Shown in pieces: positions 1 through 64,000 of a stretch of 64,000 nt of DNA. Within the stretch, counting starts at the first letter, position 1, and each line of letters opens with the position of its first letter. This DNA comes from Burkholderiales bacterium 70-64 (lineage in GTDB: Bacteria > Pseudomonadota > Gammaproteobacteria > Burkholderiales > Burkholderiaceae_E): contig MKUQ01000016.1 of the NCBI GenBank assembly GCA_001898645.1, forward strand, positions 248,001 to 312,000, in the 5' to 3' direction. The position numbers and the translations under genes were made by a program. The notes beneath the pieces were generated by a model. That model ran no database searches and was not told where the DNA came from. It was given only the letters and a program-made list of their open reading frames with translations.

Positions 1-1
1 C

Positions 2-427
2 GAGGCGGTCTCGGACGCGTTCGAGCTCGTCGGCATCCTCGACGGCAGACACCTCACCCTCTACCTCGACCGCGCCGAGGACAACAGCCCGGTCACCAAC
101 GCCCGACTCGAGGTGGAGCTCGGCGGCACCAGGCTCGCTCTTTCCGACGAGGGCGACGGGGTGTTCGAGGCCGAGCTGGGCACCGCGCCCGCGCATGGCG
201 TCACTGCGGTGACGGCCATGGTGACCGTCGGCCGCGAGTCCGAGCTGCTGGCCGGCGAGCTCGACATCCACGAGGAAGAACACCCGGTCGAGGCATCCGC
301 CTCGTGGGTGTCGGGTCCGTACGCCACTGCGGCCGGCATCGGGATCGGCTCGATCGCGCTGCTGGTCCCGATGGCATGGGCGGCGCGTCGCCTCACGACG
401 CGCAATCGCACGGGAGACGCGAAATGA
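2..427 (+). CDS. RND-efflux-associated periplasmic/membrane protein, C-terminal part
   Basis: The reading frame is open from the first bases of the window, so the true start lies upstream and only the last 141 residues are visible. The visible part looks like a soluble, beta-rich extracytoplasmic domain followed by one hydrophobic segment (about residues 115-133 of the visible part, containing IGIGSIALLVPMAW) and a short Arg-rich cytoplasmic end. This is the topology of a periplasmic domain anchored by a C-terminal helix. Its TGA stop overlaps the ATG of the efflux adaptor (ATGA), so it belongs to that operon and probably assists the efflux system. I do not recognise a named family; the role is inferred from context. 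Confidence 0.6.
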   Translation, partial: EAVSDAFELVGILDGRHLTLYLDRAEDNSPVTNARLEVELGGTRLALSDEGDGVFEAELGTAPAHGVTAVTAMVTVGRESELLAGELDIHEEEHPVEASASWVSGPYATAAGIGIGSIALLVPMAWAARRLTTRNRTGDAK

Positions 428-1542
428 AGCGCCTCGCACCGACGCTGCTCGGTTTCGCCCTGTTCGGCGCTTGCCTGCTGTTGCCGGCGCCGGTCTACGC
501 CGGCCCCGGGCATGACCACGACGAGCCCGTGGCCGCGGCATCGGGCAACGCCCCCAAACGGCTGCCCGACGGCAGCGTGTTCCTGCCCAAGCCGGCACAG
601 CGCCAGTTGAACGTCCGGACGATGCGCGTCCAGCGGCATGCCATCCCGCGGACCCTGGAGCTGGCCGGGCGGGTGGTCATGGATCCCAACGCCGGTGGGC
701 GCATCCAGTCGTCCATCGCGGGTCGGCTCGAGGCCGCCCCCAAGGGGTTACCCGGCATCGGCCAGGTCGTTCGCAAGGGCGAGGTGCTCGCCTACGTGAT
801 GCCCACCGTGGGATCCATCGAGCGCTCCAACCAGGTCGCGCAACTGGCCGAGCTGCGCAGTGCCAGGTCGGTGGCCGAGAGACGCCTCGCGCGACTGCGC
901 CAGCTCGAGGACACGGTCGCACGGCGCGACCTCGAGGCGGCCGAGGCGGACGTGGCCAGCCTGACCGAACGCATCGCGGCACTGGGCGCGGGCCTCGGCA
1001 ACCGCGAGGCGCTGGTTGCGCCCGTCAGCGGCGTCATCGCAACGGCCAACGCGGTTGCCGGACAGCTCGTCGACGCCCGCGAGCTGGTCTTCGAGGTCGT
1101 CGACCCGACGCGCCTGCGCATCGAAGCGGTGGCCTACGACCCTGCAATGGCCTCCGACGTCGGCGGCGCGAGCATCGCCATCGGCGACCAGAAGGTGCCG
1201 CTCACCTTCCTCGGCGCGGCACGCAGCCTTCGAGAACAGGCGCTGCCCATGAGCTTCGCTGCCGACGGCAAGGCACTCGGCCAGCTCGCCGTCGGGCAAC
1301 CGGTGCGGGTCTTCGTGCAGTCGAAGACCCGCGTCGACGGCATCCCCGTTCCGGCCAGCTCGCTGGTGAGGAACCCGTCGAACCAGACCATCGTCTGGGT
1401 CAAGACGCGCCCGGAGCGATTCGAGCCGCGCGTGGTCACCACCGAGCCGCTGGACGGCACGCGGGTCGCCGTGGGATCGGGGCTGCAGCCGGGCGATCGG
1501 GTGGCGACGCGCGGCGCCACGCTCGTCAACCAGGTCCGCTGA
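424..1542 (+). CDS. RND efflux periplasmic adaptor (membrane fusion protein), metal-type
   Basis: A 372-residue adaptor that would link the inner-membrane RND pump to an outer-membrane channel. The start at 424 is chosen because MKRLAPTLLGFALFGACLLL begins a clear signal peptide and overlaps the upstream stop as ATGA; an earlier in-frame ATG at 304 would bury the signal. The mature N-terminus carries a His/Asp cluster (GHDHDEP), often seen in metal-linked adaptors. A barrel-sandwich/lipoyl half (about residues 85-115 and 195-215) flanks a short helical hairpin (about 130-190), followed by beta-barrel and membrane-proximal domains, as in the CusB/CzcB class. The pump gene follows after 10 bases. 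Family assignment is strong; the substrate, probably a metal cation, is inferred. Confidence 0.85.
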   Translation: MKRLAPTLLGFALFGACLLLPAPVYAGPGHDHDEPVAAASGNAPKRLPDGSVFLPKPAQRQLNVRTMRVQRHAIPRTLELAGRVVMDPNAGGRIQSSIAGRLEAAPKGLPGIGQVVRKGEVLAYVMPTVGSIERSNQVAQLAELRSARSVAERRLARLRQLEDTVARRDLEAAEADVASLTERIAALGAGLGNREALVAPVSGVIATANAVAGQLVDARELVFEVVDPTRLRIEAVAYDPAMASDVGGASIAIGDQKVPLTFLGAARSLREQALPMSFAADGKALGQLAVGQPVRVFVQSKTRVDGIPVPASSLVRNPSNQTIVWVKTRPERFEPRVVTTEPLDGTRVAVGSGLQPGDRVATRGATLVNQVR

Positions 1543-1552
1543 GGAGCCGGCG

Positions 1553-4500
1553 ATGTTCCGATGGCTTCTCGAATCGAGTCTCGCCAACCGGCTTCTCGTG
1601 CTGATGCTGGGCGCGATCCTGATGGCGTACGGCGCGTTCACGCTCACGCGCACGCCGGTCGACGTGTTCCCGGATCTCAACCGGCCCACCGTGACGGTGA
1701 TGACCGAGGCCGGCGGCATGGCCACCGAGGAGGTCGAACAGCTCATCACCTTCCCGCTCGAGACGGCGCTCAACGGCCTGCCCGGCGTCGAGGGCATCCG
1801 CTCGGTGTCGAGCGCGGGCCTGTCGTTCGTCTACCTGACCTTCGACTGGGCGACCGACATCTACCGCGCCCGACAGGTCGTCGCCGAGCGCCTGGCGACG
1901 ATGGAGGGAACACTGCCCGAAGCGGTGCAGCCGCGGATGGGACCGGTGAGCTCCGTCATGGGCGAGATCCTGCAGGTGGCGCTGCCCATCGACACGAGCA
2001 GGATCGATCCGATGGCCGTGCGCGAGTACGCCGACTGGGTCCTGCGGCCACGGCTGCTGTCGATACCCGGCATCGCGCAGGTGGTTCCCATCGGCGGCCA
2101 GGTCCGCCAGTACCAGGTCCAGCCCGACACGGCGCGGATGGCCGAGCTGGACATCACGATGCAGCAGCTCGAGTCCGCCCTGCGGGGATTTTCGTCGAAC
2201 ACCTCCGGCGGGTTTCTCGAGCTGAACGGCCGCGAGTACCTCATCCGCAACCTCGGCCGCACCTCCCGCCTCGAAGACCTGCGCAACCTCGCGCTGGCCG
2301 CAAGGAACGGCCAGGCCGTGCGGCTGCGCCAGATTGCCGAGGTCGACTTCTCGCCGGCGGTGCGCCGCGGTGACGCCGGCTTCGAAGGACGGCCCGCCGT
2401 CATCCTGGGCATCCAGAAGCAACCGACCGCGGACACCATCTCGCTGACGCGCGCCATCGAAGCGGCGCTCATGGACCTGAAGAAGACCCTGCCCGCGGGC
2501 ATGGAGGCGCCGCGGGTGACGTTTCGCCAGGCGAGCTTCATCGAGTCATCCATCGACACGCTCGAGGGCAAGCTCGTCGGCGCAACGGTGTTCGTTGCCC
2601 TCGTGCTGTTCGTGTTCCTCGGCACCCTGCGCCCGACGGTCATCGCCCTGGTGGCGATTCCGGTGTCCATCCTCATCACCGCGCTGGTGTTCCGCTGCTT
2701 CGGGATGTCCATCAACACGATGACGCTCGGAGGCCTGGCCATCGCCATCGGCGGCCTGGTCGACGACGCCGTGGTCAACGTCGAGAACGTGATGCGCCGG
2801 ATGCGCCTCGCACGGGAGGCGCATCCGAACGGCGGATTCGACGTGCTGGAGGTCGTGAAGACGGCCTCGATGGAGGTTCGCTCCGCCATCCTCTACGCGA
2901 CCGTCATCATCGTGCTGGTGTTCCTGCCGCTCTTCGCGTTGCCCGGCATCGAAGGCCGGCTCTTCGTGCCGCTGGGCATCGCGTTCATCGTCTCCACGCT
3001 CGCCTCGCTGCTGGTATCGATGACGATCACACCGGCGCTCGCATCGCTGCTGTTGCCGGGGATGAAGTCGCTCGCGCACGGCGACACGCGCTTTCTCGCG
3101 CGGCTCAAGCGCATCTACCGCTCGCTGCTGGAGCGCGTACTCGCGCGGCCCAAGGCGGCGCTCGCGGCAGGAGTCGTCGCCGTGGTGCTCGCCGCAGCGG
3201 CCGTGCCGCTCTTTCCGACCACGTTCCTGCCGCCTTTCAACGAAGGCACCCTTCTCATCGGGCTGCGCTTGAATCCGGGGGTGACGCTCACCGAGTCGGC
3301 CGACATCGCCCGGCAGGCCGAAGTAGCCGTGCGAAGAGTGCCCGAAGTGACCTACGTCGGGCGGCGAAGCGGGCGCGCCGAGCTGGACGAGCACGCCGAG
3401 GGCGTGCACGTGAGCGAGCTCGACGTGGGCCTGCTTTCCGCCGACAAGCTCACCCGAACGATGGATGAGATCCGGATGGACATCCGCTCCCGGCTCGTGA
3501 ACCTGCCTGCCGCCATCGCCATCGGCCAGCCCATCTCCCATCGCATCGACCACATGCTGTCGGGCGTCCGCTCCCAGATTGCCGTCAAGATCTTCGGCGA
3601 CGACCTCGACACCCTTCGAGGTGAAGCGGAAGCCTTGCGCGCACGGCTCGCGGCGACTCGGGGGCTCGTGGACCTCGAGGTCGAGAAACAGGTGCTGGCG
3701 CCTCAGGTCAAGGTGCGCATCGACTACGAGGCAGCCGCCCAGCTCGGCGTACCGGCGACCCGGATTCTCGCCGCGCTGCAGAGCCTGGTCGAGGGCGAGC
3801 ACGTCGCGCAGATCGTCGAGGGCAACCGGCGCTTCGCGCTATTGGTTCGCCTGCCCGAGAACGCCCGCTCACCCGAGGGCCTGGGTCGGCTGCTCATCGA
3901 GACGCCCACCGGGCGGGTCCCGCTGTCGCGCGTGGCCGGCATCGAGGACAGTGACGGGCCGAACCAGGTGAGCCGCGACGACGGCAAGCGACGCATCGTC
4001 CTCTCGGCCAACGTGCAAGGCCGCGCGTTGTCCGACGTCGTGGCCGACATCCGCCAGGTCGTCGGGCAGGTGAAGCTGCCCGAGGGCTACTTCATCACGC
4101 TGGGCGGACAGTTCCAGGCGCAGGAGGACGCCTCGCGCCTGGTGGGGCTGCTGTCCATCGCGTCGCTGTTGCTGATGTTCGTCGTGCTCTACGGCCGGTA
4201 CAAGTCCACCACGCTGTCGCTGATGGTGATGGCCAACATCCCCCTCGCGCTCGTGGGCGCCGTCTTCGGGCTGTGGCTGTCGGGCCAACCTCTCTCGGTG
4301 GCCGCCCTCGTCGGCTTCATCACGCTGGCGGGCATCTCGGTTCGCAACGGCATTCTCAAGGTCAGCCACTACCTGAACCTGATGCGCCTGGAAGGCGAGC
4401 GCTTCGACCGGAAGATGATCGTGCGCGGCTCGCTCGAGCGCCTCAGCCCGGTCTTGATGACTGCGCTGGTCACGGCGTTCGCGTTGGCGCCGCTGCTTTT

Positions 4501-4672
4501 CGAAGCGGAGCGCCCGGGCACCGAAGTCCTCCACCCGGTGGCCGTCGTCATCTTCTCGGGGTTGGTCAGCTCCACCCTGCTCGACACCTTTCTCACGCCT
4601 GCCATGTTCTGGCTGTTCGGACGTGCGCCCTCCGGGCGCCTGCTCGGCGACCGAAGCACCGAGGCCTATTGA
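1553..4672 (+). CDS. RND efflux permease, CzcA/CusA-like (HME) family
   Basis: A 1039-residue inner-membrane proton-driven pump, the normal length for the heavy-metal efflux subfamily. An N-terminal helix (SLANRLLVLMLG) is followed by a large periplasmic loop, a helix bundle (about 335-530), a second periplasmic loop and a final helix bundle (about 855-1030). The fourth-helix region has the acidic signature GGLVDDAVVNVENV, the proton-relay position in CzcA-type pumps. The start follows a GGAG ribosome site. It is the last gene of the operon with the adaptor at 424-1542; no outer-membrane channel gene is visible. Metal export is inferred from the subfamily and from the His-rich motif of the adaptor; the particular metal cannot be read from the sequence. 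Confidence 0.88.
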   Translation: MFRWLLESSLANRLLVLMLGAILMAYGAFTLTRTPVDVFPDLNRPTVTVMTEAGGMATEEVEQLITFPLETALNGLPGVEGIRSVSSAGLSFVYLTFDWATDIYRARQVVAERLATMEGTLPEAVQPRMGPVSSVMGEILQVALPIDTSRIDPMAVREYADWVLRPRLLSIPGIAQVVPIGGQVRQYQVQPDTARMAELDITMQQLESALRGFSSNTSGGFLELNGREYLIRNLGRTSRLEDLRNLALAARNGQAVRLRQIAEVDFSPAVRRGDAGFEGRPAVILGIQKQPTADTISLTRAIEAALMDLKKTLPAGMEAPRVTFRQASFIESSIDTLEGKLVGATVFVALVLFVFLGTLRPTVIALVAIPVSILITALVFRCFGMSINTMTLGGLAIAIGGLVDDAVVNVENVMRRMRLAREAHPNGGFDVLEVVKTASMEVRSAILYATVIIVLVFLPLFALPGIEGRLFVPLGIAFIVSTLASLLVSMTITPALASLLLPGMKSLAHGDTRFLARLKRIYRSLLERVLARPKAALAAGVVAVVLAAAAVPLFPTTFLPPFNEGTLLIGLRLNPGVTLTESADIARQAEVAVRRVPEVTYVGRRSGRAELDEHAEGVHVSELDVGLLSADKLTRTMDEIRMDIRSRLVNLPAAIAIGQPISHRIDHMLSGVRSQIAVKIFGDDLDTLRGEAEALRARLAATRGLVDLEVEKQVLAPQVKVRIDYEAAAQLGVPATRILAALQSLVEGEHVAQIVEGNRRFALLVRLPENARSPEGLGRLLIETPTGRVPLSRVAGIEDSDGPNQVSRDDGKRRIVLSANVQGRALSDVVADIRQVVGQVKLPEGYFITLGGQFQAQEDASRLVGLLSIASLLLMFVVLYGRYKSTTLSLMVMANIPLALVGAVFGLWLSGQPLSVAALVGFITLAGISVRNGILKVSHYLNLMRLEGERFDRKMIVRGSLERLSPVLMTALVTAFALAPLLFEAERPGTEVLHPVAVVIFSGLVSSTLLDTFLTPAMFWLFGRAPSGRLLGDRSTEAY

Positions 4673-4741
4673 TCGGCCGCCCTGCAGCCCGCCTCCTTGA
4701 CTCCACATCCGCGGCTGCTCGCGCAGGACTGAATGGCGGCC

Positions 4742-5794
4742 TCAATGCCGGTGCATGTGATGCGCATCCGGCACATGCGGATGGCTATGCCGCATCGGTT
4801 CGTGCCGGTGCCGGTGGCTGTGGGAACCCACCGGCATCGGATCGTGGAGATGGTCGTGATGACCGTCGTCGTGCGTGTGGACGTGCTCGTGCTCCTGTGC
4901 CTCATGCTCATGCTCGTGCCCGTGCGACTCCGCCAAATGCAGCACGACACCGGACAGCATCAAGGCGCCGCCGGCGGCCATGCCCCAGCTCAACGAACGG
5001 TCGCCCAACATGATGGCCAGCAGCGCGCCAATGAACGGCGCGAAGGCGAACACCGAGCCGGTACGGGCCGCGCCGAAGGCGCGCTGGGCAAGCAGGTACA
5101 GGCGCAGGCTCAGCCCATAGCCGCTCGCACCGATCGCCAATAGGCCCAGAACCGCACTCCAGGGGGGTGCCGGCTCACGGACCGCGAAAGCCAGCAAACC
5201 GGTTGCCAGAACACCGAGCACCGATTTGCCAAGCACCACCTGACCCGGATCGCGCTCCGCCAGCGCCCGCGACAGCGTATTGTCCACACCCCAAGCAGCG
5301 GTAGCTCCCAGTACGGCGAGCAATCCCAGCAACTGAAACGAACCGCTCAACCCCCGGTCGAGCACCAGTACCATGCCGCCGGCCGCCAGCAACAGCATGG
5401 CTGACCACACCCGGCGGTCCATTGCCTCCTGGTACATCGCCCGGGCGAGCAACGCGGTGAACAGCGCCTCCAAGGCCAGCATCAGGGACGCACTGGCGCC
5501 ACTCGTGTGCTGCAGTCCCCAGGCCAACGCGACCGGACCGATCCCCGCGCCGAACAACGCCATCAGTGCGAGCCGTTTCCAATCCTCGCGGCGTACAGCC
5601 GCCTCCCGGTCCATCGGCCGGCGCAGAAGGGCGCCGATGATCGCAGCGCCGGCATATAGCAGCGCCGCAGTCGTGAAGGGGCCCACGCCGGCTCCCGCCT
5701 CCTGCACCAGCGGCGTGCTGATGCCGAACAAGGCTGCGGCCAGCAATGCCAGCAGGCCGCCACGGATGGCAGGAAGATGCCGGGCCGCGCTCAT
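4742..5794 (-). CDS. EamA/DMT-family exporter with histidine-rich C-terminal tail
   Basis: A 350-residue drug/metabolite transporter. Two EamA repeats of about five helices each span residues 10-285. The last 60 or so residues form a soluble tail extremely rich in His with acidic residues (runs such as HGHEHEHEAQEHEHVH, HDDGHHDHLHD and SHSHRHRHE), ending HHMHRH. EamA proteins usually export metabolites, but a tail of this kind is typical of nickel, cobalt or zinc proteins, so metal binding or metal-gated export is a reasonable inference. It lies convergent to the CzcA-like pump gene, ending 69 bases from its stop, which fits a metal-resistance neighbourhood. The ATG at 5792-5794 gives a sensible first helix. 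Confidence 0.82.
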   Translation of the reverse strand: MSAARHLPAIRGGLLALLAAALFGISTPLVQEAGAGVGPFTTAALLYAGAAIIGALLRRPMDREAAVRREDWKRLALMALFGAGIGPVALAWGLQHTSGASASLMLALEALFTALLARAMYQEAMDRRVWSAMLLLAAGGMVLVLDRGLSGSFQLLGLLAVLGATAAWGVDNTLSRALAERDPGQVVLGKSVLGVLATGLLAFAVREPAPPWSAVLGLLAIGASGYGLSLRLYLLAQRAFGAARTGSVFAFAPFIGALLAIMLGDRSLSWGMAAGGALMLSGVVLHLAESHGHEHEHEAQEHEHVHTHDDGHHDHLHDPMPVGSHSHRHRHEPMRHSHPHVPDAHHMHRH

Positions 5795-5882
5795 CGAGGT
5801 GTTCGTGGATCGAAGCCTTCTTGGCCGCTACAATAGCTCGCTCCACGCTCGGACGAGGCGAGCGCCTTCACGATCGCCAGCA

Positions 5883-6857
5883 TCACTGTGCGTTCTGGAT
5901 CCCCCGCTCGCGGATCACGTCGCTCCACTTCCGGAAATCGTTGCCGACGAGTTGCGCGAAATCGGCCGCGCTGCCGTCCATCGGATCCACACCGGATGCC
6001 GCGAACTGCTTCGCCATGTCAGGGCTGCGGATCGCCGCGCGGATCGATGCATTGAGCTTCTCGACCACGTCGCTAGGGACTCCGGCAGGTGCGAATATCC
6101 CGAACCACGCACTGACGTCGAACGCGGGAAGCCCCAGTTCGGCGAATGTCGGAACGTCCGGCATCTGCGTCGAGCGTTTCGCCGAAGTGACGGCCAGCGC
6201 CCGGAGGGTATGCGCCTGCACCTGCTTGGTCGCGGTGAGCACCAGATCGAACATGAGGTCGACGTGTCCACCGAGCAGGTCGTTCAACGCCGGGGCGCTG
6301 CCCTTGTACGGGATGTGATTGAGCCTGATTCCCGTCATCGACTGGAGCAGCTCGCCCGCAAGGTGATTCGAAGTGCCGACGCCGGCCGACGCGTAGCTCA
6401 GCGTACCGGGCGCCGTGCGGCCCAGCGCAATCAGGTCGCCGTAAGACTTCACCGGCAGCGAACTCCTCGTCACCAGGGCGAACGGAATCGTCGCGACGGG
6501 CGCTATCGGCGTAAAGTTCCTGACCGGGTCGTAGCCGATCCTCGGGTTCAGCGCGGGGTTCATGGCATGCGAGGTCACCGTCCCGATCATCAGCGTATAG
6601 CCGTCTCCATGCGCTGCCGCTACTTCCCGCGTGCCCAGCGCCGTACCTGCGCCCGGACGGTTCTCGACGACGACGGCTTGGCCGAGGTCCTGGAACATCG
6701 CGGCCGCGAGGCTGCGTGCGAGCATGTCGGCGGAACCGCCGGGCGGGTAAGGGACGACCATCCGGATCGGTTTCACCGGAAAAGCCTGCGCCGCAGCGCT
6801 GACCGCGAACAGCAGCGGCAGCATGGCTGCCGCGATCTTACAGAAGTTGCTTCGCAT
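5883..6857 (-). CDS. Bug-family (TctC-like) periplasmic solute receptor
   Basis: A 324-residue tripartite-tricarboxylate-transporter-type receptor that would bind a carboxylated solute in the periplasm. It begins with a signal peptide (MRSNFCKIAAAMLPLLFAVSAAAQA), then the family start motif FPVKPIRMVVPYPPGG, and later the typical IPYKGSAPALNDLLGGHVD stretch. The start at 6857 is chosen because AGGGG lies about 10 bases upstream and the signal peptide begins there; in-frame codons further upstream encode a charged non-signal segment. It is the last gene of the catabolic operon, 93 bases after the UbiD-like gene. No TctA/TctB membrane subunits are in the window, so it is an orphan receptor that either uses components elsewhere or acts as a sensor. 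Confidence 0.88.
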   Translation of the reverse strand: MRSNFCKIAAAMLPLLFAVSAAAQAFPVKPIRMVVPYPPGGSADMLARSLAAAMFQDLGQAVVVENRPGAGTALGTREVAAAHGDGYTLMIGTVTSHAMNPALNPRIGYDPVRNFTPIAPVATIPFALVTRSSLPVKSYGDLIALGRTAPGTLSYASAGVGTSNHLAGELLQSMTGIRLNHIPYKGSAPALNDLLGGHVDLMFDLVLTATKQVQAHTLRALAVTSAKRSTQMPDVPTFAELGLPAFDVSAWFGIFAPAGVPSDVVEKLNASIRAAIRSPDMAKQFAASGVDPMDGSAADFAQLVGNDFRKWSDVIRERGIQNAQ

Positions 6858-6950
6858 CTTCGGATCCCCTCTTGGTTTATCGTTGCCGGATCGCTGCACC
6901 TGCCGCTCCCCGCGCTCGCCGCGGCCCCTCGGAACGGACGACAACCTTCG

Positions 6951-8363
6951 TTACGCACCCCGGTTCCCAGGGGGCAGGTAGTCACGAAGATTCACGGAAT
7001 CCCACAGATGCTTCGCGGGGCGAACGCGTTCCGGGAACTGCCTGTTCAGCGGACGAGTCGTATCGATGATGACCTTGGTAGTCATCGGACCTCTCTCGCT
7101 TCGCGTTTCGCCATACGCAGAGGGATCCAGATGTGCGCCGAAGCTATTGGTGATGATCGAGCAATCCTTGTCCGCCTGTACTCTCGTGGCGATGGCCCAG
7201 AGCACCTCCCCCTCGTCATGAATGTCGATGTCATCGTCGACGATGACCACGTGCTTCACGTCGTAGTTCGATCCCAGGACCGCGAGGCCCGCGAGTTTCC
7301 CCTCTCCCTGGGCACGCTTGCGTATCGACACATAGCAATGCCAGAAATTGGCCCCTGAGGGAGGCAGATGCACACCGACCAAGGTCGGGACGATCTCCCG
7401 AAGCCGCCGGAAGAGTTGCGCTTCGCGTCCCAGGACTCCCACTTGGGTGTGCTCCCGAAAAGACGGGAAGAGATCGTGCCAGATCGGATCTTTGCGATGT
7501 GTGATCGCACTGACGTCGATGACCGGCACCTTCATGGGTGCGCCGTAGTAGCCTGCGTACTCCGCGAAAGGGCCGTCCATTTCGAACGAGTCCTGGTGGA
7601 TTCGCCCTTCGATCACGACCTCGGCGTAGGCCGGAACCATCAGATCCACCGTCTTGCAGGGAACCAGCTCCACCGCCTCTCCCAGCAGCCCGCCCGTGAC
7701 GGCCAGTTCATCGTGCTCCAGCGGACCACGCGAGGCCGCACCGATGTGATATGCGGGATGATGCCCAACGAAAACCGCCACCTCCATCGAACGGCCAGCG
7801 CTGTGGTGACGGTTTCGGATCGTTGCGGCATGCTGCACGGGATTCATCATGCAGCCCATGCGTGCCGGCCCCTTCAACTCATGCCGATAAGTTCCGACAT
7901 TGGTGACTCCACTCACCGGGTCCTTGCATATCATGCATCCGATCGTGATGTATCTACCTGAGTCTCCTGCACAATGCTGCTGGACCGGAAGATTCTCCAG
8001 ATTGATATCCTCGCCCGTCATGACGATCTCATGCACCGGCGCCGTGCCTCCGGAAAACAAGACCGGTGCAATCTGATTCGCCTCGCGACGCATATACTCT
8101 TCCAGAACCCGCTCTTTCTCCGTCGGATCCACTTCGAGCGCGTGAGCCAGAAGGCTATAACTCGAAAATAGGCCGGTCGCGACCGGCCAGCCATGCCCGG
8201 CAACGTTCTTGAACAAGACTGCGGGATATCTGCCCTCTTTCGCGAGCTTCTCTTGAATCAGTGTCATGTACAGATCCCGCGGGATCTGTCGCTCGATCTC
8301 CACCAGGTCGTCGGATCCACTGGTACGCAGCTTCTCGATGAAATAACGTAGATCCTTTACCAT
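6951..8363 (-). CDS. UbiD-family decarboxylase
   Basis: A 470-residue member of the UbiD family of prenylated-FMN-dependent (de)carboxylases. The cofactor-binding block TNVGTYRHELKG and the NRHHSAGRSMEVAVFVG block are present. The catalytic acidic motif reads DGPFAEYAGYYG, with Asp where UbiD and Fdc1 have Glu in the EGPFG(E/D) motif, a possible substrate-class difference. C-terminal UbiD features include VIVDDDIDIHD and ATRVQADKD. The start at 8363 (MVKDLRYF) has AGGAG 11 bases upstream; a TTG at 8387 would add eight residues. The cofactor would come from a UbiX-type prenyltransferase, and one is encoded at 45239-45817. It sits between the diiron-type protein and the Bug receptor in the island. 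Substrate unknown. Confidence 0.88.
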   Translation of the reverse strand: MVKDLRYFIEKLRTSGSDDLVEIERQIPRDLYMTLIQEKLAKEGRYPAVLFKNVAGHGWPVATGLFSSYSLLAHALEVDPTEKERVLEEYMRREANQIAPVLFSGGTAPVHEIVMTGEDINLENLPVQQHCAGDSGRYITIGCMICKDPVSGVTNVGTYRHELKGPARMGCMMNPVQHAATIRNRHHSAGRSMEVAVFVGHHPAYHIGAASRGPLEHDELAVTGGLLGEAVELVPCKTVDLMVPAYAEVVIEGRIHQDSFEMDGPFAEYAGYYGAPMKVPVIDVSAITHRKDPIWHDLFPSFREHTQVGVLGREAQLFRRLREIVPTLVGVHLPPSGANFWHCYVSIRKRAQGEGKLAGLAVLGSNYDVKHVVIVDDDIDIHDEGEVLWAIATRVQADKDCSIITNSFGAHLDPSAYGETRSERGPMTTKVIIDTTRPLNRQFPERVRPAKHLWDSVNLRDYLPPGNRGA

Positions 8364-8438
8364 GGGTACGCTCACTCCTGCAGACAACGAATTCCCTACA
8401 CGAAGACGAGGCTCGTCTCCCGGGAGGTTTCTCTTCGT

Positions 8439-9368
8439 TCAGATCTTTCCGGTTCTTGGGTGATAAAAGGTCGGCAGGTCGATATCCCACTCGCGCTTCA
8501 TGCGGTCGCGGATTTCACGAAGCGACGAAACGAAAACGGGCTTCTCGAGCTCTTCGATGCTGGCGCCGAGCCCTGCCTGCCAAAGGATTCGATCACTTTC
8601 GATCTGGGCGCTGGAAGCCTCGCTTTCCGGGGCGAGCCATGCGATCTGATACCCGTTCAACTCGACCTTCTCGATCATCGTCACGACCGCATCGCGAACA
8701 CGTTTGCGCGCATCCGCGCCAAGTCCAGGCAGGCGGCTCGCCATGAAATACCAGCCGAAGGCGCAATGCCTCGCCTCGTCACGAAGGATCAGCTGATATG
8801 TCTTCCTGATGGCAGGTTGTGTCGTTATCTCGGCGATGTGCTTGAACAGGTTGAATATCACCTGCTCGGCAGAGCATACGAGCGCGGCGACGGTGCACTC
8901 GACAGACGTATCCGCATCCAATGCAAGGCGTCGAACACCGTGAGTCGACACGGAGTTCTCGTAGTCATCAGCCGGAGCATCGATATAGCCGCCGAATTTC
9001 TCGGCGAGACGGTAGCTGATCTCCGCATGGCGCGATTCCTCCTGCGAGCGAATGCTGAAGTACAACTGTGCGTCCGGATCGACCCGATCGTGGCAGAAGC
9101 GTATCTGCAGGGCCGGGCTCTCCGAGATCGCTCCGTATTCGCCCCATGCCCGGCGACTCCAGCGCGTACGCAGAGCCGTGCGCTGCTCCGGGGAGTACGC
9201 ACTCGTGTCGATGCCATCCCAGTCGATCACCGTCGATGGATTCCATTGAGTGGTGAGCGACGCATGGAACAGCTTCCTGATCTTCGAATTGAACTCGCCG
9301 ACATCGAGCGGAAACCGGCTTTCCGGCTGATCGAGAATGCTTCTGTAAGAGTTCGTCTCTGCGGTCAT
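8439..9368 (-). CDS. Ferritin-like diiron protein, probable oxygenase subunit with intact ligands
   Basis: A 309-residue, mostly helical protein of the ferritin-like/diiron superfamily. Both metal-binding pairs are visible: EESRH (about residue 118) and DEARH (about 206). Further Glu residues sit in the first helix (WGEYGAISE) and third helix (SAEQVIFNLF). This is the E...ExxH...E...ExxH pattern of diiron oxygenases such as AurF-type N-oxygenases and related hydroxylases; the precise reaction cannot be read from sequence. The start at 9368 (MTAETNS) has GGAG six bases upstream; an ATG at 9389 is the alternative. The next upstream gene (9436-10344) is a clear paralogue that has lost two ligands, so the two may form a heteromer. 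Confidence 0.75.
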   Translation of the reverse strand: MTAETNSYRSILDQPESRFPLDVGEFNSKIRKLFHASLTTQWNPSTVIDWDGIDTSAYSPEQRTALRTRWSRRAWGEYGAISESPALQIRFCHDRVDPDAQLYFSIRSQEESRHAEISYRLAEKFGGYIDAPADDYENSVSTHGVRRLALDADTSVECTVAALVCSAEQVIFNLFKHIAEITTQPAIRKTYQLILRDEARHCAFGWYFMASRLPGLGADARKRVRDAVVTMIEKVELNGYQIAWLAPESEASSAQIESDRILWQAGLGASIEELEKPVFVSSLREIRDRMKREWDIDLPTFYHPRTGKI

Positions 9369-9435
9369 GTGCGTCTCCGGCTGATCCATTCGATTCGCCC
9401 CACCGGGCTCCGGGATGCTTTCCATTCCGGGCGTG

Positions 9436-10344
9436 TCAGAGTTCACCCAGGCGTGGGTGAGGCAGCGCCGGCAATTCCAGGCCCAGCCCGCGCAGACGTG
9501 ATCGCGCGCTTGCCAGGTAGGCACGGAAGATCTCCTCTTCCGCCGGCGCGGTCGCTGCGCCCAGCCCGCTTTCCGCTGCGAGCGCCTGCGCCCGCTTCTC
9601 CGTGCCGCCATCGATCGTCGTCGAGAGCGATGGGATGTGATACCCCGCGAATGCCACGCCCTTCAGCCAGGCGCTGGCGGCCTCGGCTATCGCCGCGCGC
9701 TGCCGGCTGTCGAACTCCCCGGAGCGCTTCGCCAGATATCGCCAACCGAACTCGGCATGGCGCGCCTTGGCGCGAACGCTCCTTTCCAGGATCTTCCGCG
9801 CCACCGCCTCCCTGGCGTTCGCCAGATAGGCGCGAAACAGCTCCAGCTCGAGCCCGTCTTCGATCGCGCAGTGAACCGCGACGTATGCGTCGAGGTCGAC
9901 CTCGGCATTGAGCGCATCACGGTAATAGCCGCGATTGATCACAGCCTCCCAGCCTCGTTCGGTGGGCCTGTCGAGGCAAGGCCCGAGCGACTTGGCGTAT
10001 CGATCGAAACACTCGACCAGCATCGCTTCTTCGGTATTGCGTACCGTGAGAAAGTACTTCGCGTCGACTTCACGGGCCCGTTCCATGCAGAACCGCAGCA
10101 GCAGCGCCGGAGTTTCCGCGATCCCCGTGTATTCCAGCCATGTCCGCCTGCTCCAGACCGTACGTGCGGCATCGCGCTGCGCAGCCGGCAACGCCGCGGG
10201 ATCGAAGGCACTCCAGGGGATATCGCCTTCCGGTGACCAGGTGTCGAGCTTCGCGTCTTCGTACAACCGGTGGATCGGAGCGATGCGGGTCGCCAGATCC
10301 AGGGGGAAGCGGACTTCGACCGGAATTCTGATGGGTGTGCTCAT
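9436..10344 (-). CDS. Ferritin-like diiron-family paralogue lacking iron ligands
   Basis: A 302-residue paralogue of the neighbouring diiron-type protein; they align throughout (for example WSRRTWLEYTGIAETPAL against WSRRAWGEYGAISESPAL). The iron-binding pairs are damaged: EESRH in the partner reads EEAML here, so the His is Leu, and DEARH reads AKARH, so the Glu is Lys. The helix-1 and helix-3 Glu residues remain. A normal diiron site is therefore unlikely, suggesting a structural or regulatory partner subunit. The start at 10344 overlaps the upstream stop as ATGA, so it is translationally coupled to the iron-sulfur flavoprotein. It may equally have a different role; no biochemical function is known to me. 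Confidence 0.68.
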   Translation of the reverse strand: MSTPIRIPVEVRFPLDLATRIAPIHRLYEDAKLDTWSPEGDIPWSAFDPAALPAAQRDAARTVWSRRTWLEYTGIAETPALLLRFCMERAREVDAKYFLTVRNTEEAMLVECFDRYAKSLGPCLDRPTERGWEAVINRGYYRDALNAEVDLDAYVAVHCAIEDGLELELFRAYLANAREAVARKILERSVRAKARHAEFGWRYLAKRSGEFDSRQRAAIAEAASAWLKGVAFAGYHIPSLSTTIDGGTEKRAQALAAESGLGAATAPAEEEIFRAYLASARSRLRGLGLELPALPHPRLGEL

Positions 10345-12938
10345 TGTTGGTCCCCGAGGGAAGCCGACCCGTCGGCGGTGGACGGGCTTGCAGCGCAACC
10401 GCTCTCGATCCCGACCACGTGATTGATGAAATAAGGCAGGTCGTAGACCGGCATGTCGTGCTTGCCGAGGCCTTCGAACTGGGTATGGCACCACGAGCAC
10501 GCCGTGATGACCGCGTCGGCGCCGGTTTCCCGCGCTTCGGACAGCAACCGGCCCTCGCCGATCTCGCGGGCGAGCTCCGGATCGCTCAGGTGCACCAGCC
10601 GATTCGGGCCGCCGCCGCAGCACTGCGTACCCTTCTTCGCCCGCCTCATCTCGGCCAGACGGAGACCGTCGATCGCGCCGAAGACCGCGCGTGGCTCATC
10701 GACCACCCCTGCCTTGCGCGCCAGCTGGCATGGATCATGATAGGTGACCACGCCCTCGTAGTCCTTCAGCCTCAATTTCCCATCCGCGAGCAGCCCGGCC
10801 AGGGTCTCGGCGAAATGCTCCACCGAGATGCCGTGCTTCTCGAGCTCGTAGTGCCGCCCGAGCATTTCGTGGCAGTCGGCGCACGCCGTGACGATTCTCT
10901 TGATCCCCATCGCCTCGAACAGCGCATGATTCTCGTCGCGCGACTGCTGGGCGAGCGCGGCATTCCCGCTCCAGAAGGCCGGGCTGCCGCAGCATTGCTC
11001 CCCATCCGCCACAGTGACCTGCATGCCGCCGCGCGCGAGCACCTCGACGGCGGATCTGGCAACCTCCGGGTAACGGTAGTAGTTGTTGCAGCCGATGAAG
11101 AACAACGTATCGGCGCCGTCCGTGACGGGCAGCCCGGACAACCGGTCACCATCGCACCCCAGGCAGCGTGATGCCTCGAACGCGGCCTCCTTCATCGAGA
11201 AGCCGCGGTCCACCTCGTCGAAGGTGGCGCGCCTGCGCTTCGAGCCGATCCGCCCCATCGGCGTGCGTCCTGCATGAACCCTCTGCGCATCGTGGGCCAC
11301 CGGCCAGGGCGGGACCCTCGCCTCATTCATCCCCGCCGCAGCGTGTTGGCGCGCCGGACGGCCAAGCAGCGCTGCTGCCGCCATCGCCGCATCCCGCCCC
11401 GAGGCCATGGCCTCCACGATCGATGTCGGGCCATTCACCACATCGCCCGCCGCGAAGATCGGAAGGGATGAACTGGCACGATACCCGGCGTCCACCACGA
11501 TATTTCCGCTTTCGTTCACTCGAAGAAGACCGCCGTCCATCCCCGGAAGATCGGCTTTCTGGCCGATGGCGACGATCACGGTGTCGGCCTCGATCCGTGC
11601 TTCGGATTCACGCAATGTCGCCCCGGAAGCTGCGCGCAATCGGACCGCATGCACCCTGCCTTCGAAACCGATGAACTCGGTGGGAACGACCGAATCGGTG
11701 AAGCGGACTCCCTCCTCGAGCGCACGAAGCAGATCCTCGTACTCGAACGGCGCTTTCTCGCGATGGCGCCGGTAGACGATCACCACCTCCCGCGCTCCGA
11801 GCCTCATCGCGGAGCGCGCAGCATCGAGGGCGGTTTTTCCGCCGCCGACGACGACGACACGGTTGCCGACATCGATGTCTTCCCCGCACTTCACGCTACG
11901 CAGGAACTCGAGCGCCCCCCGGACGCCGTCCAGGTCCTCGCCCGCGATCCCGATCCGCGCGGACGACCACGCGCCACCGCATACCAGGACCGCCGCGAAC
12001 CCGTCGTCGATCAGCCCCCGCAACCCCTTCTCTCCCGGGATCTCCACTCCGGTGCGTATCTCGACACCCAGCTCCTTCACGCGTTCGATGTCATACATCA
12101 CATCGTCGCTGCGTAGCGTGAAATCAGGGATCACGGTGGTCATCATGCCGCCTGGGACGCTGTCTTTCTCGAAGACGGTCACCCGAAACCCGTCTCGCCC
12201 CAGATGATTCGCTGCCGAGATGCCGGCCGGGCCGCTCCCGATCACCGCAATTCGCGGACCGGCAGGGACCGCATAGCGCCCGGCGACAGGGCGTTCAGAC
12301 TTCTTCTCCTGATCGATGCAGAATCTCTTCAAGCTCCTGATCGCAACAGGCTCGCCAATTTCCGACTGGCGGCATGCCGGCTCGCATGGATGCGTACACG
12401 CCCTTCCGCATACACTCGGAAGCGGGTTCGTCTTTCGAATCACTTCGAGAGCCTCGACCGGCGCCCCACGTGCGATCAGGCCGACATAGCCGGGAACATC
12501 CTGCTCGAGCGGACAGGCGATGCGGCAAGTCGCCTTGTTGCCGGGTCCGCTCCGCGTCGACTTGACCTGCTGGACGTTCCGGATCTTCTCCGGCGTCATC
12601 CCCAGACGGTGAAGCTCGTCGCGCATCGCCTGGTTGATGGCCGGCGAATCGATCTTGGCCCAATCGACCAATGAACAGGCGTCACGGCATCCATCGCACG
12701 AGAGGCAGGTGTAGACCAGGTCACGCAGATCGTACGAGACGTTCAGGCGTCCATCGATGATCCCGCGGGCAATCGTATTGCGGCCTCGCGCAGAGTAATG
12801 CTCGTGCCTGCGCCGCTCGCGCACCGGGCAGGGATGGTAGGTACCGGTGAGATCACGGACCATGTCGCGGCAATAGCCGCAACGATAGCAACGCATGATG
12901 TCCGCACGAACCCTCTCGAGCGCCGAATAGTCCGACAT
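10341..12938 (-). CDS. Multidomain iron-sulfur flavoprotein: HdrC/ferredoxin + GltD-like + HdrD-like (CCG) domains
   Basis: An 865-residue apparent electron-transfer fusion. Residues about 1-115 hold cysteine clusters (CYRCGYC and CLSCDGCRDAC) like HdrC or GlpC ferredoxin regions. Residues about 130-230 resemble the Fe-S domain of glutamate synthase small subunit and dihydropyrimidine dehydrogenase (CGRACTHPCEPAC). Residues about 228-540 are an FAD/NAD(P) oxidoreductase (GSGPAGISAA, then GGGKTALDAARSA). Residues about 615-850 carry two CCG-type modules (EQCCGSPAFW and TQCCGGGPNR), as in HdrD, GlpC or GlcF. The gene overlaps the GlcD-like FAD enzyme upstream by one base, so the two probably form a complex oxidising a 2-hydroxyacid-like substrate and passing electrons through clusters to a pyridine nucleotide or another acceptor. 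The direction of flow is unknown. Confidence 0.8.
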   Translation of the reverse strand: MSDYSALERVRADIMRCYRCGYCRDMVRDLTGTYHPCPVRERRRHEHYSARGRNTIARGIIDGRLNVSYDLRDLVYTCLSCDGCRDACSLVDWAKIDSPAINQAMRDELHRLGMTPEKIRNVQQVKSTRSGPGNKATCRIACPLEQDVPGYVGLIARGAPVEALEVIRKTNPLPSVCGRACTHPCEPACRQSEIGEPVAIRSLKRFCIDQEKKSERPVAGRYAVPAGPRIAVIGSGPAGISAANHLGRDGFRVTVFEKDSVPGGMMTTVIPDFTLRSDDVMYDIERVKELGVEIRTGVEIPGEKGLRGLIDDGFAAVLVCGGAWSSARIGIAGEDLDGVRGALEFLRSVKCGEDIDVGNRVVVVGGGKTALDAARSAMRLGAREVVIVYRRHREKAPFEYEDLLRALEEGVRFTDSVVPTEFIGFEGRVHAVRLRAASGATLRESEARIEADTVIVAIGQKADLPGMDGGLLRVNESGNIVVDAGYRASSSLPIFAAGDVVNGPTSIVEAMASGRDAAMAAAALLGRPARQHAAAGMNEARVPPWPVAHDAQRVHAGRTPMGRIGSKRRRATFDEVDRGFSMKEAAFEASRCLGCDGDRLSGLPVTDGADTLFFIGCNNYYRYPEVARSAVEVLARGGMQVTVADGEQCCGSPAFWSGNAALAQQSRDENHALFEAMGIKRIVTACADCHEMLGRHYELEKHGISVEHFAETLAGLLADGKLRLKDYEGVVTYHDPCQLARKAGVVDEPRAVFGAIDGLRLAEMRRAKKGTQCCGGGPNRLVHLSDPELAREIGEGRLLSEARETGADAVITACSWCHTQFEGLGKHDMPVYDLPYFINHVVGIESGCAASPSTADGSASLGDQQ

Positions 12939-14383
12939 CAGCCTATCCTTTCCTGTTTATCGATTTCGTCGACAAGGAGCCCCCGGTTCAGAATGTTCTT
13001 CGGATCCAGGAAGCGCTTGAGTGCGCGCAGGAACACCAGGTTGCCGGGGCGGTACCCGCGCACCATGTGGGGTGTCCATGTCTTGCCGGTCCAGTACGGA
13101 CACCCCCCCAATTCGATCATCTTCTCCAGAAGGGCATGCCAGACGCCGTAGGCTCTTTCCCGAACCGAGGCATCCTCGGAAAACGCGATCCTGCCGGCGT
13201 AGCTGATGGAGCTGCCTTTGGTCACTACACCCGTATTGGTCCAGTTCCGAAGGTCGGTTCCCTTGACCGCCATGACGAGATCCTCGTGGTCCCTCAAGTA
13301 ACTCTCGACGACCCGGGTGATCTCCGGGATCTTGGTCATCGGAACCAGGCACGCAATCGGGGCCACCACCCCGTAGACACGGGTCTTCGAGAACTCCGTG
13401 CCCATGATGTCGTACGTCACCGCCTTCGCAAGCGCAGGACCGATCTTCACGCCGCCATGGAATTCGGCGATCCGGTCGAGCTTCCTCAGATGCGACTCGA
13501 CGTAGGCCGACTCTCCGGCGATGCTCAGTCGAAAGATCAACTGGGTATCCGCAGGAATCTCCGAGCCAGCGCCGCCACCCGCACGCATCACTGCAATCGT
13601 GTTGGATCCGAAGCTGATGATTCCATCGAAGATCCCTGCCTGCTCGATCCGGATCGATGCCGCAGTACCTTTTTCCAGCGAGTCGAAGCAATAGGTCTCG
13701 AATGCACGAGCCTCCGGCATCGGATAGAGGCGGAGCGTCGCCTCGGTCTTGACGCCCAGGATGCCCGAGTCACCGATGAACAGGCCACCCAGGTCCGGGC
13801 CGTTGCAGTATCTCTGGAATCGACCGCCCGCCTTCATCACATCCGATCCGGTGTGAATGACGTCTCCTTTCGGGGTGACGACCTTCACGCTTACCACCTG
13901 CTCGCCGAACATCCCGTAGTAACCGGAGCCGACGCTGACGCTCGTGTTGGAAATGCAGCCGCCGACCGTGGCGGAGTAGATCGCATGGCCGCCGAGACAC
14001 ATCGTGACGTTCTTCGGATGCAACTCCGCCGCAAGCTGCCCGAAACTGACTCCCGCCTCGACCGTGACGGTCGCCTGATCGAGATCGACGGAGAGGATGC
14101 TGTCCATATCCGTCATGTCCAGCAGGATGCCTCCCCGGTAGACCGGTGTGACGCCTCCTGCCGCTGACGTCCCTCCACCGCGCACCGTGACAGGGACTTT
14201 CTCGCGATTTGCCAGCCTCAGGATCTCGGCCACCTGCTCGGTGGTCTTCGCCCTGGCAACGATGTCCGGAAAGCCACCATGTTCGAAACCGGCATCCACA
14301 TGGACCGCATAAAGCGCGAAATCCTCGGTAGCCAGATTCCGCTCGCCGACGATGCGCGCCAGACGATCGAAAAGCCGCTCCAT
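12938..14383 (-). CDS. FAD-binding oxidoreductase, GlcD/D-lactate dehydrogenase family
   Basis: A 481-residue flavoenzyme of the PCMH/VAO type that typically oxidises D-2-hydroxyacids. The FAD-binding domain (about 30-210) contains the loop VTVRGGGTSAAGG and the segment GGHAIYSATVGGCISN; the C-terminal half is the FAD-oxidase C domain. The start at 14383 (MERLFDR) has GGAG eight bases upstream; a GTG at 14419 would add twelve residues. Its stop overlaps the ATG of the HdrD/GltD-like fusion by one base, indicating translational coupling and probably a stoichiometric complex similar to GlcD with GlcF. The substrate is unknown but should be produced within the island. Confidence 0.83.
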   Translation of the reverse strand: MERLFDRLARIVGERNLATEDFALYAVHVDAGFEHGGFPDIVARAKTTEQVAEILRLANREKVPVTVRGGGTSAAGGVTPVYRGGILLDMTDMDSILSVDLDQATVTVEAGVSFGQLAAELHPKNVTMCLGGHAIYSATVGGCISNTSVSVGSGYYGMFGEQVVSVKVVTPKGDVIHTGSDVMKAGGRFQRYCNGPDLGGLFIGDSGILGVKTEATLRLYPMPEARAFETYCFDSLEKGTAASIRIEQAGIFDGIISFGSNTIAVMRAGGGAGSEIPADTQLIFRLSIAGESAYVESHLRKLDRIAEFHGGVKIGPALAKAVTYDIMGTEFSKTRVYGVVAPIACLVPMTKIPEITRVVESYLRDHEDLVMAVKGTDLRNWTNTGVVTKGSSISYAGRIAFSEDASVRERAYGVWHALLEKMIELGGCPYWTGKTWTPHMVRGYRPGNLVFLRALKRFLDPKNILNRGLLVDEIDKQERIG

Positions 14384-14516
14384 CTCCTGATCTCCAACTC
14401 CACTATTGTTCCGACCCACGTGGTCACGTCACGCAAGGGCTACGCCGGCAGGCCTCCATGCGGTTCGACAGGCAGCGCCGCGGGAGTGCTCCCCAGCCGT
14501 CGATCGAACAGCGCCG

Positions 14517-14903
14517 CTACGGCGCGGCCGCGATGGCCTCCACTTCGAGCAGCAGTTCCGGATGGACCAGGCCTTTCACTTCGACCATCGTGCTCGCGGG
14601 AAAGGGTGCCGAGAAATAGCGAGGTCGCAGAGCGGCCACGTGGCGGAACAACGACACGTCGGTGATGTAATAGTTGGTCTTGATGACGTCTTCAAAGCCG
14701 GCGCCGGCGGCATGCAGGATCTCTCTCAGGTTCTCGAAAATCCTTTCCGCCTGACCCACGATGTCCCCGGGGCCGACCACCTGTCCATTCCGGTCGAATG
14801 CGACCTGGCCTGATATGAACAGGAAGCGACCTTGCGCGAGCACCGCAGGCGAATAAGAGGCTGTCCAGGCTTCCGGGTTGCCGGGGTAGATGGCCTTTCT
14901 CAT
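14517..14903 (-). CDS. RidA (YjgF/YER057c) family protein
   Basis: A 128-residue RidA-family protein. Members hydrolyse reactive enamine or imine intermediates, or have related roles in degradation of nitrogen compounds. Family features are LFISGQVAFDRNGQVV in the middle and FPASTMVEVKGLVHPELLLEVEAIA at the end, the latter read in two parts of the same strand. The Arg that binds the carboxylate in classical RidA (usually in a ...RxxV motif near residue 105) is not present at that position: the text reads STMVEV, so a deaminase function is uncertain. It lies between the TIGR04076-like gene and the GlcD-like gene. Its presence hints that a nitrogen-containing or enol-type intermediate may arise in the pathway. 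Confidence 0.82.
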   Translation of the reverse strand: MRKAIYPGNPEAWTASYSPAVLAQGRFLFISGQVAFDRNGQVVGPGDIVGQAERIFENLREILHAAGAGFEDVIKTNYYITDVSLFRHVAALRPRYFSAPFPASTMVEVKGLVHPELLLEVEAIAAAP

Positions 14904-14919
14904 GATCCGCCCCGCCTGC

Positions 14920-15330
14920 TCAGGCCTTCTCGCAATGGACCTTGAAAGCCACCTCGCCTATGCCTCCGCACCCGACTCCCGTGTCGGTACACTTCATGTG
15001 ATCGTAGAGATGGCCATTCGGATCGAGCCCTTGGGTCAGGCGATCGAAGATCACGTAGCTGATGGGGAGCATGGGCGCCAAGGCCCAAAGGCATACCGGG
15101 AAGGTGCACTCGTCGGTCAACAGCATGCCGCTGCCATTGGCGACATAGCGGTCACCGATCTTTGGCTTGTATCCGCAGTTCTCCGCGGCCACGACCTCCA
15201 TGACCATCTTGTACGCACGGCGTGCCGGAGAGCCCTTTATGATCGCCTGTTGCTTCGCGGACAGGCTCTCCACCTGCTCTTCGGTGTACCCGAACGCATT
15301 GATCGCAGCTTTCTTGAATTCGTCATTCAT
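14920..15330 (-). CDS. Small protein resembling the TIGR04076 family
   Basis: A 136-residue soluble protein with no recognised catalytic signature. An N-terminal helical part (MNDEFKKAAINAFGYTEEQV) precedes a C-terminal part whose pattern (GDRY..., a Cys-x-W segment, then a Cys/Gly-rich stretch CTDTGVGCGGIGEVAFKV) resembles TIGR04076 proteins of unknown function; this is a by-eye resemblance. Five Cys residues in the second half could bind metal. The start at 15330 has GGAGGAGA upstream and overlaps the stop of the molybdenum subunit as ATGA, so it is translationally coupled to the molybdenum hydroxylase. It may be an accessory factor or small subunit of that enzyme; this is inferred from position only. 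Confidence 0.6.
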   Translation of the reverse strand: MNDEFKKAAINAFGYTEEQVESLSAKQQAIIKGSPARRAYKMVMEVVAAENCGYKPKIGDRYVANGSGMLLTDECTFPVCLWALAPMLPISYVIFDRLTQGLDPNGHLYDHMKCTDTGVGCGGIGEVAFKVHCEKA

Positions 15331-17615
15331 GACCGGGTCTCCTCCATGTTGTCTTGGCAGCGCCTCTGTTCGCGCACGGCAGCCAGGATGTGCTCCTGGC
15401 CGATCGGAATCGCCTTGACCTCCGTACCCAGTGCGTCCGCGATCGCGTTGAGGAGGGTCGGAGTCGTGCAATTGAGGGCGGCTTCCCCAATCCCCTTCGC
15501 ACCGAACGGGCCGGCCGAATAGGGCGTCTCCACCGCATCGGACATGAATTCGTCAGGCACGTCCATTGCGGTCGGAATCATGTATTGAGCGAACGACGGA
15601 CTTGTCGGCAGCCCATCCGAAGTGGTCATGTCCTCCATCAGCCCGTATCCCAGCGCCTGGATGGCACCGCCATACAGCTGGCCGTATGCCATGACCGGAT
15701 TGAGCACGTGGCCCATGTCGAGCACGTTGACGACCTTGAGGACCTGCGTTTCTCCGGTGTCCAGATCCACCTCGACATCGGCTGCTGCTGCCATGAAGGT
15801 ATGGCCGTACATGTATCGACCCTCGGAGGCGCGAAACCAGCCTTCCTCGCGGAGGTTGTCACCCGACTCCGAACAGGCCCTGGCAACCTCGGCGAAGAAC
15901 AGGGACCCGGCCGGCATCCCCTTGGTGCCGATTCGCGTGTCCTCGAAGACCAACTCCCCGGGGGGGACCTCGAGCAACTTCGCCGCGCGCGCCGCGAGCG
16001 TTTCGCGCAGGCGTTCAATGGCTCGCAGCACGGCATTGCCCAGTCCGAAGCTGAGTCTGGATGCCGAGGTCCTGCCGGCCCGCGGGCAGGTCCAGTTGTC
16101 GCTCATCTCGACCAGGACCGAGCCCATCGTCAGGCCGAACTGTTCGGCGGCAATCTGCGCCAGGACGGTCGTGATGCCCTGGCCAAGCTCGGTGCCGCCC
16201 GCGTAGACCGACACACTGCCATCGGAATGAACCTCGACGGCGGCGCCGACCCCGGATTTCCCGAGCACCGGTATGGCGCCCACATCGAACACCGGCATGT
16301 CGAAGCAGATGCTGCGGCCGATTCGTTTCCTCGAGTGCTCCGGTACGCTCGGCTTGGGACCCAGCCTTTCGAGGATGCGCTGCGTCAGGATATCGACGCT
16401 GACCGAACTGTCGCCCAGCATCGCACTGGCCGGTTGATCGCCAGGTTTCAGGAAGTTCTTCCGCCGCAGTTCCAGCGGATCCATGCCGAGGACGCGCGCC
16501 AGTCGATCCAGCAGGCATTCGCGCGCGATCGCCGCCTGCGGGGCTCCGAATCCGCGAAAGGCGCCCGAGTCGAGGTTGTTCGTGTAGATTGCGTCCGCCT
16601 GCGTGCTTACGTTCGGAATCCTGTAGGGACCCACCAGCGCGGACATCAACAGACCGACCACTTCCGGCGTCCGTCCCGAGTAGGGGCCGGCGTCCGCGAT
16701 CACTTTGCCCTCGAGAGCGTGAATCACCCCGTCTCGACCGGCCCCGATCCGCAGATGAATCTCGGCCGGGTGGCGTTTGGCATGAAAGATGAACGACTCC
16801 TCCCGCTCCAGCACCAGCATCACCGGCACCCCCGTAAGGTGCGCCATTGCCGCCAGGTGGACCTGGATGGTCGTGTTCAACTTTCCGCCGAACCCACCGC
16901 CGACAGGCGTGCCCTTGACGTGTATCTTCGATTTCGGGATGCCCAATCCGATATGGATGTCCTCTGCCACGCCGTAGGGATCCTGCAGACAGGACATCAC
17001 GTGCAGGACCCCTGATCGGTCCTGGTAGGCCACCCCCGACTCAGGTTCCAGAAAAGCCTGCTCCTGGCGAGGAGTGTCATAGGTCTCCTCGACGATCACC
17101 TCTGCGGCTCGGAAACCCGACTCGACATCGCCTTTCGAGAACTGCCTGTGGCAGCATCGATTGCCTGGCGACCCGGAGTGGATCAGATGGGCGCCCGGCT
17201 CCATCGCCTGAGCGGGAGATGTCAGAGGTTGAAGCACGTCGTAGCGCACCGATACCGCTGCTGCCGCCTGGCACGCGAGTTCCTGCGTTTCGGCCACGAC
17301 CATGGCGACCGCATCGCCAACGTATCGGGTTTCCCCGCCGATCGGTACGAGAACCGGACGGTGAGCGACTTCGTATCCGTAGAGGTTGGACCCGGGCAAG
17401 TCGCGCGCCGTGATGACCTTCCTGACGCCTGGCATCGCCTCCGCCGCGCTGCAATCGATCCCGAGCACGCGCGCCCTGGGGTGCGGCGAGAACACGATCT
17501 TTCCGTAGTGCATTCCCGGCAACCGGATGTCGCCGGCATAGATCGTCTGCCCCATCACCTTGGCCCGGGCGTCGACGCGTTCCACCCCCTTCCCGACGAT
17601 CCGTTGCTCAGTCAT
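15327..17615 (-). CDS. Molybdopterin-binding subunit of a xanthine dehydrogenase-family hydroxylase
   Basis: A 762-residue large subunit (CoxL/XdhB-like) that hydroxylates a carbon of an aromatic, heteroaromatic or aldehyde substrate using water. The cofactor-binding GGGFGGK motif (about 270), the AFRGFGAPQ segment (about 390) and the active-site Glu in GAKGIGEAALN near the C-terminus are all present. The start at 17615 (MTEQRIVGKG) gives the normal N-terminal MGQTIYAGDI stretch. It is 26 bases downstream of the 2Fe-2S subunit, and its stop overlaps the next gene. With the genes at 17642-18112 and 18109-18996 it forms a complete three-subunit enzyme. The residue after the first Moco motif does not by itself identify the substrate. 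Confidence 0.9.
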   Translation of the reverse strand: MTEQRIVGKGVERVDARAKVMGQTIYAGDIRLPGMHYGKIVFSPHPRARVLGIDCSAAEAMPGVRKVITARDLPGSNLYGYEVAHRPVLVPIGGETRYVGDAVAMVVAETQELACQAAAAVSVRYDVLQPLTSPAQAMEPGAHLIHSGSPGNRCCHRQFSKGDVESGFRAAEVIVEETYDTPRQEQAFLEPESGVAYQDRSGVLHVMSCLQDPYGVAEDIHIGLGIPKSKIHVKGTPVGGGFGGKLNTTIQVHLAAMAHLTGVPVMLVLEREESFIFHAKRHPAEIHLRIGAGRDGVIHALEGKVIADAGPYSGRTPEVVGLLMSALVGPYRIPNVSTQADAIYTNNLDSGAFRGFGAPQAAIARECLLDRLARVLGMDPLELRRKNFLKPGDQPASAMLGDSSVSVDILTQRILERLGPKPSVPEHSRKRIGRSICFDMPVFDVGAIPVLGKSGVGAAVEVHSDGSVSVYAGGTELGQGITTVLAQIAAEQFGLTMGSVLVEMSDNWTCPRAGRTSASRLSFGLGNAVLRAIERLRETLAARAAKLLEVPPGELVFEDTRIGTKGMPAGSLFFAEVARACSESGDNLREEGWFRASEGRYMYGHTFMAAAADVEVDLDTGETQVLKVVNVLDMGHVLNPVMAYGQLYGGAIQALGYGLMEDMTTSDGLPTSPSFAQYMIPTAMDVPDEFMSDAVETPYSAGPFGAKGIGEAALNCTTPTLLNAIADALGTEVKAIPIGQEHILAAVREQRRCQDNMEETRS

Positions 17616-17641
17616 TCGAGGCTCCGACCTGATGGCTGCCG

Positions 17642-18112
17642 TCACTTTTCGCCGGCGACGACGGCGCCGATCGCATCGACAATCTGGTAATACCCGGTGC
17701 ACCGACAGAGGTTTCCGGACAACGCCTCCAGAATCTGCGCCTTGGTAGGCCTGGGGGTTTCCTGCAGGAGCGCAACCGCGCTCATCACCACCCCGGGCGT
17801 ACAGAAACCGCATTGAACGGCGCCATGCTTGACGAAGGCTTCCTGCAACGGGTGCAGGCGATCGCCGTCGCCCACGCCTTCGATCGTCATCACCTGCTGG
17901 TTCTCTGCCTGAACGGCCAGGACAAGACAGGAATTGACGGGTTCGCCGTCCAGCAGGACCGTGCAAGCGCCACAGTCCCCTGCATTGCAGCCCTTCTTCG
18001 TACCGGTCAGACCGAGGTCTTCCCTCAGCACGTCCAGCAGGCTGCGATGCTCCTCGATCTCGATGGAATGGCTTTCGCCATTCACGGTCAGCACCAGGCG
18101 GCGACTCCTCAT
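17642..18112 (-). CDS. 2Fe-2S subunit of a xanthine dehydrogenase-family hydroxylase
   Basis: A 156-residue subunit carrying two [2Fe-2S] clusters. The plant-ferredoxin-type site is CNAGDCGACTVLLDG plus a fourth Cys in VNSCL. The second site is CGFCTPG with CRCTGY. Length and motif order match CoxS/XdhC-type small subunits. The start at 18112 overlaps the stop of the FAD subunit as ATGA, so the order FAD, 2Fe-2S, Mo is translationally coupled. It transfers electrons from the molybdenum site to the FAD subunit, in the cytoplasm. Confidence 0.92.
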   Translation of the reverse strand: MRSRRLVLTVNGESHSIEIEEHRSLLDVLREDLGLTGTKKGCNAGDCGACTVLLDGEPVNSCLVLAVQAENQQVMTIEGVGDGDRLHPLQEAFVKHGAVQCGFCTPGVVMSAVALLQETPRPTKAQILEALSGNLCRCTGYYQIVDAIGAVVAGEK

Positions 18113-18996
18113 GTATCCGCTCCTCGACCATCGTCCCCCGCGCCGGACAGCTCCTGCAACATGCGCAGCGTCCAGGCCTCCACCAGGAGCCTTCGCCCAG
18201 CCGCGGTCGCGCGGATGTCGGATATCGGTCGACACTCCTGCGCAGCCAGCGCCGCGGCCTCTCGAAGATCCTCCGGGCCCGGGGTTCTTCCTCTCAATGC
18301 CTGCTCGGCCTGGTACGCGCGCATGGCGGTCGGAGCAGCCGCACCGAGCACGATGCGTATGTCATGGACGCGGCCGTCCGTCTCCATGTCGATGCATCCC
18401 GCAAGGTTGATGATGCTGATTGCCTGGGCCTTGCGCCGTCCGACCTTGATGAACCGGCTGCGACGATCCGCCCGTGCGGCAGGAACGACCACTTCGGCGA
18501 CCACTTCGCCCACGCCCAGCCCGGTCTTTCCCGGCCCGAGGATGAACTCGGACAGAGCCACTTCCCTTTGCCCCTCGGCACCGACCAGCGTCACGGTCGC
18601 ATCCGCCGCCACGAGCGGCGGAACAGCATCGGCCGCGGGCGAAGCCGTGACGATGTTCCCCCCCAGAGTTGCCCTGTTGCGGATCTGTCGCGAGCTCATC
18701 TGCGTCACGGCGGTAACGAGAGATGGCACGATGCGCTGGATGGTCGCCGATGCCGCTATTTCCGCCATGCGAACGGCCGCGCCGATCCGCAGCTTCCCTT
18801 CTTTCTCGACGATCCGGCGGCATGGTTCCAGCTCGCTGATGTCGAACAGCACGCGGGGTTGTGTCTTGCCGGCCCGAATCTTGACGTGCAGATCGGTGCC
18901 GCCCGCCAGGACCGCCCCCTCGGAGCCGGCCTGGCGCAACCCTCCCAGGAGATCTTCCAGCGACCGCGGCCGGACGTAATCAAAGGGAAACGCCAC
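18109..18996 (-). CDS. FAD-binding subunit of a xanthine dehydrogenase-family hydroxylase
   Basis: A 295-residue CoxM/subunit-M-type flavoprotein. FAD-binding motifs are AGGTDLHVKIRAG (about 31) and the central NRATLGGNIVTASPAAD (about 105). It begins MAFPFDYVRP, the typical start of this family. The gene lies 186 bases downstream of the lactonase-like gene; that gap holds only a small hairpin (19091-19107) and no obvious promoter, so it is probably in the same operon. It completes the three-subunit molybdenum hydroxylase with the two following genes. Confidence 0.9.
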   Translation of the reverse strand: MAFPFDYVRPRSLEDLLGGLRQAGSEGAVLAGGTDLHVKIRAGKTQPRVLFDISELEPCRRIVEKEGKLRIGAAVRMAEIAASATIQRIVPSLVTAVTQMSSRQIRNRATLGGNIVTASPAADAVPPLVAADATVTLVGAEGQREVALSEFILGPGKTGLGVGEVVAEVVVPAARADRRSRFIKVGRRKAQAISIINLAGCIDMETDGRVHDIRIVLGAAAPTAMRAYQAEQALRGRTPGPEDLREAAALAAQECRPISDIRATAAGRRLLVEAWTLRMLQELSGAGDDGRGADT

Positions 18997-19182
18997 CTCG
19001 ACTGCTCCTTCCCGGCAAGATTCGACAACGGCACGAAGGCGTTATCGCCTCCCGGATGGTCGATATCGGGGCCAAGGTTCAATGAGCTCCGGCATTGGCG
19101 AAATGCCTCGCAGCTGGTCTTTTCGTCGATCCGATGCGCGCACCTCCTGCCTCGTCGGGCATGGAGGTGCCGCCGCCATTCG

Positions 19183-19974
19183 CTACGGCAGGTGACTGAC
19201 TTTCATCAGTTCCTGCTCGTGGGACGGAAGAACCTTGTCCCCGAACATCTGAACGAGCTTGAGGCTGCTTTCGTATGCCTTGATGGTGTCGGTATGCACG
19301 GCCGCAGGGATGATCGGATAACCGATCGCCTTCTTCAACTCCTCCGGCGGATAGAAGTTGTCGTTGATCGCACAGTAGCCGGAGATCGCGTACCAACCCT
19401 TGTCGGTCTCGACCGCCACCGACTGTCCGCCAGGAGTATGGCCGGGAGTGTGGATCAGGCGGATTCCCGGGGCGAAGTTCACGTCACCTCGTACCAACTC
19501 GATATTTCGCATCTGTTCGTAGTACCAGCGCGGGGCGTAGGCAAAGGCCTGCATCGGATGAGGGTTCAGCGCGCTCTGCCATTCTGCCTCCTGAATGACG
19601 ATCTTCGCGTTCTTGCACTTCTCCGCATTCATGATGTGGTCCCAATGCAGATGAGTGATCAAGATGTAATCGATGTCGCTCGGCTTCAGACCCCAAGCGC
19701 CGAGACCGTCCTCGAAGCTCGTGATGTCCTGGACGTCCTTGAAGCGCTCTCCTCCCGCGACAAACTGCCCGCCACCACCGCCCTTGACGACACGGTAGTA
19801 ATCGGCCGCACTGCAGCCCGCATCGACCAGGATGTTCTTTTCGGTGCCATTGATGCGCCAAACGATATATGGAATATCGACCTTCTGCCCATAGAAGTTC
19901 AGATAAGTGAACCGCGACTTCTCGCGTGCCGGGCCCATCGCGTTAGTGAATAGGTCCAAGGAGTACTTGCTCAT
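19183..19974 (-). CDS. Metallo-beta-lactamase-fold hydrolase, N-acyl homoserine lactonase-like
   Basis: A 263-residue MBL-fold hydrolase. The zinc motif HLHWDH (about residue 114) and further ligand sites HTPGHTPGG (about 165-173) and a late Asp/His region are visible, in the pattern of AHL lactonases and related lactone hydrolases. The start at 19974 (MSKYSLDL) has an AGAGGA site upstream; an ATG at 19992 has none. It is the first gene of the downstream operon, about 100 bases from a predicted promoter. A likely role is opening a lactone or cyclic ester formed in the pathway; quorum-signal hydrolysis is an alternative but there is no quorum gene nearby. Confidence 0.8.
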   Translation of the reverse strand: MSKYSLDLFTNAMGPAREKSRFTYLNFYGQKVDIPYIVWRINGTEKNILVDAGCSAADYYRVVKGGGGGQFVAGGERFKDVQDITSFEDGLGAWGLKPSDIDYILITHLHWDHIMNAEKCKNAKIVIQEAEWQSALNPHPMQAFAYAPRWYYEQMRNIELVRGDVNFAPGIRLIHTPGHTPGGQSVAVETDKGWYAISGYCAINDNFYPPEELKKAIGYPIIPAAVHTDTIKAYESSLKLVQMFGDKVLPSHEQELMKVSHLP

Positions 19975-19990
19975 CGTCGTCCTCTCGCTC

Positions 19991-20040
19991 ATGCGTTTAC
20001 GTCAATACGCTTCCCCGACTGTCACCGCTGCACGGTGCAG
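19991..20040 (-). promoter_or_regulatory. Leader elements of the lactonase operon (shared blocks and palindrome)
   Basis: Reading the plus strand, TGCGTTTACG at 19992-20001 and TCACCGCTG at 20022-20030 recur exactly in the leader of the Liv operon (30170-30179 and 30189-30197), in the same order. A perfect 13-base palindrome, CTGCACGGTGCAG, covers 20028-20040. Candidate binding sites or RNA elements; the factor is unknown. Confidence 0.4.
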
Positions 20041-20078
20041 TTGATGTCTCAGCGCTTCACCCTGCTCGACTGATCGTC

Positions 20079-20107
20079 ACGGTACAGTCGGCCAACGTGC
20101 ATGTCAA
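20079..20107 (-). promoter_or_regulatory. Predicted sigma-70-type promoter of the lactonase/Mo-hydroxylase operon
   Basis: On the reverse strand a perfect TTGACA (complement of 20102-20107) is followed 17 bases later by TACCGT (20079-20084), a weak -10 match. The start of transcription would be near 20072, about 98 bases before the lactonase start at 19974. The -35 box is identical to the one at the Liv operon. Confidence 0.45.
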
Positions 20108-20109
20108 TA

Positions 20110-20140
20110 TATAAAGTTCTTTATACAATATTCTGTATTC
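20110..20140. promoter_or_regulatory. Candidate operator: overlapping palindromes upstream of the -35 box
   Basis: TATAAAGTTCTTTATA (20110-20125) is a 7+7 perfect inverted repeat, overlapped by ATACA-N6-TGTAT (20123-20138). The 15-mer CAATATTCTGTATTC at 20126-20140 recurs with one mismatch at 30249-30263, by the -35 box of the Liv operon. The GntR/FCD regulator at 24797-25516 is the likeliest ligand, by inference. Confidence 0.45.
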
Positions 20141-20208
20141 CAGACGGGTCGACGCAAATCACGATCCACCTTATGCAGTCCGGTTCCGGCTATCAGCCGT
20201 TGCGCCCA

Positions 20209-20631
20209 CTACCCGCCACGGGTGGCCTCCCGCGCTCGTGCCGTGATCTCGACCCGGCCAGCATCGGCATCCACTCGCAACTGATCGCCCGAGCGTATCG
20301 TGAGGATCGGGTCCGGGCTCAACCGGTCCACCGTCGGCGTGCGCGTGATGATCGACACCATCGCGACGACGCCATCGACCTCGTTGCACAGGATCGCCTT
20401 CGGGCCTGTACCGGCACGCATGCCCCGATAGGCTACATAGGGAGCCAGCGTGGAACCCTTGCCGCGGGGGAAGACCAGGATCTTGTCCTGAATATTCTGT
20501 CCGGCACAGGGCCCGCCCGTAAGAATGCCGGTCTCGGGCACGATACCGCCGAAGAACGAAAACGGCTCGTCGATGACCAGCGCCTCTCCTTCGGTCGATC
20601 CACCGAACACCTTGTGTCCATCGAGAATCAT
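20209..20631 (-). CDS. Aconitase X small (swivelling domain) subunit
   Basis: A 140-residue DUF126/AcnX swivelling-domain protein. It has the typical start MILDGHKVFGG, followed by GEALV and the central LVFPRGKGSTLAPYV, where the Ser-containing GKGST loop is the conserved site. AcnX enzymes are hydro-lyases; described ones include cis-3-hydroxy-L-proline dehydratase and archaeal phosphomevalonate dehydratase. The start at 20631 overlaps the stop of the large subunit as ATGA, so the two are made together as a split-type AcnX. It is the last gene of the upstream operon; about 230 bases of regulatory DNA follow. Confidence 0.88.
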   Translation of the reverse strand: MILDGHKVFGGSTEGEALVIDEPFSFFGGIVPETGILTGGPCAGQNIQDKILVFPRGKGSTLAPYVAYRGMRAGTGPKAILCNEVDGVVAMVSIITRTPTVDRLSPDPILTIRSGDQLRVDADAGRVEITARAREATRGG

Positions 20632-21890
20632 GGCACCCACCTTTCCCGGCCATGCCACTTGCCGCCGACGATCGAATCGATGCAGTCGGCCGCACTGCCG
20701 TAACGCGTCTTGACTTTGCCGCCCGACACCATATTGATATAGGCAGCCGCCCGCGCGGAATTGGTTCCGACCACCGCAACCGGATCGACCAGCTTGTCCC
20801 ACGGAGTGAGCGGACCCGCACAACAGCCCGTGAGCACCGTCCCGCCGGCCCTTTCGATCGTGTCGATATAACCCATCCGCCGGGCCAGGTTGTACATCTC
20901 GAATCCGCAGCTGATCCAGAGCCGTTTGCTATCGAGCACTCTGCGACCTTCGAGAAGTCGCGCCACCTCCCGCAGTTCGGTGATCGACAGGTGCGGACAG
21001 CCGAGCGTGACGAGATCCACGTCGCGCGATTCGGTGGTGTTCAGGCTGATCCACGCCAGATTCATCTCGTGCTTGCCGACGCGAATCGTGGCCTCCGGCG
21101 GCTTGTTCCCGAATGCCGCCTCCACCGTGGGCGCTTCGGGGGTCAGGCCTACGATGTGGAGCATGGTCGAGGAACCCGAGACGCCGAGAGGCGAGGCGAG
21201 GAACTTGACTTCCTCCACCGACAGGCGACGACCGAAGCCGGTAAATACGCAGGTCTTCTCGCCAGCCACGCCTCCGACGTAGTAGCCATACAGGCCGATA
21301 TCTTCCTTGGTCAGTGAGTCCGGATCGAAACCGTCCGGTTCCACCAGCACCTTCCCGTGGCGAGACGCCGGGGTGAGCTCCGCCACCAGGGGCGCGCGAC
21401 CGGTGACGGCGCTCGCCAGCGATCCTGACGCTCCCACTCTGGGGCAACGCGCCCCGAAGAGCGAGTTCGCCAACAGGACCCCGGAACTGCCTGACCAGTT
21501 GATGTAGTCACCTTGCCGCGGCACGTTGCCGATCAGGTAGGGGCCGCACGAGAAGCTCTTGATCAGGCCGAGACTCTCGTAGTACGGCATGCACTTGCCG
21601 GTGTATTCCTTCTGCTGCTCCGCCTCCGAGCGCTGGATGCCTTGCTCTTCCCAGCGCTCGTAGTCGAAGTTGACGACATGCAGGGTGCTGAGCGTCCGAA
21701 CCTTCGCACCTTCGGAAACATCCCTCAACCACTCGACCGGCTCACCCAGGAGCGTGTGGGTGCTGGTTACCTCGACCAGCTTCGGCGCGTCGTAGACCTC
21801 TCCCCATTTCACGATCATGTCCATGGCCTTGGCGACCCCTGGACCGCACTCTCCATTGAGCATCTGCTCTTCTTCTTTAGTGAGTATCAT
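20628..21890 (-). CDS. Aconitase X catalytic (large) subunit
   Basis: A 420-residue DUF521/AcnX catalytic subunit, an iron-sulfur hydro-lyase that dehydrates a hydroxy-acid. Family blocks include SCGPYLIGNVPRQGDY (about 117), WSGSSGV, LGCPHLSITEL (about 290) and TGCCAGPLTPW (about 370); Cys residues in these blocks are the likely cluster ligands. The start at 21890 (MILTKEEEQM) has GGAGGGG about six bases upstream. It follows the thiolase gene after 48 bases and is coupled to the small subunit. Neighbouring genes (thiolase-DUF35, UbiD-like enzyme) make a phosphomevalonate-type or hydroxy-acid dehydration as plausible as the hydroxyproline reaction; the substrate cannot be decided here. Confidence 0.88.
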   Translation of the reverse strand: MILTKEEEQMLNGECGPGVAKAMDMIVKWGEVYDAPKLVEVTSTHTLLGEPVEWLRDVSEGAKVRTLSTLHVVNFDYERWEEQGIQRSEAEQQKEYTGKCMPYYESLGLIKSFSCGPYLIGNVPRQGDYINWSGSSGVLLANSLFGARCPRVGASGSLASAVTGRAPLVAELTPASRHGKVLVEPDGFDPDSLTKEDIGLYGYYVGGVAGEKTCVFTGFGRRLSVEEVKFLASPLGVSGSSTMLHIVGLTPEAPTVEAAFGNKPPEATIRVGKHEMNLAWISLNTTESRDVDLVTLGCPHLSITELREVARLLEGRRVLDSKRLWISCGFEMYNLARRMGYIDTIERAGGTVLTGCCAGPLTPWDKLVDPVAVVGTNSARAAAYINMVSGGKVKTRYGSAADCIDSIVGGKWHGRERWVP

Positions 21891-21938
21891 CGACGCCCCC
21901 TCCAAAAAAAGCCCCGGAGTTCCCGGAGATTCAGGACG

Positions 21939-23105
21939 CTATTTCTTCAGGATATGTACGCAGCACACCGGCGTATCGCTTGCCACTCCCCCACCCGAAC
22001 AGTGCACCAGGCCTGTCTTCGCGCCCGCCACCTGCCGCTCGCCCGCTTCGCCGCGAAGCTGCCATACCACCTCGGCAACCTGGGCGACCCCTGTGGCGCC
22101 GACAGGATGGCCCTTGGCCAACAACCCCCCACTTGCATTGATGGGAAGCTTCCCGCCAAGTTCCGACCATCCCTCGTCCAGCCACTTTCCGTACTCGCCT
22201 TCGGGCACGAGTCCGAGCCCCTCCACACGCATGAACTCGGCGATCGTGAAGCAGTCGTGAACCTCGGCAAGATCGAGATCCTCGGGCCCGATGCCGGCCA
22301 TCTCGAATGCCTGCTTGCCCGCCCGCGCTTCCACCTGGTTTCGCGCAACCTCGCGATCAGGCTCGTAGCCGCCGGTGGTCAGCGCCGAGGCGACCACCCA
22401 TATCGGCTTGCTCGTGTACCGGGCGGCAACCTCCTTCGAAACCAAGATGGCGGCGGCGGCGCCGTCGCCCAGGGGATTGCACGACAGAAGCGTCAATGGA
22501 TCGGCCACCATTCGTGAATTCAGAACCTCCTCGACGGTGACCTCCCGGCGATGCTGCGACCTCGGATTCAGGCAGCCGTTGCGGTGGTTCTTCACCGACA
22601 CCTTGGCCAATTGCTCCGCAGTGGTGCCGTATTTCTCCATGAAACGCTTGGCCCGAAGCGCCCAATGCCCCGGCATCGTCAGACCGATGTCGCCTTCGTA
22701 TTCCACTTCGGTCGCGCCCGCCAGGGCCTTGGTCGACAATCGCGTGTCCGACGCGTAGAGCTTTTCCGCCCCGACGGCAAGAGCCACGTCGTACATGCCC
22801 GATGCCACCGAGATCCATGCCTCGCGAAACGCGGATGATCCGCTCGCGCAGGCGTTCTCGACATTGGTGATCGGAATTCCGCGAATGCCGGCCTCCTTCA
22901 GCATGATCTGGCCCAGGACCATGTACTGACCGGTGATCGCACCCAGGCACGCGTTGCCCACGTACGCGGTCTGGATATCACGCGGACTGACCTTCGCGTC
23001 CTGTATCGCGTCCCATACGGCGGCCCGGCCCAGGTCTTTCAGCGGCGTCGACAGGAACTTCCCGAATGGGGTCATTCCGACCCCGATGACAGCCACATCC
23101 CTCAT
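21939..23105 (-). CDS. Thiolase (SCP-x/acetyl-CoA acetyltransferase-like)
   Basis: A 388-residue thiolase-superfamily enzyme of the kind that pairs with DUF35 proteins. The nucleophilic Cys is in ENACASGSS (about residue 85), the catalytic His in KGHPVGATG (about 345), and the C-terminal site reads HCSGGG. The block EVHDCFTIAEFMRVEGLG is typical of the SCP2/lipid-transfer-type branch. It could cleave a 3-oxoacyl-CoA (retro-Claisen) or perform a related carbon-carbon step. The DUF35 partner is encoded directly upstream (15 bases), as is a CoA-transferase that could activate the acid. Start at the ATG of MRDVAVIGVGM, the usual start for the family. Confidence 0.88.
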   Translation of the reverse strand: MRDVAVIGVGMTPFGKFLSTPLKDLGRAAVWDAIQDAKVSPRDIQTAYVGNACLGAITGQYMVLGQIMLKEAGIRGIPITNVENACASGSSAFREAWISVASGMYDVALAVGAEKLYASDTRLSTKALAGATEVEYEGDIGLTMPGHWALRAKRFMEKYGTTAEQLAKVSVKNHRNGCLNPRSQHRREVTVEEVLNSRMVADPLTLLSCNPLGDGAAAAILVSKEVAARYTSKPIWVVASALTTGGYEPDREVARNQVEARAGKQAFEMAGIGPEDLDLAEVHDCFTIAEFMRVEGLGLVPEGEYGKWLDEGWSELGGKLPINASGGLLAKGHPVGATGVAQVAEVVWQLRGEAGERQVAGAKTGLVHCSGGGVASDTPVCCVHILKK

Positions 23106-23120
23106 GCCCCCAATCTCCCT

Positions 23121-23585
23121 CTACGATTGCCTGTCCGCCAACGGCCTGAACTTGTAGGTGACGACCTCGCCGCCTGCGCCGTCGTCCCGCAGCTTGTCCA
23201 GGACCATCTCCATCTTCATCCCGGTCCTGAGCGGGAAGCGGTCGTCGACGCCGGTGATCATCGCCGGAATACGCACGTTCTCCGGCTCGAGGACAAGGTA
23301 TCCGAACGGGTATGGAGGGTTGAATTCCGGGCTTGCGATATGAATGACGGTATGCGCATAGAGCCTGCCGATGTTCCCGAAGCGCCAGCGCTCCATTGAT
23401 TCATCGGTGAGGCAGTTCGGGCATACATGTCGAGGCGGAAAGAACGCGGCCCCGCACGCGGAGCACCTCGTACCTATCAGGTGAGGGCGGCCATCCACCA
23501 CCTCGTAATGCCGGGACGACGACGGGCGCGCCGCGTTGCCGGCGCGGGCATTTCCGACGTCCGGGGCATCGTTTCGGCCTGACAT
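23121..23585 (-). CDS. Zn-ribbon OB-fold protein (DUF35), thiolase partner
   Basis: A 154-residue DUF35 protein. A rubredoxin-like zinc ribbon (CSACGAAFFPPRHVCPNC, about 41-58) precedes an OB-fold (about 65-150). Proteins of this family bridge or scaffold thiolases and thiolase-like enzymes, passing acyl-CoA intermediates. The gene sits between the CoA-transferase and thiolase genes; its start codon lies two bases from the upstream stop. The start at 23585 (MSGRNDAPD) gives a short, disordered N-terminus before the ribbon; no better start is evident. Confidence 0.85.
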   Translation of the reverse strand: MSGRNDAPDVGNARAGNAARPSSSRHYEVVDGRPHLIGTRCSACGAAFFPPRHVCPNCLTDESMERWRFGNIGRLYAHTVIHIASPEFNPPYPFGYLVLEPENVRIPAMITGVDDRFPLRTGMKMEMVLDKLRDDGAGGEVVTYKFRPLADRQS

Positions 23586-23587
23586 GA

Positions 23588-24775
23588 TCAGATCACTCCT
23601 TCGGCCATCAAGTTCTTCACCTCGTCGACCGAAAGATCCAGCAGCTCGGTCAACACGCTTACGTTGTCGCCGCCGAGCCGGGGCGGCGTCGAGTAGTGCC
23701 GAATGGGCGTGCGCGACAGCTTGATGGGGTTGCCGAACATGCGCAGATCGTCCCCGGAGTGATCGACCGAGACCACCATGCCGCGATGCAGCAGGGCCGG
23801 GTCGTCGAAGACCTTGTCGATGGCGTTCACCGGCGCGAACGGCACGCCGAAGCTCGAGAAGATCTCGCTCCACTCCCGACACGTCCTCGATTCGAAGACC
23901 CTGTCGAGGATTGCGTTCAGCTCCCCCTTGTTCTTCAATCGGTCGCCGAGCCTCGCGAAACGCGGATCGTGCTTGAGCTCGGGCGCCTCCAGGGCGTCAC
24001 AGAGAACCCCCCAGAACTTCTCGTTGGCGCAACTGACCGTAATGAACTGATCCTTCGTCTTGAATGCCTGGAACGGAACGATCGACTGGTGCCCGGAACC
24101 GACAGGTCCCGCCACCTCGTTGGCCTGGCTGAAATACAAGGCGGGATAGGTTATGAACGCTGCCAGCGAATCGAGAAGGGCGATATCGACGAGCTGCCCC
24201 TCCCCCTCCTTGTCACGATGGCGCAATGCCGCCAGGATTCCCACGGTCGACCACATCGACGCAGCCAGGTCTCCCATCGGCACACCGAGCCTGAGCGGAA
24301 CGCGCCCTTCCTCTCCGGTCATGCTCATCGAACCGCTCAAGGCCTGGATATTCAGGTCATACGCGGGCCGATCGCCGTAGGGACCATCCGTCCCGTAAGC
24401 AGTGATCGAACAGCAAATGATCCGTTCGTTGACTTCCGCCAGGCGCGCATAGTCGATCCCGAGCTTGCGTGTGATTCCCGGGCGGTAGTTGTCGATCACG
24501 ACGTCGGCCTTGCGGACCAGCGCAAGAAAGATCTCCTTGCCCCTGGGCGAGTTCAGGTCCAGCGTGATCGCCTTCTTGTTGCGGTTCAGGCTGATGTAAT
24601 AGAGCGACTCCCCATCGTGGAAATGAGGTGGAATGGCCCGGCTCGCATCTCCGACTGCTCGCTGCTCCACCTTGATGATCTCCGCGCCGAGGTCGCCGAG
24701 GATCATCGTCGCGAACGGACCGGACATGAACGTCGTCAGGTCGATAACCCGGACTCCTTCGAGCGCCTTCTTCAT
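23588..24775 (-). CDS. Class III (CaiB/BaiF-type) CoA-transferase
   Basis: A 395-residue family III CoA-transferase that would move CoA from a donor to a carboxylic acid in the cytoplasm. The N-terminal block LEGVRVIDLTTFMSGPFATM and the EIIKVE motif are canonical. The likely catalytic Asp is in GVPMGDLAASM (about residue 172), where formyl-CoA transferase has its nucleophile. It follows the GntR regulator gene by about 20 bases and precedes DUF35 and thiolase, suggesting activation of an acid before thiolytic cleavage. The substrate is unknown. Confidence 0.9.
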   Translation of the reverse strand: MKKALEGVRVIDLTTFMSGPFATMILGDLGAEIIKVEQRAVGDASRAIPPHFHDGESLYYISLNRNKKAITLDLNSPRGKEIFLALVRKADVVIDNYRPGITRKLGIDYARLAEVNERIICCSITAYGTDGPYGDRPAYDLNIQALSGSMSMTGEEGRVPLRLGVPMGDLAASMWSTVGILAALRHRDKEGEGQLVDIALLDSLAAFITYPALYFSQANEVAGPVGSGHQSIVPFQAFKTKDQFITVSCANEKFWGVLCDALEAPELKHDPRFARLGDRLKNKGELNAILDRVFESRTCREWSEIFSSFGVPFAPVNAIDKVFDDPALLHRGMVVSVDHSGDDLRMFGNPIKLSRTPIRHYSTPPRLGGDNVSVLTELLDLSVDEVKNLMAEGVI

Positions 24776-24796
24776 GACCTCTCCGCTGCCTTCCGC

Positions 24797-25516
24797 TCAG
24801 TCGGCTTTCTTGTTCGATTTCAGGATCCTGTGCAGATCCTGAAGTGCGCCATAAATGATCGCTTCGGCACGCCGCGCTGCTTCATCCACGAACCCTTCCT
24901 TCATCGCCGCGACCAGCTGCAGATGCTCTTGAAGCGATTGGTCGAGATTTTCCGTCTGCAGGATCACGAGAAAGCGAAAACGCTGGATCTGTCTGGACAA
25001 CTGCCTCCAGATCGCCTGAAGCCGCTGGTTCGGGCAGCTCGAAATGAGGAGGTTGTAGAAACCTTCGACTGCACGAACGAAGCCCGTCTTGTCCCCAAGC
25101 TCGGCACTGCGACGCATTGCCTCCAGACTCCCCCCGAGCCTTGCGACGATTGCCGACGCAGAGGGTTGTTGAAGGATCGTTCGTACGGCCAGCGCGTTCA
25201 GCGATGCACGCAGCGGGTAGATCTCGTTCAGATCCTTCATGTTCATTTCCGAGACCAGGAAGACGCTGCGCGGCCTTCGCGTCACCAACCCCTCCCGCTG
25301 CAACAGCAGCAGCGCTTCCCGAACCGGGGACTTGCTGATTCCGAGGTCCGAGGCGATCTGCGCGGGATTCAGGACAGTCCCCGGGGGCAGGCTCCCGTCG
25401 GCGATTCTTGTCTCGAGATAGTCCTCCGCCACCTTGGCCAGGGACGACGGCAGGCTCACCGCCCGATGCTCGTCGTCGGTTTCGGCAGATCCGGAGTCAA
25501 GTTCGATCGTTTGCAA
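24797..25516 (-). CDS. GntR-family regulator with FCD domain
   Basis: A 239-residue repressor-type regulator. A winged-helix GntR domain (about 25-95; NPAQIASDLGISKSPVREALLLL) is followed by a helical FCD ligand-binding domain (about 100-230). In the FCD domain the usual Asp-x3-His motif reads EGFYN, and the third His is not apparent, so the classical metal site seems incomplete; the EH in LQEHLQL remains. Located inside the Liv operon between livF and the CoA-transferase, it probably senses the substrate or an intermediate. The shared operator-like sequences at 20110-20140 and 30249-30263 are its likeliest targets, by inference. Confidence 0.87.
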   Translation of the reverse strand: MQTIELDSGSAETDDEHRAVSLPSSLAKVAEDYLETRIADGSLPPGTVLNPAQIASDLGISKSPVREALLLLQREGLVTRRPRSVFLVSEMNMKDLNEIYPLRASLNALAVRTILQQPSASAIVARLGGSLEAMRRSAELGDKTGFVRAVEGFYNLLISSCPNQRLQAIWRQLSRQIQRFRFLVILQTENLDQSLQEHLQLVAAMKEGFVDEAARRAEAIIYGALQDLHRILKSNKKAD

Positions 25517-25532
25517 TCGGTCCTCTCTACTT

Positions 25533-26261
25533 TCAGTGTCTGGTCATTCCAGACGTTCCGAGGTACGTCTTCAGGATGAAATCATCCTTCAGGAGATCGT
25601 CCCGGGACCCGCCGGAGACGACCTTTCCCCTCTCCAATACATAACCGCGGTCTGCCAGTTGCAAGGCAATGCGTGCATTCTGCTCCACCAGCAATATCGT
25701 CACCCGGCCACGCAATTGATCCAGCACCCGGAAGATGTCCCTGACGATCAGGGGTGCGAGCCCCATCGACGGCTCATCGAGCAAGAGGAGCTTCGGGCGA
25801 CTCATCATCGCCCGTGCGATCGCCAGCATCTGCTGTTCGCCGCCCGAGAGAAGGCCCGCCATCTGGTTTTCGCGTTTTCCGAGGATGGGAAAGGTCTCGT
25901 ACAACCCCTCGAGGTCGCGGCGGACCTCGGCTCTCTGTGCCGGTCCGCGCCTCAGGTACGCGCCCAGCAGCAGGTTCTCCTTGACCGTCAGCGGCCCGAA
26001 CACCCGACGGCCCTCGGGAACCATCGCTATGCCGCATGCCACCACCGCCGATGGGCCCAGACCCCGTATCGTCCTTCCGTCGAAGCTGATCGCACCCGAC
26101 CCGACAGCCGACATGCCGCAGATCGAGCGCAACAAGGTGGTCTTGCCCGCGCCATTGGGCCCGATCACGCATACGAGCTCACCCTGCCGGACGTTCAGAT
26201 CCACGTCCTGCAGAACGCGCAGATGGCCATAACCCGCGTTGATTTTTTCGACGCTGAGCAT
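25533..26261 (-). CDS. livF: Branched-chain amino acid-type ABC transporter ATP-binding protein
   Basis: A 242-residue LivF-type ATPase. Walker A is GPNGAGKTT (about 34), the signature is LSGGEQQMLAIARA (about 136), Walker B is LLLLDEPSMGL (about 157). It energises uptake by the LivHM permease together with LivG. The gene starts one base after livG ends and 16 bases separate it from the GntR gene, so the importer and regulator are co-transcribed. Related importers carry amino acids, but many in catabolic loci carry aromatic or aliphatic acids; the substrate here is unknown. Confidence 0.93.
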   Translation of the reverse strand: MLSVEKINAGYGHLRVLQDVDLNVRQGELVCVIGPNGAGKTTLLRSICGMSAVGSGAISFDGRTIRGLGPSAVVACGIAMVPEGRRVFGPLTVKENLLLGAYLRRGPAQRAEVRRDLEGLYETFPILGKRENQMAGLLSGGEQQMLAIARAMMSRPKLLLLDEPSMGLAPLIVRDIFRVLDQLRGRVTILLVEQNARIALQLADRGYVLERGKVVSGGSRDDLLKDDFILKTYLGTSGMTRH

Positions 26262-26262
26262 G

Positions 26263-27030
26263 TCAAACCTCGGTACCCAGGTAGACCTCGATGACCCTCT
26301 CGTTCCGCTGGATGTCCTCCGGGGTACCCTCGGCGATCTTCTCGCCGAAGTTCAGCACCACGATTTCATCGCTCAGGTTCATCACAAGATGCATATCATG
26401 CTCGACGAGAAGCACGGTGACGCCGTCGTCGCGGATTTCCCTGACGAGCTTCATCATGTGTTCTGCTTCGTTGCGCGTGAGCCCCGCCGCGAATTCATCG
26501 AGCAACAGGAGCTGCGGACTCAGCGCCAGGGCACGTGCCATCTCGAGCAGCTTCAGCTCCCCGCAGGCAAGATCGCCGGCGCCCTCGTTCGCCTTGTCCG
26601 ACAGCCCCACCTTTTCCAGGATTTCGAGACAGCGATCGTGCATCTCCCGCTCTTCCCTGCGCGAGCGGCTCGTGAAAAGCAGGGCGTCGAGCCAACCCGC
26701 CCTGCCTCGCAGATGACATCCCACCTGCACATTCTCCAGGACGGACATCCCCTCGAAGATCTGGGGAGTCTGGAATGTCCGCCCCATGCCCATTGCGGCA
26801 CGACGGTTCGACTTCAGGCCATTGACGACTCGACCACCGAGGCGAATCTGACCGACCGAGGGAGAATCGATTCCGGTGATCAGATTGAACAGGGTGCTCT
26901 TGCCGGCGCCGTTCGGTCCGATCACGGCCTTGATGCTCCGCTCCGGTACCTGGAACGAGAGGTTGGATATGGCCGTCAATCCGCCGAAAGACTTGCTTAC
27001 TTCATCGACGCTCAGGAAGACATCCGCCAC
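26263..27030 (-). CDS. livG: Branched-chain amino acid-type ABC transporter ATP-binding protein
   Basis: A 255-residue LivG-type ATPase. Walker A is GPNGAGKST (about 37), the signature reads LACGELKLLEMARA (Cys in place of the common Ser), and Walker B is LLLLDEFAAGL with Phe where Pro is usual. The N-terminal MADVFLSVDEVSKSFGG start is as expected. It lies directly before livF and 15 bases after livM. With LivF it forms the ATPase dimer of the importer. Confidence 0.93.
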   Translation of the reverse strand: MADVFLSVDEVSKSFGGLTAISNLSFQVPERSIKAVIGPNGAGKSTLFNLITGIDSPSVGQIRLGGRVVNGLKSNRRAAMGMGRTFQTPQIFEGMSVLENVQVGCHLRGRAGWLDALLFTSRSRREEREMHDRCLEILEKVGLSDKANEGAGDLACGELKLLEMARALALSPQLLLLDEFAAGLTRNEAEHMMKLVREIRDDGVTVLLVEHDMHLVMNLSDEIVVLNFGEKIAEGTPEDIQRNERVIEVYLGTEV

Positions 27031-27045
27031 GATTCAGCGATCTCC

Positions 27046-28017
27046 TTACGCCCGCCTGGTCATTCGAAACCTGAGACCCAGATCGCGAAACAGCGACACC
27101 AAACCCTTCGGCATGAACATCATCACTCCGACCAGAATCGCCCCGTAAAGCACGACGTCGAGGCCTTCATAGGCGCGTAGATACTCCGGGAGGAAAGTGA
27201 GGATACCTCCGCCGATGACAGGCCCCCAGAAGGTGCCGATCCCCCCGACGACGACCATCGTCAATATCAGGACCGAATTCATGAACCCGAAGGTATCCGG
27301 GGCCACGAAGTTGATGTAATGCACATAAAGGGTGCCCGCGACCGCCGCGTACGCGGCGGACAGGACGAACACGACGACCTTGTACCTGTAGGTGTCTACG
27401 CCGATACACTCGGCGGCGACATCGCCACCCTTGATGGCGTTGAGTGCCCTGCCTATGCGCGACGTTCTGAGATTGAGCGCGGCGAGCGCACCGATCGCCA
27501 CCCATCCCCAAATGAAGTAGTAATTCGCGACAGGGGATCCGACCGCGATCGGGCCCACCGAAAAACTCGGTACGTCGACCAGACCGGAGGGCCCGCCCGT
27601 GAGCCCCGAGAATTGCACGAACAGGGTATGGATGATGATGCCCACGCCAAGCGTAGCCATGGCCAGATAGTGCCCCTTGAGCCGCAACGTGGACAGCCCT
27701 ATCGCAAGCGCCACGGTGCATGTCCCGAATACGGACGCAACCAGCCCGAGCACCGGAGGCCAGCCGAATTTGGCCGTAAGAACGCCGGAAATATAGGCGC
27801 CGAGGCCCCAGAAGGCCGCATGACCGAGGGAGATCTGGCCAGCATATCCCATGAGGATATTCAAACCGATGCTCAGCAGGATGTGTATCCCTGCGAACCC
27901 GACGATGCTGAGCAGATAGGCGTTCGGCGACGTGGCGGGGAATGCCGCGACGAGCGCCAGGAATACGCATAGCGAAAACCACCGGGGAAGCCGGGCGCGC
28001 TCAGAACTTGACGGCAC
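27046..28017 (-). CDS. livM: Branched-chain amino acid-type ABC transporter permease
   Basis: A 323-residue inner-membrane permease with about eight to ten hydrophobic segments. The cytoplasmic EAA-like loop GRALNAIKGGDVAAECIGVD (about 206-225), where it contacts the ATPases, and the GYAGQISLGHAAFWGLGAY block (about 59) are typical of LivM. It overlaps the end of livH by 17 bases, so the two permease subunits are coupled. The C-terminus is charged and cytoplasmic. Confidence 0.92.
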   Translation of the reverse strand: MPSSSERARLPRWFSLCVFLALVAAFPATSPNAYLLSIVGFAGIHILLSIGLNILMGYAGQISLGHAAFWGLGAYISGVLTAKFGWPPVLGLVASVFGTCTVALAIGLSTLRLKGHYLAMATLGVGIIIHTLFVQFSGLTGGPSGLVDVPSFSVGPIAVGSPVANYYFIWGWVAIGALAALNLRTSRIGRALNAIKGGDVAAECIGVDTYRYKVVVFVLSAAYAAVAGTLYVHYINFVAPDTFGFMNSVLILTMVVVGGIGTFWGPVIGGGILTFLPEYLRAYEGLDVVLYGAILVGVMMFMPKGLVSLFRDLGLRFRMTRRA

Positions 28018-28885
28018 GTTCCCTCCCGGTGCCTCCGAGCAGGCCGGAAGGCCTGACGAGAAGCAGGATGATCAGCAGCAGAAAGGCAACGGCATCCTGG
28101 TAGCCGCTACCGCCCCAACCCGCGGTGAAGGCCTCGGCCGCGCCGAGGATCAATCCGCCGAGGAACGCGCCGTAGACATTCCCCATGCCGCCGATGATGG
28201 CCGCGCAGAATCCCTTGAGGCCGAGGATCGTACCATGATCATATGAGGTCATCGTCAGCGGTGTGATGATCACGCCGGCCAGGGCGCCGATGCCAGCCGC
28301 GACGGCGAATGACACGGTGCACAAACGCTTGACGGGAGCCCCCATCAACGCCGCTGTCTCCCTGTCGACCGCTGCAGCACGCATGGCAGTGCCCGTCACG
28401 GATTTCTTGAGGAAGAAACCCACGGCCGCCATGACCAGCAGAGCGATCCCGATGACCCACAGCGCCTGGGGCGTTATGGTGGCGCCGTGGAATGCCAGCG
28501 ACTCTTCGCCGGAGAATGCCGCGAGACCCTTGGGGAACTTGCCCCAGATCATCATCACCAGGCCCTTGATCATGATGGCCAGTCCGATGGTCACGATGAT
28601 CAGGTTCAGGACCTCTGGCTTGCGGCTCAGGCCCAGTGTCATCTTCTCGGCGAACAGGCCGATCAACGTGACCGCGATGACCGCGAACGTCAACGCCGCC
28701 GGCACCGGCCAGCCGAAGCTGGCGGCCACGGCGGCGGCCGTCATGCCGCCCAGCATGACGAACTCGCCCTGGGCGAAGTTGATGACCCCGCTGGTGTTGT
28801 ACACCATGCAGAAACCGACGGCGACCAGACCATAGACACTGCCGATGGTCAGGCCGGAAATCAGAAGCTGCAGGAACTCCGTCAT
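28001..28885 (-). CDS. livH: Branched-chain amino acid-type ABC transporter permease
   Basis: A 294-residue LivH-type permease. The N-terminal block QLLISGLTIGSVYGLVAVGF and NFAQGEFVMLG (about 36) are canonical, and the C-terminus has GLILGAAEAFTAGWGGSGYQ. It forms the transmembrane pair with LivM. The gene follows the substrate-binding protein by 31 bases. Confidence 0.93.
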   Translation of the reverse strand: MTEFLQLLISGLTIGSVYGLVAVGFCMVYNTSGVINFAQGEFVMLGGMTAAAVAASFGWPVPAALTFAVIAVTLIGLFAEKMTLGLSRKPEVLNLIIVTIGLAIMIKGLVMMIWGKFPKGLAAFSGEESLAFHGATITPQALWVIGIALLVMAAVGFFLKKSVTGTAMRAAAVDRETAALMGAPVKRLCTVSFAVAAGIGALAGVIITPLTMTSYDHGTILGLKGFCAAIIGGMGNVYGAFLGGLILGAAEAFTAGWGGSGYQDAVAFLLLIILLLVRPSGLLGGTGRERAVKF

Positions 28886-28916
28886 GGGACCCTCGACGGT
28901 GTGAAGATCATCCCCC

Positions 28917-30095
28917 TTACTTGGTGTCCGCCCCCATCAGCAGCTTCCAGTCGCCGTTACGCCACTCCATGACCACGGCGTCATCCTTGGTGAGGCCGTA
29001 GTGCCGCTGCGGGCTGAACTTGTACAGGCCGTTCGTGCCGACGAATTCGAGGCGCTCGAGCGCGGCACGAATCTTTTCCTTGTCGAAGCTTTTCGCCGCC
29101 TCCAGAGCCTTGACGGCCATCAGCATTCCGTCATACGCCTCGGCGCCATACACGTCCGGCTCGTTTCCGTACTTCGCCACGTAATCCTTGATGTACTCGA
29201 GGATGACCTTCTTTGCGGGATCCGAGTCCGGAAGCTGGCGGCCAACAGGGAAGCGCAGCGATACGAGCACGGTTCCTTCGGCCGCGTCACCCGCCATTTC
29301 CATGTATTTCGGCACCACGTACCCGAACCCGTGCATCAGGATCTGCTTCATGCCGAGCTGACGCGCATTCTTCATGAAGACCACGCCCGACGGCGCAACG
29401 GTCCAGCACAGAATGACCTCCGGGTTGGCCGCGCGGATCCGGGTGAGCTGAGGGACCAGGTCATTCGCCGCCGCGTCGAATTCTTCCCAGGCAACGACGT
29501 TGATGCCCGCGCCCGGAGCCTGCAGCTTCAACTCGTCTCGCGCGCTGGTGCCGAAGCCGCTGGTGTCCGAAAGCATCGCGACCCGGGTGATCCCCTTGGA
29601 CTTCCACCAGTCGATCGCACGCCCCACGATCTCCCTGTCGGTGAGGTGGGACTTGAATGTCCACGTACTCTTCTCGATCGGCTCGACGATCCCGCTGGCT
29701 CCGGCATTCGAGATCATCGGAACGCCATGACGCATCGCAATCGGCTTCATGGCCAGGGAAAGGCCGCTCATGTTCCCGGCCCCGGAGATGATATCGACCT
29801 GATCCTGGGTAATGAGGCGGTTCGTCGCAGCCACGGCTTTCGTGACATCGCTTGCCGAATCGTAGACGATCAGTTTGACGGGATGGCCGTTGATGCCTCC
29901 CTTCTTGTTGATCTGTTCGACCATCATCTCGACCGTGGTCTTCATCCGCTCGCCGAGGAGCGCTCCTGCCCCGGTGTACGAGAAGACGCTGCCGATCTTG
30001 TATGCGCGCTGCTCCTCGGACAGGACATCCCGACCCCCGGTCAGCAATGCGATTCCCATGAGCGCGGCAGTCACCCACTGCCTGTTCAGGATCAT
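28917..30095 (-). CDS. livK: ABC transporter periplasmic substrate-binding protein (Leu/Ile/Val-binding type)
   Basis: A 392-residue type I periplasmic binding protein. A signal peptide (MILNRQWVTAALMGIALLTG) precedes two Rossmann-like lobes; KIGSVFSYTGAGALLGERM and VEQINKKGGINGHPVKLIV are typical family blocks. It delivers the substrate to LivHM. This is the first gene of the upstream operon; the start has a GAGGGAG ribosome site and lies about 120 bases downstream of a strong predicted promoter (30223-30251). Proteins of this branch in catabolic islands often bind aromatic or other organic acids. Confidence 0.92.
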   Translation of the reverse strand: MILNRQWVTAALMGIALLTGGRDVLSEEQRAYKIGSVFSYTGAGALLGERMKTTVEMMVEQINKKGGINGHPVKLIVYDSASDVTKAVAATNRLITQDQVDIISGAGNMSGLSLAMKPIAMRHGVPMISNAGASGIVEPIEKSTWTFKSHLTDREIVGRAIDWWKSKGITRVAMLSDTSGFGTSARDELKLQAPGAGINVVAWEEFDAAANDLVPQLTRIRAANPEVILCWTVAPSGVVFMKNARQLGMKQILMHGFGYVVPKYMEMAGDAAEGTVLVSLRFPVGRQLPDSDPAKKVILEYIKDYVAKYGNEPDVYGAEAYDGMLMAVKALEAAKSFDKEKIRAALERLEFVGTNGLYKFSPQRHYGLTKDDAVVMEWRNGDWKLLMGADTK

Positions 30096-30123
30096 GGCGG
30101 TTGTCTCCCTCTTTGGTTTTGAA

Positions 30124-30197
30124 TGATCGATCAGGCTTCACCTCGCGCCCGAGTCCGGCGCAAGGTGATTGCGTTTACGGTCCTGCGATCACCGCTG
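30124..30197 (-). promoter_or_regulatory. Leader elements of the Liv operon (palindrome and shared blocks)
   Basis: The region between the promoter and livK holds a 10-base palindrome TGATCGATCA (30124-30133), plus TGCGTTTACG (30170-30179) and TCACCGCTG (30189-30197), both shared with the lactonase-operon leader in the same order. GGTGAT (30165-30170) and ATCACC (30188-30193) form a wider inverted repeat. Function unknown. Confidence 0.4.
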
Positions 30198-30222
30198 ACC
30201 TATACCCGCACTGATCGAGCGG

Positions 30223-30251
30223 ATATTAGGAGCTTCGACATGGGGTGTCAA
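30223..30251 (-). promoter_or_regulatory. Predicted sigma-70-type promoter of the Liv catabolic operon
   Basis: On the reverse strand TTGACA (complement of 30246-30251) and TAATAT (complement of 30223-30228) are separated by exactly 17 bases, an almost consensus promoter. Transcription would start near 30216. The sequence next to the -35 box carries the 15-mer shared with 20126-20140 (one mismatch), so activity is probably controlled by a dedicated factor. Confidence 0.6.
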
Positions 30252-30364
30252 TATTCTGTGTTCTTTATATCGTGCATTACATATGCCACATCAGGTCGCG
30301 TACCTGTGATCGAGTACTTTGGTCGGGAGGCAGAAGAACGGGCCGAACAGATCGGCGCCGCTCC

Positions 30365-32710
30365 TCACTCCGCTGGGCGCCCCCGCCACATCGGCGCCAC
30401 TTCCGCCGCACTGGCGGGCCGGCCGAACAGGTAGCCCTGTGCCTCGTCGCAGCCGCACGAACGCAGGAACTTCACCTGCGCGGCGGTCTCGACCCCTTCG
30501 GCGATCACCTTCAGGTCGAGCGCGCGCCCGAGCGCGACCACCGCGCGCGCGATTTCACACGACTGGGCGCTGGCGGGAACGTCGCGCACCAGCGAGCGGT
30601 CGATCTTCAGGGCGTGCACCGGCATGCGCGACAGCTGCGACAGGCTCGAGTAGCCGGTGCCGAAGTCGTCCACGTGAAGCGCGAATCCCATCGCGGCCAG
30701 TTGCGTCAGCGTTTCGCGGGCGTGATCGACATCGAGGGCCAGCGCCGACTCCGTGAGCTCCAGCTGCAGGGCGCCAGGCAGCTGCGGATCGGCCAGGGCG
30801 AGCTCGCGCATGAGCGCCAGGAAGCTGGGCTCGTGCAACTGCCGCGCCGAGATGTTGACCGCGATCGGTACCGCGAGCCCCTCGCGGCGCCACGCCAGGC
30901 TCTGGCGCGCGGCCTCGCGCACCACCCATTCGCCCAGCGTCCCCATGAAGCCGGAGCGCTCGGCCGCAGCCACCAACGATCCCGCCGCGCGGATGCCGTC
31001 GGGCGAGTTCCAGCGCAGCAGCGCCTCGTAGCCGGTGACCTCCCAGGAGGCCAGCATCACCTTGAGCTGGTAGTGGAGCATGAACTCGCCGCGCTCGTAG
31101 GCGGCGCGCAGCTCCTGCAGCGACGAGGCCTCGCGCGCGACGTTGCGCCCGATCTCGGCGTCATAGAAGCGCGAGGTGTTCTTGCCGTCGGCCTTGGCGG
31201 CGCGCAGCGCCGCATCGGCCGCCGCCAGCAGGCTCTCCGCGGTGAGGGCATCCTGCGGATAGCGCGCGATGCCGAGCGAGCTGGTGAGGTAGGCCAGGCC
31301 GTCGCGCAGCGGCACGGGCTGCGCGAAGCTCCCGGCGATGCGCTGTGCCAGTTCCTCGAGCGCGCCGCGATCGTCGTAGCCGACCAGCACGCCGAACTCG
31401 TCGCTGCCCAGGCGCGCCAGGGCGGCAATGCCCTGCGCGTGCGTGCGCAGGCGCGTCGCGAGGGCCACCAGCACCTCGTCGCCGGCGCCGTGGCCGCGCA
31501 GGTCGTTGACGACCCCGAAGTTGTCCGCGTCGATGAGGCACAGCGACATCGACGTACCCTCTCTCTCGGCCTGGCGCAGCGCTTCGCGCAGGCGCGCGAG
31601 GAAGCCGTCGCGGTTGGGCAGCCCGGTGAGCACGTCGTGATGCGCCAGATGGCGGCAGCGCTTCTCGGATTCCTCGAGCGCAGCGCGAATGGCAACCGAC
31701 TCGGTGACATCGCGCCAGGCGACCATGTAGGCGCCGGGGCCGCCCTCCGCGGGCTGCGCGCGGTAGTCCAGCCAGCGGTGCTCGCCGTCGCGGCGCCGCA
31801 GGCGTACCGTCGCGCGCGGCAGGAAGCCCCCCAAGCCGGCGGTGCCGTGCGCCTTGGCATGGCGGATGTCCTCGGGATGCCAGAAGTCGGACAGCCGGCG
31901 GCCCGCCAGCTCGTCCGTCGTGTAGCCGGTGATGCGCTGGGTCGAAGGCGAGGCCTGCACGACGGTGCCGTCGGCGGCGTGCAGGGTGACCATGTCGTAG
32001 CTGTCCGTGGCCAGCGTCCGGTGCACGAGGTCGGTCGCCCCCGGTCCGTTGCGCCCCGAGCCGCGGTGGCTCGCGCCGCGCGCGACCGACACGATATGCA
32101 GCCTGCCCGCCTTGTCGAAATGACGCCGGAACTCCGCCTCCAGCCAGATCCAGCTGCCCTCCTTGACGCGAACCCGGCACAGGGTCGGCGGTACGGAGGA
32201 ACCCGATATCACGGCGCGCAGGACCGCCAGCAGCATCGGCCAGTCCTGGTCGTGGATGAACTCGCGTGTGCGCCGGCCGAGCAGCTCGAGCGGCGAATAG
32301 CCGGTCAGGCGCCGCGTCGAAGACGAGGCATAGTGGATCGTCCCGGTCTCGTCGTGCAGGGTGATGAGGTCGTTGGCATGCTGGGCCAGCAGGTCCTCGC
32401 ATTCGTCGGGAGGCATGCCGGTTCGCGCACGGGTGCCTTCGCCACTCCTGGCGCGCACCGCCCCGAACAGCAGCAGGCTCGCCGCGGCCAACGCCGCTCC
32501 GCCTGCGAACGAGGCTACGACGACGCCCCCCTCGCAGACGGTGCCGCCACAGGCAGCCGACACCCGCGGCGAGACGGCGCTTCCGAACCAGGCCGACTGC
32601 GCCGGGCCGGCGCGGCCGGCTTCGTCGCCGGCGTTCCGTATCTGGAGGTACCACAGCGTACCGGTCACGGCGAGCAACGACGACAGCGACAGGACTCCGA
32701 GTCGGGACAT
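30365..32710 (-). CDS. Membrane PAS-PAS-GGDEF-EAL protein, probable c-di-GMP phosphodiesterase
   Basis: A 781-residue signalling protein. Two N-terminal hydrophobic segments (about 5-22 and 60-83) anchor it, followed by two PAS domains (about 100-205 and 235-340), a GGDEF domain (about 350-510) and an EAL domain (about 525-775). The cyclase site reads GSDEF, with Ser for the second Gly, so cyclase activity is doubtful. The EAL domain looks complete: YEALLRW, NISARQL, ELTES, DDFGTGYSSL, KIDRSLV and KVIAEGVET are all present. The likely activity is c-di-GMP hydrolysis tuned by PAS ligands. Start chosen at 32710 (MSRLGVLSL) before the first helix. The 285-base region up to nirE shows no further gene. 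Confidence 0.85.
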   Translation of the reverse strand: MSRLGVLSLSSLLAVTGTLWYLQIRNAGDEAGRAGPAQSAWFGSAVSPRVSAACGGTVCEGGVVVASFAGGAALAAASLLLFGAVRARSGEGTRARTGMPPDECEDLLAQHANDLITLHDETGTIHYASSSTRRLTGYSPLELLGRRTREFIHDQDWPMLLAVLRAVISGSSVPPTLCRVRVKEGSWIWLEAEFRRHFDKAGRLHIVSVARGASHRGSGRNGPGATDLVHRTLATDSYDMVTLHAADGTVVQASPSTQRITGYTTDELAGRRLSDFWHPEDIRHAKAHGTAGLGGFLPRATVRLRRRDGEHRWLDYRAQPAEGGPGAYMVAWRDVTESVAIRAALEESEKRCRHLAHHDVLTGLPNRDGFLARLREALRQAEREGTSMSLCLIDADNFGVVNDLRGHGAGDEVLVALATRLRTHAQGIAALARLGSDEFGVLVGYDDRGALEELAQRIAGSFAQPVPLRDGLAYLTSSLGIARYPQDALTAESLLAAADAALRAAKADGKNTSRFYDAEIGRNVAREASSLQELRAAYERGEFMLHYQLKVMLASWEVTGYEALLRWNSPDGIRAAGSLVAAAERSGFMGTLGEWVVREAARQSLAWRREGLAVPIAVNISARQLHEPSFLALMRELALADPQLPGALQLELTESALALDVDHARETLTQLAAMGFALHVDDFGTGYSSLSQLSRMPVHALKIDRSLVRDVPASAQSCEIARAVVALGRALDLKVIAEGVETAAQVKFLRSCGCDEAQGYLFGRPASAAEVAPMWRGRPAE

Positions 32711-32995
32711 GAGGGGCCGTTGTGGTTGTGTTGTGCGAACGGACACACCACACTTTGCCCGCGCTGTCACGGGGCGCGGCGTGAGAAGCTTCCTCGTGCA
32801 GATTCCTTCCCGGCAGGCTCCGACAGGCGCGCGATCGGCACCGACGAATGACATGTCAGGGTGGTCAGGCAACAACACCCCGACCCGGCGCGATCCGCCG
32901 GCACCGATACGGAAGGAAGCGGAGCCGGCCGCGCCGACCCGGCTTCATGCGGTCATGCGCTCGTTCGCATCACTGCAAACGAGCGCAAAACCGTG

Positions 32996-33835
32996 TCAGG
33001 CGGCGTCGGCCGGCTGCAGCATCGCCGTCTCGCCCGCCTGCGACAGCAGCGGCTGCAGGTCCACGACCTGGCCCACGATGATGAGGGCGGGCGGCGCGAC
33101 CCGGTTGGCCCGCGCCAGCGCCGGCAGCGTGGCGAGCGAGCCCCTGATGCAGCGCTCGTCGGCGAGCGTGGCCCGCTCGACGATGGCGGCCGGGGTATCG
33201 GACGCGAGCCCGTGAGCGATCAGCCGCGAGCAGATCACCGGCAGGTTGGCCACCCCCATGTAGATGACCACGGTCTGGCGCGGCCGCGCCAGCATGGGCC
33301 AGTCGAGATCGACCTCGCCGTTTCCGCGCAGGTGGCCGGTGGCGAAGACGAGCGAGCGGGCGTGGTCGCGATGCGTCAGCGGAATGCCCACCGAGGCGCC
33401 GGCCCCCTGCGCCGCGGACAGGCCGGGAATGACCTGGAAAGGCACGCCGGCCAGGGCGAGAGCCTGCGCCTCCTCGCCGCCGCGCCCGAAGATGTAGCTG
33501 TCACCTCCCTTGAGGCGCAGCACCGGCCGCCCCTCGCGCGCCAGCCGCACCATCAGCGCGATGATGGCGTCCTGCGACATCGTGTGGCGCGAGGACTCCT
33601 TGCCGACATAGATGAGCTCGGCCCCGGGGCCCGCCAGCCCGAGCACTTCCTCGCCGACCAGGTGGTCGTAGAGCACGGTCTGCGCGCGCTGCAGCGCCTT
33701 CAGGGCCTTGATCGTCAGCAGCTCGGGATCGCCCGGCCCGGCGCCGACCAGGGTCACCATGGCTGCAGGCGCGACCTCCGGCGCCGGGCTACAGGGCGGT
33801 GCCGCGGCGGGATGCCGGCCTTGCACGACGTGCAT
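32996..33835 (-). CDS. nirE: Uroporphyrinogen-III C-methyltransferase (NirE/CobA)
   Basis: A 279-residue SUMT that uses S-adenosylmethionine to methylate uroporphyrinogen III at C2 and C7, giving precorrin-2, the first committed step to heme d1 and siroheme. Family blocks: VTLVGAGPGDPELLTIKAL, then VLRLKGGDSYIFGRGGEE and GIPLTHRDHARS. The start at 33835 (MHVVQGRH) has GAGGAG seven bases upstream; an ATG at 33865 has no such site. It is divergent from nirC and 158 bases away, so nirE is preferred over a cobalamin-pathway assignment; sequence alone cannot separate them. Confidence 0.88.
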   Translation of the reverse strand: MHVVQGRHPAAAPPCSPAPEVAPAAMVTLVGAGPGDPELLTIKALKALQRAQTVLYDHLVGEEVLGLAGPGAELIYVGKESSRHTMSQDAIIALMVRLAREGRPVLRLKGGDSYIFGRGGEEAQALALAGVPFQVIPGLSAAQGAGASVGIPLTHRDHARSLVFATGHLRGNGEVDLDWPMLARPRQTVVIYMGVANLPVICSRLIAHGLASDTPAAIVERATLADERCIRGSLATLPALARANRVAPPALIIVGQVVDLQPLLSQAGETAMLQPADAA

Positions 33836-33891
33836 CGGAACGCTCCTCGGATTCGGTGCCGCCATTGTCCGGGACGCAAAGTCGAGCAACC

Positions 33892-33905
33892 TTAATCCAG
33901 TTCAA
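33892..33905. promoter_or_regulatory. Possible FNR/Dnr-type box between nirE and nirC
   Basis: TTAATCCAGTTCAA matches the FNR/Dnr consensus TTGAT-N4-ATCAA at eight of ten half-site positions. It lies 57 bases from the nirE start and 88 bases from the nirC start, a sensible position for oxygen/nitric-oxide control of both. The match is imperfect, so this is tentative. Confidence 0.3.
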
Positions 33906-33993
33906 ACTCCGTGCCGGGACACTGTCGCATCATTGCATCAATGGCTTCCCCGACCGACCTGCCCTCCCGCCCTGCCGACGCGCAGCGGCCGTC

Positions 33994-34335
33994 ATGCACC
34001 GCTTCCTGCCCGCCGGCGCCCTGCTGCTGGCGCTGAACGCCGCGGCGCAGGCGGCCGAACCGCCTGCGCCGCGCCGGGTGGAGCTGGTGCGCATGGTTCG
34101 GCAGGACTGCGGGTCGTGCCACGGCCTGCGCCTCACGGGTGGCCTTGGCCCGGCATTGACGCCCGAGGCGCTCGCCGGCAAGCCCGTCGAATTCCTCGCC
34201 GCGACCATCTACCGCGGGCGGCCTGCCACGCCCATGCCGCCATGGCAGGCGATGCTGAGTGAGGACGAAGCGTCGTGGATCGCGACGCAATTGCTGGCGG
34301 GCTTCCCCGAGGAGCCCCCTGGGAGGACACGTTGA
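33994..34335 (+). CDS. nirC: Periplasmic c-type cytochrome of the nir cluster
   Basis: A 113-residue monoheme cytochrome. A signal peptide (MHRFLPAGALLLALNAAAQA) is followed by the heme-binding CGSCHG (about residue 38) and a Met-containing ATPMPPW segment (about 76), the probable sixth ligand. The start at 33994 is chosen because the signal begins there. NirC (cytochrome c55x) is an electron carrier to cytochrome cd1 or to the last steps of heme d1 formation. Its stop overlaps the TTG of nirF. Confidence 0.75.
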   Translation: MHRFLPAGALLLALNAAAQAAEPPAPRRVELVRMVRQDCGSCHGLRLTGGLGPALTPEALAGKPVEFLAATIYRGRPATPMPPWQAMLSEDEASWIATQLLAGFPEEPPGRTR

Positions 34336-35537
34336 GACGAAGAACGCTCCTGCGCGCGCTGGCCGCGACGCCCTTGCTGGGCAGCGGTTGTGCCGCGCTG
34401 CCCGATACGGCGCCGGTACCGGCCGCGGCGACGGTCGGCACCGGCGACCTGGGGGTGGTGATCGAGCGCGCACGCGGCACGCTGGCCATCGTCGACACCA
34501 GCCGTCGCGCGGTGGTGGCCGAGGTGCCGGGCTTGGGCGATCTCTCCCACGCGTCGGTGGTGTTCTCGCGCGACACCCGTTACGCCTACGTGTTCGGGCG
34601 CGACGGCGGGCTGAGCAAGGTCGACCTGCTGACGCGGCGCGTACAGGCGCGCGTGATGCAGGCCGGCAATTCGATCGGCGGGGCGATCTCCGCCGACGGA
34701 ACGCTGGTGGCCGCGCAGAACTACACGCCCGGCGGGGTGAAGGTGTTCGATGCCGCAACGCTGGCCCTGCGCGCCGACCTGCCGGCCGAATACGCGCCGG
34801 GCAAGCGCTCGCGGGTGGTCGGCCTGGTCGACCTGCCCGGCCAGCGCTTCGCCTTCAGCCTGTTCGACGCCGATGCCATCTGGATCGCCGACTGCAGCGA
34901 TCCGGCGCAGCCCCGGGTCACCCGGCTGGAGGGCATCGGCCGCAGCCCCTACGATGCCCTGGTGACGCCCGACGGGCGCCACTACATCGCCGGCCTCTTC
35001 GGCGAGGACGGCTTGGCGCACGTGGACCTGTGGGCCGACCCGCCGCGCGCGCGGCGCATCCTGGCCGGCTACGGGCGCGGCCAGGAGCCGCTGCCGGTAT
35101 ACAAGATGCCGCACCTGCGCGGCTGGGCGGTGGCCAGCCGGCGTGCCTACCTGCCCGCGATCGGTCGCCACGAGGTGCTGGTGGTCGACACCGAGACCTG
35201 GCAGGAGGTCGGGCGCATCCCGGTGGCCGGCCAGCCGGTGTTCGTGATCGCCCGCCCCGACGGGCGCCAGGTGTGGGTCAACTTTTCGGTGCCCGACTAC
35301 GACCGGGTGCAGGTGATCGACACGCCCAGCCAGAAGATCGTGGCGACGCTGTCGCCCGGCAAGGCAGTGCTGCACATGGAGTTCACGCCGCGCGGCGAAG
35401 CAGTGTGGATCAGCGCGCGCGACGACCATCGCGTGAGCGTGGTGGATACACAGTCGCTGCGCACCCTGGCGGCGCTCGATGTCGATTCGCCCAGCGGCAT
35501 CTTCTTCACCGCGCGCGCCCACCGCATCGGATTCTGA
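34332..35537 (+). CDS. nirF: Heme d1 biosynthesis protein NirF
   Basis: A 401-residue beta-propeller protein required for late heme d1 assembly in the periplasm. The start is taken as TTG at 34332: GGAGG lies five bases upstream, it overlaps the nirC stop, and it is followed by a twin-Arg-like signal (RRRTLLRALAATPLLGSG) ending in Cys, so the product is probably a lipoprotein or Tat substrate. NirF blocks: GDLSHASVVFSRD, YVFGRDGGLSKVDL and LHMEFTPRGEAVW near the end. It is related to the d1 domain of NirS/NirN but lacks the cytochrome c domain. Confidence 0.88.
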   Translation: MRRRTLLRALAATPLLGSGCAALPDTAPVPAAATVGTGDLGVVIERARGTLAIVDTSRRAVVAEVPGLGDLSHASVVFSRDTRYAYVFGRDGGLSKVDLLTRRVQARVMQAGNSIGGAISADGTLVAAQNYTPGGVKVFDAATLALRADLPAEYAPGKRSRVVGLVDLPGQRFAFSLFDADAIWIADCSDPAQPRVTRLEGIGRSPYDALVTPDGRHYIAGLFGEDGLAHVDLWADPPRARRILAGYGRGQEPLPVYKMPHLRGWAVASRRAYLPAIGRHEVLVVDTETWQEVGRIPVAGQPVFVIARPDGRQVWVNFSVPDYDRVQVIDTPSQKIVATLSPGKAVLHMEFTPRGEAVWISARDDHRVSVVDTQSLRTLAALDVDSPSGIFFTARAHRIGF

Positions 35538-35538
35538 T

Positions 35539-36624
35539 GTGACCAGTCCAGTGAAACCGGACGTCCGCGCGCGAGACGACATCGGCCCGGCCGACTGGCG
35601 GCGCTGCCCCACGTCGCTGGCCCTGCTCGATCGCTGGCAGCGCGATTTTCCGTTCGTCGCCGAGCCGTTCGCCGAGCTGGGGCGCGCACTCGGCCTGTCG
35701 CCGGCGCAGGTGCTCGAGCGCTACCGGGCGATGCACGCGGCCGGTGCCCTCGGCCGCATCGGCGGCGTGTTCAGCGCCGGCGCCGGCGGCGCGGCGCTGC
35801 TGGCCGCCATGGCGGTGCCGGCGCAGCGCATCGACGAAGTGGCGGCCCGGGTCTCCGCCCACCCGGGGGTCAACCACAACTACGAACGCGAGCATCGCTA
35901 CAACCTGTGGTTCGTCATGACCGGGCGCGATGCGCCGGCCGTGGAGCGCGCGATGAGCGGGCTGGAGGCCGATACCGGCCTGCCGGCGCTGCGGCTGCGC
36001 ATGATCAGGCCCTACCGCATCGACCTCGGCTTCGACCTGGGCGGTCCGACCGCGGCGCTGCCGCCCCCGCCATCGGAGGCGGGCACTGCGCCGCCGGCAG
36101 CGATACCCGAGGCCGATATCGGCCTGGCGGCGCTGGTCGAGGAAGGGCTGGCGCTGGTGGAGCGCCCCTTCGACGCCTGGGCGCGCGCTTCGGGCCGCAC
36201 GCTGCAGGCCGTGCTCGACACCCTGCGCGAATGGCAGCGCCGCGGCGTGATGCGCCGCTTCGGCACCATCGTGCGCCACCACGAGCTGGGCTTCGCCGCC
36301 AACGCGATGACGGTCTTCGACGTGCCCGACGAGCGGGTCGACGCCTGCGGACGGATGCTCGCGCGCGAGCCGGCCGTGACCCTGGCCTACCGGCGCGAGC
36401 GCGCCCCGGAGTGGCCCTACAACCTCTACTGCATGGTGCACGGACGCGATCGCGACACCGTGCACCGGGTGCTGAGGCAGGCCATGGCCCGCTGCGCGCT
36501 CGACGACCACCCGCACGCGGTGCTGTTCTCCACGCGCCGCTTCAAGCAGACCGGCGCGCGCCGCTTTCGCGAGCTGCCCGCACCGGAGCTGGCCGCGCCC
36601 GAGGGCCGACATGCTCACGCCTGA
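35539..36624 (+). CDS. nirDL: Fused siroheme decarboxylase subunits NirD-NirL
   Basis: A 361-residue protein with two Lrp/AsnC-like winged-helix units that decarboxylate siroheme to 12,18-didecarboxysiroheme on the way to heme d1. The first unit (about 20-165) has RIGGVFSAGAGGAA and VNHNYEREHRYNLWFV. A Pro/Ala-rich linker (about 170-195) leads to the second unit (about 197-345) with MRRFGTIVRHHELGFAANAM and WPYNLYCMVHGRD. The GTG start at 35539 is immediately after the nirF stop; no strong ribosome site is seen, so translational coupling is likely. The fused form is known from some denitrifiers such as Paracoccus. It overlaps nirG by 14 bases. Confidence 0.88.
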   Translation: MTSPVKPDVRARDDIGPADWRRCPTSLALLDRWQRDFPFVAEPFAELGRALGLSPAQVLERYRAMHAAGALGRIGGVFSAGAGGAALLAAMAVPAQRIDEVAARVSAHPGVNHNYEREHRYNLWFVMTGRDAPAVERAMSGLEADTGLPALRLRMIRPYRIDLGFDLGGPTAALPPPPSEAGTAPPAAIPEADIGLAALVEEGLALVERPFDAWARASGRTLQAVLDTLREWQRRGVMRRFGTIVRHHELGFAANAMTVFDVPDERVDACGRMLAREPAVTLAYRRERAPEWPYNLYCMVHGRDRDTVHRVLRQAMARCALDDHPHAVLFSTRRFKQTGARRFRELPAPELAAPEGRHAHA

Positions 36625-37093
36625 AGACGCGCGCCTGATCGAGCGCCTGCACGGCGGCTTCCCGCTTTCGGAGCGGCCCTTCGACGACGTGGCGCTCGAG
36701 CTCGGCTGCACCGGCGAGCAGGTCATCGAGCGGCTGCGCCGCCTGCTCGCCGAAGGCGTGCTGACCCGCTTCGGTCCGCTGTTCCAGATCGAGCGCGCCG
36801 GCGGCCAATTCGTGCTGGCCGCGATGGAGGTGCCCGAGGCGCGCTTCGACGAGGTCGCGCAGCAGGTCAACGCCTTCCCCGAGGTGGCGCACAACTACCG
36901 GCGCGACCACCGGCTGAACATGTGGTTCGTGGTGGCGGCCGAATCGCCGGCCGCGGCCGCCGCGACCCTGTCGCGCATCGAGGCCGCCGCCGGCCTGCCC
37001 GTCTACGCCTTCCCGAAGGAGCGCGAGTACTTCGTGGAGCTGAGGCTGCCCGTGCCGGCGGCGACACCGGAGGAATCCGTTGGCGCTCGATGA
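36611..37093 (+). CDS. nirG: Siroheme decarboxylase subunit NirG
   Basis: A 160-residue single-unit AsnC-like protein of the siroheme decarboxylase complex. It matches the first unit of NirDL: LTRFGPLFQIERAGGQ and VAHNYRRDHRLNMWFV. It lacks the His-rich RHHELG type motif, like NirL/NirG subunits, so it is assigned NirG. It overlaps nirDL and nirH at both ends. Confidence 0.82.
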   Translation: MLTPEDARLIERLHGGFPLSERPFDDVALELGCTGEQVIERLRRLLAEGVLTRFGPLFQIERAGGQFVLAAMEVPEARFDEVAQQVNAFPEVAHNYRRDHRLNMWFVVAAESPAAAAATLSRIEAAAGLPVYAFPKEREYFVELRLPVPAATPEESVGAR

Positions 37094-37562
37094 GCTCGAC
37101 CGCGCGCTGCTGCTCGCCACCCAGGACGGCCTGCCGCTGGTGGCGCGCCCCTACGAGGCGGTGGGCGCGATGCTGGGCGTGCCGGGCACGCGCGTGCGCG
37201 AGCGCCTGGCCGCCATGCTGGACGCAGGCCTGGTGCGGCGCATCGGCGCGGTGCCCAACCACTACCGGCTGGGCTACGTGGCCAACGGCATGAGCGTATG
37301 GGACGTCGACGACGAGCGCGTCGATGCCCTGGGCGAGGCGGTCGGCGCCCTGGACGGCGTGAGCCACTGCTACCGGCGCCCGCGCCATCGCCCGCACTGG
37401 CCATACAACCTGTTCGCCATGCTGCACGGCCGCACGCGCGAGGAGGTCGAGCGCCAGGCCGCGCAGGTCCGCGCGCTGCTCGGCGACGCCTGCCGCGACC
37501 ACGACATGCTCTACTCCACCGCCATCCTGAAGAAGACCGGCCTGCGCCTGAAGGGAGACTGA
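37080..37562 (+). CDS. nirH: Siroheme decarboxylase subunit NirH
   Basis: A 160-residue unit resembling the second half of NirDL: VRRIGAVPNHYRLGYVANGM and WPYNLFAMLHGRT. The TTG start at 37080 is supported by GGAGGA about six bases upstream and by overlap with nirG. Together NirDL, NirG and NirH supply four such units, as in classical nirD-L-G-H clusters. Confidence 0.83.
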   Translation: MALDELDRALLLATQDGLPLVARPYEAVGAMLGVPGTRVRERLAAMLDAGLVRRIGAVPNHYRLGYVANGMSVWDVDDERVDALGEAVGALDGVSHCYRRPRHRPHWPYNLFAMLHGRTREEVERQAAQVRALLGDACRDHDMLYSTAILKKTGLRLKGD

Positions 37563-37564
37563 CC

Positions 37565-38842
37565 GTGTTCCGCATCAGCCAGTACATGCGCGAGCTGGCC
37601 TGCGCCGAGGCGCAGGGCCGCTATCCCGAGGCCGTGCGCGCGGCGCGCCCCGGCGCATCGCGCGGGCCCGTCGGTCCGGTGGTGATCTGGAACCTCATCC
37701 GCCGCTGCAACCTCACCTGCAAGCACTGCTACGCCCTGTCGGCCGATCACGACTACGCCGGCGAGCTCTCCACGCGCGAGGTGTTCGACGTCATGGACGA
37801 CCTCGCGGCCTTTCGGGTGCCGGTGCTGATCCTCTCGGGCGGCGAGCCGCTGATGCGCCCCGACCTGTTCGAGATCGCCGCTCGTGCGCGCGCCATGGGT
37901 TTCTACGTGGGCCTGTCCACCAACGGCACGCTGATCGACGAAGCGATGGCCGACCGGGTGGCCGGGGCCGGTTTCGACTACGTGGGCATCAGCCTCGACG
38001 GCCTGCGGGATACCCACGACCGCTTCCGCCGCCTGCCCGGCGCATTCGACCGCAGCCTCGCGGCAGTGCGGCACCTGCGCGCGCGCGAGGTCAAGGTGGG
38101 CCTGCGCTTCACCATGACCGCGATGAACGCGCACGACCTGCCGGCGCTGCTCGATCTGATGCGTGCCGAGCGGGCGGGCAAGTTCTATTTCTCGCACCTC
38201 AACTACGCCGGCCGCGGCAACATCCATCGCGCCCGGGATGCCCGCTTCTCGGCCACGCGCGAGGCGCTCGACCTGCTGTTCGAGCGCGCCTGGTCGGCCG
38301 CGCAGCAGGGGCTGGACGAGGAATACGTCACCGGCAACAACGACGCCGACGGCCCGTGGCTACTGCAGTGGACCGCCGCGCGCATGCCGCACTGGACCGC
38401 TCCCCTGCGCGAACGGCTGGTGGCCTGGGGCGGCAACGCCAGCGGCGTGAACGTGGCCAACATCGACAACCTCGGCCAGGTGCACCCCGACACCATGTGG
38501 TGGCACCACAACCTCGGCAGCGTGCGCGAGCGGCCGTTCTCGGCGATCTGGCAGGACACCCGCGACCCGCTCATGGCCGGCCTCAAGGCGCGCCCGCGCG
38601 CGGTGGGCGGGCGTTGCGCGCGCTGCGTGCACTTCGACATCTGCGGCGGCAACACCCGGGTGCGCGCACAGCAGGTCACCGGCGATCCGTGGGCCGAGGA
38701 TCCCGGTTGCTACCTGGACGACGACGAGATCGCCGGCGCGCGCGAAGGCGAGGTGGCCGGCGAAGGCGAGGCGCCCCGCGCTGCCGGCCGCGCGCCGGCG
38801 ACCGGCGCAGCGCACCCCTCTGCGGGGGCCCTCCATGCCTGA
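37565..38842 (+). CDS. nirJ: Radical SAM heme d1 synthase component NirJ
   Basis: A 425-residue radical SAM enzyme that removes propionates from didecarboxysiroheme during heme d1 formation. The SAM cluster motif CNLTCKHCY is at about residue 55; the SGGEP motif follows at about 97. A SPASM-like C-terminal cluster region contains CARCVHFDICGGN (about 359-371). The GTG start at 37565 follows nirH after two bases. The Glu/Gly/Ala-rich tail (about 395-425) is longer than usual. Its end overlaps nirN. Confidence 0.88.
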   Translation: MFRISQYMRELACAEAQGRYPEAVRAARPGASRGPVGPVVIWNLIRRCNLTCKHCYALSADHDYAGELSTREVFDVMDDLAAFRVPVLILSGGEPLMRPDLFEIAARARAMGFYVGLSTNGTLIDEAMADRVAGAGFDYVGISLDGLRDTHDRFRRLPGAFDRSLAAVRHLRAREVKVGLRFTMTAMNAHDLPALLDLMRAERAGKFYFSHLNYAGRGNIHRARDARFSATREALDLLFERAWSAAQQGLDEEYVTGNNDADGPWLLQWTAARMPHWTAPLRERLVAWGGNASGVNVANIDNLGQVHPDTMWWHHNLGSVRERPFSAIWQDTRDPLMAGLKARPRAVGGRCARCVHFDICGGNTRVRAQQVTGDPWAEDPGCYLDDDEIAGAREGEVAGEGEAPRAAGRAPATGAAHPSAGALHA

Positions 38843-40511
38843 TCGCATGCACGCATGGCTGCGCCGGGCGATGCGCCTGTGCTGCATCGCCGGCCTGCTC
38901 GGCGGCGGAGCGTCGGTCGCCGCTGCCCAGACCCCGGCTGCCCCGGCGGCGCAGGCCCCCGCCACTGCCGCTGCGCGGACTCCGCCTGCCCCGTCAGCGC
39001 AGGTCCCGGCCGATGCCCCAGCGCTCTACGAGCGGCATTGCGCGAGCTGCCACGGCGCGCAGCGCACCGGCGGCATGGGCCCTGCCCTGCTGCCCGAGAG
39101 CCTGGAGCGGCAACGCCCCGCCGAGCTGTCGAAGGTCGTCGCGAACGGACGCTCGGCCACCCAGATGCCGGCATTCGAGGGCGTCCTGTCGGCGTCCGAG
39201 ATCTCCGCCCTGGTGCAATGGGTGCGCACGCCGGTCGTGCCGGCGCCGCGCTGGAACGACGACGACATCCGCGCCTCGCACACGGTCGCGCCGGCCGTGG
39301 CCGGCGAGCCGGCCGCCCCGCTGTGGTCGGCCGATCCGATGAACCTCTTCGTGGTGGTGGAAGGCGGCGATCACCACGTATCGCTGGTCGACGGCGACCG
39401 CTTCGAGGTCATCCACCGCTTCGCCAGCCGCTACGCGCTGCACGGCGGCCCGAAGTTCTCGCCCGACGGGCGCTACGTCTACTTCGGCTCGCGCGACGGC
39501 TGGATCACCAAGTACGACCTGTGGCGGCTGCGCGTGGTGGCCGAGGTGCGCGCCGGGCTGAACATGCGCAACGTGGCGGTCAGCGCCGACGGGCGCTACG
39601 TGATGGCGGCCAACTACCTCCCGCGCTCGCTGGCGCTGTTCGACGCCGATCTCGGGCTGGTGAAGACCTTCGAGGCCGCCACGCTCGACGGCCGCGAAAG
39701 CTCGCGCGTGTCCGCCGTCTACGACGCCGCCCCGCGCCGCAGCTTCGTCGTGGCGCTCAAGGACGTGCCCGAGCTGTGGGAGATCTCCTACGACCCCGCT
39801 GCCGAGCCCATCCTCGACGGCTACGTGCACGACTACCGCATGGGCGAGGCGATCGCCCGGCCCGGCTTCCTCGGCGTGCGCCGCACCCGCCTGGAGGAAC
39901 CGCTGGACGATTTCTTCTTCGACCAGTCGTACCGGCACGTGCTGGGAGCCACCCGTCCCCGGGAGAACGGCGGCGGCGCGGCCACGGCCCAGGTGGTCAA
40001 CCTCGACGTGCGCCGCAAGATCGCCGACCTGGCCATCGCCGGCATGCCGCACCTCGGCTCGGGCATCACCTTCGCGTGGAACGGCACCACCGTGCTGGCC
40101 AGCCCGAACCTCAAGGACGGGACCATCGACGTCATCGACATGAAGACCTGGAAGCCCGTGACCACCGTGGCCACACCCGGCCCGGGCTTCTTCCTGCGCA
40201 GCCACGAGAACACCCGCTACGCCTGGGCCGACTCGATGATGAGCCCGACGGCGCGCGACACGCTGACGGTGATCGACAAGCAGACGCTGCGCGTGGCGGC
40301 CAGCGTGCGCGAGCCCGGCCGCACGCTGGCGCACATCGAGTTCACGCGCGACGGGCGCTACGCGCTGGCCAGCGTGTGGGAGACCGACGGCGCCCTGGTG
40401 GTGTACGACGCGCAGACCTTCCGGGAGGTCAAGCGGCTGCCCATGAGCAAGCCGGTCGGCAAGTACAACGTCTGGAACAAGATCAACCGCTCCGAAGGCA
40501 CGTCGCACTGA
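38835..40511 (+). CDS. nirN: Cytochrome-type dihydro-heme d1 dehydrogenase NirN
   Basis: A 558-residue periplasmic protein made of a cytochrome c domain and a d1-type beta-propeller; it performs the last step of heme d1 synthesis and hands the cofactor to NirS. A signal peptide (about 1-32) and an Ala/Pro-rich linker precede CASCHG (about 69). The propeller includes YALHGGPKFSPDGRYVYFG, whose His is the expected d1 ligand, and the C-terminus ends KYNVWNKINRSEGTSH. These features favour NirN over nitrite reductase NirS, which has a different N-terminal ligand region. It is the last gene of the nir operon. Confidence 0.85.
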   Translation: MPDRMHAWLRRAMRLCCIAGLLGGGASVAAAQTPAAPAAQAPATAAARTPPAPSAQVPADAPALYERHCASCHGAQRTGGMGPALLPESLERQRPAELSKVVANGRSATQMPAFEGVLSASEISALVQWVRTPVVPAPRWNDDDIRASHTVAPAVAGEPAAPLWSADPMNLFVVVEGGDHHVSLVDGDRFEVIHRFASRYALHGGPKFSPDGRYVYFGSRDGWITKYDLWRLRVVAEVRAGLNMRNVAVSADGRYVMAANYLPRSLALFDADLGLVKTFEAATLDGRESSRVSAVYDAAPRRSFVVALKDVPELWEISYDPAAEPILDGYVHDYRMGEAIARPGFLGVRRTRLEEPLDDFFFDQSYRHVLGATRPRENGGGAATAQVVNLDVRRKIADLAIAGMPHLGSGITFAWNGTTVLASPNLKDGTIDVIDMKTWKPVTTVATPGPGFFLRSHENTRYAWADSMMSPTARDTLTVIDKQTLRVAASVREPGRTLAHIEFTRDGRYALASVWETDGALVVYDAQTFREVKRLPMSKPVGKYNVWNKINRSEGTSH

Positions 40512-40597
40512 CGCGCGGTTCGCGGAGCGCAGCGGCACGCAGGGCGCGGCGCCGTTGGCGAAGCACGGCACCGGTCGCAGATGCGGTGCCACCTCCC

Positions 40598-41746
40598 TCA
40601 GCGCGGCGCGGCCCCGCGCTGCGCGGCGTACGCCTCGTAGCCGGCCACGAAGCGCGGCGATACCCGACGCAGCCGCTCGAGGTCGACGCGCCCGCTGCGC
40701 TGGATGTACTGCCAGGCGAGCTCCCACGGCTCGAGCCGCATGTGCCCGGGAAAGCGCTCGTACCAGTCGGCACTGGCATTGGCCGCCGCGACCAGCTTGC
40801 GCACCACCGGCTTGCGCGCCGTCTCGAAGGCGGCGAGCGCATCGGCGACCGCACGCGGATGCTCGCGCAGGCTGCGTGCGAGCGCGATCGCGTCCTCGAA
40901 TGCCAGGCGCGTGCCCGAGCCGATGGAGAAATGCGCGGTGCGCAGAGCGTCGCCGATCAGCACCGTGTTGCCGGCGGACCAGTGCTCGTTCCACACCTTG
41001 GGGAAGTTGCGCCAGATGGAGCGGTTGGTGACCAGGGGATGGCCGTCCAGCGTCGCGGCGAACACGCGTTCGCAATACGCCTTGGTGGCGGCCTCGTCCA
41101 TGGCCGCGAAGCCGGCGCGCTCCCAGGTCGCCGGGTCGCACTCGACGATGAAGGTGCTCATGTCGGGCGCATAGCGGTAGTGATGGGCGTTGAAGGTGCC
41201 CGCCTCGGCCTGCACGAAGGTCTGGCTGAGCGCGGCGAAGGGCCGCGTGGTGCCGTACCAGACGAAGCGGTTGGCGAGATGCTCGATGCGGGTGCCGAAT
41301 TCGCTCTCGCGGCCGCGCCGCACGAAGGAGTTCACTCCGTCGGCGGCCACCACCAGGTCATGGCCCTGCAGCTCGCGCGGGTCGGTCAGGGTGCGGCGGT
41401 ACTCGGGCACGATGCCGACCCCGGCGAGCTGCTGCTGCAGCAGCTGCAGCAACCGCAGGCGCCCGATCGCCGCGAAGCCGATGCCGTCGATGGCGATCGC
41501 CTGCCCACGGTGGTGCACGACGAGGTCGTTCCACTGCTGCATCGCGGGCGTGACCAGCTCGCAGGTCGCCGGATCGTCGTCGCGCAGGAATTCGAGCGCC
41601 CGGTCCGAGAACACCACGCCGAAGCCGAAGGTGGAATCGGGCGGGTTCTGCTCGACGATGCGCAGCGCCGTCTGCGGGCTCTGGCGTTTCAACAGGTACG
41701 CCAGGTACAGGCCCGCCGGCCCGGCGCCCACGATCAGCACGTTCAT
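40598..41746 (-). CDS. FAD-dependent monooxygenase, salicylyl-CoA/aminobenzoyl-CoA hydroxylase N-domain type
   Basis: A 382-residue group A flavin monooxygenase. FAD motifs: MNVLIVGAGPAGLYLAYLL at the start and GDALRTAHFSIGSGTRLAFED (about 271-291, read as the GD motif and the following helix). The start and the FGFGVVFSDRALEFLR block (about 40) resemble the FAD domain of salicylyl-CoA 5-hydroxylase and 2-aminobenzoyl-CoA monooxygenase/reductase. Those enzymes also have an Old-Yellow-Enzyme-like second half, absent here. The aryl-CoA ligase at 43558 and the Old Yellow Enzyme-like gene at 49095 could supply the substrate and the missing activity. Substrate assignment is an inference. Confidence 0.8.
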   Translation of the reverse strand: MNVLIVGAGPAGLYLAYLLKRQSPQTALRIVEQNPPDSTFGFGVVFSDRALEFLRDDDPATCELVTPAMQQWNDLVVHHRGQAIAIDGIGFAAIGRLRLLQLLQQQLAGVGIVPEYRRTLTDPRELQGHDLVVAADGVNSFVRRGRESEFGTRIEHLANRFVWYGTTRPFAALSQTFVQAEAGTFNAHHYRYAPDMSTFIVECDPATWERAGFAAMDEAATKAYCERVFAATLDGHPLVTNRSIWRNFPKVWNEHWSAGNTVLIGDALRTAHFSIGSGTRLAFEDAIALARSLREHPRAVADALAAFETARKPVVRKLVAAANASADWYERFPGHMRLEPWELAWQYIQRSGRVDLERLRRVSPRFVAGYEAYAAQRGAAPR

Positions 41747-41790
41747 CGCTTCCTCGCCTCCTCGCCGTTGCGTCCGCCGGGCCGCGCGGC

Positions 41791-41850
41791 AATACGCTGC
41801 GCGACGGTACGCTTCGCGACGGTACGCTGCGCGGCGGTATGCTGTCGTCC
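41791..41850. repeat. Four tandem copies of a 15-base repeat
   Basis: Copies at 41791, 41806, 41821 and 41836 are variants of GGTACGCTGCGCGAC, diverging towards the last copy. They fill the divergent space between the FAD monooxygenase (start 41746) and the NifS-like gene (start 41869). They may be polymorphic or affect promoter spacing. Confidence 0.75.
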
Positions 41851-41868
41851 TGTCCGCAGCGCGAAGCC

Positions 41869-43017
41869 ATGACGACGCCGATCTACCTCGATCATCACGC
41901 CACCACGCCGGTCGACCCGCGCGTGCTCGATGCCATGCTGCCGTGCCTGCGCGAGGACTTCGGCAATGCCTCCAGCCGCCACCACGTCTTCGGGCGCCAG
42001 GCCGCCGCCCTGGTGGAGCAGGCGCGCGAGCGCGTCGCCCAGGCCATCGGCGCGCGCTACTCGGAGGTGATTTTCACCTCGGGAGCGACCGAATCCAACG
42101 CCCTGGCGATCAAGGGAGTGGCGCACGCCCGGCCCGGCGCTCACCTGATCACCACGGCGATCGAGCACCGCGCAGTGCTCGACACCTGCCGGCGCCTCGA
42201 GCACGACGGCTGGCGCCTCACCGTCGTGCCGGTCGACCGCCACGGCCGCGTCGATCCGGGCGACGTGCAGCGGGCGCTGGCGCCCGACACGATCCTGGTG
42301 TCGGTGATGGCGGCGAACAACGAGATCGGCACGATCCAGCCGCTGGCCCGGATCGGGGCCGTGGTGCGCGCCTCGCAGGCGCTGTTCCACGTCGACGCGA
42401 CCCAGGCGATCGGGCGCATGGAGATCGACGTCGAGGCTGCCTCGATCGACCTGCTGTCGCTGTCGGCGCACAAGATCTACGGCCCCAAGGGCGTCGGCGC
42501 GCTGTACCTGCGCAGGCGTCCGCGCCGGGTGGAGCTGCTGCCGCTGGTCGAGGGCGGCGGGCAGGAGAACGGGCTGCGGCCGGGCACGCTGAACGTGCCC
42601 GGCATCGTCGGGCTGGGCGCGGCGTGCGAGCTGGCGCTCGCCTGCCGCGCCGAGGAGACCGCGCGCCTGCGCGCGCTGCGCGAGCGGCTGCTCGGGCACC
42701 TGGCCGGCGCGCTCGACGGGCTGACGGTGAACGGCCACCCCGAGCAGCGGCTGGCCGGCAACCTCAGCCTGGGCATCGACGGCGTCGAGGCCGAGGCCCT
42801 GCTGCTCGGCCTTCCCGAGGTGGCGGTGTCGGCCGGCGCGGCCTGCTCGAGCGCCGCGGCGAAGCCCTCGCACGTGCTCGAGGCGATCGGCGTCGCGGGC
42901 ACCGCCTCGCGCGCTGCGCTGCGCTTCGGCATCGGGCGCTTCAACACCGAGGAGGAGATCGACCGCGCCGCCCGGCTGGTCGTCGAGCGGGTGCGGACGC
43001 TGCGCGGCCAGGGCTGA
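41869..43017 (+). CDS. Cysteine desulfurase (NifS/IscS-like, class V aminotransferase)
   Basis: A 382-residue PLP enzyme. It begins MTTPIYLDHHATTPVD, the standard NifS/IscS start. The PLP Lys is in LSAHKIYGPKG (about 204) and the sulfur-carrying Cys is probably in SAGAACSSAAAK (about 325-336), with the short loop of class II-type desulfurases. The start at 41869 is chosen over an in-frame ATG 30 bases earlier because of the family start. It stands alone, without an Fe-S scaffold gene, divergent from the monooxygenase, so it may serve a specialised sulfur or selenium role. Confidence 0.85.
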   Translation: MTTPIYLDHHATTPVDPRVLDAMLPCLREDFGNASSRHHVFGRQAAALVEQARERVAQAIGARYSEVIFTSGATESNALAIKGVAHARPGAHLITTAIEHRAVLDTCRRLEHDGWRLTVVPVDRHGRVDPGDVQRALAPDTILVSVMAANNEIGTIQPLARIGAVVRASQALFHVDATQAIGRMEIDVEAASIDLLSLSAHKIYGPKGVGALYLRRRPRRVELLPLVEGGGQENGLRPGTLNVPGIVGLGAACELALACRAEETARLRALRERLLGHLAGALDGLTVNGHPEQRLAGNLSLGIDGVEAEALLLGLPEVAVSAGAACSSAAAKPSHVLEAIGVAGTASRAALRFGIGRFNTEEEIDRAARLVVERVRTLRGQG

Positions 43018-43043
43018 CATTTGCATTTGCAGATATTAACGCC

Positions 43044-43493
43044 GTGCTCGTCCTTCGCCAATACGTTCCCTATCTGCTCAACCGCGCCGGCCGCAGCGTG
43101 GCCGAGGCGTTCACGCGCGAGCTCGCCGCCTTCGGCCTCACCCTGCCGATGTGGCGGGTGATGGCCTCGCTGCGCAGCGAGGGCCCGCAGCGGCTGGGCG
43201 ACCTGTCGGAGCTGACGGCGATCGAGGCCTCGACCCTGTCGCGGCTGATCGGCCAGATGCAGGAGCGGACGCTGGTGCGACGCGTGCGCAGCCGGGGCGA
43301 CGCGCGGGCGGTCACGGTCTCGCTGACGCGCCGGGCGGCTGCGCTCACCGACCGGATCGTGCCGCTGGCACTGCGCTACGAGCAGGCCGCGCTGCGCGGC
43401 ATGAGCGATGCCGAGATCGCCATCCTGAAACGGCTGCTCGCCCAGATCCACGGGAATCTCCGTGCCTTGATGCACGACAAGCCGGCCGATTGA
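43044..43493 (+). CDS. MarR-family transcriptional regulator
   Basis: A 149-residue winged-helix regulator. The DNA-binding region (about 45-95) includes LGDLSELTAIEASTLSRLIG and the wing with a DARAV turn. Start taken as GTG at 43044; upstream bases (TTGCATTTGCAGATATTAAC) show no good ribosome site, so the start is uncertain. It sits 65 bases before the aryl-CoA ligase; MarR proteins often sense aryl-CoA or aromatic acids, so control of the ligase is likely. Confidence 0.8.
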   Translation: MLVLRQYVPYLLNRAGRSVAEAFTRELAAFGLTLPMWRVMASLRSEGPQRLGDLSELTAIEASTLSRLIGQMQERTLVRRVRSRGDARAVTVSLTRRAAALTDRIVPLALRYEQAALRGMSDAEIAILKRLLAQIHGNLRALMHDKPAD

Positions 43494-43557
43494 TTGCGCT
43501 TGCAACGATCGGCGGGCTGTGTACCATCGGCGCAGGAGACGACAAGGAGGAGACGAC

Positions 43558-45219
43558 ATGCTGGCAGGCTGCACACCCTGGCCCGCCGAAGACGCCGCAC
43601 GCTGGCGCCGGCTCGGTCTGTGGGAAGACATCACGCTGTGGCAGATGCTCGAGCACACCGCCCGGCGGGTGCCCGAGCGGATCGCCCTGGTGCACGGGGA
43701 GCGCCGCATCGCCTACGGCGAGCTGCTCGAGCGCAGCGAGCTGCTGGCGCGCCGGCTCGTCGCCGCCGGCCTGCGCCCGCTCGATCGCGTGGTGATGCAG
43801 CTGCCCAACACGCCGGAGTTCGTCTTCACCTTCTTCGCGCTGGTGCGCATCGGCGTCATTCCGGTCATGGCGCTGCCGGCGCATCGCCACAACGAGCTCG
43901 GCCACTTCATCCGCCACGCCGGCGCGCGCGCCCTCTTCGTGCCCGAGCGCGTGCGCGACTTCGACTACCGCCCGATGGCCGACGAGCTGCGCACCGAATG
44001 CCCGACCCTCGAGCAGGTGTTCGTCGCCGGAGCGCCGCTGCCGGGCCAGTCGCCGCTGGCCGACCTGCTCGACGACGCCTCCCCCGCCGCGCGGGCCGCC
44101 GCCCTGCCCGAGGTCGCCGCCGACGAGGTCGCGCTGATGCTGCTCTCGGGCGGCACCACCGCGCTGCCCAAGCTGATCCCGCGCACCCACAACGACTACG
44201 TCCTGAACGCCAAGGCCGCCGGCCGCGTGGCGCAGGTCGACGAGTCGACGGTGTTCCTCGCGGTGCTGCCGCTGGGCCACAACTACAGCCTCGCCAGCCC
44301 TGGCATCCTCGCCTGCTTCGCGGTGGGGGCCACGGTCGTGCTGGCGCCCGGGCACGCCGCCGAGACGGTGTTCCCGCTGATCGAACGCCACCGGGTCACG
44401 CTGGTCTCGGCCGCTGTGCCGCTGGTCACGCTGTGGCTGAACTCCGAGGTGCCGGCGCGCCACGACCTCTCTTCGCTGAAGGTAGTGCAGAACGGCGGCG
44501 CGCGCCTGGCGCCGGAGCTGCGCCGGCGCGTGCGCACGCAATGGGGCTGCATCCCGCAGGAGGACTACGGCACTGCCGAGGGGTTGATCAACCTGGTGCG
44601 GCTCGACGCGCCGGAAGACCTGCTGCTCGAAAGCTCGGGCAGCCCGGTGTGCGAGTACGACGAGATCAAGGTCGTCGACCTCGAAGGCGACGAGGTGCCC
44701 GACGGCGAGCCCGGTGAGCTGCTCGCGCGCGGACCCTACACCATCCGCGGCTACTACAACGCGCCCGAGACCAACGCGGCGGCGTTCACCGCGGACGGCT
44801 TCTACCGGATGGGCGACGTGGTGCGCAAGGTCGGGCGCTACCTGTTCACCGAGGGCCGCAAGAAGGACCTCATCAACCGCGGCGGCGAGAAGATCAGCAG
44901 CGACGAGGTCGAGAACCTGATCCTGATGCACCCGGCGGTGGAAGGCTGCTGCGTGGTCGCGATGCCCGACCCGATCTACGGCGAGAAGGCCTGTGCCTTC
45001 GTGGTCCTGCACGAGGGCAGCGCGCTCGCGCTGCCCGAGTTGTGCGAGTTCCTGCTCGCACAGCGCATCGCCAAGTTCAAGCTGCCGGAACGCCTCGAGG
45101 TGGTCGAGCGCTTCCCGATCAGCCCCGCCGGGAAGATCCTGCGCCGCGAGCTGCGCGAGCGCATCGCAGCCACGGTGGCACGCGAAGGGGGAGGGCCGGG
45201 AGCGCAGTATCGCGGATGA
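43558..45219 (+). CDS. Aryl-acid adenylating ligase (DhbE/aryl-CoA ligase type)
   Basis: A 553-residue ANL-superfamily enzyme that adenylates an aryl acid and probably forms its CoA thioester. The core motif [20 protein letters not shown] (about 198) carries the usual T/S-G-rich loop; [21 protein letters not shown] (about 339) and the [15 protein letters not shown] hinge (about 434) are typical of the 2,3-dihydroxybenzoate/salicylate ligase group. The catalytic Lys lies in [11 protein letters not shown] near the end. The start at 43558 has AAGGAGGAG upstream. Salicylate, anthranilate or dihydroxybenzoate are the natural candidates. Confidence 0.85.
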
Positions 45220-45238
45220 GAGCGCGAAGCGGCCCTGC

Positions 45239-45817
45239 TCACTCCGGGGCGGCGGGCTCGTCCTTCCAGCGCTTCATCAAGGCATGCTGGATGCCGAACT
45301 GATCCAGCGCCTTCCCGACCGTGTGCTTGACGATGTCATCGACCGTCTTCGGACGGTTGTAGAACGCCGGCATCGGCGGAAGGATGACTGCCCCATAACG
45401 CGCGGCGCGCGTCATCAGCTCCAGATGACCCAGATGCAGCGGCGCCTCCCGGACGAGCAGCACCAGGGGCCTTCGTTCCTTGAGGCAGACGTCGGCGGCA
45501 CGCGTCAACAGGTTGGCGTCGTGGGACATGGAGATTTCGGACAGGGTCTTGATCGAGCATGGCGCGACGATCATCCCCATCGTGATGTACGAACCACTGG
45601 AGATGGCCGCCCCGATGTCCGCGTGATGATGAACCACATCGGCCAGGGCTTCCACCGCTGAAACCTTCCAGTCGGTTTCATCGGCGATCGTGCGCCGCGC
45701 GGACGGGGACAGCACCAGATGGGTTTCGATATCCGGCACGTCACCGAGCGCCTCGAGCGCGCGGATGCCATAGATGGCGCCAGACGCGCCCGAGATGCCG
45801 ACGATGAGTCGCCGCAC
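45239..45817 (-). CDS. ubiX: Flavin prenyltransferase UbiX
   Basis: A 192-residue UbiX-family enzyme that makes prenylated FMN, the cofactor of UbiD-type decarboxylases. Typical blocks: RRLIVGISGASGAIYGIR at the start, IVAPCSIKTLSEIS (about 90), LLVREAPLHLGHLELM (about 124) and the end ILPPMPAFYNRPKTVDD. The GTG start at 45817 has GGAGAGG six bases upstream; an ATG at 45838 is less likely. It is convergent with the ligase gene. The only UbiD-type gene in the window is 37 kb away, at 6951-8363. Confidence 0.9.
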   Translation of the reverse strand: MRRLIVGISGASGAIYGIRALEALGDVPDIETHLVLSPSARRTIADETDWKVSAVEALADVVHHHADIGAAISSGSYITMGMIVAPCSIKTLSEISMSHDANLLTRAADVCLKERRPLVLLVREAPLHLGHLELMTRAARYGAVILPPMPAFYNRPKTVDDIVKHTVGKALDQFGIQHALMKRWKDEPAAPE

Positions 45818-45884
45818 GGTTGCCTCTCCACGATGCAAGGGGCCCCTATCCTACCGCGGCGACAACGCCGCTCCCATCGAGACG

Positions 45885-48584
45885 TCAGTCGATGATGCCC
45901 AGCAGGCGCGCCCGGTCCACCGCGTGGCGGCGGCTGGCCGCGTTGAGCTTGGCGAACAGGTTCTTCAGATGCCACTTCACGGTCGCCGGCTCCACGTCGA
46001 GCATGCGGGCGATGTCCTTGTTCGAGCGGCCCTGCGCCAGCGCGGCCAGGATCTCCAGCTCGCGCGCCGTCGTCTGGGCCGGACGCTGCCTGGACGCGGC
46101 CTGCGCGCCGCGATCCGCTTCGCCCGGCGCGCCGGGATTGCACAGGGCGAGCGCACGCTCGATGAAGGCGGGCGAAATCCGGGAAGCTGCAGGGTGCCCC
46201 GGTTCGACGAGCGTGGACAGGCAATCGGCCGCTGCCGGCCAATCGTCGGCGACCGCCCGGACGAGGCCGAACGATTCAGCCAGGCTCATTGCCTCCGCGA
46301 GCCGGCGCAGTCCCTCGCCCTGCGGGTCGTGCGAACAGCACGCACGCAGGATGCCGATGGTGATCGCGTCGCGCCCCCGGCCCAGGCCCTGCGCGATCCG
46401 TGCTGCGCCGTCGAGCGCGACGCGCGCGCGTTCGTGGTCGAAATCGAGCAGCGCCACGCGCGCGGCGGCCGTCTCGCGGATCAGCAGGAGCTGTGCCTCG
46501 AGGCCGTGCGCGGCGCCCGCCCCCTCGGCGACGAGCGCATCGAGCCCGCCCATGAGCGGCTTGCACGACTCGAGGCGGTTGCGCGCCGCGTGCTGGCGCA
46601 ATTGCTCGGCGAGGCTGACGGCGACCAGCCTCGGCTGCGCCCGCGCCCGCCCGATGCCGGCCAGGCTGTTGAGCACGTCGAGCGCCTTGCCTTCCCTTCC
46701 GGCCTGGCTCTCGTAGCGCGCGAGGACCAGGCATGCGAGCAGCACGCCGTCGGGCAGCGCGGTCTGCTCGATGAGGTCGAGCCGGTCGGCCAGCAGGGAA
46801 CGCGCCTCTCCCTCGGCGCCGAGCTCCCAGCACGCCGCCGCCAGGCCCGCGGCCTGCAGGGCGGCGGCAGGCGTGCGCCACCCGGCGCCGCTCTCGGCCG
46901 CCTCCATCGCCTCGGCGAAGACGCGCCGTGCCGCGCCCACCTGGCCCTGCACGAGGTAGCTCAGGCCGACGGCGAACGCGCCGTACATCGCATCGTAGTG
47001 GCCGCGCCCTGGCCTGCGCCGGTCGGCAAGCCGCTGGTAGTAGCGCGCCTTTTCCGGAGCACCGGAATGGATCGCGATGAAGGAGAGCGAGTTGCCGTGC
47101 AGGGGCCCCAGCGGCTCCTCGCAGCTTTCGAGGCAGCTGCGAGCCCGCTCGTAGTCGTCGCAGTGGATCGCCACCGCCGACCGCACGATGTTCGCCTGCA
47201 GCGCCGTCGCGGGCGTGACCCCGGGGCGTCGCAGAATGATCTGTGCGAGCCGCTCGGCGTCGAGCGGCCGGTGGCACAGCGCACACGCCCAGGCGGCGGT
47301 GAGCTGGATGCCCTCGCGCCGCTCGAGCTCCTCGGCCGGGAGCCGGTCGAGCCACGCCAGCACCTCGGTGACCCGCCCTTGCGAGCCGAGCTGGCGCAGG
47401 CAGCTCTCGATCCAGTCCATCGCCTGCTGCTGCATGCCGGCCTGGAAGGCATGTTCGGCCGCCTCCTCGAACATGTCGTGTTGCGCGTACCAGCGGGCCG
47501 CGACCCCGTGCAGCGCCTGGAGCTCGGAGCGGGCGAGCGCCTCGGCGCGGCTGCGCAGGTATTCGCCGAACAGCGGATGGAGACGATAGACGTCGCCGTC
47601 GCCCTCCACCGACGAGACCAGGCCCGTGTCGTGCTCGAGCGCAGCGAGCGCCTCGCGGCAGTCGGCGAGATCGGCGAGCGCGGCGCACAGCTGCGGCCGC
47701 AGCATCTTCAGGATCGACGAGCGGACCAGCATCGTCTCGGTCTCGGGGGTCAGCCGCTCGAGGACGAACTGCGCGAAATAGCGCGCGATGTCGCCGCTGG
47801 CCCCGGAAAGCCGCGAGACCGCGCTCTCGGCGCCGCCCTTGCGGTCCATGGAGGCAGCGACGAGCTGCAGCGCCATCGGCCAGCCTTCGGTGCGCTCGTG
47901 CAGGCGCGCGCAGGTGTCGATGTCGACGCCGTCGCCGAAGCGTCCGCGAAGAAACGCGACGGTATCGGACAGGTCGAAGCGCAGGTCGTCGGTGCGAAAA
48001 TCGGCGAGCCGCCCGTGGGCCTGCAGATCGACGACCGAGAACGGCAGCTCGGTACGCGAGCTGACGGCGAGGTGGAAATTCGGCGGCGCGTTGCGCACGA
48101 GGTAGTGCACGAACTCGCTGGCGTGCTCGTCAGCCAGATTGTGCAGATCGTCGATCAGCACCCAGACCGGCGCGGCGATCTCGTGGACCTGCACGAGCAG
48201 CTCGCCGGCCAGTTGCAGGTCGACGTCCGTTCCGCTGATCCGGTCGAGCGAGGGCATGGACAGGCGCGCCCCGAGCGCCGCGCGCATCGATGCGACGAGG
48301 GCGGTGACGAAGGCCGCCGCGGTATCGGTCGGCTCGGCGCTCAGCCACGCGACCGCCGCGCCGGTGGCCAGAAGCTCCTTGCGCAGTTGGGCCAGCAGCG
48401 AAGTCTTGCCGTAGCCTGCGCGCGCGACGAGCGCGAGCAGCGGCTGCCGGGCCGCCTCCCGCAGTTGCGCGAGGAGCCTCGGACGCGCCAGAACGTGCCG
48501 GCCGCAGTGCGGCGGCATCGCCTTGAGCGCCGCGCGATGCTCGGAGGCGTGTGCGGCCTGGAGCTCGCCCTCGCGGGTCGTCAT
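45885..48584 (-). CDS. Large MalT-like LuxR-family transcriptional regulator
   Basis: An 899-residue STAND-type regulator. An N-terminal ATPase has the P-loop ARAGYGKTSL (about 53-62) and the Walker B-like VWVLIDDLHNL (about 139). A long TPR-like helical region (about 340-800) follows, then a C-terminal LuxR helix-turn-helix (about 835-895; TARELEILAALAQGRSNKDI). Such proteins activate genes after binding an inducer and ATP. It is transcribed away from the OYE-like operon at 49095, which it may activate; this is positional inference. A small frame at 48606-48818 precedes it. Confidence 0.85.
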   Translation of the reverse strand: MTTREGELQAAHASEHRAALKAMPPHCGRHVLARPRLLAQLREAARQPLLALVARAGYGKTSLLAQLRKELLATGAAVAWLSAEPTDTAAAFVTALVASMRAALGARLSMPSLDRISGTDVDLQLAGELLVQVHEIAAPVWVLIDDLHNLADEHASEFVHYLVRNAPPNFHLAVSSRTELPFSVVDLQAHGRLADFRTDDLRFDLSDTVAFLRGRFGDGVDIDTCARLHERTEGWPMALQLVAASMDRKGGAESAVSRLSGASGDIARYFAQFVLERLTPETETMLVRSSILKMLRPQLCAALADLADCREALAALEHDTGLVSSVEGDGDVYRLHPLFGEYLRSRAEALARSELQALHGVAARWYAQHDMFEEAAEHAFQAGMQQQAMDWIESCLRQLGSQGRVTEVLAWLDRLPAEELERREGIQLTAAWACALCHRPLDAERLAQIILRRPGVTPATALQANIVRSAVAIHCDDYERARSCLESCEEPLGPLHGNSLSFIAIHSGAPEKARYYQRLADRRRPGRGHYDAMYGAFAVGLSYLVQGQVGAARRVFAEAMEAAESGAGWRTPAAALQAAGLAAACWELGAEGEARSLLADRLDLIEQTALPDGVLLACLVLARYESQAGREGKALDVLNSLAGIGRARAQPRLVAVSLAEQLRQHAARNRLESCKPLMGGLDALVAEGAGAAHGLEAQLLLIRETAAARVALLDFDHERARVALDGAARIAQGLGRGRDAITIGILRACCSHDPQGEGLRRLAEAMSLAESFGLVRAVADDWPAAADCLSTLVEPGHPAASRISPAFIERALALCNPGAPGEADRGAQAASRQRPAQTTARELEILAALAQGRSNKDIARMLDVEPATVKWHLKNLFAKLNAASRRHAVDRARLLGIID

Positions 48585-48605
48585 TCCTTCGACGGCTACA
48601 CCGGT

Positions 48606-48818
48606 TCAGCGTGGATGCTGCGCGGCATGACCGCTCGTCATGGAAGCGGCGAAACGGCTCGCCGGCGCATCGACGCGCACGGCCGGTCGCTGCACCGGCT
48701 CCTCGGCGCGGGCGCGGTGCGGGGCGTCCATGCGGCTCGGGGCGCGAGATGGCTCGGGCGCCCGATCGTCGCTATCGTGATCCCGGAGATAGGAAAGAAC
48801 GCGTCCCAATGTCGTCAT
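48606..48818 (-). CDS. Small hypothetical protein upstream of the LuxR-type regulator
   Basis: A 70-residue Arg/Asp/Pro-rich frame beginning MTTLGRVLSYLRDHDSDDRA. An AGGAAGA ribosome site lies directly upstream of the ATG, and its stop is 21 bases before the regulator start, so it could be the first gene of that transcript. No fold or family recognised; the low-complexity second half weakens the case. Confidence 0.35.
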   Translation of the reverse strand: MTTLGRVLSYLRDHDSDDRAPEPSRAPSRMDAPHRARAEEPVQRPAVRVDAPASRFAASMTSGHAAQHPR

Positions 48819-49050
48819 GTCTCTTCCTCGGCACAGGTTTCGAATCGCCCGCAGGGCGCCGGCCTCGAGCCAATATAGCGGCTGCCCGCTGCTGCGCCCC
48901 CCCCAAACGGGAGGGGCAGACGGCCCGGATTCCGCGGTCTTGATGCATGACAAGACAATCGCAGCGAGCGCTTGCATCGCCTCCGATTCTGCATAGCATC
49001 GACGGCGTTCCGCTCGAACCGAACCGCGCATTCGCGCAATTTGCACGAAT

Positions 49051-49071
49051 GCCTGCCCGTGCAAGGCAGGC
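49051..49071 (+). promoter_or_regulatory. Hairpin just upstream of the OYE-like gene's ribosome site
   Basis: GCCTGCC (49051-49057) pairs perfectly with GGCAGGC (49065-49071) across a 7-base loop. The hairpin ends 12 bases before the AGGAAG ribosome site of the gene starting at 49095. It could affect translation or be part of an activator site; the rest of the 48819-49094 gap shows no gene. Confidence 0.3.
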
Positions 49072-49094
49072 GCAGGCATAACGAGGAAGCCCCG

Positions 49095-51056
49095 ATGGCC
49101 CATACCCTGAATCGACTGTTCGAACCCACGTCCTGGGGCAAGCTCAAGAGCCGCAACCGCGTCAAGTATGGCGCCTGCTGCGTGTCGAACTACAACAACC
49201 GCGACGGCACCATCACCGTGCGCGAGCTCGGCCGCATGCAGGTGATCGCCGGCACCGACTGCGGGATCATCACCAACCAGGGCGCGTATCCCGATCCGCT
49301 CGGCGAGGGCAAGGCCTACTTCCGCCAGGTGGCGCTGCACGACGACCGCTTCCTGCCCGAGTTCGAGAAGATCGCCGGCTACATCCACGATGCCGGCGCG
49401 ATCGCGATCCAGCAGATCCTGCACGCCGGGCGCTACGGCGGCATCGACCTCGGCTACTGCATCCAGCCCTCGATCGTGCCGCAGACCCTGCCGCACTTCC
49501 GTCCGCCGCGCGAGATCACCAAGGAGCAGATCCGCGAGACCGTCAAGCAGCACGCCGACGCGGCCCGCCGCGCGCTGAAGGCCGGCTTCGACGGCACCGA
49601 GGTCACCAGCTTCATGGGCTACCTGCTGGCCACCTTCAACTCGAAGTTCACCAACCGGCGCACCGACGAGTACGGCGGCTCGCTGGCCAACCGCGGCCGC
49701 TTCATGTGCGAGCTGATCGACGCGATCAAGCAGGTGCAGGGCGACGCGCCGCTGGTGGTGCGCCTGAACGGCGCCGAGCTGATGGACCGCTGGGGCGGCA
49801 ACAGCGAGGACGAGTGCTTCGAGCTGATGCAGATGGCCGGCGAGCACGGCGTGGACATGATCAGCGTCACCGTCGGCTGGCAGGAGGCACCGGAGTCGTC
49901 GATCGGGCGCGACATCGCGCCCGGCTACTGGAACCGGCTGGCAGCGCGCGCCAAGAAGCTGCTGCCCGGCACCCCGATCGCCTTCGGCAACCGGCTGCCC
50001 GATCCGAGCATGGCCAACGAGTGCATCGAGAAGGGCGAGTTCGACTTCTGGGAGGTGTGCCGGCCGCTGCTCGCCGACCCGGAGCTGATCCGCAAGGCAC
50101 AGGCCGGCCGCATGGGCGAGGTCAAGCGCTGCATCGGGTCGCTGAACTGCCTGTCGCGGCTGTTCCGCGACCTGCCCTACACCTGCACGATGAACCCGCA
50201 GCTGGGCCACGAGTACGACCCCGCCTACCAGATCACGCCGGCGGTGGCGCCCAAGAAGATCATGGTGATCGGCGCCGGCCCCTCGGGCATGGAGTGCGCC
50301 ATCACCGCCACCCGGCGCGGCCACAGCGTCACCGTGTTCGAGCGCGAGGCCGACATCGGCGGCTCCCTGGCCGGCTACGCACGCAACGACCTCGCCAACC
50401 GCGAGGAGCTGGCCAGCGTCGTCGAGTACTACCGCAACATGGCCAAGGCGCTGAACATCGAGGTCAAGTGCAACGCCACCATCGATCCCAAGGCCATGCG
50501 CGGCCTGCTGCACCAGTACGACGTGGCGGTGGTGGCCACCGGCGCGCGCATCGATCACCGCATGCTGCCGGCCGCGACGCAGGAGGGCCTGGTGGTCGAT
50601 GCCGCCGACGTGGCCTCCGGCAAGGTCGTCCCCGGGCAGCGCGTGGTGGTGCTGGGCGGCGGCAAGATCGGCCTGACGCTGGCCGAGTCGCTCAAGCAGA
50701 ACCACGGCCGCGACGTGGTGGTGGTCGAGAGCGACAAGCGCATCGCCGGCGACGTGATGCCGACCTTCAAGTGGCGCCACACCGCCTGGATCGAGGAGCT
50801 CGGCATCCCCGCACACACCGGCGTGCGGGTCACGGCGATCGGCGACGGCGGGGTGCGCATCCGCGGCGCCGACGGGACCGAGACCTTCCTGCCGGCCGAT
50901 ACGGTGATCGCGGCGGTGGAGCGACGGCCGAACCAGGAACTGTTCCACTCGCTCGAGTGGATGATCGACGAGCTGCACGGCTGCGGCGACGCGCTCGTGC
51001 CGCGCGGGCTCACCCAGGCGATCCACGATGGCTTCCGTCTCGGCGCCCGCCTCTGA
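49095..51056 (+). CDS. Old Yellow Enzyme/2,4-dienoyl-CoA reductase-like flavoprotein
   Basis: A 653-residue two-part flavoenzyme: an FMN-binding TIM barrel (about 1-345) and an FAD/NAD(P)-binding part (about 390-640; VIGAGPSGMECAI and VVLGGGKIGLTLAESL). Barrel features include QQILHAGRYG, FNSKFTNRRTDEYGGSLANR and EVCRPLLADPEL. In 2,4-dienoyl-CoA reductase the inter-domain 4Fe-4S site reads CIGCNxxC...C; here it reads CIGSLNC with a further Cys 12 residues on, so one ligand is Ser and the spacing is shortened. Related enzymes reduce enoyl- and aryl-CoA rings. It heads an operon with the genes at 51028 and 51462. Confidence 0.85.
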   Translation: MAHTLNRLFEPTSWGKLKSRNRVKYGACCVSNYNNRDGTITVRELGRMQVIAGTDCGIITNQGAYPDPLGEGKAYFRQVALHDDRFLPEFEKIAGYIHDAGAIAIQQILHAGRYGGIDLGYCIQPSIVPQTLPHFRPPREITKEQIRETVKQHADAARRALKAGFDGTEVTSFMGYLLATFNSKFTNRRTDEYGGSLANRGRFMCELIDAIKQVQGDAPLVVRLNGAELMDRWGGNSEDECFELMQMAGEHGVDMISVTVGWQEAPESSIGRDIAPGYWNRLAARAKKLLPGTPIAFGNRLPDPSMANECIEKGEFDFWEVCRPLLADPELIRKAQAGRMGEVKRCIGSLNCLSRLFRDLPYTCTMNPQLGHEYDPAYQITPAVAPKKIMVIGAGPSGMECAITATRRGHSVTVFEREADIGGSLAGYARNDLANREELASVVEYYRNMAKALNIEVKCNATIDPKAMRGLLHQYDVAVVATGARIDHRMLPAATQEGLVVDAADVASGKVVPGQRVVVLGGGKIGLTLAESLKQNHGRDVVVVESDKRIAGDVMPTFKWRHTAWIEELGIPAHTGVRVTAIGDGGVRIRGADGTETFLPADTVIAAVERRPNQELFHSLEWMIDELHGCGDALVPRGLTQAIHDGFRLGARL

Positions 51057-51465
51057 GGCCTGGAGCGACACCGCGGCCTGGCAGGGGCTCGTCGAGCGCC
51101 ACGGCAGGCTGTTCGAGCCCTGGATCGACGGCGCGGCGGTCGGCCTGGTGCCGCGCGCCGCGGCCGACGCCGGCGCCGGCCGCATGCTCGCCTGGGTGCG
51201 CCGCGGTGGAATGATGCACGTCGAGACGCGACCCTTCGGCGGCTTCGGGGATTGCGGGGTTGCGGTACTCTTCGTGGCGGAGCCCGGCGCGCTCGAAGGC
51301 ATACACGAGCGCCTGGACGACAACGCGCTGGGTGCCATGAAGCTGATGCTGCGCCAGGGAGGGATGCTGTTGTACGTGCTCGCGCCGAAATCGCAGCTGC
51401 TCGACGACGGCTACGAAGACTTCCTCGAGACGCTCGGGCTGGCCTTCATGGGAGCGTGCCGGTGA
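51028..51465 (+). CDS. Hypothetical protein of the OYE-like operon
   Basis: A 145-residue soluble protein, not assigned to a family. It begins 29 bases inside the OYE-like gene and ends 4 bases into the zinc-ribbon/MaoC gene, strongly indicating real translation and a shared role. It is rich in Gly and Leu with a single Trp-rich start and a motif GGFGDCGVAVLFVAEPG; no catalytic signature. It may be a small subunit or assembly factor. Confidence 0.6.
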   Translation: MASVSAPASEAWSDTAAWQGLVERHGRLFEPWIDGAAVGLVPRAAADAGAGRMLAWVRRGGMMHVETRPFGGFGDCGVAVLFVAEPGALEGIHERLDDNALGAMKLMLRQGGMLLYVLAPKSQLLDDGYEDFLETLGLAFMGACR

Positions 51466-52112
51466 TCTTCGAGAACCCCGCCGGCGCACCCGAGCTGGCC
51501 TGCAATGCCTGCGGCTGCCGCTGGTTCGACCGCATGACGGGCGCCTGCTACGAATGCGGCGAGCCGGTGCCGCCGCAGGACATCGAGGCATACCACACAG
51601 CGCTGCGCGAGTTCCACCAGCGCACGGGCATCCATCCCAACGACGCGAGCAAGGAGGCGCAAATGACCGAACGATGGTTCGAGGACTACCGGCCCGGCGC
51701 CGTGCACGAGCTCGGCTCGATCCCGGTCGACGAGGCCGAGGTGCTCGAATTCGCCCGCCGCTTCGATCCGCAGCCCATCCACACCGACCCCGTGCTGGCC
51801 GAGCGCTCGCCGTTCGGCGGCATCATCGCCAGCGGCTGGCACACCGGCAGCCTGATGATGCGCCTGTACGCGGTGAACTACCTGTCGCCCGCGTCCAGCC
51901 TCGCCTCGCCGGGGCTCGACGAGCTGCGCTGGCTGCAGCCGGTACGTCCCGGCGACACCCTCTCGGTGCGCGTCACCGTGGAAGACGCGCGCCCTTCCGC
52001 TTCCAAGACCGATCGCGGCGTGGTGCGCTCGCTCATCGAGGTCTTCAACCAGCACGGCGCGCCGGTGATGACGATCCGCGCGGTCAACATGGTGGCGCGC
52101 CGTCCGGCGTAG
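51462..52112 (+). CDS. Zinc-ribbon/MaoC-type hydratase protein, with internal MaoC start
   Basis: A 216-residue frame. Residues about 10-35 form a zinc ribbon (CNACGCRWF...CYECGEP); residues from about 68 form a MaoC hot-dog domain with the hydratase motif FDPQPIHTDP and the SPFGGIIASGWHT block, suited to adding or removing water on an enoyl-CoA. The GTG at 51462 (or 51456) begins the full frame, overlapping the previous gene. An internal ATG at 51663 (MTERWFEDY) has an excellent AAGGAGG site and would give a 149-residue free MaoC protein. Either one fusion or two products from one frame are possible. Confidence 0.75.
   Translation: MIFENPAGAPELACNACGCRWFDRMTGACYECGEPVPPQDIEAYHTALREFHQRTGIHPNDASKEAQMTERWFEDYRPGAVHELGSIPVDEAEVLEFARRFDPQPIHTDPVLAERSPFGGIIASGWHTGSLMMRLYAVNYLSPASSLASPGLDELRWLQPVRPGDTLSVRVTVEDARPSASKTDRGVVRSLIEVFNQHGAPVMTIRAVNMVARRPA
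51651..51657 (+). promoter_or_regulatory. Strong internal ribosome site for the MaoC domain
   Basis: AAGGAGG is five bases before the in-frame ATG at 51663. It lies inside the reading frame of the zinc-ribbon/MaoC protein, with no stop codon between the two domains, and suggests separate production of the MaoC domain. Confidence 0.55.
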
Positions 52113-52141
52113 TCCGCCGGAGCCGGACCCCGGGGCCTGCC

Positions 52142-52621
52142 GTGCCCGCCCGCCCGTCCGCAGCGCTGGTCCGCATCGTCGTCGGCACGCGCAGCATCGT
52201 CGCGCTGTTCGCGCACGAGCAGCCGCCGGTGCGCGCCGGGGAGTGGGACGCGCAGGGCTATGCCGCGCAGCGCGCAGCGGCCTGGCGCGAGGCACTGCAA
52301 GCCGCGCTCGCAGCGCGCGGGACGCGGCTCGAGGTGGCCGTCGACGCCGGCCTGCCCGCGAGCCTCGACGGGATCGCCGAGGCGGGCACCGAGGCGAACC
52401 CCGGCACCGACGCCGCACCTGCGACTACCCTGCTGATCGGCAGCGATCGGATTGCGGTGATGGCGCCTGCGGCCGACGCGCACGAGCTGGTGCGCATCGT
52501 CGAAGGCGCGGCACGGCCGCTCGCGGCCGATAGCGGCGGCTGGCGCCGCTTCCTGCAGCCGGCATGGTTCGAGCGCCATCGCGCATGGCGCCGCGAGGTC
52601 GGCAGCCCGATCAAGCACTGA
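52142..52621 (+). CDS. Hypothetical protein
   Basis: A 159-residue Ala-rich soluble frame starting at a GTG 29 bases after the MaoC gene. It has a VRIVVGTRSIVALF start and an LLIGSDRIAVMAPAADAHELVRIV middle. No family recognised. The codon pattern is GC-rich in third positions like its neighbours, and the direction matches the operon, but long open frames also exist on the opposite strand here, so it needs support from homology. Confidence 0.4.
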   Translation: MPARPSAALVRIVVGTRSIVALFAHEQPPVRAGEWDAQGYAAQRAAAWREALQAALAARGTRLEVAVDAGLPASLDGIAEAGTEANPGTDAAPATTLLIGSDRIAVMAPAADAHELVRIVEGAARPLAADSGGWRRFLQPAWFERHRAWRREVGSPIKH

Positions 52622-52697
52622 CCGCGGCACGCCGGCGGGCAGGTCGGCAGCTCGATCCGGCGGCGCGGCCGGCACGCATGCAGAGGAGGAACCGACG

Positions 52698-53156
52698 ATG
52701 AACGAGCTGTGGCTGTTCCTGCACCTGGTGGCAGTCGTGATCTGGATCGGCGGCATGGTGTTCGCGCACGCCTGCCTGCGGCCGGCTGCCCTCGCCACGC
52801 TCGCCCCGCCGCAGCGCCTGCCGCTGATGGCGGCCGCGCTCGGACGCTTCTTCGGCATCGTGGGTGTCTCGCTGGTGCTGCTGTGGGGCAGCGGCGTGGC
52901 GATGTTCGTCCAGCGCCCGCTGGCCGGCGGCCGGCCGCCGCTCTCGTGGAGCCTGATGGCCCTGATCGCCGCGGTGATGACGGTGGTCTTCGTGCTGATC
53001 GTGCTGCGCGGCTATCCGCGGATGAAGAAGGCGCTGGCCGAGGGTACGCTGCCGGCGGCCGCGGCCGCGCTCGACGACATCCGCCGCCTGGTGGTGCTGA
53101 ATCTGGTGCTGGGCTTCCTCACCATCGCCGTGGCCACGCTCGGGCGGCTGCTCTGA
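52698..53156 (+). CDS. CopD-like small membrane protein
   Basis: A 152-residue inner-membrane protein with four predicted helices (about 4-24, 40-68, 82-104 and 130-150). The start LWLFLHLVAVVIWIGGMVF and the charged cytoplasmic loop RGYPRMKKAL resemble CopD/DUF2269-type proteins with a His and Trp in helix 1. Metal import or heme-linked redox roles are known for relatives; the function here is unknown. GGAGGAA lies upstream of the ATG. Confidence 0.7.
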   Translation: MNELWLFLHLVAVVIWIGGMVFAHACLRPAALATLAPPQRLPLMAAALGRFFGIVGVSLVLLWGSGVAMFVQRPLAGGRPPLSWSLMALIAAVMTVVFVLIVLRGYPRMKKALAEGTLPAAAAALDDIRRLVVLNLVLGFLTIAVATLGRLL

Positions 53157-53220
53157 AGAAGGCGGCCCCGGCCTGACGACTCGCCGCTCCCCCGGCCGCG
53201 GTGCCTGCGCTGCGGCCGCG

Positions 53221-54609
53221 CTACAGCTGGAAGCCGACCGCGCGCACCAGCCCCTCGAGGAGATCCCGGCTCCACGACGGCCGGTGCGCGGCATACGGCT
53301 CGCAGTCCCGCGCGCGCTGCCCGATCCAGCCGGCCAGCCAGTCGATCTCATGCCGCCCGTAGAAGGCCGTCATCAGCTCGAAGTTCAGGAACAGGCTGCG
53401 CCCGTCCAGGTTGGCCGATCCGCACAACGCCAGATCGTCGTCGACGATCACCGCCTTGGCGTGGATCATCGTCGGAAACAGCAGCACCCGCGCGCCGGCG
53501 GCCACCAGCGCCCGCAGCGCGCGCTCGCGCGCGAGATCGGCCATGCGGTGATTGGAGCGCCGGGGAACCACGAGCGTCAGCTGCACGCCGCGTCGGCACG
53601 CGATGCACCACGCCGCCAGCAGCGCATCGTCGGGGACGAAGTAGGGCGAGACGGCGAGGATGCGCTCGCGCGCCTGGTAGGCGGCCGCCAGCAGCAGCGC
53701 GTAGATGGTGTCGTCGGCGTGGTCTGGGCCGCTGGGCACGAGCTGGGCGGCGGCGCCGCGGGCCGCGCCTTGCGAGGGCGGCACGGCCGGTGCCGAACGC
53801 GGGATGCGTCCGTCGGCGGCGCGCCAGTCCTGGTCGAAGAGCACGTGTGCCTGGCCGGCGAGCCAGCCGTCGGCCACGAAGCTCAGGTCGACCCATGCCG
53901 GGCGACCGGGGGCGTCGATGAAGTACTCGCGCGCCAGGTTACGCCCGCCGCTCCACATGCGCTCGCCATCGGCGATCGCAAGCTTGCGGTGGTCGCGCAG
54001 GTTGGTACGCCCGCGCATCGGGTTGCGCACCACCGGCATGAACCAGCGCACGGCGATCCCGCTGCGGCGCATCCTGCGCGCAAGCCCATGCGAGAAGTAC
54101 CAGCCGCCGATCGCATCGATCAGCACGCGTACCTTCACTCCGCGCTGCGCGCTGCGCTCGAGCGCCTCGGCCACGGGGAGGCCCACCTCGTCGGCGGCCA
54201 GGACGAAGGTGCACAGGTCGAGGCGCTCGCGTGCGGCCTCGACCAGCTCCAGCAGCGCGCGCAGCGAGGCTACGCCGTCGGCATGGAAGGCGATCGAGCG
54301 GTTATGCGCCGGCGGCGGGACGTCGAGCGCGGCGAGCAGGTGCAGCGCCCACGCCGGCGCGGCCACGCCGCGGTCGCGCTGCGGATCGACCGGCGCTGCG
54401 CGCCGGGCGCGCGTGAGCTTGCGCGTGCCGAAGACCAGAAACAGCGGCACGCCGACGTAAGGCAGCAGCGCGATGCACATCACCCAGGCGATCGCGGCCG
54501 ACGGATGCCGGTGCTGGTGCCCGATGCGTGTCACCATCACGTAGACCAGCAGTCCGACGAAGACGAACGCTCCGTGCTCGAGCGGTGACAGCGAGAAGGG
54601 CGATCGCAT
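53221..54609 (-). CDS. Phospholipase D family cardiolipin synthase-like protein
   Basis: A 462-residue membrane protein with two N-terminal helices (about 9-27 and 35-60) and two PLD catalytic motifs: DHRKLAIADG (about 226) and IHAKAVIVDD (about 388), each of the HxKxxxxD form. This is the architecture of bacterial cardiolipin synthases (ClsA/ClsB type). The start at 54609 (MRSPFSLSPLEHGA) precedes the first helix. It is convergent with the CopD-like gene. A GC-rich hairpin (arms 53193-53199 and 53212-53218) lies between them. Confidence 0.85.
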   Translation of the reverse strand: MRSPFSLSPLEHGAFVFVGLLVYVMVTRIGHQHRHPSAAIAWVMCIALLPYVGVPLFLVFGTRKLTRARRAAPVDPQRDRGVAAPAWALHLLAALDVPPPAHNRSIAFHADGVASLRALLELVEAARERLDLCTFVLAADEVGLPVAEALERSAQRGVKVRVLIDAIGGWYFSHGLARRMRRSGIAVRWFMPVVRNPMRGRTNLRDHRKLAIADGERMWSGGRNLAREYFIDAPGRPAWVDLSFVADGWLAGQAHVLFDQDWRAADGRIPRSAPAVPPSQGAARGAAAQLVPSGPDHADDTIYALLLAAAYQARERILAVSPYFVPDDALLAAWCIACRRGVQLTLVVPRRSNHRMADLARERALRALVAAGARVLLFPTMIHAKAVIVDDDLALCGSANLDGRSLFLNFELMTAFYGRHEIDWLAGWIGQRARDCEPYAAHRPSWSRDLLEGLVRAVGFQL

Positions 54610-54712
54610 GGCGCAGGGGCTCGGATGATCAGCGCAGCGAACATAGCATGCCGGCCGGAATCGACCGACAATGCACCGGGACCCCGCCCGAGCCTGACCA
54701 GGGAGCGCAAAC

Positions 54713-55381
54713 GTGATCATCGTCCACCACCTGAACAACTCGCGCTCGCAGCGCGTGCTCTGGCTGCTCGAGGAACTCGGCCTCGACTACGACATCCGGC
54801 GCTACCGGCGCGACCCGAAGACGATGCTCGCCCCCGCGTCGCTGCGCCAGGTGCATCCGCTGGGCAAGTCGCCGGTGATCACCGACGGCGAGGCCACGCT
54901 GGCCGAGTCCGGCGCCATCGTCGAGTACCTGGTCGGGCGCTACGGAAACGGCCGCCTGGTACCCGCACAGCCCGACCAGCGGCTGCGCTACACCTACTGG
55001 CTGCACTACGCGGAAGGCTCCGCGATGCCGCCGCTGCTGCTGAAGCTGGTGTTCGATCGCATCGAGAGGGCGCCCATGCCGTTCTTCGCGCGTCCGATCG
55101 CGCGCACCATCGCGGCCCGGGCGAAGGAGACCTTCATCCTGCCGCAGATCCGGCAGCACCTGGACTACATGGAAAGCGAGGTCGGCCGCAGCGGCTGGTT
55201 CGCCGGCGACGAATTCAGCGCTGCCGACATCCAGATGAGCTTCCCGCTGGAAGCCGCCGCCGCGCGCGCCGGCCTCGACGCGAGTCGGCCGAACCTGGCC
55301 GGCTTCCTCGAGCGCATCCACGCCCGGCCGGCCTACCGGCGGGCGCTCGAGCGCGGCGGCGAATACGGGCTGCTCGCGTGA
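54713..55381 (+). CDS. Glutathione S-transferase family protein
   Basis: A 222-residue GST. The thioredoxin-like N-domain (about 1-78) has HHLNNSRSQRVLWLLEELGL, with the Ser of NNSRSQR in the activating position, and HPLGKSPVITDG (about 48) and the glutathione site ESGAIVEYL (about 66). The helical C-domain fills the rest. The start is GTG at 54713. Substrate unknown; such proteins often detoxify or act as isomerases. Confidence 0.87.
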   Translation: MIIVHHLNNSRSQRVLWLLEELGLDYDIRRYRRDPKTMLAPASLRQVHPLGKSPVITDGEATLAESGAIVEYLVGRYGNGRLVPAQPDQRLRYTYWLHYAEGSAMPPLLLKLVFDRIERAPMPFFARPIARTIAARAKETFILPQIRQHLDYMESEVGRSGWFAGDEFSAADIQMSFPLEAAAARAGLDASRPNLAGFLERIHARPAYRRALERGGEYGLLA

Positions 55382-55436
55382 AGGCACCGCGCGCCCCGCT
55401 CCGGCACGCCCCCTGTGCCGCGGCGCCCGCCGGCCG

Positions 55437-55754
55437 TCAGCGGATCTTCCCGAGCAGGGCCTCGACGCTGCCCAGCAGCTGCGAGAGGTCGGCGCTGCGG
55501 CCCTTGCCGTCGCGCATGCGCGCCGCCAGCTCCTGTTCCATGAAGCACACCGTCATGCGCACGTAGGCGCTGTCGAGCGCCTTGCGAACCGCCGAGAGCT
55601 GCTGCGCGATCTGCATGCAGTCCTCGCCCTCCTCGACCATGCGCTGGATGCCGCGCAACTGGCCTTCGGCGCGACGCAGCCGGTTCAGCAGATCGGTGCG
55701 CGAGGTTTCGTCGCTCAAGGTGCTCATCGTGCAGGGCCCGTTGACGTCGTTCAT
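55437..55754 (-). CDS. CsoR/FrmR/RcnR-family (DUF156) regulator
   Basis: A 105-residue four-helix repressor. The DNA-binding start LLNRLRRAEGQLRGIQRM is canonical. The first ligand Cys is in GEDCMQI; the usual His 25 residues on is Phe (C at +24, F at +25) and the usual Cys or His at +29 is Glu, so its metal or aldehyde site differs from CsoR, RcnR and FrmR. Start taken at 55754 (MNDVNGPCT). It is the last gene of the RND operon at 60544-55437 and probably represses that operon at the palindromes near 60537-60574. Confidence 0.83.
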   Translation of the reverse strand: MNDVNGPCTMSTLSDETSRTDLLNRLRRAEGQLRGIQRMVEEGEDCMQIAQQLSAVRKALDSAYVRMTVCFMEQELAARMRDGKGRSADLSQLLGSVEALLGKIR

Positions 55755-55852
55755 CGCGATTGTCCCCCAGACAGGGCCGTGCTGGCGACCGGCGCCGCTG
55801 CTGGCGCCTCCGGCACCAGCAGCGAGCCCCCGTGCCGGCTCGCACCGCGCCT

Positions 55853-56077
55853 TCAGCGCGCGCAGGTCGAGGGCGTGTCGGGCACGCCCGCCTTCTTCAG
55901 CATGATGCCGAGCGGGCACACGTTGCTGAAGCCGAACTGGAACAGGTTCAGGCCGACGAAGGCGGTGAAGGCCAGAAACCACTTCGAGACGAACAGCGGG
56001 CTGCCTTCGATGCCCAGTGCGAGCGAGATCAGGATGAACGAGCCGGCGAAGATGCGGATCAGGCGTTCGACGTTCAC
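55853..56077 (-). CDS. YgaP-like membrane protein (DUF2892)
   Basis: A 74-residue protein with two predicted helices. It begins MNVERLIRIFAGSFILISLALG and has FVGLNLFQFGFSNVCPLG, typical of the DUF2892 transmembrane unit that in YgaP is joined to a rhodanese domain. Here it stands alone between the RND pump and the regulator. It may link the operon to sulfur chemistry, but the evidence is only family context. Confidence 0.8.
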   Translation of the reverse strand: MNVERLIRIFAGSFILISLALGIEGSPLFVSKWFLAFTAFVGLNLFQFGFSNVCPLGIMLKKAGVPDTPSTCAR

Positions 56078-56114
56078 GGAGCACTCCTCGGGAGGGTTGG
56101 ATCGGGATGGAGAA

Positions 56115-59100
56115 TCAGGCGGCCTCGTAGCGCCTGCGGTAGATCGAGTAGAACAGCACCGGGATCACGACCAGCGTCAGCAGCGTCGAGACCAGGATGC
56201 CGAAGATCAGCGACACCGCCAGGCCGTTGAAGATCGGGTCGTCGAGGATGAAGAACGCGCCGATCATCGCGGCCAGCGCGGTCAGCGCGATCGGCTGTGC
56301 GCGCACGGCGGCCGAGCGGATGACCGCCTCGCGGAACGGCGTGCCCTCGGCGATCTGCAGCAGGATGAAATCCACCAGCAGGATCGAGTTGCGCACGATG
56401 ATGCCCGCCAGGGCGATCATGCCGATCATCGAGGTCGCGGTGAACTGCGCGCCCAGCAGCGCATGGCCGGGCATCACGCCGATGACGGTGAGCGGGATCG
56501 GCGCCATGATGACCAGCGGCGTCACGTAGGAGCGGAACTCCGCCACCACCAGCAGGTAGATCAGGATCAGCCCCACGGCGTAGGCCGCGCCCATGTCGCG
56601 GAAGGTCTCGTAGGTGATCTGCCACTCGCCGTCCCACTTGATCGCGTTGCGGCTCCATGCCTCGTCGGGCTGGCGGATCCAGTACTCGCCCAGCGCGCCG
56701 GTGCCGGGCAGCGCGGCCTGCTCCAGCGCGCCGCGGATGCCGAACAGCCCATAGAGCGGCGAATCGACCCCGCCGCCCACGTCGCCGAGCACGTACTGCA
56801 CCGGCAGCAGGTCCTTGGTGTAGCGCGGCTTGTCGATCACGCCGCGCTCCACGCTCACCAGCTCCGACAGCGGCACCATGGTCCCGTCGGCGGCCTTCAT
56901 GGGCAGCGCGAGCAGCGCATCGAGCCCGACCTGCGCCTCGCGCGGCAGCTGCAGGCGCACCGGCACCGGATACTTGCTGTGGCCATCGTGCAGCCAGGCC
57001 GCATCGACGCCCGACAGCGCACCGTGCACGGTTTGCGCGATCGCCGACACCGGGATGCCGAGCGACTCGGCGCGCGAGCGCTGCACGCGCAGGAAGGCGC
57101 GCGGCGCATCCTCCTTCAGCGTGGTGTCGACGCCGACGATGTGCGGGGTGTCGGCGAAGGCCTTGGCGAGGCGGCGCGCCAGCTCGCTGCGGCTGGCCTC
57201 GTCCGGCCCGTAGACCTCGGCCACGATCGGCGACAGCACCGGCGGGCCGGGCGGCACCTCGACCACCTTCAGGCGCGCGCCGTGGCGCGCGGCGATCTCC
57301 TCCAGCGCCGGGCGCAGGCGCGCGGCGATGGCATGGCTCTGCTGGTGGCGGTGGGCCTTGTCGACCAGGTTGACCTGGACGTCGCCCGACTCGGCCTCGG
57401 CGCGCAGGTAGTACTGGCGCACCAGCCCGTTGAAGGTGATCGGCGAGGCGGTGCCCGCGTACCCCTGCAGGTCGCGCACCTCGGGCTGGGCCGCCAGGAA
57501 CGCGCCGAGATCGTGCAGCGCGGCCGCCGTGTCCTCGAGCGGCGTGCCGGCCGGCATGTCGACCACCAGCTGGAACTCGCTCTTGTTGTCGAAGGGCAGC
57601 ATCTTCAGCACCACCCATTGCACCGCGGCCAGCCCGACCGACAGCAGCATCGCGCCGAGCATGCCCGCGGCCAGCAGCCAGCGCTTGCGCGCGCTGCGCA
57701 GGAACGGATCGAGCAGGCGCACGAACAGTCGGTGCACGCGTCCCGAGGCCTGCGGCGCCGCGTGCGCCGCGCCGCCGCCATGCGGCTTCATCAGCTTCAG
57801 CGCGAGCCAGGGCGTGACGGTGAACGCGATCGCCAGCGACAGCGCCATGCCCATGCTGGAGTTGATCGGGATGGGGCTCATGTACGGCCCCATCAGGCCG
57901 CTCACGAAGGCCATCGGCAGCAGCGCGGCGATGACCGTGAGCGTGGCGAGGATGGTCGGTCCGCCGACTTCGTCCACCGCGCCGGGGATGATGTCGGCCA
58001 GCCGCGCGCCCGGCGAGAGCTGCTGGTGGCGATGGATGTTCTCGACCACCACGATCGCGTCGTCGACCAGGATGCCGATCGAGAAGATCAGCGCGAACAG
58101 GGACACCCGGTTCAGCGTGAAGCCCCACGCCCACGAGGCGAACAGGGTGGCCGTGAGCGTGAGCATGACCGCCGTGCCGACGATGACCGCCTCGCGCCGG
58201 CCGAGCGCCAGCCCGACCAGCAGGATCACCGAGCCGGTGGCGAAGCCCAGCTTCTGGATCAGCTTGTTGGCCTTCTCGGCGGCGGTCTCGCCGTAGTCGC
58301 GGGTGACGGTGGCCTCGACGCCGTCGGGCAGCACGCTGTTGCGCAGCTCGTCGAGCCGCTTGCGCGCGGCGCTGGCGACGTCGACCGCGTTCTCGCCGGG
58401 CTTCTTGGTGAGGGTGAGGGTGACTGCCGGATAGACGTGCCCGGCATCGGCGGCCGCTTCGGCCGCCGCCGGATCGCCGGGCGCCACGGCCACAGGAGCG
58501 CCGCGCGCGTCGTGCCTGGCGCCGGCTCCGGGCGCGAACCATACGTAGCGCAGGGGCTGCGCCGCGCCGGGCTCGATGCGCGCGACCTCGCGCAGGTAGA
58601 CCGGCCGTCCGGCGTGCACGCCGACCACCAGGGCGCCGACGTCGCCGGCCGAGCGCAGGAATTCGCCGGTCTCGACGCTGAGCATGCCCGCGGCGCCCGC
58701 CTGCGCATCGACGACGCTGCCCGCGGGCATGCCGAGATTCGCCGCCGCGAGCGCCTGGCGCAGCTGCGCCAGGTCGAGACCGCGCTCGCGCAGCCGCGTC
58801 GGCTCGAGCGCAACGCTCACCACGCTGCCCGGGCCGCCGATGGTCTGCACCTCCCGCGCGCCCGGCACCCGCTCGAGCTCGACCTCCAGGGTGTGCGCGA
58901 TGCGCTCGAGGTCGTGGGCCGGGGCGCCGTCGCGCTGCCACAGCGTGACGGCGAGCACCGGCACGTCGTCGATCCCCTTGGGCTTGACGATGGGCGCGAG
59001 CACGCCGAGATCGCGCGGCAGCCAGTCCTGGTTGGCATTCAGGACGTCGTACAGCCGCACCAGCGCCTCGGTGCGCGGCACGCCGACCTTGAACTGGACG

Positions 59101-59429
59101 GTGAGCACGGCGAGCCCGGGCCGGGCGATGGAAAAGGTATGCTCGATGCCGCTGATCTGCGACAGCACCTGCTCGGCCGGGCGCGCAACCATGTTCTGCA
59201 CGTCGATGCTGGAAGCCCCGGGGAAGGGGATCAGCACGTTGGCCATGGTCACGTTGATCTGCGGCTCTTCCTCGCGCGGGGTGACCAGCACCGCGAACAG
59301 CCCCAGCAGCAGCGCCACCAGCGCGATCAGCGGAGTGATCGCGTTGTCCTGGAAGGTGCGTGCGATGCGGCCGGACGGGCCGAGCCGAGCGGCGCGCCCC
59401 CGCTCCTGGCCGGTCGGGGCTTCCATCAT
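56115..59429 (-). CDS. RND efflux permease (AcrB/HAE-like superfamily)
   Basis: A 1104-residue inner-membrane pump, a little longer than usual because of loop insertions (for example a low-complexity stretch about 295-340). An N-terminal helix (TPLIALVALLLGLFAVLV), two large periplasmic loops and two helix bundles are visible. The fourth-helix region reads SIGILVDDAIVVVENIHRH, with the conserved acidic pair. The start at 59429 overlaps the adaptor stop as ATGA. No outer-membrane channel is encoded nearby. Substrate unknown; an HAE-like pump for an organic or sulfur compound is possible. Confidence 0.85.
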   Translation of the reverse strand: MMEAPTGQERGRAARLGPSGRIARTFQDNAITPLIALVALLLGLFAVLVTPREEEPQINVTMANVLIPFPGASSIDVQNMVARPAEQVLSQISGIEHTFSIARPGLAVLTVQFKVGVPRTEALVRLYDVLNANQDWLPRDLGVLAPIVKPKGIDDVPVLAVTLWQRDGAPAHDLERIAHTLEVELERVPGAREVQTIGGPGSVVSVALEPTRLRERGLDLAQLRQALAAANLGMPAGSVVDAQAGAAGMLSVETGEFLRSAGDVGALVVGVHAGRPVYLREVARIEPGAAQPLRYVWFAPGAGARHDARGAPVAVAPGDPAAAEAAADAGHVYPAVTLTLTKKPGENAVDVASAARKRLDELRNSVLPDGVEATVTRDYGETAAEKANKLIQKLGFATGSVILLVGLALGRREAVIVGTAVMLTLTATLFASWAWGFTLNRVSLFALIFSIGILVDDAIVVVENIHRHQQLSPGARLADIIPGAVDEVGGPTILATLTVIAALLPMAFVSGLMGPYMSPIPINSSMGMALSLAIAFTVTPWLALKLMKPHGGGAAHAAPQASGRVHRLFVRLLDPFLRSARKRWLLAAGMLGAMLLSVGLAAVQWVVLKMLPFDNKSEFQLVVDMPAGTPLEDTAAALHDLGAFLAAQPEVRDLQGYAGTASPITFNGLVRQYYLRAEAESGDVQVNLVDKAHRHQQSHAIAARLRPALEEIAARHGARLKVVEVPPGPPVLSPIVAEVYGPDEASRSELARRLAKAFADTPHIVGVDTTLKEDAPRAFLRVQRSRAESLGIPVSAIAQTVHGALSGVDAAWLHDGHSKYPVPVRLQLPREAQVGLDALLALPMKAADGTMVPLSELVSVERGVIDKPRYTKDLLPVQYVLGDVGGGVDSPLYGLFGIRGALEQAALPGTGALGEYWIRQPDEAWSRNAIKWDGEWQITYETFRDMGAAYAVGLILIYLLVVAEFRSYVTPLVIMAPIPLTVIGVMPGHALLGAQFTATSMIGMIALAGIIVRNSILLVDFILLQIAEGTPFREAVIRSAAVRAQPIALTALAAMIGAFFILDDPIFNGLAVSLIFGILVSTLLTLVVIPVLFYSIYRRRYEAA

Positions 59430-60544
59430 CGGCCCGCGTCGAGCGGCACGGCACCGGCCAGGCCCGCCCTGACCGGATCGAGCGCGATGCGTTCGCCGCC
59501 CTTGAGGCCGGCCAGCACTTCCACGCCGGCCTCGCCATGCTCGGCGCCCACGCGCACCGCCTGCAGCACGAAACGCTGCTCGCGCGCCACGTAGACGGCC
59601 GTCAGCTCGCCGCGACGCAGCACGCTGGCCGACGGGATCGTGAGCCGCTGCTGCGAGCCGCCGCCGAAGCGCACGCGCACGCTCTGCCCCGGCATCGCCC
59701 CCGCCACCGCGGCCTGCGGCAGTTCGAGCCGGAACTCGACGGTCTGCGAAACCGGATCGGCCCCGGGCAGCGCGACGGTGGCCGTCGGGCCGACCCATGC
59801 CCCGGAGGGCAGGCGCACCTGAATGCGCTGCGCCGCGCGGGCGACGGCCTGCTGGGAAGCCGGCACATAGGCCACCGCGCGAATCGGCTGCGGCGCATAG
59901 ACGGTGGCCACCGGGCGCCCGGGCGCGGCCAGGTCGCCGGCCTCGACGTGGGTGGCGAGCACCAGGCCGTCATAAGGCGCCACCACCGTGGCGAAACTGT
60001 GGGCGAGCGCCGCCTGGCTGCGCCCCGCCTGGGCCTGCTGCTGCCCGGCCTGCGCCGCGCGCCACTGGGTCTCGGCGACATCGAGTGCCGCCTCGCTGAT
60101 GAATCCCTGCGCACGCAGCCGCTGGCTGCGCTCGTATTGCGCGCGCGCATTGGCGAGCTCCGCCTGCGACTGCGCCAGCGCCGCCTCGCTGCGCGCGAGG
60201 CCGGCGCGCACGTCGCGCTCGTCGATGCGCGCCAGCACCTGGCCGGCGCGCACCGCGTCGCCGGCGCGCACCGCCAGCTGCACCACGTTGCCCGCGGTCT
60301 GCGCCGCGACGACACTCTGGCGTACCGCCTGCAGGGTGCCGTCGAGCTCGAGTGCCACGCCGATCGTGCCCGGCTGGACGGTGATCACCGGGACCGCGGG
60401 CGGCTGCGGCGCACCGGCACGGACGGGCAGCGCCATGCACGTGACGGCAGCCATTGCCGCGGCCCGCAATGCCGCGCGCGCGCGATGCCTACGAGGAAGG
60501 AACGCGCCCGTGCGCGTCCGGCGAGACGTTGGTTGCATACCCAT
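59426..60544 (-). CDS. RND efflux periplasmic adaptor
   Basis: A 372-residue membrane fusion protein: Arg-rich signal region, a hydrophobic segment (about 27-43), lipoyl halves (about 70-110 and 185-215), a helical hairpin (about 112-180) and a beta-barrel. The ATG at 60544 lies inside a palindrome and has no ribosome site; ATG at 60538 is a nearby alternative, and the predicted promoter would place the transcript start at the ATG, suggesting leaderless translation. It is the first gene of an operon continuing with the pump, the YgaP-like gene and the CsoR-type regulator. Confidence 0.83.
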   Translation of the reverse strand: MGMQPTSRRTRTGAFLPRRHRARAALRAAAMAAVTCMALPVRAGAPQPPAVPVITVQPGTIGVALELDGTLQAVRQSVVAAQTAGNVVQLAVRAGDAVRAGQVLARIDERDVRAGLARSEAALAQSQAELANARAQYERSQRLRAQGFISEAALDVAETQWRAAQAGQQQAQAGRSQAALAHSFATVVAPYDGLVLATHVEAGDLAAPGRPVATVYAPQPIRAVAYVPASQQAVARAAQRIQVRLPSGAWVGPTATVALPGADPVSQTVEFRLELPQAAVAGAMPGQSVRVRFGGGSQQRLTIPSASVLRRGELTAVYVAREQRFVLQAVRVGAEHGEAGVEVLAGLKGGERIALDPVRAGLAGAVPLDAGR

Positions 60545-60552
60545 GCGGGTAT
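60537..60552. promoter_or_regulatory. Operator-like palindrome 1 at the RND adaptor start
   Basis: ATACCCATGCGGGTAT, a perfect 6+6 inverted repeat with a 4-base centre, covers the adaptor start codon (complement of 60542-60544). The TACCC...GGGTA form suits a CsoR/FrmR-family operator; the regulator at 55437-55754 is the likely ligand. Confidence 0.6.
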
Positions 60553-60579
60553 TTTGATATACCCCGAACGGTATGTCAA
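60551..60579 (-). promoter_or_regulatory. Predicted promoter of the RND-YgaP-CsoR operon
   Basis: On the reverse strand TTGACA (complement of 60574-60579) is followed after 17 bases by CAAAAT (complement of 60551-60556), a moderate -10. The start site would fall close to 60544. The second palindrome (60559-60574) fills the spacer, so a bound repressor would block polymerase. Confidence 0.5.
60559..60574. promoter_or_regulatory. Operator-like palindrome 2 in the promoter spacer
   Basis: ATACCCCGAACGGTAT repeats the first palindrome's form with one mismatch in the arms. The two 16-mers start 22 bases apart, two helical turns, so two tetramers could bind one face of the DNA. Confidence 0.55.
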
Positions 60580-60635
60580 CCGGCTCGTCTGCGCCCGCCG
60601 GCGCGTCTATCTCCCATCTGCAACATGCCTGTCTG

Positions 60636-60872
60636 CTATCGGTTGTCGCGGTGCTTGCCGACCTCGTGGCCGACCGCTCCGCCCACCACGGCCCCGCCCA
60701 CGGTGCCCAGGGCGCTGTCGGTCACTACATTGCCCACGACGCCGCCCACCACTGCGCCGGCGGCCGTGCCCTTCTGCGCGCTCGTCATGCCGTTCCAGGT
60801 GGCGCAGCCCGAGGCGACCGCGACCCCTGCCGACAACGCGAACGCCGCCATCGTTCTCGTGATTCGCTTCAT
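60636..60872 (-). CDS. Small glycine-zipper outer-membrane lipoprotein
   Basis: A 78-residue lipoprotein. The signal ends at VASGC, a good lipobox (Cys about residue 23). The mature part is a glycine-zipper helix pair (GTAAGAVVGGVVGNVV and GTVGGAVVGGAVGHEVG), as in OsmB and similar 17-kDa-antigen-type proteins. It lies upstream of and in the same direction as the adaptor gene but is separated by the palindromes and promoter. It is expected to help envelope stress tolerance. Confidence 0.8.
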   Translation of the reverse strand: MKRITRTMAAFALSAGVAVASGCATWNGMTSAQKGTAAGAVVGGVVGNVVTDSALGTVGGAVVGGAVGHEVGKHRDNR

Positions 60873-60934
60873 GATGTATCTCCTCTCGATGTATCTCCTC
60901 TCGAATCCGGACCGGTCAGCCGGTCCGGCCGGCG

Positions 60935-61102
60935 CTACTTCGACCCGCGCACCAGCCCGACGATCAGGCTGATCACCGCGATGATCAGGAAGAGAAAGAA
61001 CAACACCTGAGCGATGTTCGCTGCACCCGCGGCGATTCCACTGAAGCCGAACAGGGCGGCAACGATCGCGATGATGAAAAAGACCAATGCGTAATGAAGC
61101 AT
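60935..61102 (-). CDS. DUF1328 small membrane protein
   Basis: A 55-residue protein with two helices, beginning [20 protein letters not shown], then [20 protein letters not shown], typical of the DUF1328/YtjA family. GAGGAG lies seven bases upstream of the ATG at 61102. Proteins of this type are often induced by envelope or general stress. It is too short for routine gene calls. The 174 bases up to the BON gene at 61277 show no gene. Confidence 0.8.
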
Positions 61103-61276
61103 GTCGGTTCTCCTCGATCAGGCGCCGGACGGAATGACCGGGTCCGGTCGGTAGGAGTCATCCCGCAAGTCGCATGCCAGGAAAAAGTTACCGACTCCGG
61201 GATGGCACGGCGTTTGCGTACATCCGGGCTGCACCCCTCCAGGGCTGCACTCCGTGCAATCGAAAGGAGAATCCAG

Positions 61277-61858
61277 ATGAACCATCGACATGCAAGAAGG
61301 GTCCTTGCGGTAGCCGTTCCCGCGGCGCTTCTTCTCATCGCAGGTTGCCAACGTTCCGAAGACATGGCGAACCGGCCTTCGGCCGACCAGCCGCCCATGG
61401 CCGATTCGGGCCGTTCGGCCGATCGGACCACGCCGCCGGCACCGCCCCAGGTGATGCCGCCCGCGCCGCCTTCGGCCGCTTCGCCGGGCAACTCTTCCGG
61501 CGGCGCGCCGGCGGCCGATCCTTCCACTTCCCCGGGCGGGTCGGCTTCGAGCGGCAGCGATTACGGCAGCAGCGCCGGCTCCACGGCCAACGGTTCCGAC
61601 GGGAAAGCCGGGTCAGGAGCGAATGCGGCAGCCGACAAAGCCGGTGATGCCGCCATCACCGCTGCGGTGAAGGCCAGGCTGCTCGCCGATCCCAGCCTGA
61701 GCGCGCAGGAGATCGAGGTCACTACGAAAGATGGAGGCCACGTGACGCTGGCGGGTCACGTCAAGAGTGAAGCCGCCCGCGAACGGGCCGAACAGCTCGC
61801 CCGCAATGCTCGCGGCGTGCAGGAGGTCGACAACCAGCTGGTGGTCGGCAGCGCCTGA
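61277..61858 (+). CDS. BON-domain lipoprotein with Pro/Ser/Gly-rich linker
   Basis: A 193-residue protein. A signal with lipobox (LLLIAGC, about residue 24) is followed by a long disordered Pro, Ser and Gly linker (about 30-115) and a C-terminal BON domain (about 122-190; AITAAVKARLLADPSLSAQEI). BON domains bind phospholipid and stabilise the envelope (OsmY-like). The start at 61277 has AAGGAGA upstream. The neighbour at 61913 is a second BON lipoprotein. Confidence 0.83.
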   Translation: MNHRHARRVLAVAVPAALLLIAGCQRSEDMANRPSADQPPMADSGRSADRTTPPAPPQVMPPAPPSAASPGNSSGGAPAADPSTSPGGSASSGSDYGSSAGSTANGSDGKAGSGANAAADKAGDAAITAAVKARLLADPSLSAQEIEVTTKDGGHVTLAGHVKSEAARERAEQLARNARGVQEVDNQLVVGSA

Positions 61859-61912
61859 GCGCCGGGCCGACCGTTTTCCAACAACGCCACACCACCCTCG
61901 ACAGGAGGCATC

Positions 61913-62224
61913 ATGCTCGCACGACCACTCGCCGCCATCGCCCTCGGCATACTGGTTGCCACCACGACCGGCTGCGCGGTCTCGCGCGGCCAGGAAACCA
62001 CGGGCCAATATTTCGACGACACGGCCATCACCACCAAGGTGAAGAGCGCCTTCGCCTCCGACCCGCAGGTCGCTGCGACCAGCATCAGCGTGGAAACGAT
62101 GCAGGGCACCGTGCAGCTGAGCGGCTTCGCCAAATCGCAGTCCGAGAAGGATCGCGCCGCGGCGGTGGCGCGCGACGTCAAGGGCGTGAAGGCGGTGAAG
62201 AACGACATCGTCGTGCGGCCATGA
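61913..62224 (+). CDS. BON-domain lipoprotein
   Basis: A 103-residue lipoprotein. The signal ends VATTTGC (lipobox), and the mature protein is a single BON domain (TAITTKVKSAFASDPQVAAT, then VQLSGFAKSQSEKDRAAAVA). ACAGGAGG lies before the ATG. It follows the first BON gene by 54 bases, in probably the same transcript. It converges with the histidine kinase gene at a shared hairpin. Confidence 0.85.
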   Translation: MLARPLAAIALGILVATTTGCAVSRGQETTGQYFDDTAITTKVKSAFASDPQVAATSISVETMQGTVQLSGFAKSQSEKDRAAAVARDVKGVKAVKNDIVVRP

Positions 62225-62229
62225 AGCTC

Positions 62230-62251
62230 TAGGGCCTGTTCACAGGCCCTA
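62230..62251. terminator. Shared hairpin between convergent genes
   Basis: TAGGGCCTG (62230-62238) pairs perfectly with CAGGCCCTA (62243-62251) across the loop TTCA. It sits between the BON gene and the kinase gene; the kinase's TAG stop is part of the stem. No T-run follows on either strand, so it may be a weak or bidirectional terminator. Confidence 0.5.
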
Positions 62252-64000
62252 AGTCAGCGCGCGCTCGAGGAACCTCAGCAGGCGCTCTGAAGAAGCCGGC
62301 TTGGCCAGGTGAGCGGCGAAGCCGTAAGAGAGAGCGCGCTCACGTTCGTCGCGCCCGGCATAGGCGGTCAGGGCGGCCACCGGCAACGGTGAGCCGCCGT
62401 GACCGCGCCGTGCCTCGAGGGCGCGCAGCGCATCGAGGAACTCGTAGCCGTCGCGATCGGGCATCGCGATGTCGCACAGCACGGCGTCGGGCCAATGCGA
62501 ACGTTCCTGCTTCTCGAGCCAGCCGATCGCCGCATCGACCGAGGCGAACGACACTTCCTCGAAGGCTTCGTCGCGCAACCACTGCGCGAGCGCTTCACGG
62601 GCATCATCGTGGTCATCGATGACCATCACGCGCGCCTGCGTGGCGCGATCGGCAACGTCTGCACGTGCAGCGCGGTCCGCGGTGCCGGTCGTTGCCGACA
62701 TCGACATCGCGCCGCCGGCCGACGCGGGCGCTTCGATCGTACCGACCTCGATCGCACCGACCTCGATCGCCGCGGCCTCGGGCGGGCTGGCCTCGAGCGC
62801 CGTGGGTGCCGCCGACTCCAGGGCCGGCAGCCGGATGGTGAACGAGGCGCCCTTTCCCGAGCCGGCGCTGAACGCCGACACGCTGCCGCCGTGCGATTGC
62901 ACGATGTGCCTGACCAGCGCCAACCCCAGGCCGAGGCCGCCCTGCCGGCGGCGGCTCGAGGAATCCGCCTGACGGAAGCGCTCGAACACGCCCGGCAGCA
63001 TGTCGGCCTCTATGCCCTGCCCGGTATCGAGCACCTCGATCGCATAGGTCCCGTCTTCGCGGCGCAGGCTCACCGTCACCTGCCCGCCGGCCGGAGTGAA
63101 CTTCACGGCGTTGGCGAGCAGGTTGCCCACCGCCTGCTGCAATCGCAGGGCGTCGCCACTCACCTCGCCGCGCGCCTCGATCCGGAGATGAAGCTCGAGA
63201 TGTTTCTGCGCAGCCACCTGGCGGTGGGACTCCACTGCCGCGGCCACCAGCGCATCCAGGCGCACCGGCTCCAGGTCGAGCACCAGCTTGCCGCGCTCGA
63301 CGCGCGCGAGGTCGAGCAGATCGTCGATCAGGACGCGCTGGGCGTCGACGTTGCGGTGGATCACATCGAGAGCGCGGCGCAGCTGCTCGCCGCTGGCACC
63401 CTTGTGCTCGATCACGTTCAGCCAGCCGACGATGGCATGCAGCGGCGTGCGCAGCTCATGCGAGACGATCGCCAGGAACTCGTCCTTGGTGCGATTGGCC
63501 GCTTCGGCGTCGATCCGGGCGTGCCGTTCGCTCTCGACCGCGTCGGCGGTCGCCATGGCAGCCGTCACCAGCAGCACCAGCTGGCGCACGATGAGCGGAT
63601 CCTCGTCGCCGAAGCGGCGCCCGCCGGTCTGCAGCAGGTAGAGCGTCCCGATCCGCGGGCTGCGGCCGACCTGCACCGGCACGATCATCATCTGCTCGGT
63701 GGCGGCGGCCGCGTCGGCCTTCGCGTCGAGCGCGACGTACGCCACCACCTCGAGGCGCTCGCCCTCGGGCCAGTGCTCGCTCGCCGCCAGGAGAGCGCGC
63801 CGCTCTTCGGCCGACAGCGGCAGCGTGGCGGCGATCGAGGTCTGCCCGGTGCCGTCGGCCCGGCGTATCACCGCGTAGCTGCAACCGACGATGTTGCAGG
63901 CGCGGTCGGCCAGGTATTCCAGCCGCGCGGCATAGTCCGTCGACAGGCTGATGCCCACGCTCGCATCGGCCAGCGCTCGCAATTGGGCGTTGCGCTCGCG
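62249..64000 (-). CDS. Hybrid sensor histidine kinase (GAF-HisKA-HATPase-REC), 5' part outside window
   Basis: The last 583 residues are visible; the frame runs off the right edge. A GAF-like sensor (visible residues about 10-160), a HisKA domain with the phosphoacceptor SHELRTPLHAIVGWL (about 179), an ATPase domain (FTPAGGQV, ...GQGIE, GGLGLGLALVRHIVQSHGG) and a receiver domain (VMVIDDHDD..., phosphoacceptor Asp in LCDIAMPDRDG, about 512) are present. A Glu/Ala/Val-rich linker (about 400-455) contains a short tandem repeat. It would autophosphorylate and pass phosphate to the fused receiver; the target is unknown. Confidence 0.87.
   Translation of the reverse strand, partial: RERNAQLRALADASVGISLSTDYAARLEYLADRACNIVGCSYAVIRRADGTGQTSIAATLPLSAEERRALLAASEHWPEGERLEVVAYVALDAKADAAAATEQMMIVPVQVGRSPRIGTLYLLQTGGRRFGDEDPLIVRQLVLLVTAAMATADAVESERHARIDAEAANRTKDEFLAIVSHELRTPLHAIVGWLNVIEHKGASGEQLRRALDVIHRNVDAQRVLIDDLLDLARVERGKLVLDLEPVRLDALVAAAVESHRQVAAQKHLELHLRIEARGEVSGDALRLQQAVGNLLANAVKFTPAGGQVTVSLRREDGTYAIEVLDTGQGIEADMLPGVFERFRQADSSSRRRQGGLGLGLALVRHIVQSHGGSVSAFSAGSGKGASFTIRLPALESAAPTALEASPPEAAAIEVGAIEVGTIEAPASAGGAMSMSATTGTADRAARADVADRATQARVMVIDDHDDAREALAQWLRDEAFEEVSFASVDAAIGWLEKQERSHWPDAVLCDIAMPDRDGYEFLDALRALEARRGHGGSPLPVAALTAYAGRDERERALSYGFAAHLAKPASSERLLRFLERALT
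62732..62776. repeat. Short tandem repeat in the kinase linker
   Basis: About three copies of a 15-base unit, CTCGATCGCACCGAC, at 62732, 62747 and 62762 (the last incomplete). They encode repeated AIEVG-type units in the linker between the kinase and receiver domains and may vary in copy number. Confidence 0.6.

Follow-up and report, generated by a model that had tools for sequence, protein, structure and literature searches.

A run of 23 genes, extending from position 30095 to 5883 on the minus strand of the window (the whole stretch of 64,000 nucleotides analysed, from Burkholderiales bacterium 70-64), is a genuine bacterial cluster that would degrade an acid, probably a ring-shaped one, and is built around a putative paired iron-oxidase, which recurs in dozens of bacteria. 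The best explanation, to which as a whole we give about even weight, is that this island is a composite catabolic cluster, consisting of a recurring core and two added blocks. The point of interest is the paired-oxidase operon and not the link to aconitase X (AcnX); our literature search found no paper that describes the core or this operon.

Layout of the island and its recurring core

Coordinates and family searches of the window placed all 23 genes of the sequence-only reading on the minus strand (Table 1) and support its description of a catabolic island with an importer, CoA chemistry and oxidative enzymes. Corrected frames were used for the coordinates, as CoxS was missing from the program-made list of open reading frames and some starts were merged. 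Most genes are tightly spaced or overlap, but the proposed division into two tandem operons is only approximate, because three larger gaps are present (216 bp between the AcnX swivel and MBL genes, 186 bp between MBL and CoxM and 97 bp between the Rid and GlcD genes). The G+C content is 0.60-0.66 inside the island, compared with 0.67-0.71 in the first 6 kb of the window and 0.69-0.74 from 30 kb on.

Table 1. Genes of the island: product and assignment, position in the window, strand, and family matches with identities in related loci
LivK-type periplasmic binding protein (core)	28917..30095	-	Peripla_BP_6
LivH permease (core)	28001..28885	-	BPD_transp_2; 84-86% in L077/L078
LivM permease (core)	27046..28017	-	BPD_transp_2; 78-87% in L077/L078
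LivG ATPase (core)	26263..27030	-	ABC_tran, BCA_ABC_TP_C; 72-81% in L077-L079
LivF ATPase (core)	25533..26261	-	ABC_tran; 72-78% in L077-L079
GntR/FCD regulator (core)	24797..25516	-	GntR + FCD; 52-59% in L078/L079, same place
CaiB-type class III CoA-transferase (added block 1)	23588..24775	-	CoA_transf_3, 430 bits
DUF35/ChsH2-type OB-fold partner (added block 1)	23121..23585	-	zf-ChsH2 + OB_ChsH2_C; best NCBIfam BbsA 59 bits, under cut-off
SCP2/PRK06064-type thiolase (added block 1)	21939..23105	-	Thiolase_N + _C_1; PRK06064 415 bits (cut-off 420), BbsB 284
AcnX large subunit with atypical active site (added block 1)	20628..21890	-	AcnX, PF04412 351 bits
Aconitase X swivel small subunit (added block 1)	20209..20631	-	AcnX_swivel_put, PF01989 77 bits
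MBL-fold hydrolase, lactonase-like (core variant)	19183..19992	-	Lactamase_B; 81-84% in L079/L118, 45-46% in L077/L078
CoxM/XdhB FAD subunit, molybdenum hydroxylase	18109..18996	-	FAD_binding_5, CO_deh_flav_C; 62-71% in 4 relatives
CoxS/XdhC 2Fe-2S subunit, molybdenum hydroxylase	17642..18112	-	XdhC 195 bits; 66-84% in 4 relatives
CoxL/XdhA molybdopterin subunit, molybdenum hydroxylase	15327..17615	-	MoCoBD_1 + _2; 69-81% in 4 relatives
136-aa small protein, no assigned function (core)	14920..15330	-	weak TIGR04076, 21 bits (cut-off 33); 78-82% in L079/L118
Rid-family protein without usual Arg (PAST motif)	14517..14903	-	Ribonuc_L-PSP
GlcD-type FAD dehydrogenase (added block 2)	12938..14419	-	FAD_binding_4, FAD-oxidase_C
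865-aa Fer4/NAD(P)-FAD/CCG electron-transfer oxidoreductase (FeSox, added block 2)	10341..12938	-	PRK12771 356 bits, cut-off 516
Diiron1, R2-like partner of Diiron2, metal ligands lost	9436..10344	-	R2lox-like fold
Diiron2, R2-like diiron protein, complete set of six ligands	8439..9389	-	R2lox/R2 fold
UbiD-family prFMN decarboxylase, HmfF-like (core)	6951..8387	-	UbiD; 81-85% in L077, L078, L118
TctC solute-binding protein	5883..6944	-	TctC; 53-58% near UbiD in L077, L078, L118

The core comprises the Liv importer, GntR, MBL, CoxMSL, the small protein, Diiron1 and Diiron2, UbiD and TctC; four betaproteobacterial MAGs carry it too, with differences from gene to gene. In these closest relatives (L077, L078 and L079, whose compared stretches start within the Liv genes, and L118, which starts at MBL) much of the gene order is retained and most core genes share 60-87% identity, so the island is more than a chance assembly. 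UbiD accompanies the CoxMSL-diiron core in three of the four, the stretch from L079 showing none, and by these comparisons it travels with the oxidative core and not with AcnX. No close copy of LivK was seen in the four stretches, which begin within the Liv genes or at MBL; in a commoner operon form, 40-48% homologues adjoin the diiron pair at most loci. UbiD, CoxMSL and MBL are not members of this commoner form and therefore one substrate common to all operon forms is unlikely. A tandem rhodanese, missing in the window, belongs to the core of three relatives (L077, L079 and L118) and lies close to it in L078, a hint of sulfur chemistry, and in L079 a pyridine-nucleotide oxidoreductase-like gene directly follows Diiron2.

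The paired R2-like proteins

Genes for Diiron1 and Diiron2 lie within 500 bp of each other in 45 of 46 loci, mostly alongside a Liv importer, in Betaproteobacteria, Alphaproteobacteria and beyond (record titles include Achromobacter, Azospirillum, Xanthobacter, Bradyrhizobium and Paraburkholderia). The six metal ligands of Diiron2 (E90, E118, H121, E175, E205 and H208, in the pattern E, ExxH, E, ExxH) are present in 47/47 close sequences, the window included, whereas Diiron1 has Lys at the ligand position Glu205 in 40/44 sequences, again including the window. A further change in Diiron1, Glu175 to Asp, is alignment-dependent, with a Glu one place earlier; the Diiron1 sequences are monophyletic (clade support 0.96). 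Since the gene pair is conserved and one diiron site is complete while the other is lost, the two proteins are most likely subunits of one oxygen-activating oxidase, as predicted from these sequences.

AF2 models of Diiron2 (pLDDT 90.2) and Diiron1 (pLDDT 95.3) both match the R2/R2lox fold (best E values 3.3e-5 and 1.5e-4; TM normalised to the query length, 0.42-0.69 among the matches listed), at a sequence identity of 11-19%, and the NCBIfam R2lox models score 16-20 bits against cut-offs of 194-315. R2lox carries a Val-Tyr ether crosslink; of the two window proteins, Diiron2 alone combines the R2-like fold with the six metal ligands. The window proteins share their fold, and Diiron2 its ligand pattern, with R2lox and ribonucleotide reductase R2, but differ in that a ligand-poor homologue serves as partner and the pair sits in transport and hydrolase operons. 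Catalytic subunits are combined with non-catalytic paralogues in PaaA/PaaC of phenylacetyl-CoA epoxidase and in bacterial multicomponent monooxygenases, and by analogy the window pair may join an active ferritin-like subunit to a degenerate one. The weaker matches to the Diiron1 model include PaaAC and PaaABC chains; however, the pair is nearer to R2lox in fold, and none of the genes checked was recognised as PaaE- or PaaB-like. Nor did the gene families checked in the commoner form include an obvious oxygenase reductase.

Aconitase X and the added blocks

The sequence-only reading had joined AcnX, UbiD and thiolase-DUF35 in a single route resembling the archaeal modified mevalonate pathway. 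Although one region encodes all three chemistries, and AcnX is divided between two subunits as in the archaeal type with the three cluster Cys positions kept, we consider this explanation very remote. UbiD accompanies the oxidative core in the absence of AcnX, as described above, and has 6h6v as its nearest solved relative. None of seven genes (CaiB, DUF35, thiolase, the AcnX large and swivel subunits, GlcD and FeSox) occurs on the strand of the diiron pair within 9 kb in 45/45 loci, and for AcnX, thiolase and DUF35 these loci gave no match near the pair. For this reason CaiB-DUF35-thiolase-AcnX and GlcD-FeSox look like two added blocks, found among the compared loci in this genome only. A further pair from the same family (L192) is also without all seven genes; block 1 is absent in all three close relatives that cover the interval (L118 starts at MBL) and block 2 in all four, and CaiB genes at 33-35% in L086, L108 and L115 are further off or on the opposite strand. 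AcnX has no match in the genomes of three of the four close relatives and 27-29% matches only in the fourth, and its genes look like a later addition. Conserved neighbourhoods elsewhere, by which the sequence-only reading was to be refuted, partly speak against it, in that the cluster splits into modules. The earlier remark that no HMG-CoA gene is present holds genome-wide for HMG-CoA reductase, which also counts against the mevalonate analogy: PF00368 is unmatched in the organism's own 98%-complete assembly, whereas the same search was positive in 5/14 control genomes.

The window AcnX has the family features, namely a large domain, a swivel domain (in which a Ser-Thr, read by eye, is taken as the active-site pair) and cluster cysteines (C115, C298 and C357), and also keeps Y384. 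In the archaeal enzyme the residues for mevalonate 5-phosphate are Asn79, Glu129 and Lys361 (TkAcnX numbering), the At and Tk residues are equivalent and the 3-OH of the substrate is bound by Glu and Lys in both characterised types (PMC8184944). The window protein resembles aconitase X type II in its separate subunits and three Cys, but differs at precisely these places, with His71 for Asn79, Gly134 for Glu129 and Arg380 for Lys361. Arg380 occurs in none of the 49 readable sequences among 52 AcnX relatives, and Gly134 in 2/52. The replacement of the Glu and Lys also disfavours the idea that AcnX acts on cis-3-hydroxy-L-proline (PMC8184944), which is highly unlikely: the score is far under the model's cut-off of 700 (555 positions, spanning both parts), and none of the 23 genes matched a family of proline metabolism. 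The landmark residues are missing from AcnX subclasses c to f, which are uncharacterised (PMC8184944).

Spacing and strand suggest that the added blocks may function jointly with the core. Alternatively, CaiB-DUF35-thiolase-AcnX could be a small hydroxy-acid pathway of its own, inserted in the operon and merely sharing the importer, a possibility that we entertain tentatively. It would be consistent with the absence of block 1 beside the 45 pairs, with the 216-bp gap downstream of the swivel gene and with the varied contexts of AcnX elsewhere, as TctC is near AcnX in six of eight neighbourhoods and a Liv set in one (L165). However, the genes share a strand, CaiB follows GntR by just 21 bp and the second block is in the same operon, where FeSox overlaps Diiron1 by 4 bp (spacing -4 bp); in our judgement such tight coupling is rare for random neighbours.

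Candidate substrate and route

For the composite cluster, a heteroaromatic-acid pathway with an HmfF-like UbiD, a molybdenum hydroxylase, an oxidase and hydrolases fits best, and our first guess at the substrate is a five-membered heteroaromatic acid of the pyrrole, furan or thiophene type. UbiD is HmfF-like as judged by its domains, its REH His and its nearest structure, 6h6v, which we take to be HmfF (297 bits, the next protein of another name reaching 166 bits); Asp replaces Glu in its GPF(G/A)E motif. Two UbiX genes in the genome can supply prFMN. CoxMSL, with FAD, 2Fe-2S and Mo subunits all encoded, belongs to the xanthine dehydrogenase family of molybdenum hydroxylases, and the best PDB match of CoxL is nicotinate dehydrogenase (284 bits). 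Among the 23 genes there is no AMP-binding CoA ligase (HmfD) family and no family of the enoyl-hydratase-like kind to which HmfE belongs, which argues against a furan-type pathway as in the hmf cluster, where UbiD would decarboxylate a 2,5-furandicarboxylate-like acid and CoxMSL would carry out a furoyl-type hydroxylation. This pathway is unlikely, even though the 6h6v match and the retained His favour it and hmf clusters combine HmfF with HmfABC, a furoyl-CoA oxidase that has a molybdopterin cofactor (PMC12064950), much as a molybdenum hydroxylase and an HmfF-type UbiD are joined in the window. The hmf gene table of that paper has no role for a diiron pair or a Rid protein, and the window differs further in its MBL and ABC importer. 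The REH His is taken as equivalent to the key residue for furan specificity in HmfF given in PMC7976604, in which it is also stated that the UbiD class does not determine the substrate.

Several hydrolases accompany the pair. AiiA lactonases are the best solved relatives of MBL (69 bits), and in the commoner form an alpha/beta hydrolase family, for which kynurenine formamidase is the third-best solved relative (L094 copy), occurs with the pair in 30/45 loci; an amidase (L049) and a creatininase (L120) accompany it in other loci of this form. The N-heterocycle suggested earlier is still a candidate substrate, since in relatives the pair is joined by a Rid-family protein and by hydrolases of the amidase, creatininase or formamidase-like kind. 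In archetypal RidA an Arg is catalytic in imine deamination; this is Ser in the window and S or A in 24/24 copies from related loci, so imine hydrolysis by the window protein seems doubtful. In the Rut uracil pathway a single operon encodes an oxygenase, hydrolases and a Rid protein, a logic that the commoner form appears to share, but the oxygenase is a flavin enzyme there and a diiron enzyme here, and the window Rid protein is without the usual Arg.

In the proposed heteroaromatic-acid route, LivKHMGF would take up the (hetero)aromatic acid, UbiD would remove the ring carboxylate, CoxMSL would hydroxylate the electron-poor ring using water and the two-subunit diiron enzyme would open or oxygenate the ring with O2. 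MBL (elsewhere the alpha/beta hydrolase, amidase or creatininase) would then hydrolyse the lactone, lactam or N-acyl bond formed in this way, and an unstable intermediate may be the target of the Rid-type protein. The added blocks would form a lower pathway, in which GlcD-FeSox would oxidise a 2-hydroxy acid, AcnX, without two residues used by the characterised dehydratases, might dehydrate or hydrate an open-chain acid, CaiB would form a CoA ester and the thiolase-DUF35 pair would cleave it to acyl-CoA units.

More speculatively, two-subunit R2-like oxidases in which one subunit has an active diiron site and the other is metal-dead might form a widespread family that opens a class of heterocycles from within importer-hydrolase operons. 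In this genome the oxidase might have recruited an AcnX with a rebuilt active site, a CoA-transferase and a thiolase as lower pathway, and AcnX would thereby gain a third function, a catabolic one. If this is right, many soil and water bacteria would share a degradation route for which we found no assignment. At its head would stand an oxygen-activating enzyme in which a retired copy of the first subunit serves as the second, and this would allow a clean test of the influence of metal-dead paralogues on diiron chemistry. It would also place aconitase X outside its two known functions and show how a lower pathway can be built into a working operon one block at a time.

Gene content and setting of the island

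Family searches with corrected coordinates bore out the gene content given by the sequence-only reading: 23 genes lie on the same strand of the island, in the families as named. The CoxS frame was set by hand from longer frames, as were the starts of DUF35, AcnX large, swivel, CoxL, the 136-aa protein and both ferritin-like genes. G+C content is 0.60-0.66 within the island, compared with 0.67-0.74 in its flanks. Spacing suggests that LivK to AcnXS form one unit, with a largest internal gap of 48 bp, followed by MBL, by CoxM to RidA and by GlcD to TctC, where no gap exceeds 51 bp; the breaks between these units are 216, 186 and 97 bp. The host genome (4.7 Mb, 63 contigs) belongs to the same genus as compared genome G003, and the right-hand flank gene of the island has 51-58% identity to its counterparts in the nine genomes of this genus, other than the host's, that match it best. 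One of the host's two UbiX genes is in the window and the second is on another contig.

Coordinates of features in the window and in compared loci (L) and genomes (G)
Feature	Location	Strand	Context
Island, 23 genes	window 5883-30095	(-)	
Diiron2	window 8439-9389	(-)	
Diiron1	window 9436-10344	(-)	
Block 2: GlcD, FeSox	window 10341-14419		
136-aa protein	window 14920-15330		
Block 1: CaiB, DUF35, thiolase, AcnX large, AcnX small	window 20209-24775		between GntR and MBL
Cytochrome d1, NirDL-like regulator, tetrapyrrole methylase genes (denitrification type)	window 32996-36624		directly right of island
UbiX flavin prenyltransferase	window 45266-45811	(-)	15 kb from island
Diiron pair	G029:C1:2290188-2291766		
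AcnX	G029:C1:1043976-1045241		
409-429 aa protein	L097:6420-7709	(-)	divergent from GntR gene
409-429 aa protein	L094:6477-7706	(-)	divergent from GntR gene
451-aa ORF	L079:9506-10861		after Diiron2
451-aa ORF	L080:1362-2717		after Diiron2
Alcohol dehydrogenase-like gene	L118:8466-9641		between diiron pair and second Liv set
AcnX, Vibrio europaeus plasmid record	L047:15001-16710		

The Diiron1-Diiron2 pair and its operons

Sequence alone gives a barely recognisable family match for Diiron1 and Diiron2, the two ferritin-like proteins of the island, but the predicted models are confident (pLDDT 95.3 and 90.2, respectively) and both have the fold of the R2-like ligand-binding oxidases and ribonucleotide reductase R2. 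The six metal ligands of Diiron2 (E90, E118, H121, E175, E205 and H208) are present in 47/47 sequences of at least 50% identity, the window included, and each is found in 11 or 12 of the 12 relatives below 50%. Among 44 Diiron1 sequences, again with the window included, Lys occupies the E205 position in 40 and Asp the E175 position in 39, while H121 is lost in 18; the E175 change is the softest of these, a Glu being located one place earlier in Diiron1. The Diiron1 sequences form a single clade (support 0.96), and no single clade was recovered in the tree for the Diiron2 sequences above 50%. Two-subunit diiron oxygenases characteristically combine a complete site with a conserved dead partner, which is the pattern observed here, and we infer that Diiron1 and Diiron2 bind each other. 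No description of the pair was found in open-licence papers searched with few terms, which does not imply its absence from print.

The comparison was opened by a search with Diiron2 as query. In Paraburkholderia sp. PREW-6R, a plasmid has the genes of the two ferritin-like proteins (58% and 42%) flanked by LivK on one side and LivHMGF on the other; a Rid protein and an amidase come next. Genome contigs, scanned with an alignment of three sequences, provided 55 further loci, a lower bound since they were located via two exact peptide patterns, and all window genes were mapped on these loci and the plasmid. Judged by length and place, some entries are probably the same contigs (L071/L085, L191/L081, L127/G745:C53, L129/G834:C252 and L078/G003/G890), and L079 and L080 both derive from one Sterolibacterium MAG. 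Diiron2 is present at 44% or above on the plasmid and in 45 of the 55 contig loci, 46 in all, with Diiron1 no more than 500 bp away in 45 of the 46; the exception, L125, is truncated by the contig end. On the same strand and within 9 kb of these 45 pairs, the importer genes predominate (LivK 36, LivH 35, LivM 36, LivG 38, LivF 38), followed by RidA (18), CoxL (5, of which L117 has only 30%), TctC (4), MBL (3), UbiD (3) and the 136-aa protein (2). Within these limits, AcnX large, AcnX small, thiolase, DUF35, CaiB, GlcD and the Fer4/NAD(P)-FAD/CCG oxidoreductase FeSox occur in 0/45 loci; CaiB genes of 33-35% in L086, L108 and L115 are more distant from the pair or on the opposite strand.

The operon is patchy in the window's own family, since a strong Diiron2 match is present in only 3/73 other genomes. 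The importer is also not universal, because a further pair from this family (L192) has none of the other window genes beside it, Liv included. Genome G029, also of this family, contains both a diiron pair and AcnX, 1.2 Mb apart, and no Liv or other window gene adjoins its pair. Single Diiron2-like genes were observed in L122 and L130, MAG records titled Bordetella parapertussis, a species label that looks doubtful.

Four close relatives (L077, L078, L079 and L118) have the window's own form of the operon. CoxMSL, Diiron1 and Diiron2 in all four, and LivHMGF where covered (L077-L079), have 60-87% identity to the window, whereas the Liv set near the L118 pair has only 26-39%. In L077 and L078 the genes after Diiron2 are UbiD and TctC, which in L118 are located further along the same contig; the L079 stretch contains neither. 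For MBL, L079 and L118 are the closer relatives (81-84%) and L077 and L078 the more distant ones (45-46%). The position of RidA-GlcD-FeSox is occupied by a tandem rhodanese in L077, L079 and L118 (in L079 by clustering only) and by a Rid protein in L078, where the rhodanese is located further on; this rhodanese hints at a sulfur chemistry. Of the four, L078 shares the RidA gene with the window; in the other three it was not observed. In both contigs of the Sterolibacterium MAG, Diiron2 is followed by a 451-aa ORF, whose L079 copy falls in a pyridine-nucleotide oxidoreductase family; its product might serve as electron donor to the pair. A gene in L118 resembles, by eye, an iron-containing alcohol dehydrogenase.

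The commoner form comprises GntR/UTRA, LivK, Diiron2, Diiron1, LivHMGF and an alpha/beta hydrolase, together with a Rid protein and, in many cases, another hydrolase. LivG of at least 44% is near the pair in 34/41 loci outside the four close relatives, and the alpha/beta hydrolase family is present in 30/45 loci, as assigned by clustering, which depends on a simple ORF chooser. A creatininase-family gene directly follows the pair in L120. A protein of 409-429 aa, encoded divergently from the GntR gene in 15/45 loci, appears to be a family linked with the diiron operon; its L094 and L097 copies have strong third-position G+C, and the two copies scanned (L049 and L097) gave no Pfam match. A link to N-nitroglycine via Variovorax sp. 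JS1663 (L094) was dropped, as the lyase of this strain is a heme enzyme according to excerpts of PMC11035981 and no tie to the pair was found.

The AcnX-thiolase block

Block 1, which contains the AcnX and thiolase genes, is missing from 3/3 relatives that cover the interval, and in L079 the distance from GntR to MBL is about 105 bp in ORF coordinates. Block 2 is missing from 4/4 close relatives. The search for AcnX gave no match for the L077, L079 and L118 genomes and just two (27-29%) for the L078 genome; all of these are MAGs that may be incomplete. Going by strand and spacing, both blocks may work with the core.

A single-protein scan of genome contigs with AcnX returned no relative. Genome searches gave a best identity of 41% (40% for full-length matches), with matches, some of them short and weak, in 10/100, 7/273 and 48/398 other genomes in overlapping sets, and the best of 160 plasmid records has 39%. 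Eight AcnX neighbourhoods contain no DUF35 or CaiB and a single thiolase homologue, 4 kb away (38%, L170); four plasmid neighbourhoods contain no DUF35, CaiB or thiolase. Plasmid searches with UbiD, GlcD, thiolase, FeSox and CoxL yielded homologues below 60% only. No literature on AcnX with UbiD was found among open-licence papers searched with few terms, which likewise does not imply absence from print.

The window AcnX matches both domains of the family, and it scores 142-148 bits against four AcnX chains of solved structure. Compared with T. kodakarensis AcnX, Cys110, Cys283, Cys342, Ser130, Ser131 and Tyr365 are kept, whereas Asn79, Glu129 and Lys361 are replaced by His71, Gly134 and Arg380, respectively. 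In a survey of 52 relatives, three of them duplicates, Asp is the commonest residue at the Glu129 position (34), followed by Glu (16) and Gly (2); the Lys361 position is Lys in 49/49 readable relatives, and Cys283 is conserved in just 12. The two relatives with Gly (L135 and Vibrio plasmid L047) group with the window AcnX, and the Vibrio gene is near one annotated as phosphopyruvate hydratase. According to excerpts of PMC8184944, it is through this Glu and Lys that both characterised AcnX types hold the 3-OH of the substrate, and type II subclasses c to f are left without function; with both residues replaced, 'dehydratase' is therefore a guess for the window AcnX.

The sequence-only reading had joined AcnX, UbiD and thiolase-DUF35 in one route echoing the archaeal modified mevalonate pathway and had listed mevalonate-like acids and hydroxyproline among the candidate substrates. 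Mevalonate-like catabolism and hydroxyproline use are both disfavoured, on the joint grounds of the AcnX residues, the neighbourhoods and the missing HMG-CoA reductase. What that reading observed is thus borne out, and its interpretation in part: the catabolic cluster is genuine, but the AcnX-thiolase block is, judging from the loci compared, an addition in this genome.

Chemistry of the core

Among the remaining genes, MBL is putatively a lactonase, from a 69-bit similarity. The 136-aa protein has 78-82% identity in L079 and L118 and is otherwise nearly unmatched (a weak TIGR04076 match and three plasmid matches of about 30%). The usual Arg of Rid proteins is missing in the window and in 24/24 copies, those of L071 and L085 included, from the 46 loci searched, so we do not claim imine hydrolysis.

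The closest match of UbiD is 6h6v, which we take to be HmfF (297 bits), followed by a protein labelled AnInD (166 bits). In the window and the L077, L078 and L118 copies, the GPF(G/A)E motif has Asp in place of the Glu of 6h6v, with the REH His kept; this His would correspond to H297, described as key for furan specificity in excerpts of PMC7976604. CoxL has nicotinate dehydrogenase as its best solved match (284 bits) and PucD as its best model, below the cut-off of the latter. Excerpts of PMC12064950 indicate that the hmf cluster pairs a Mo hydroxylase with a UbiD, the same two enzyme kinds as in the island. Because of these likenesses, our first guess for the substrate is a heteroaromatic acid. 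By comparison of loci, the core of the island is defined by the importer, the Mo hydroxylase, UbiD and the paired R2-like oxidase.
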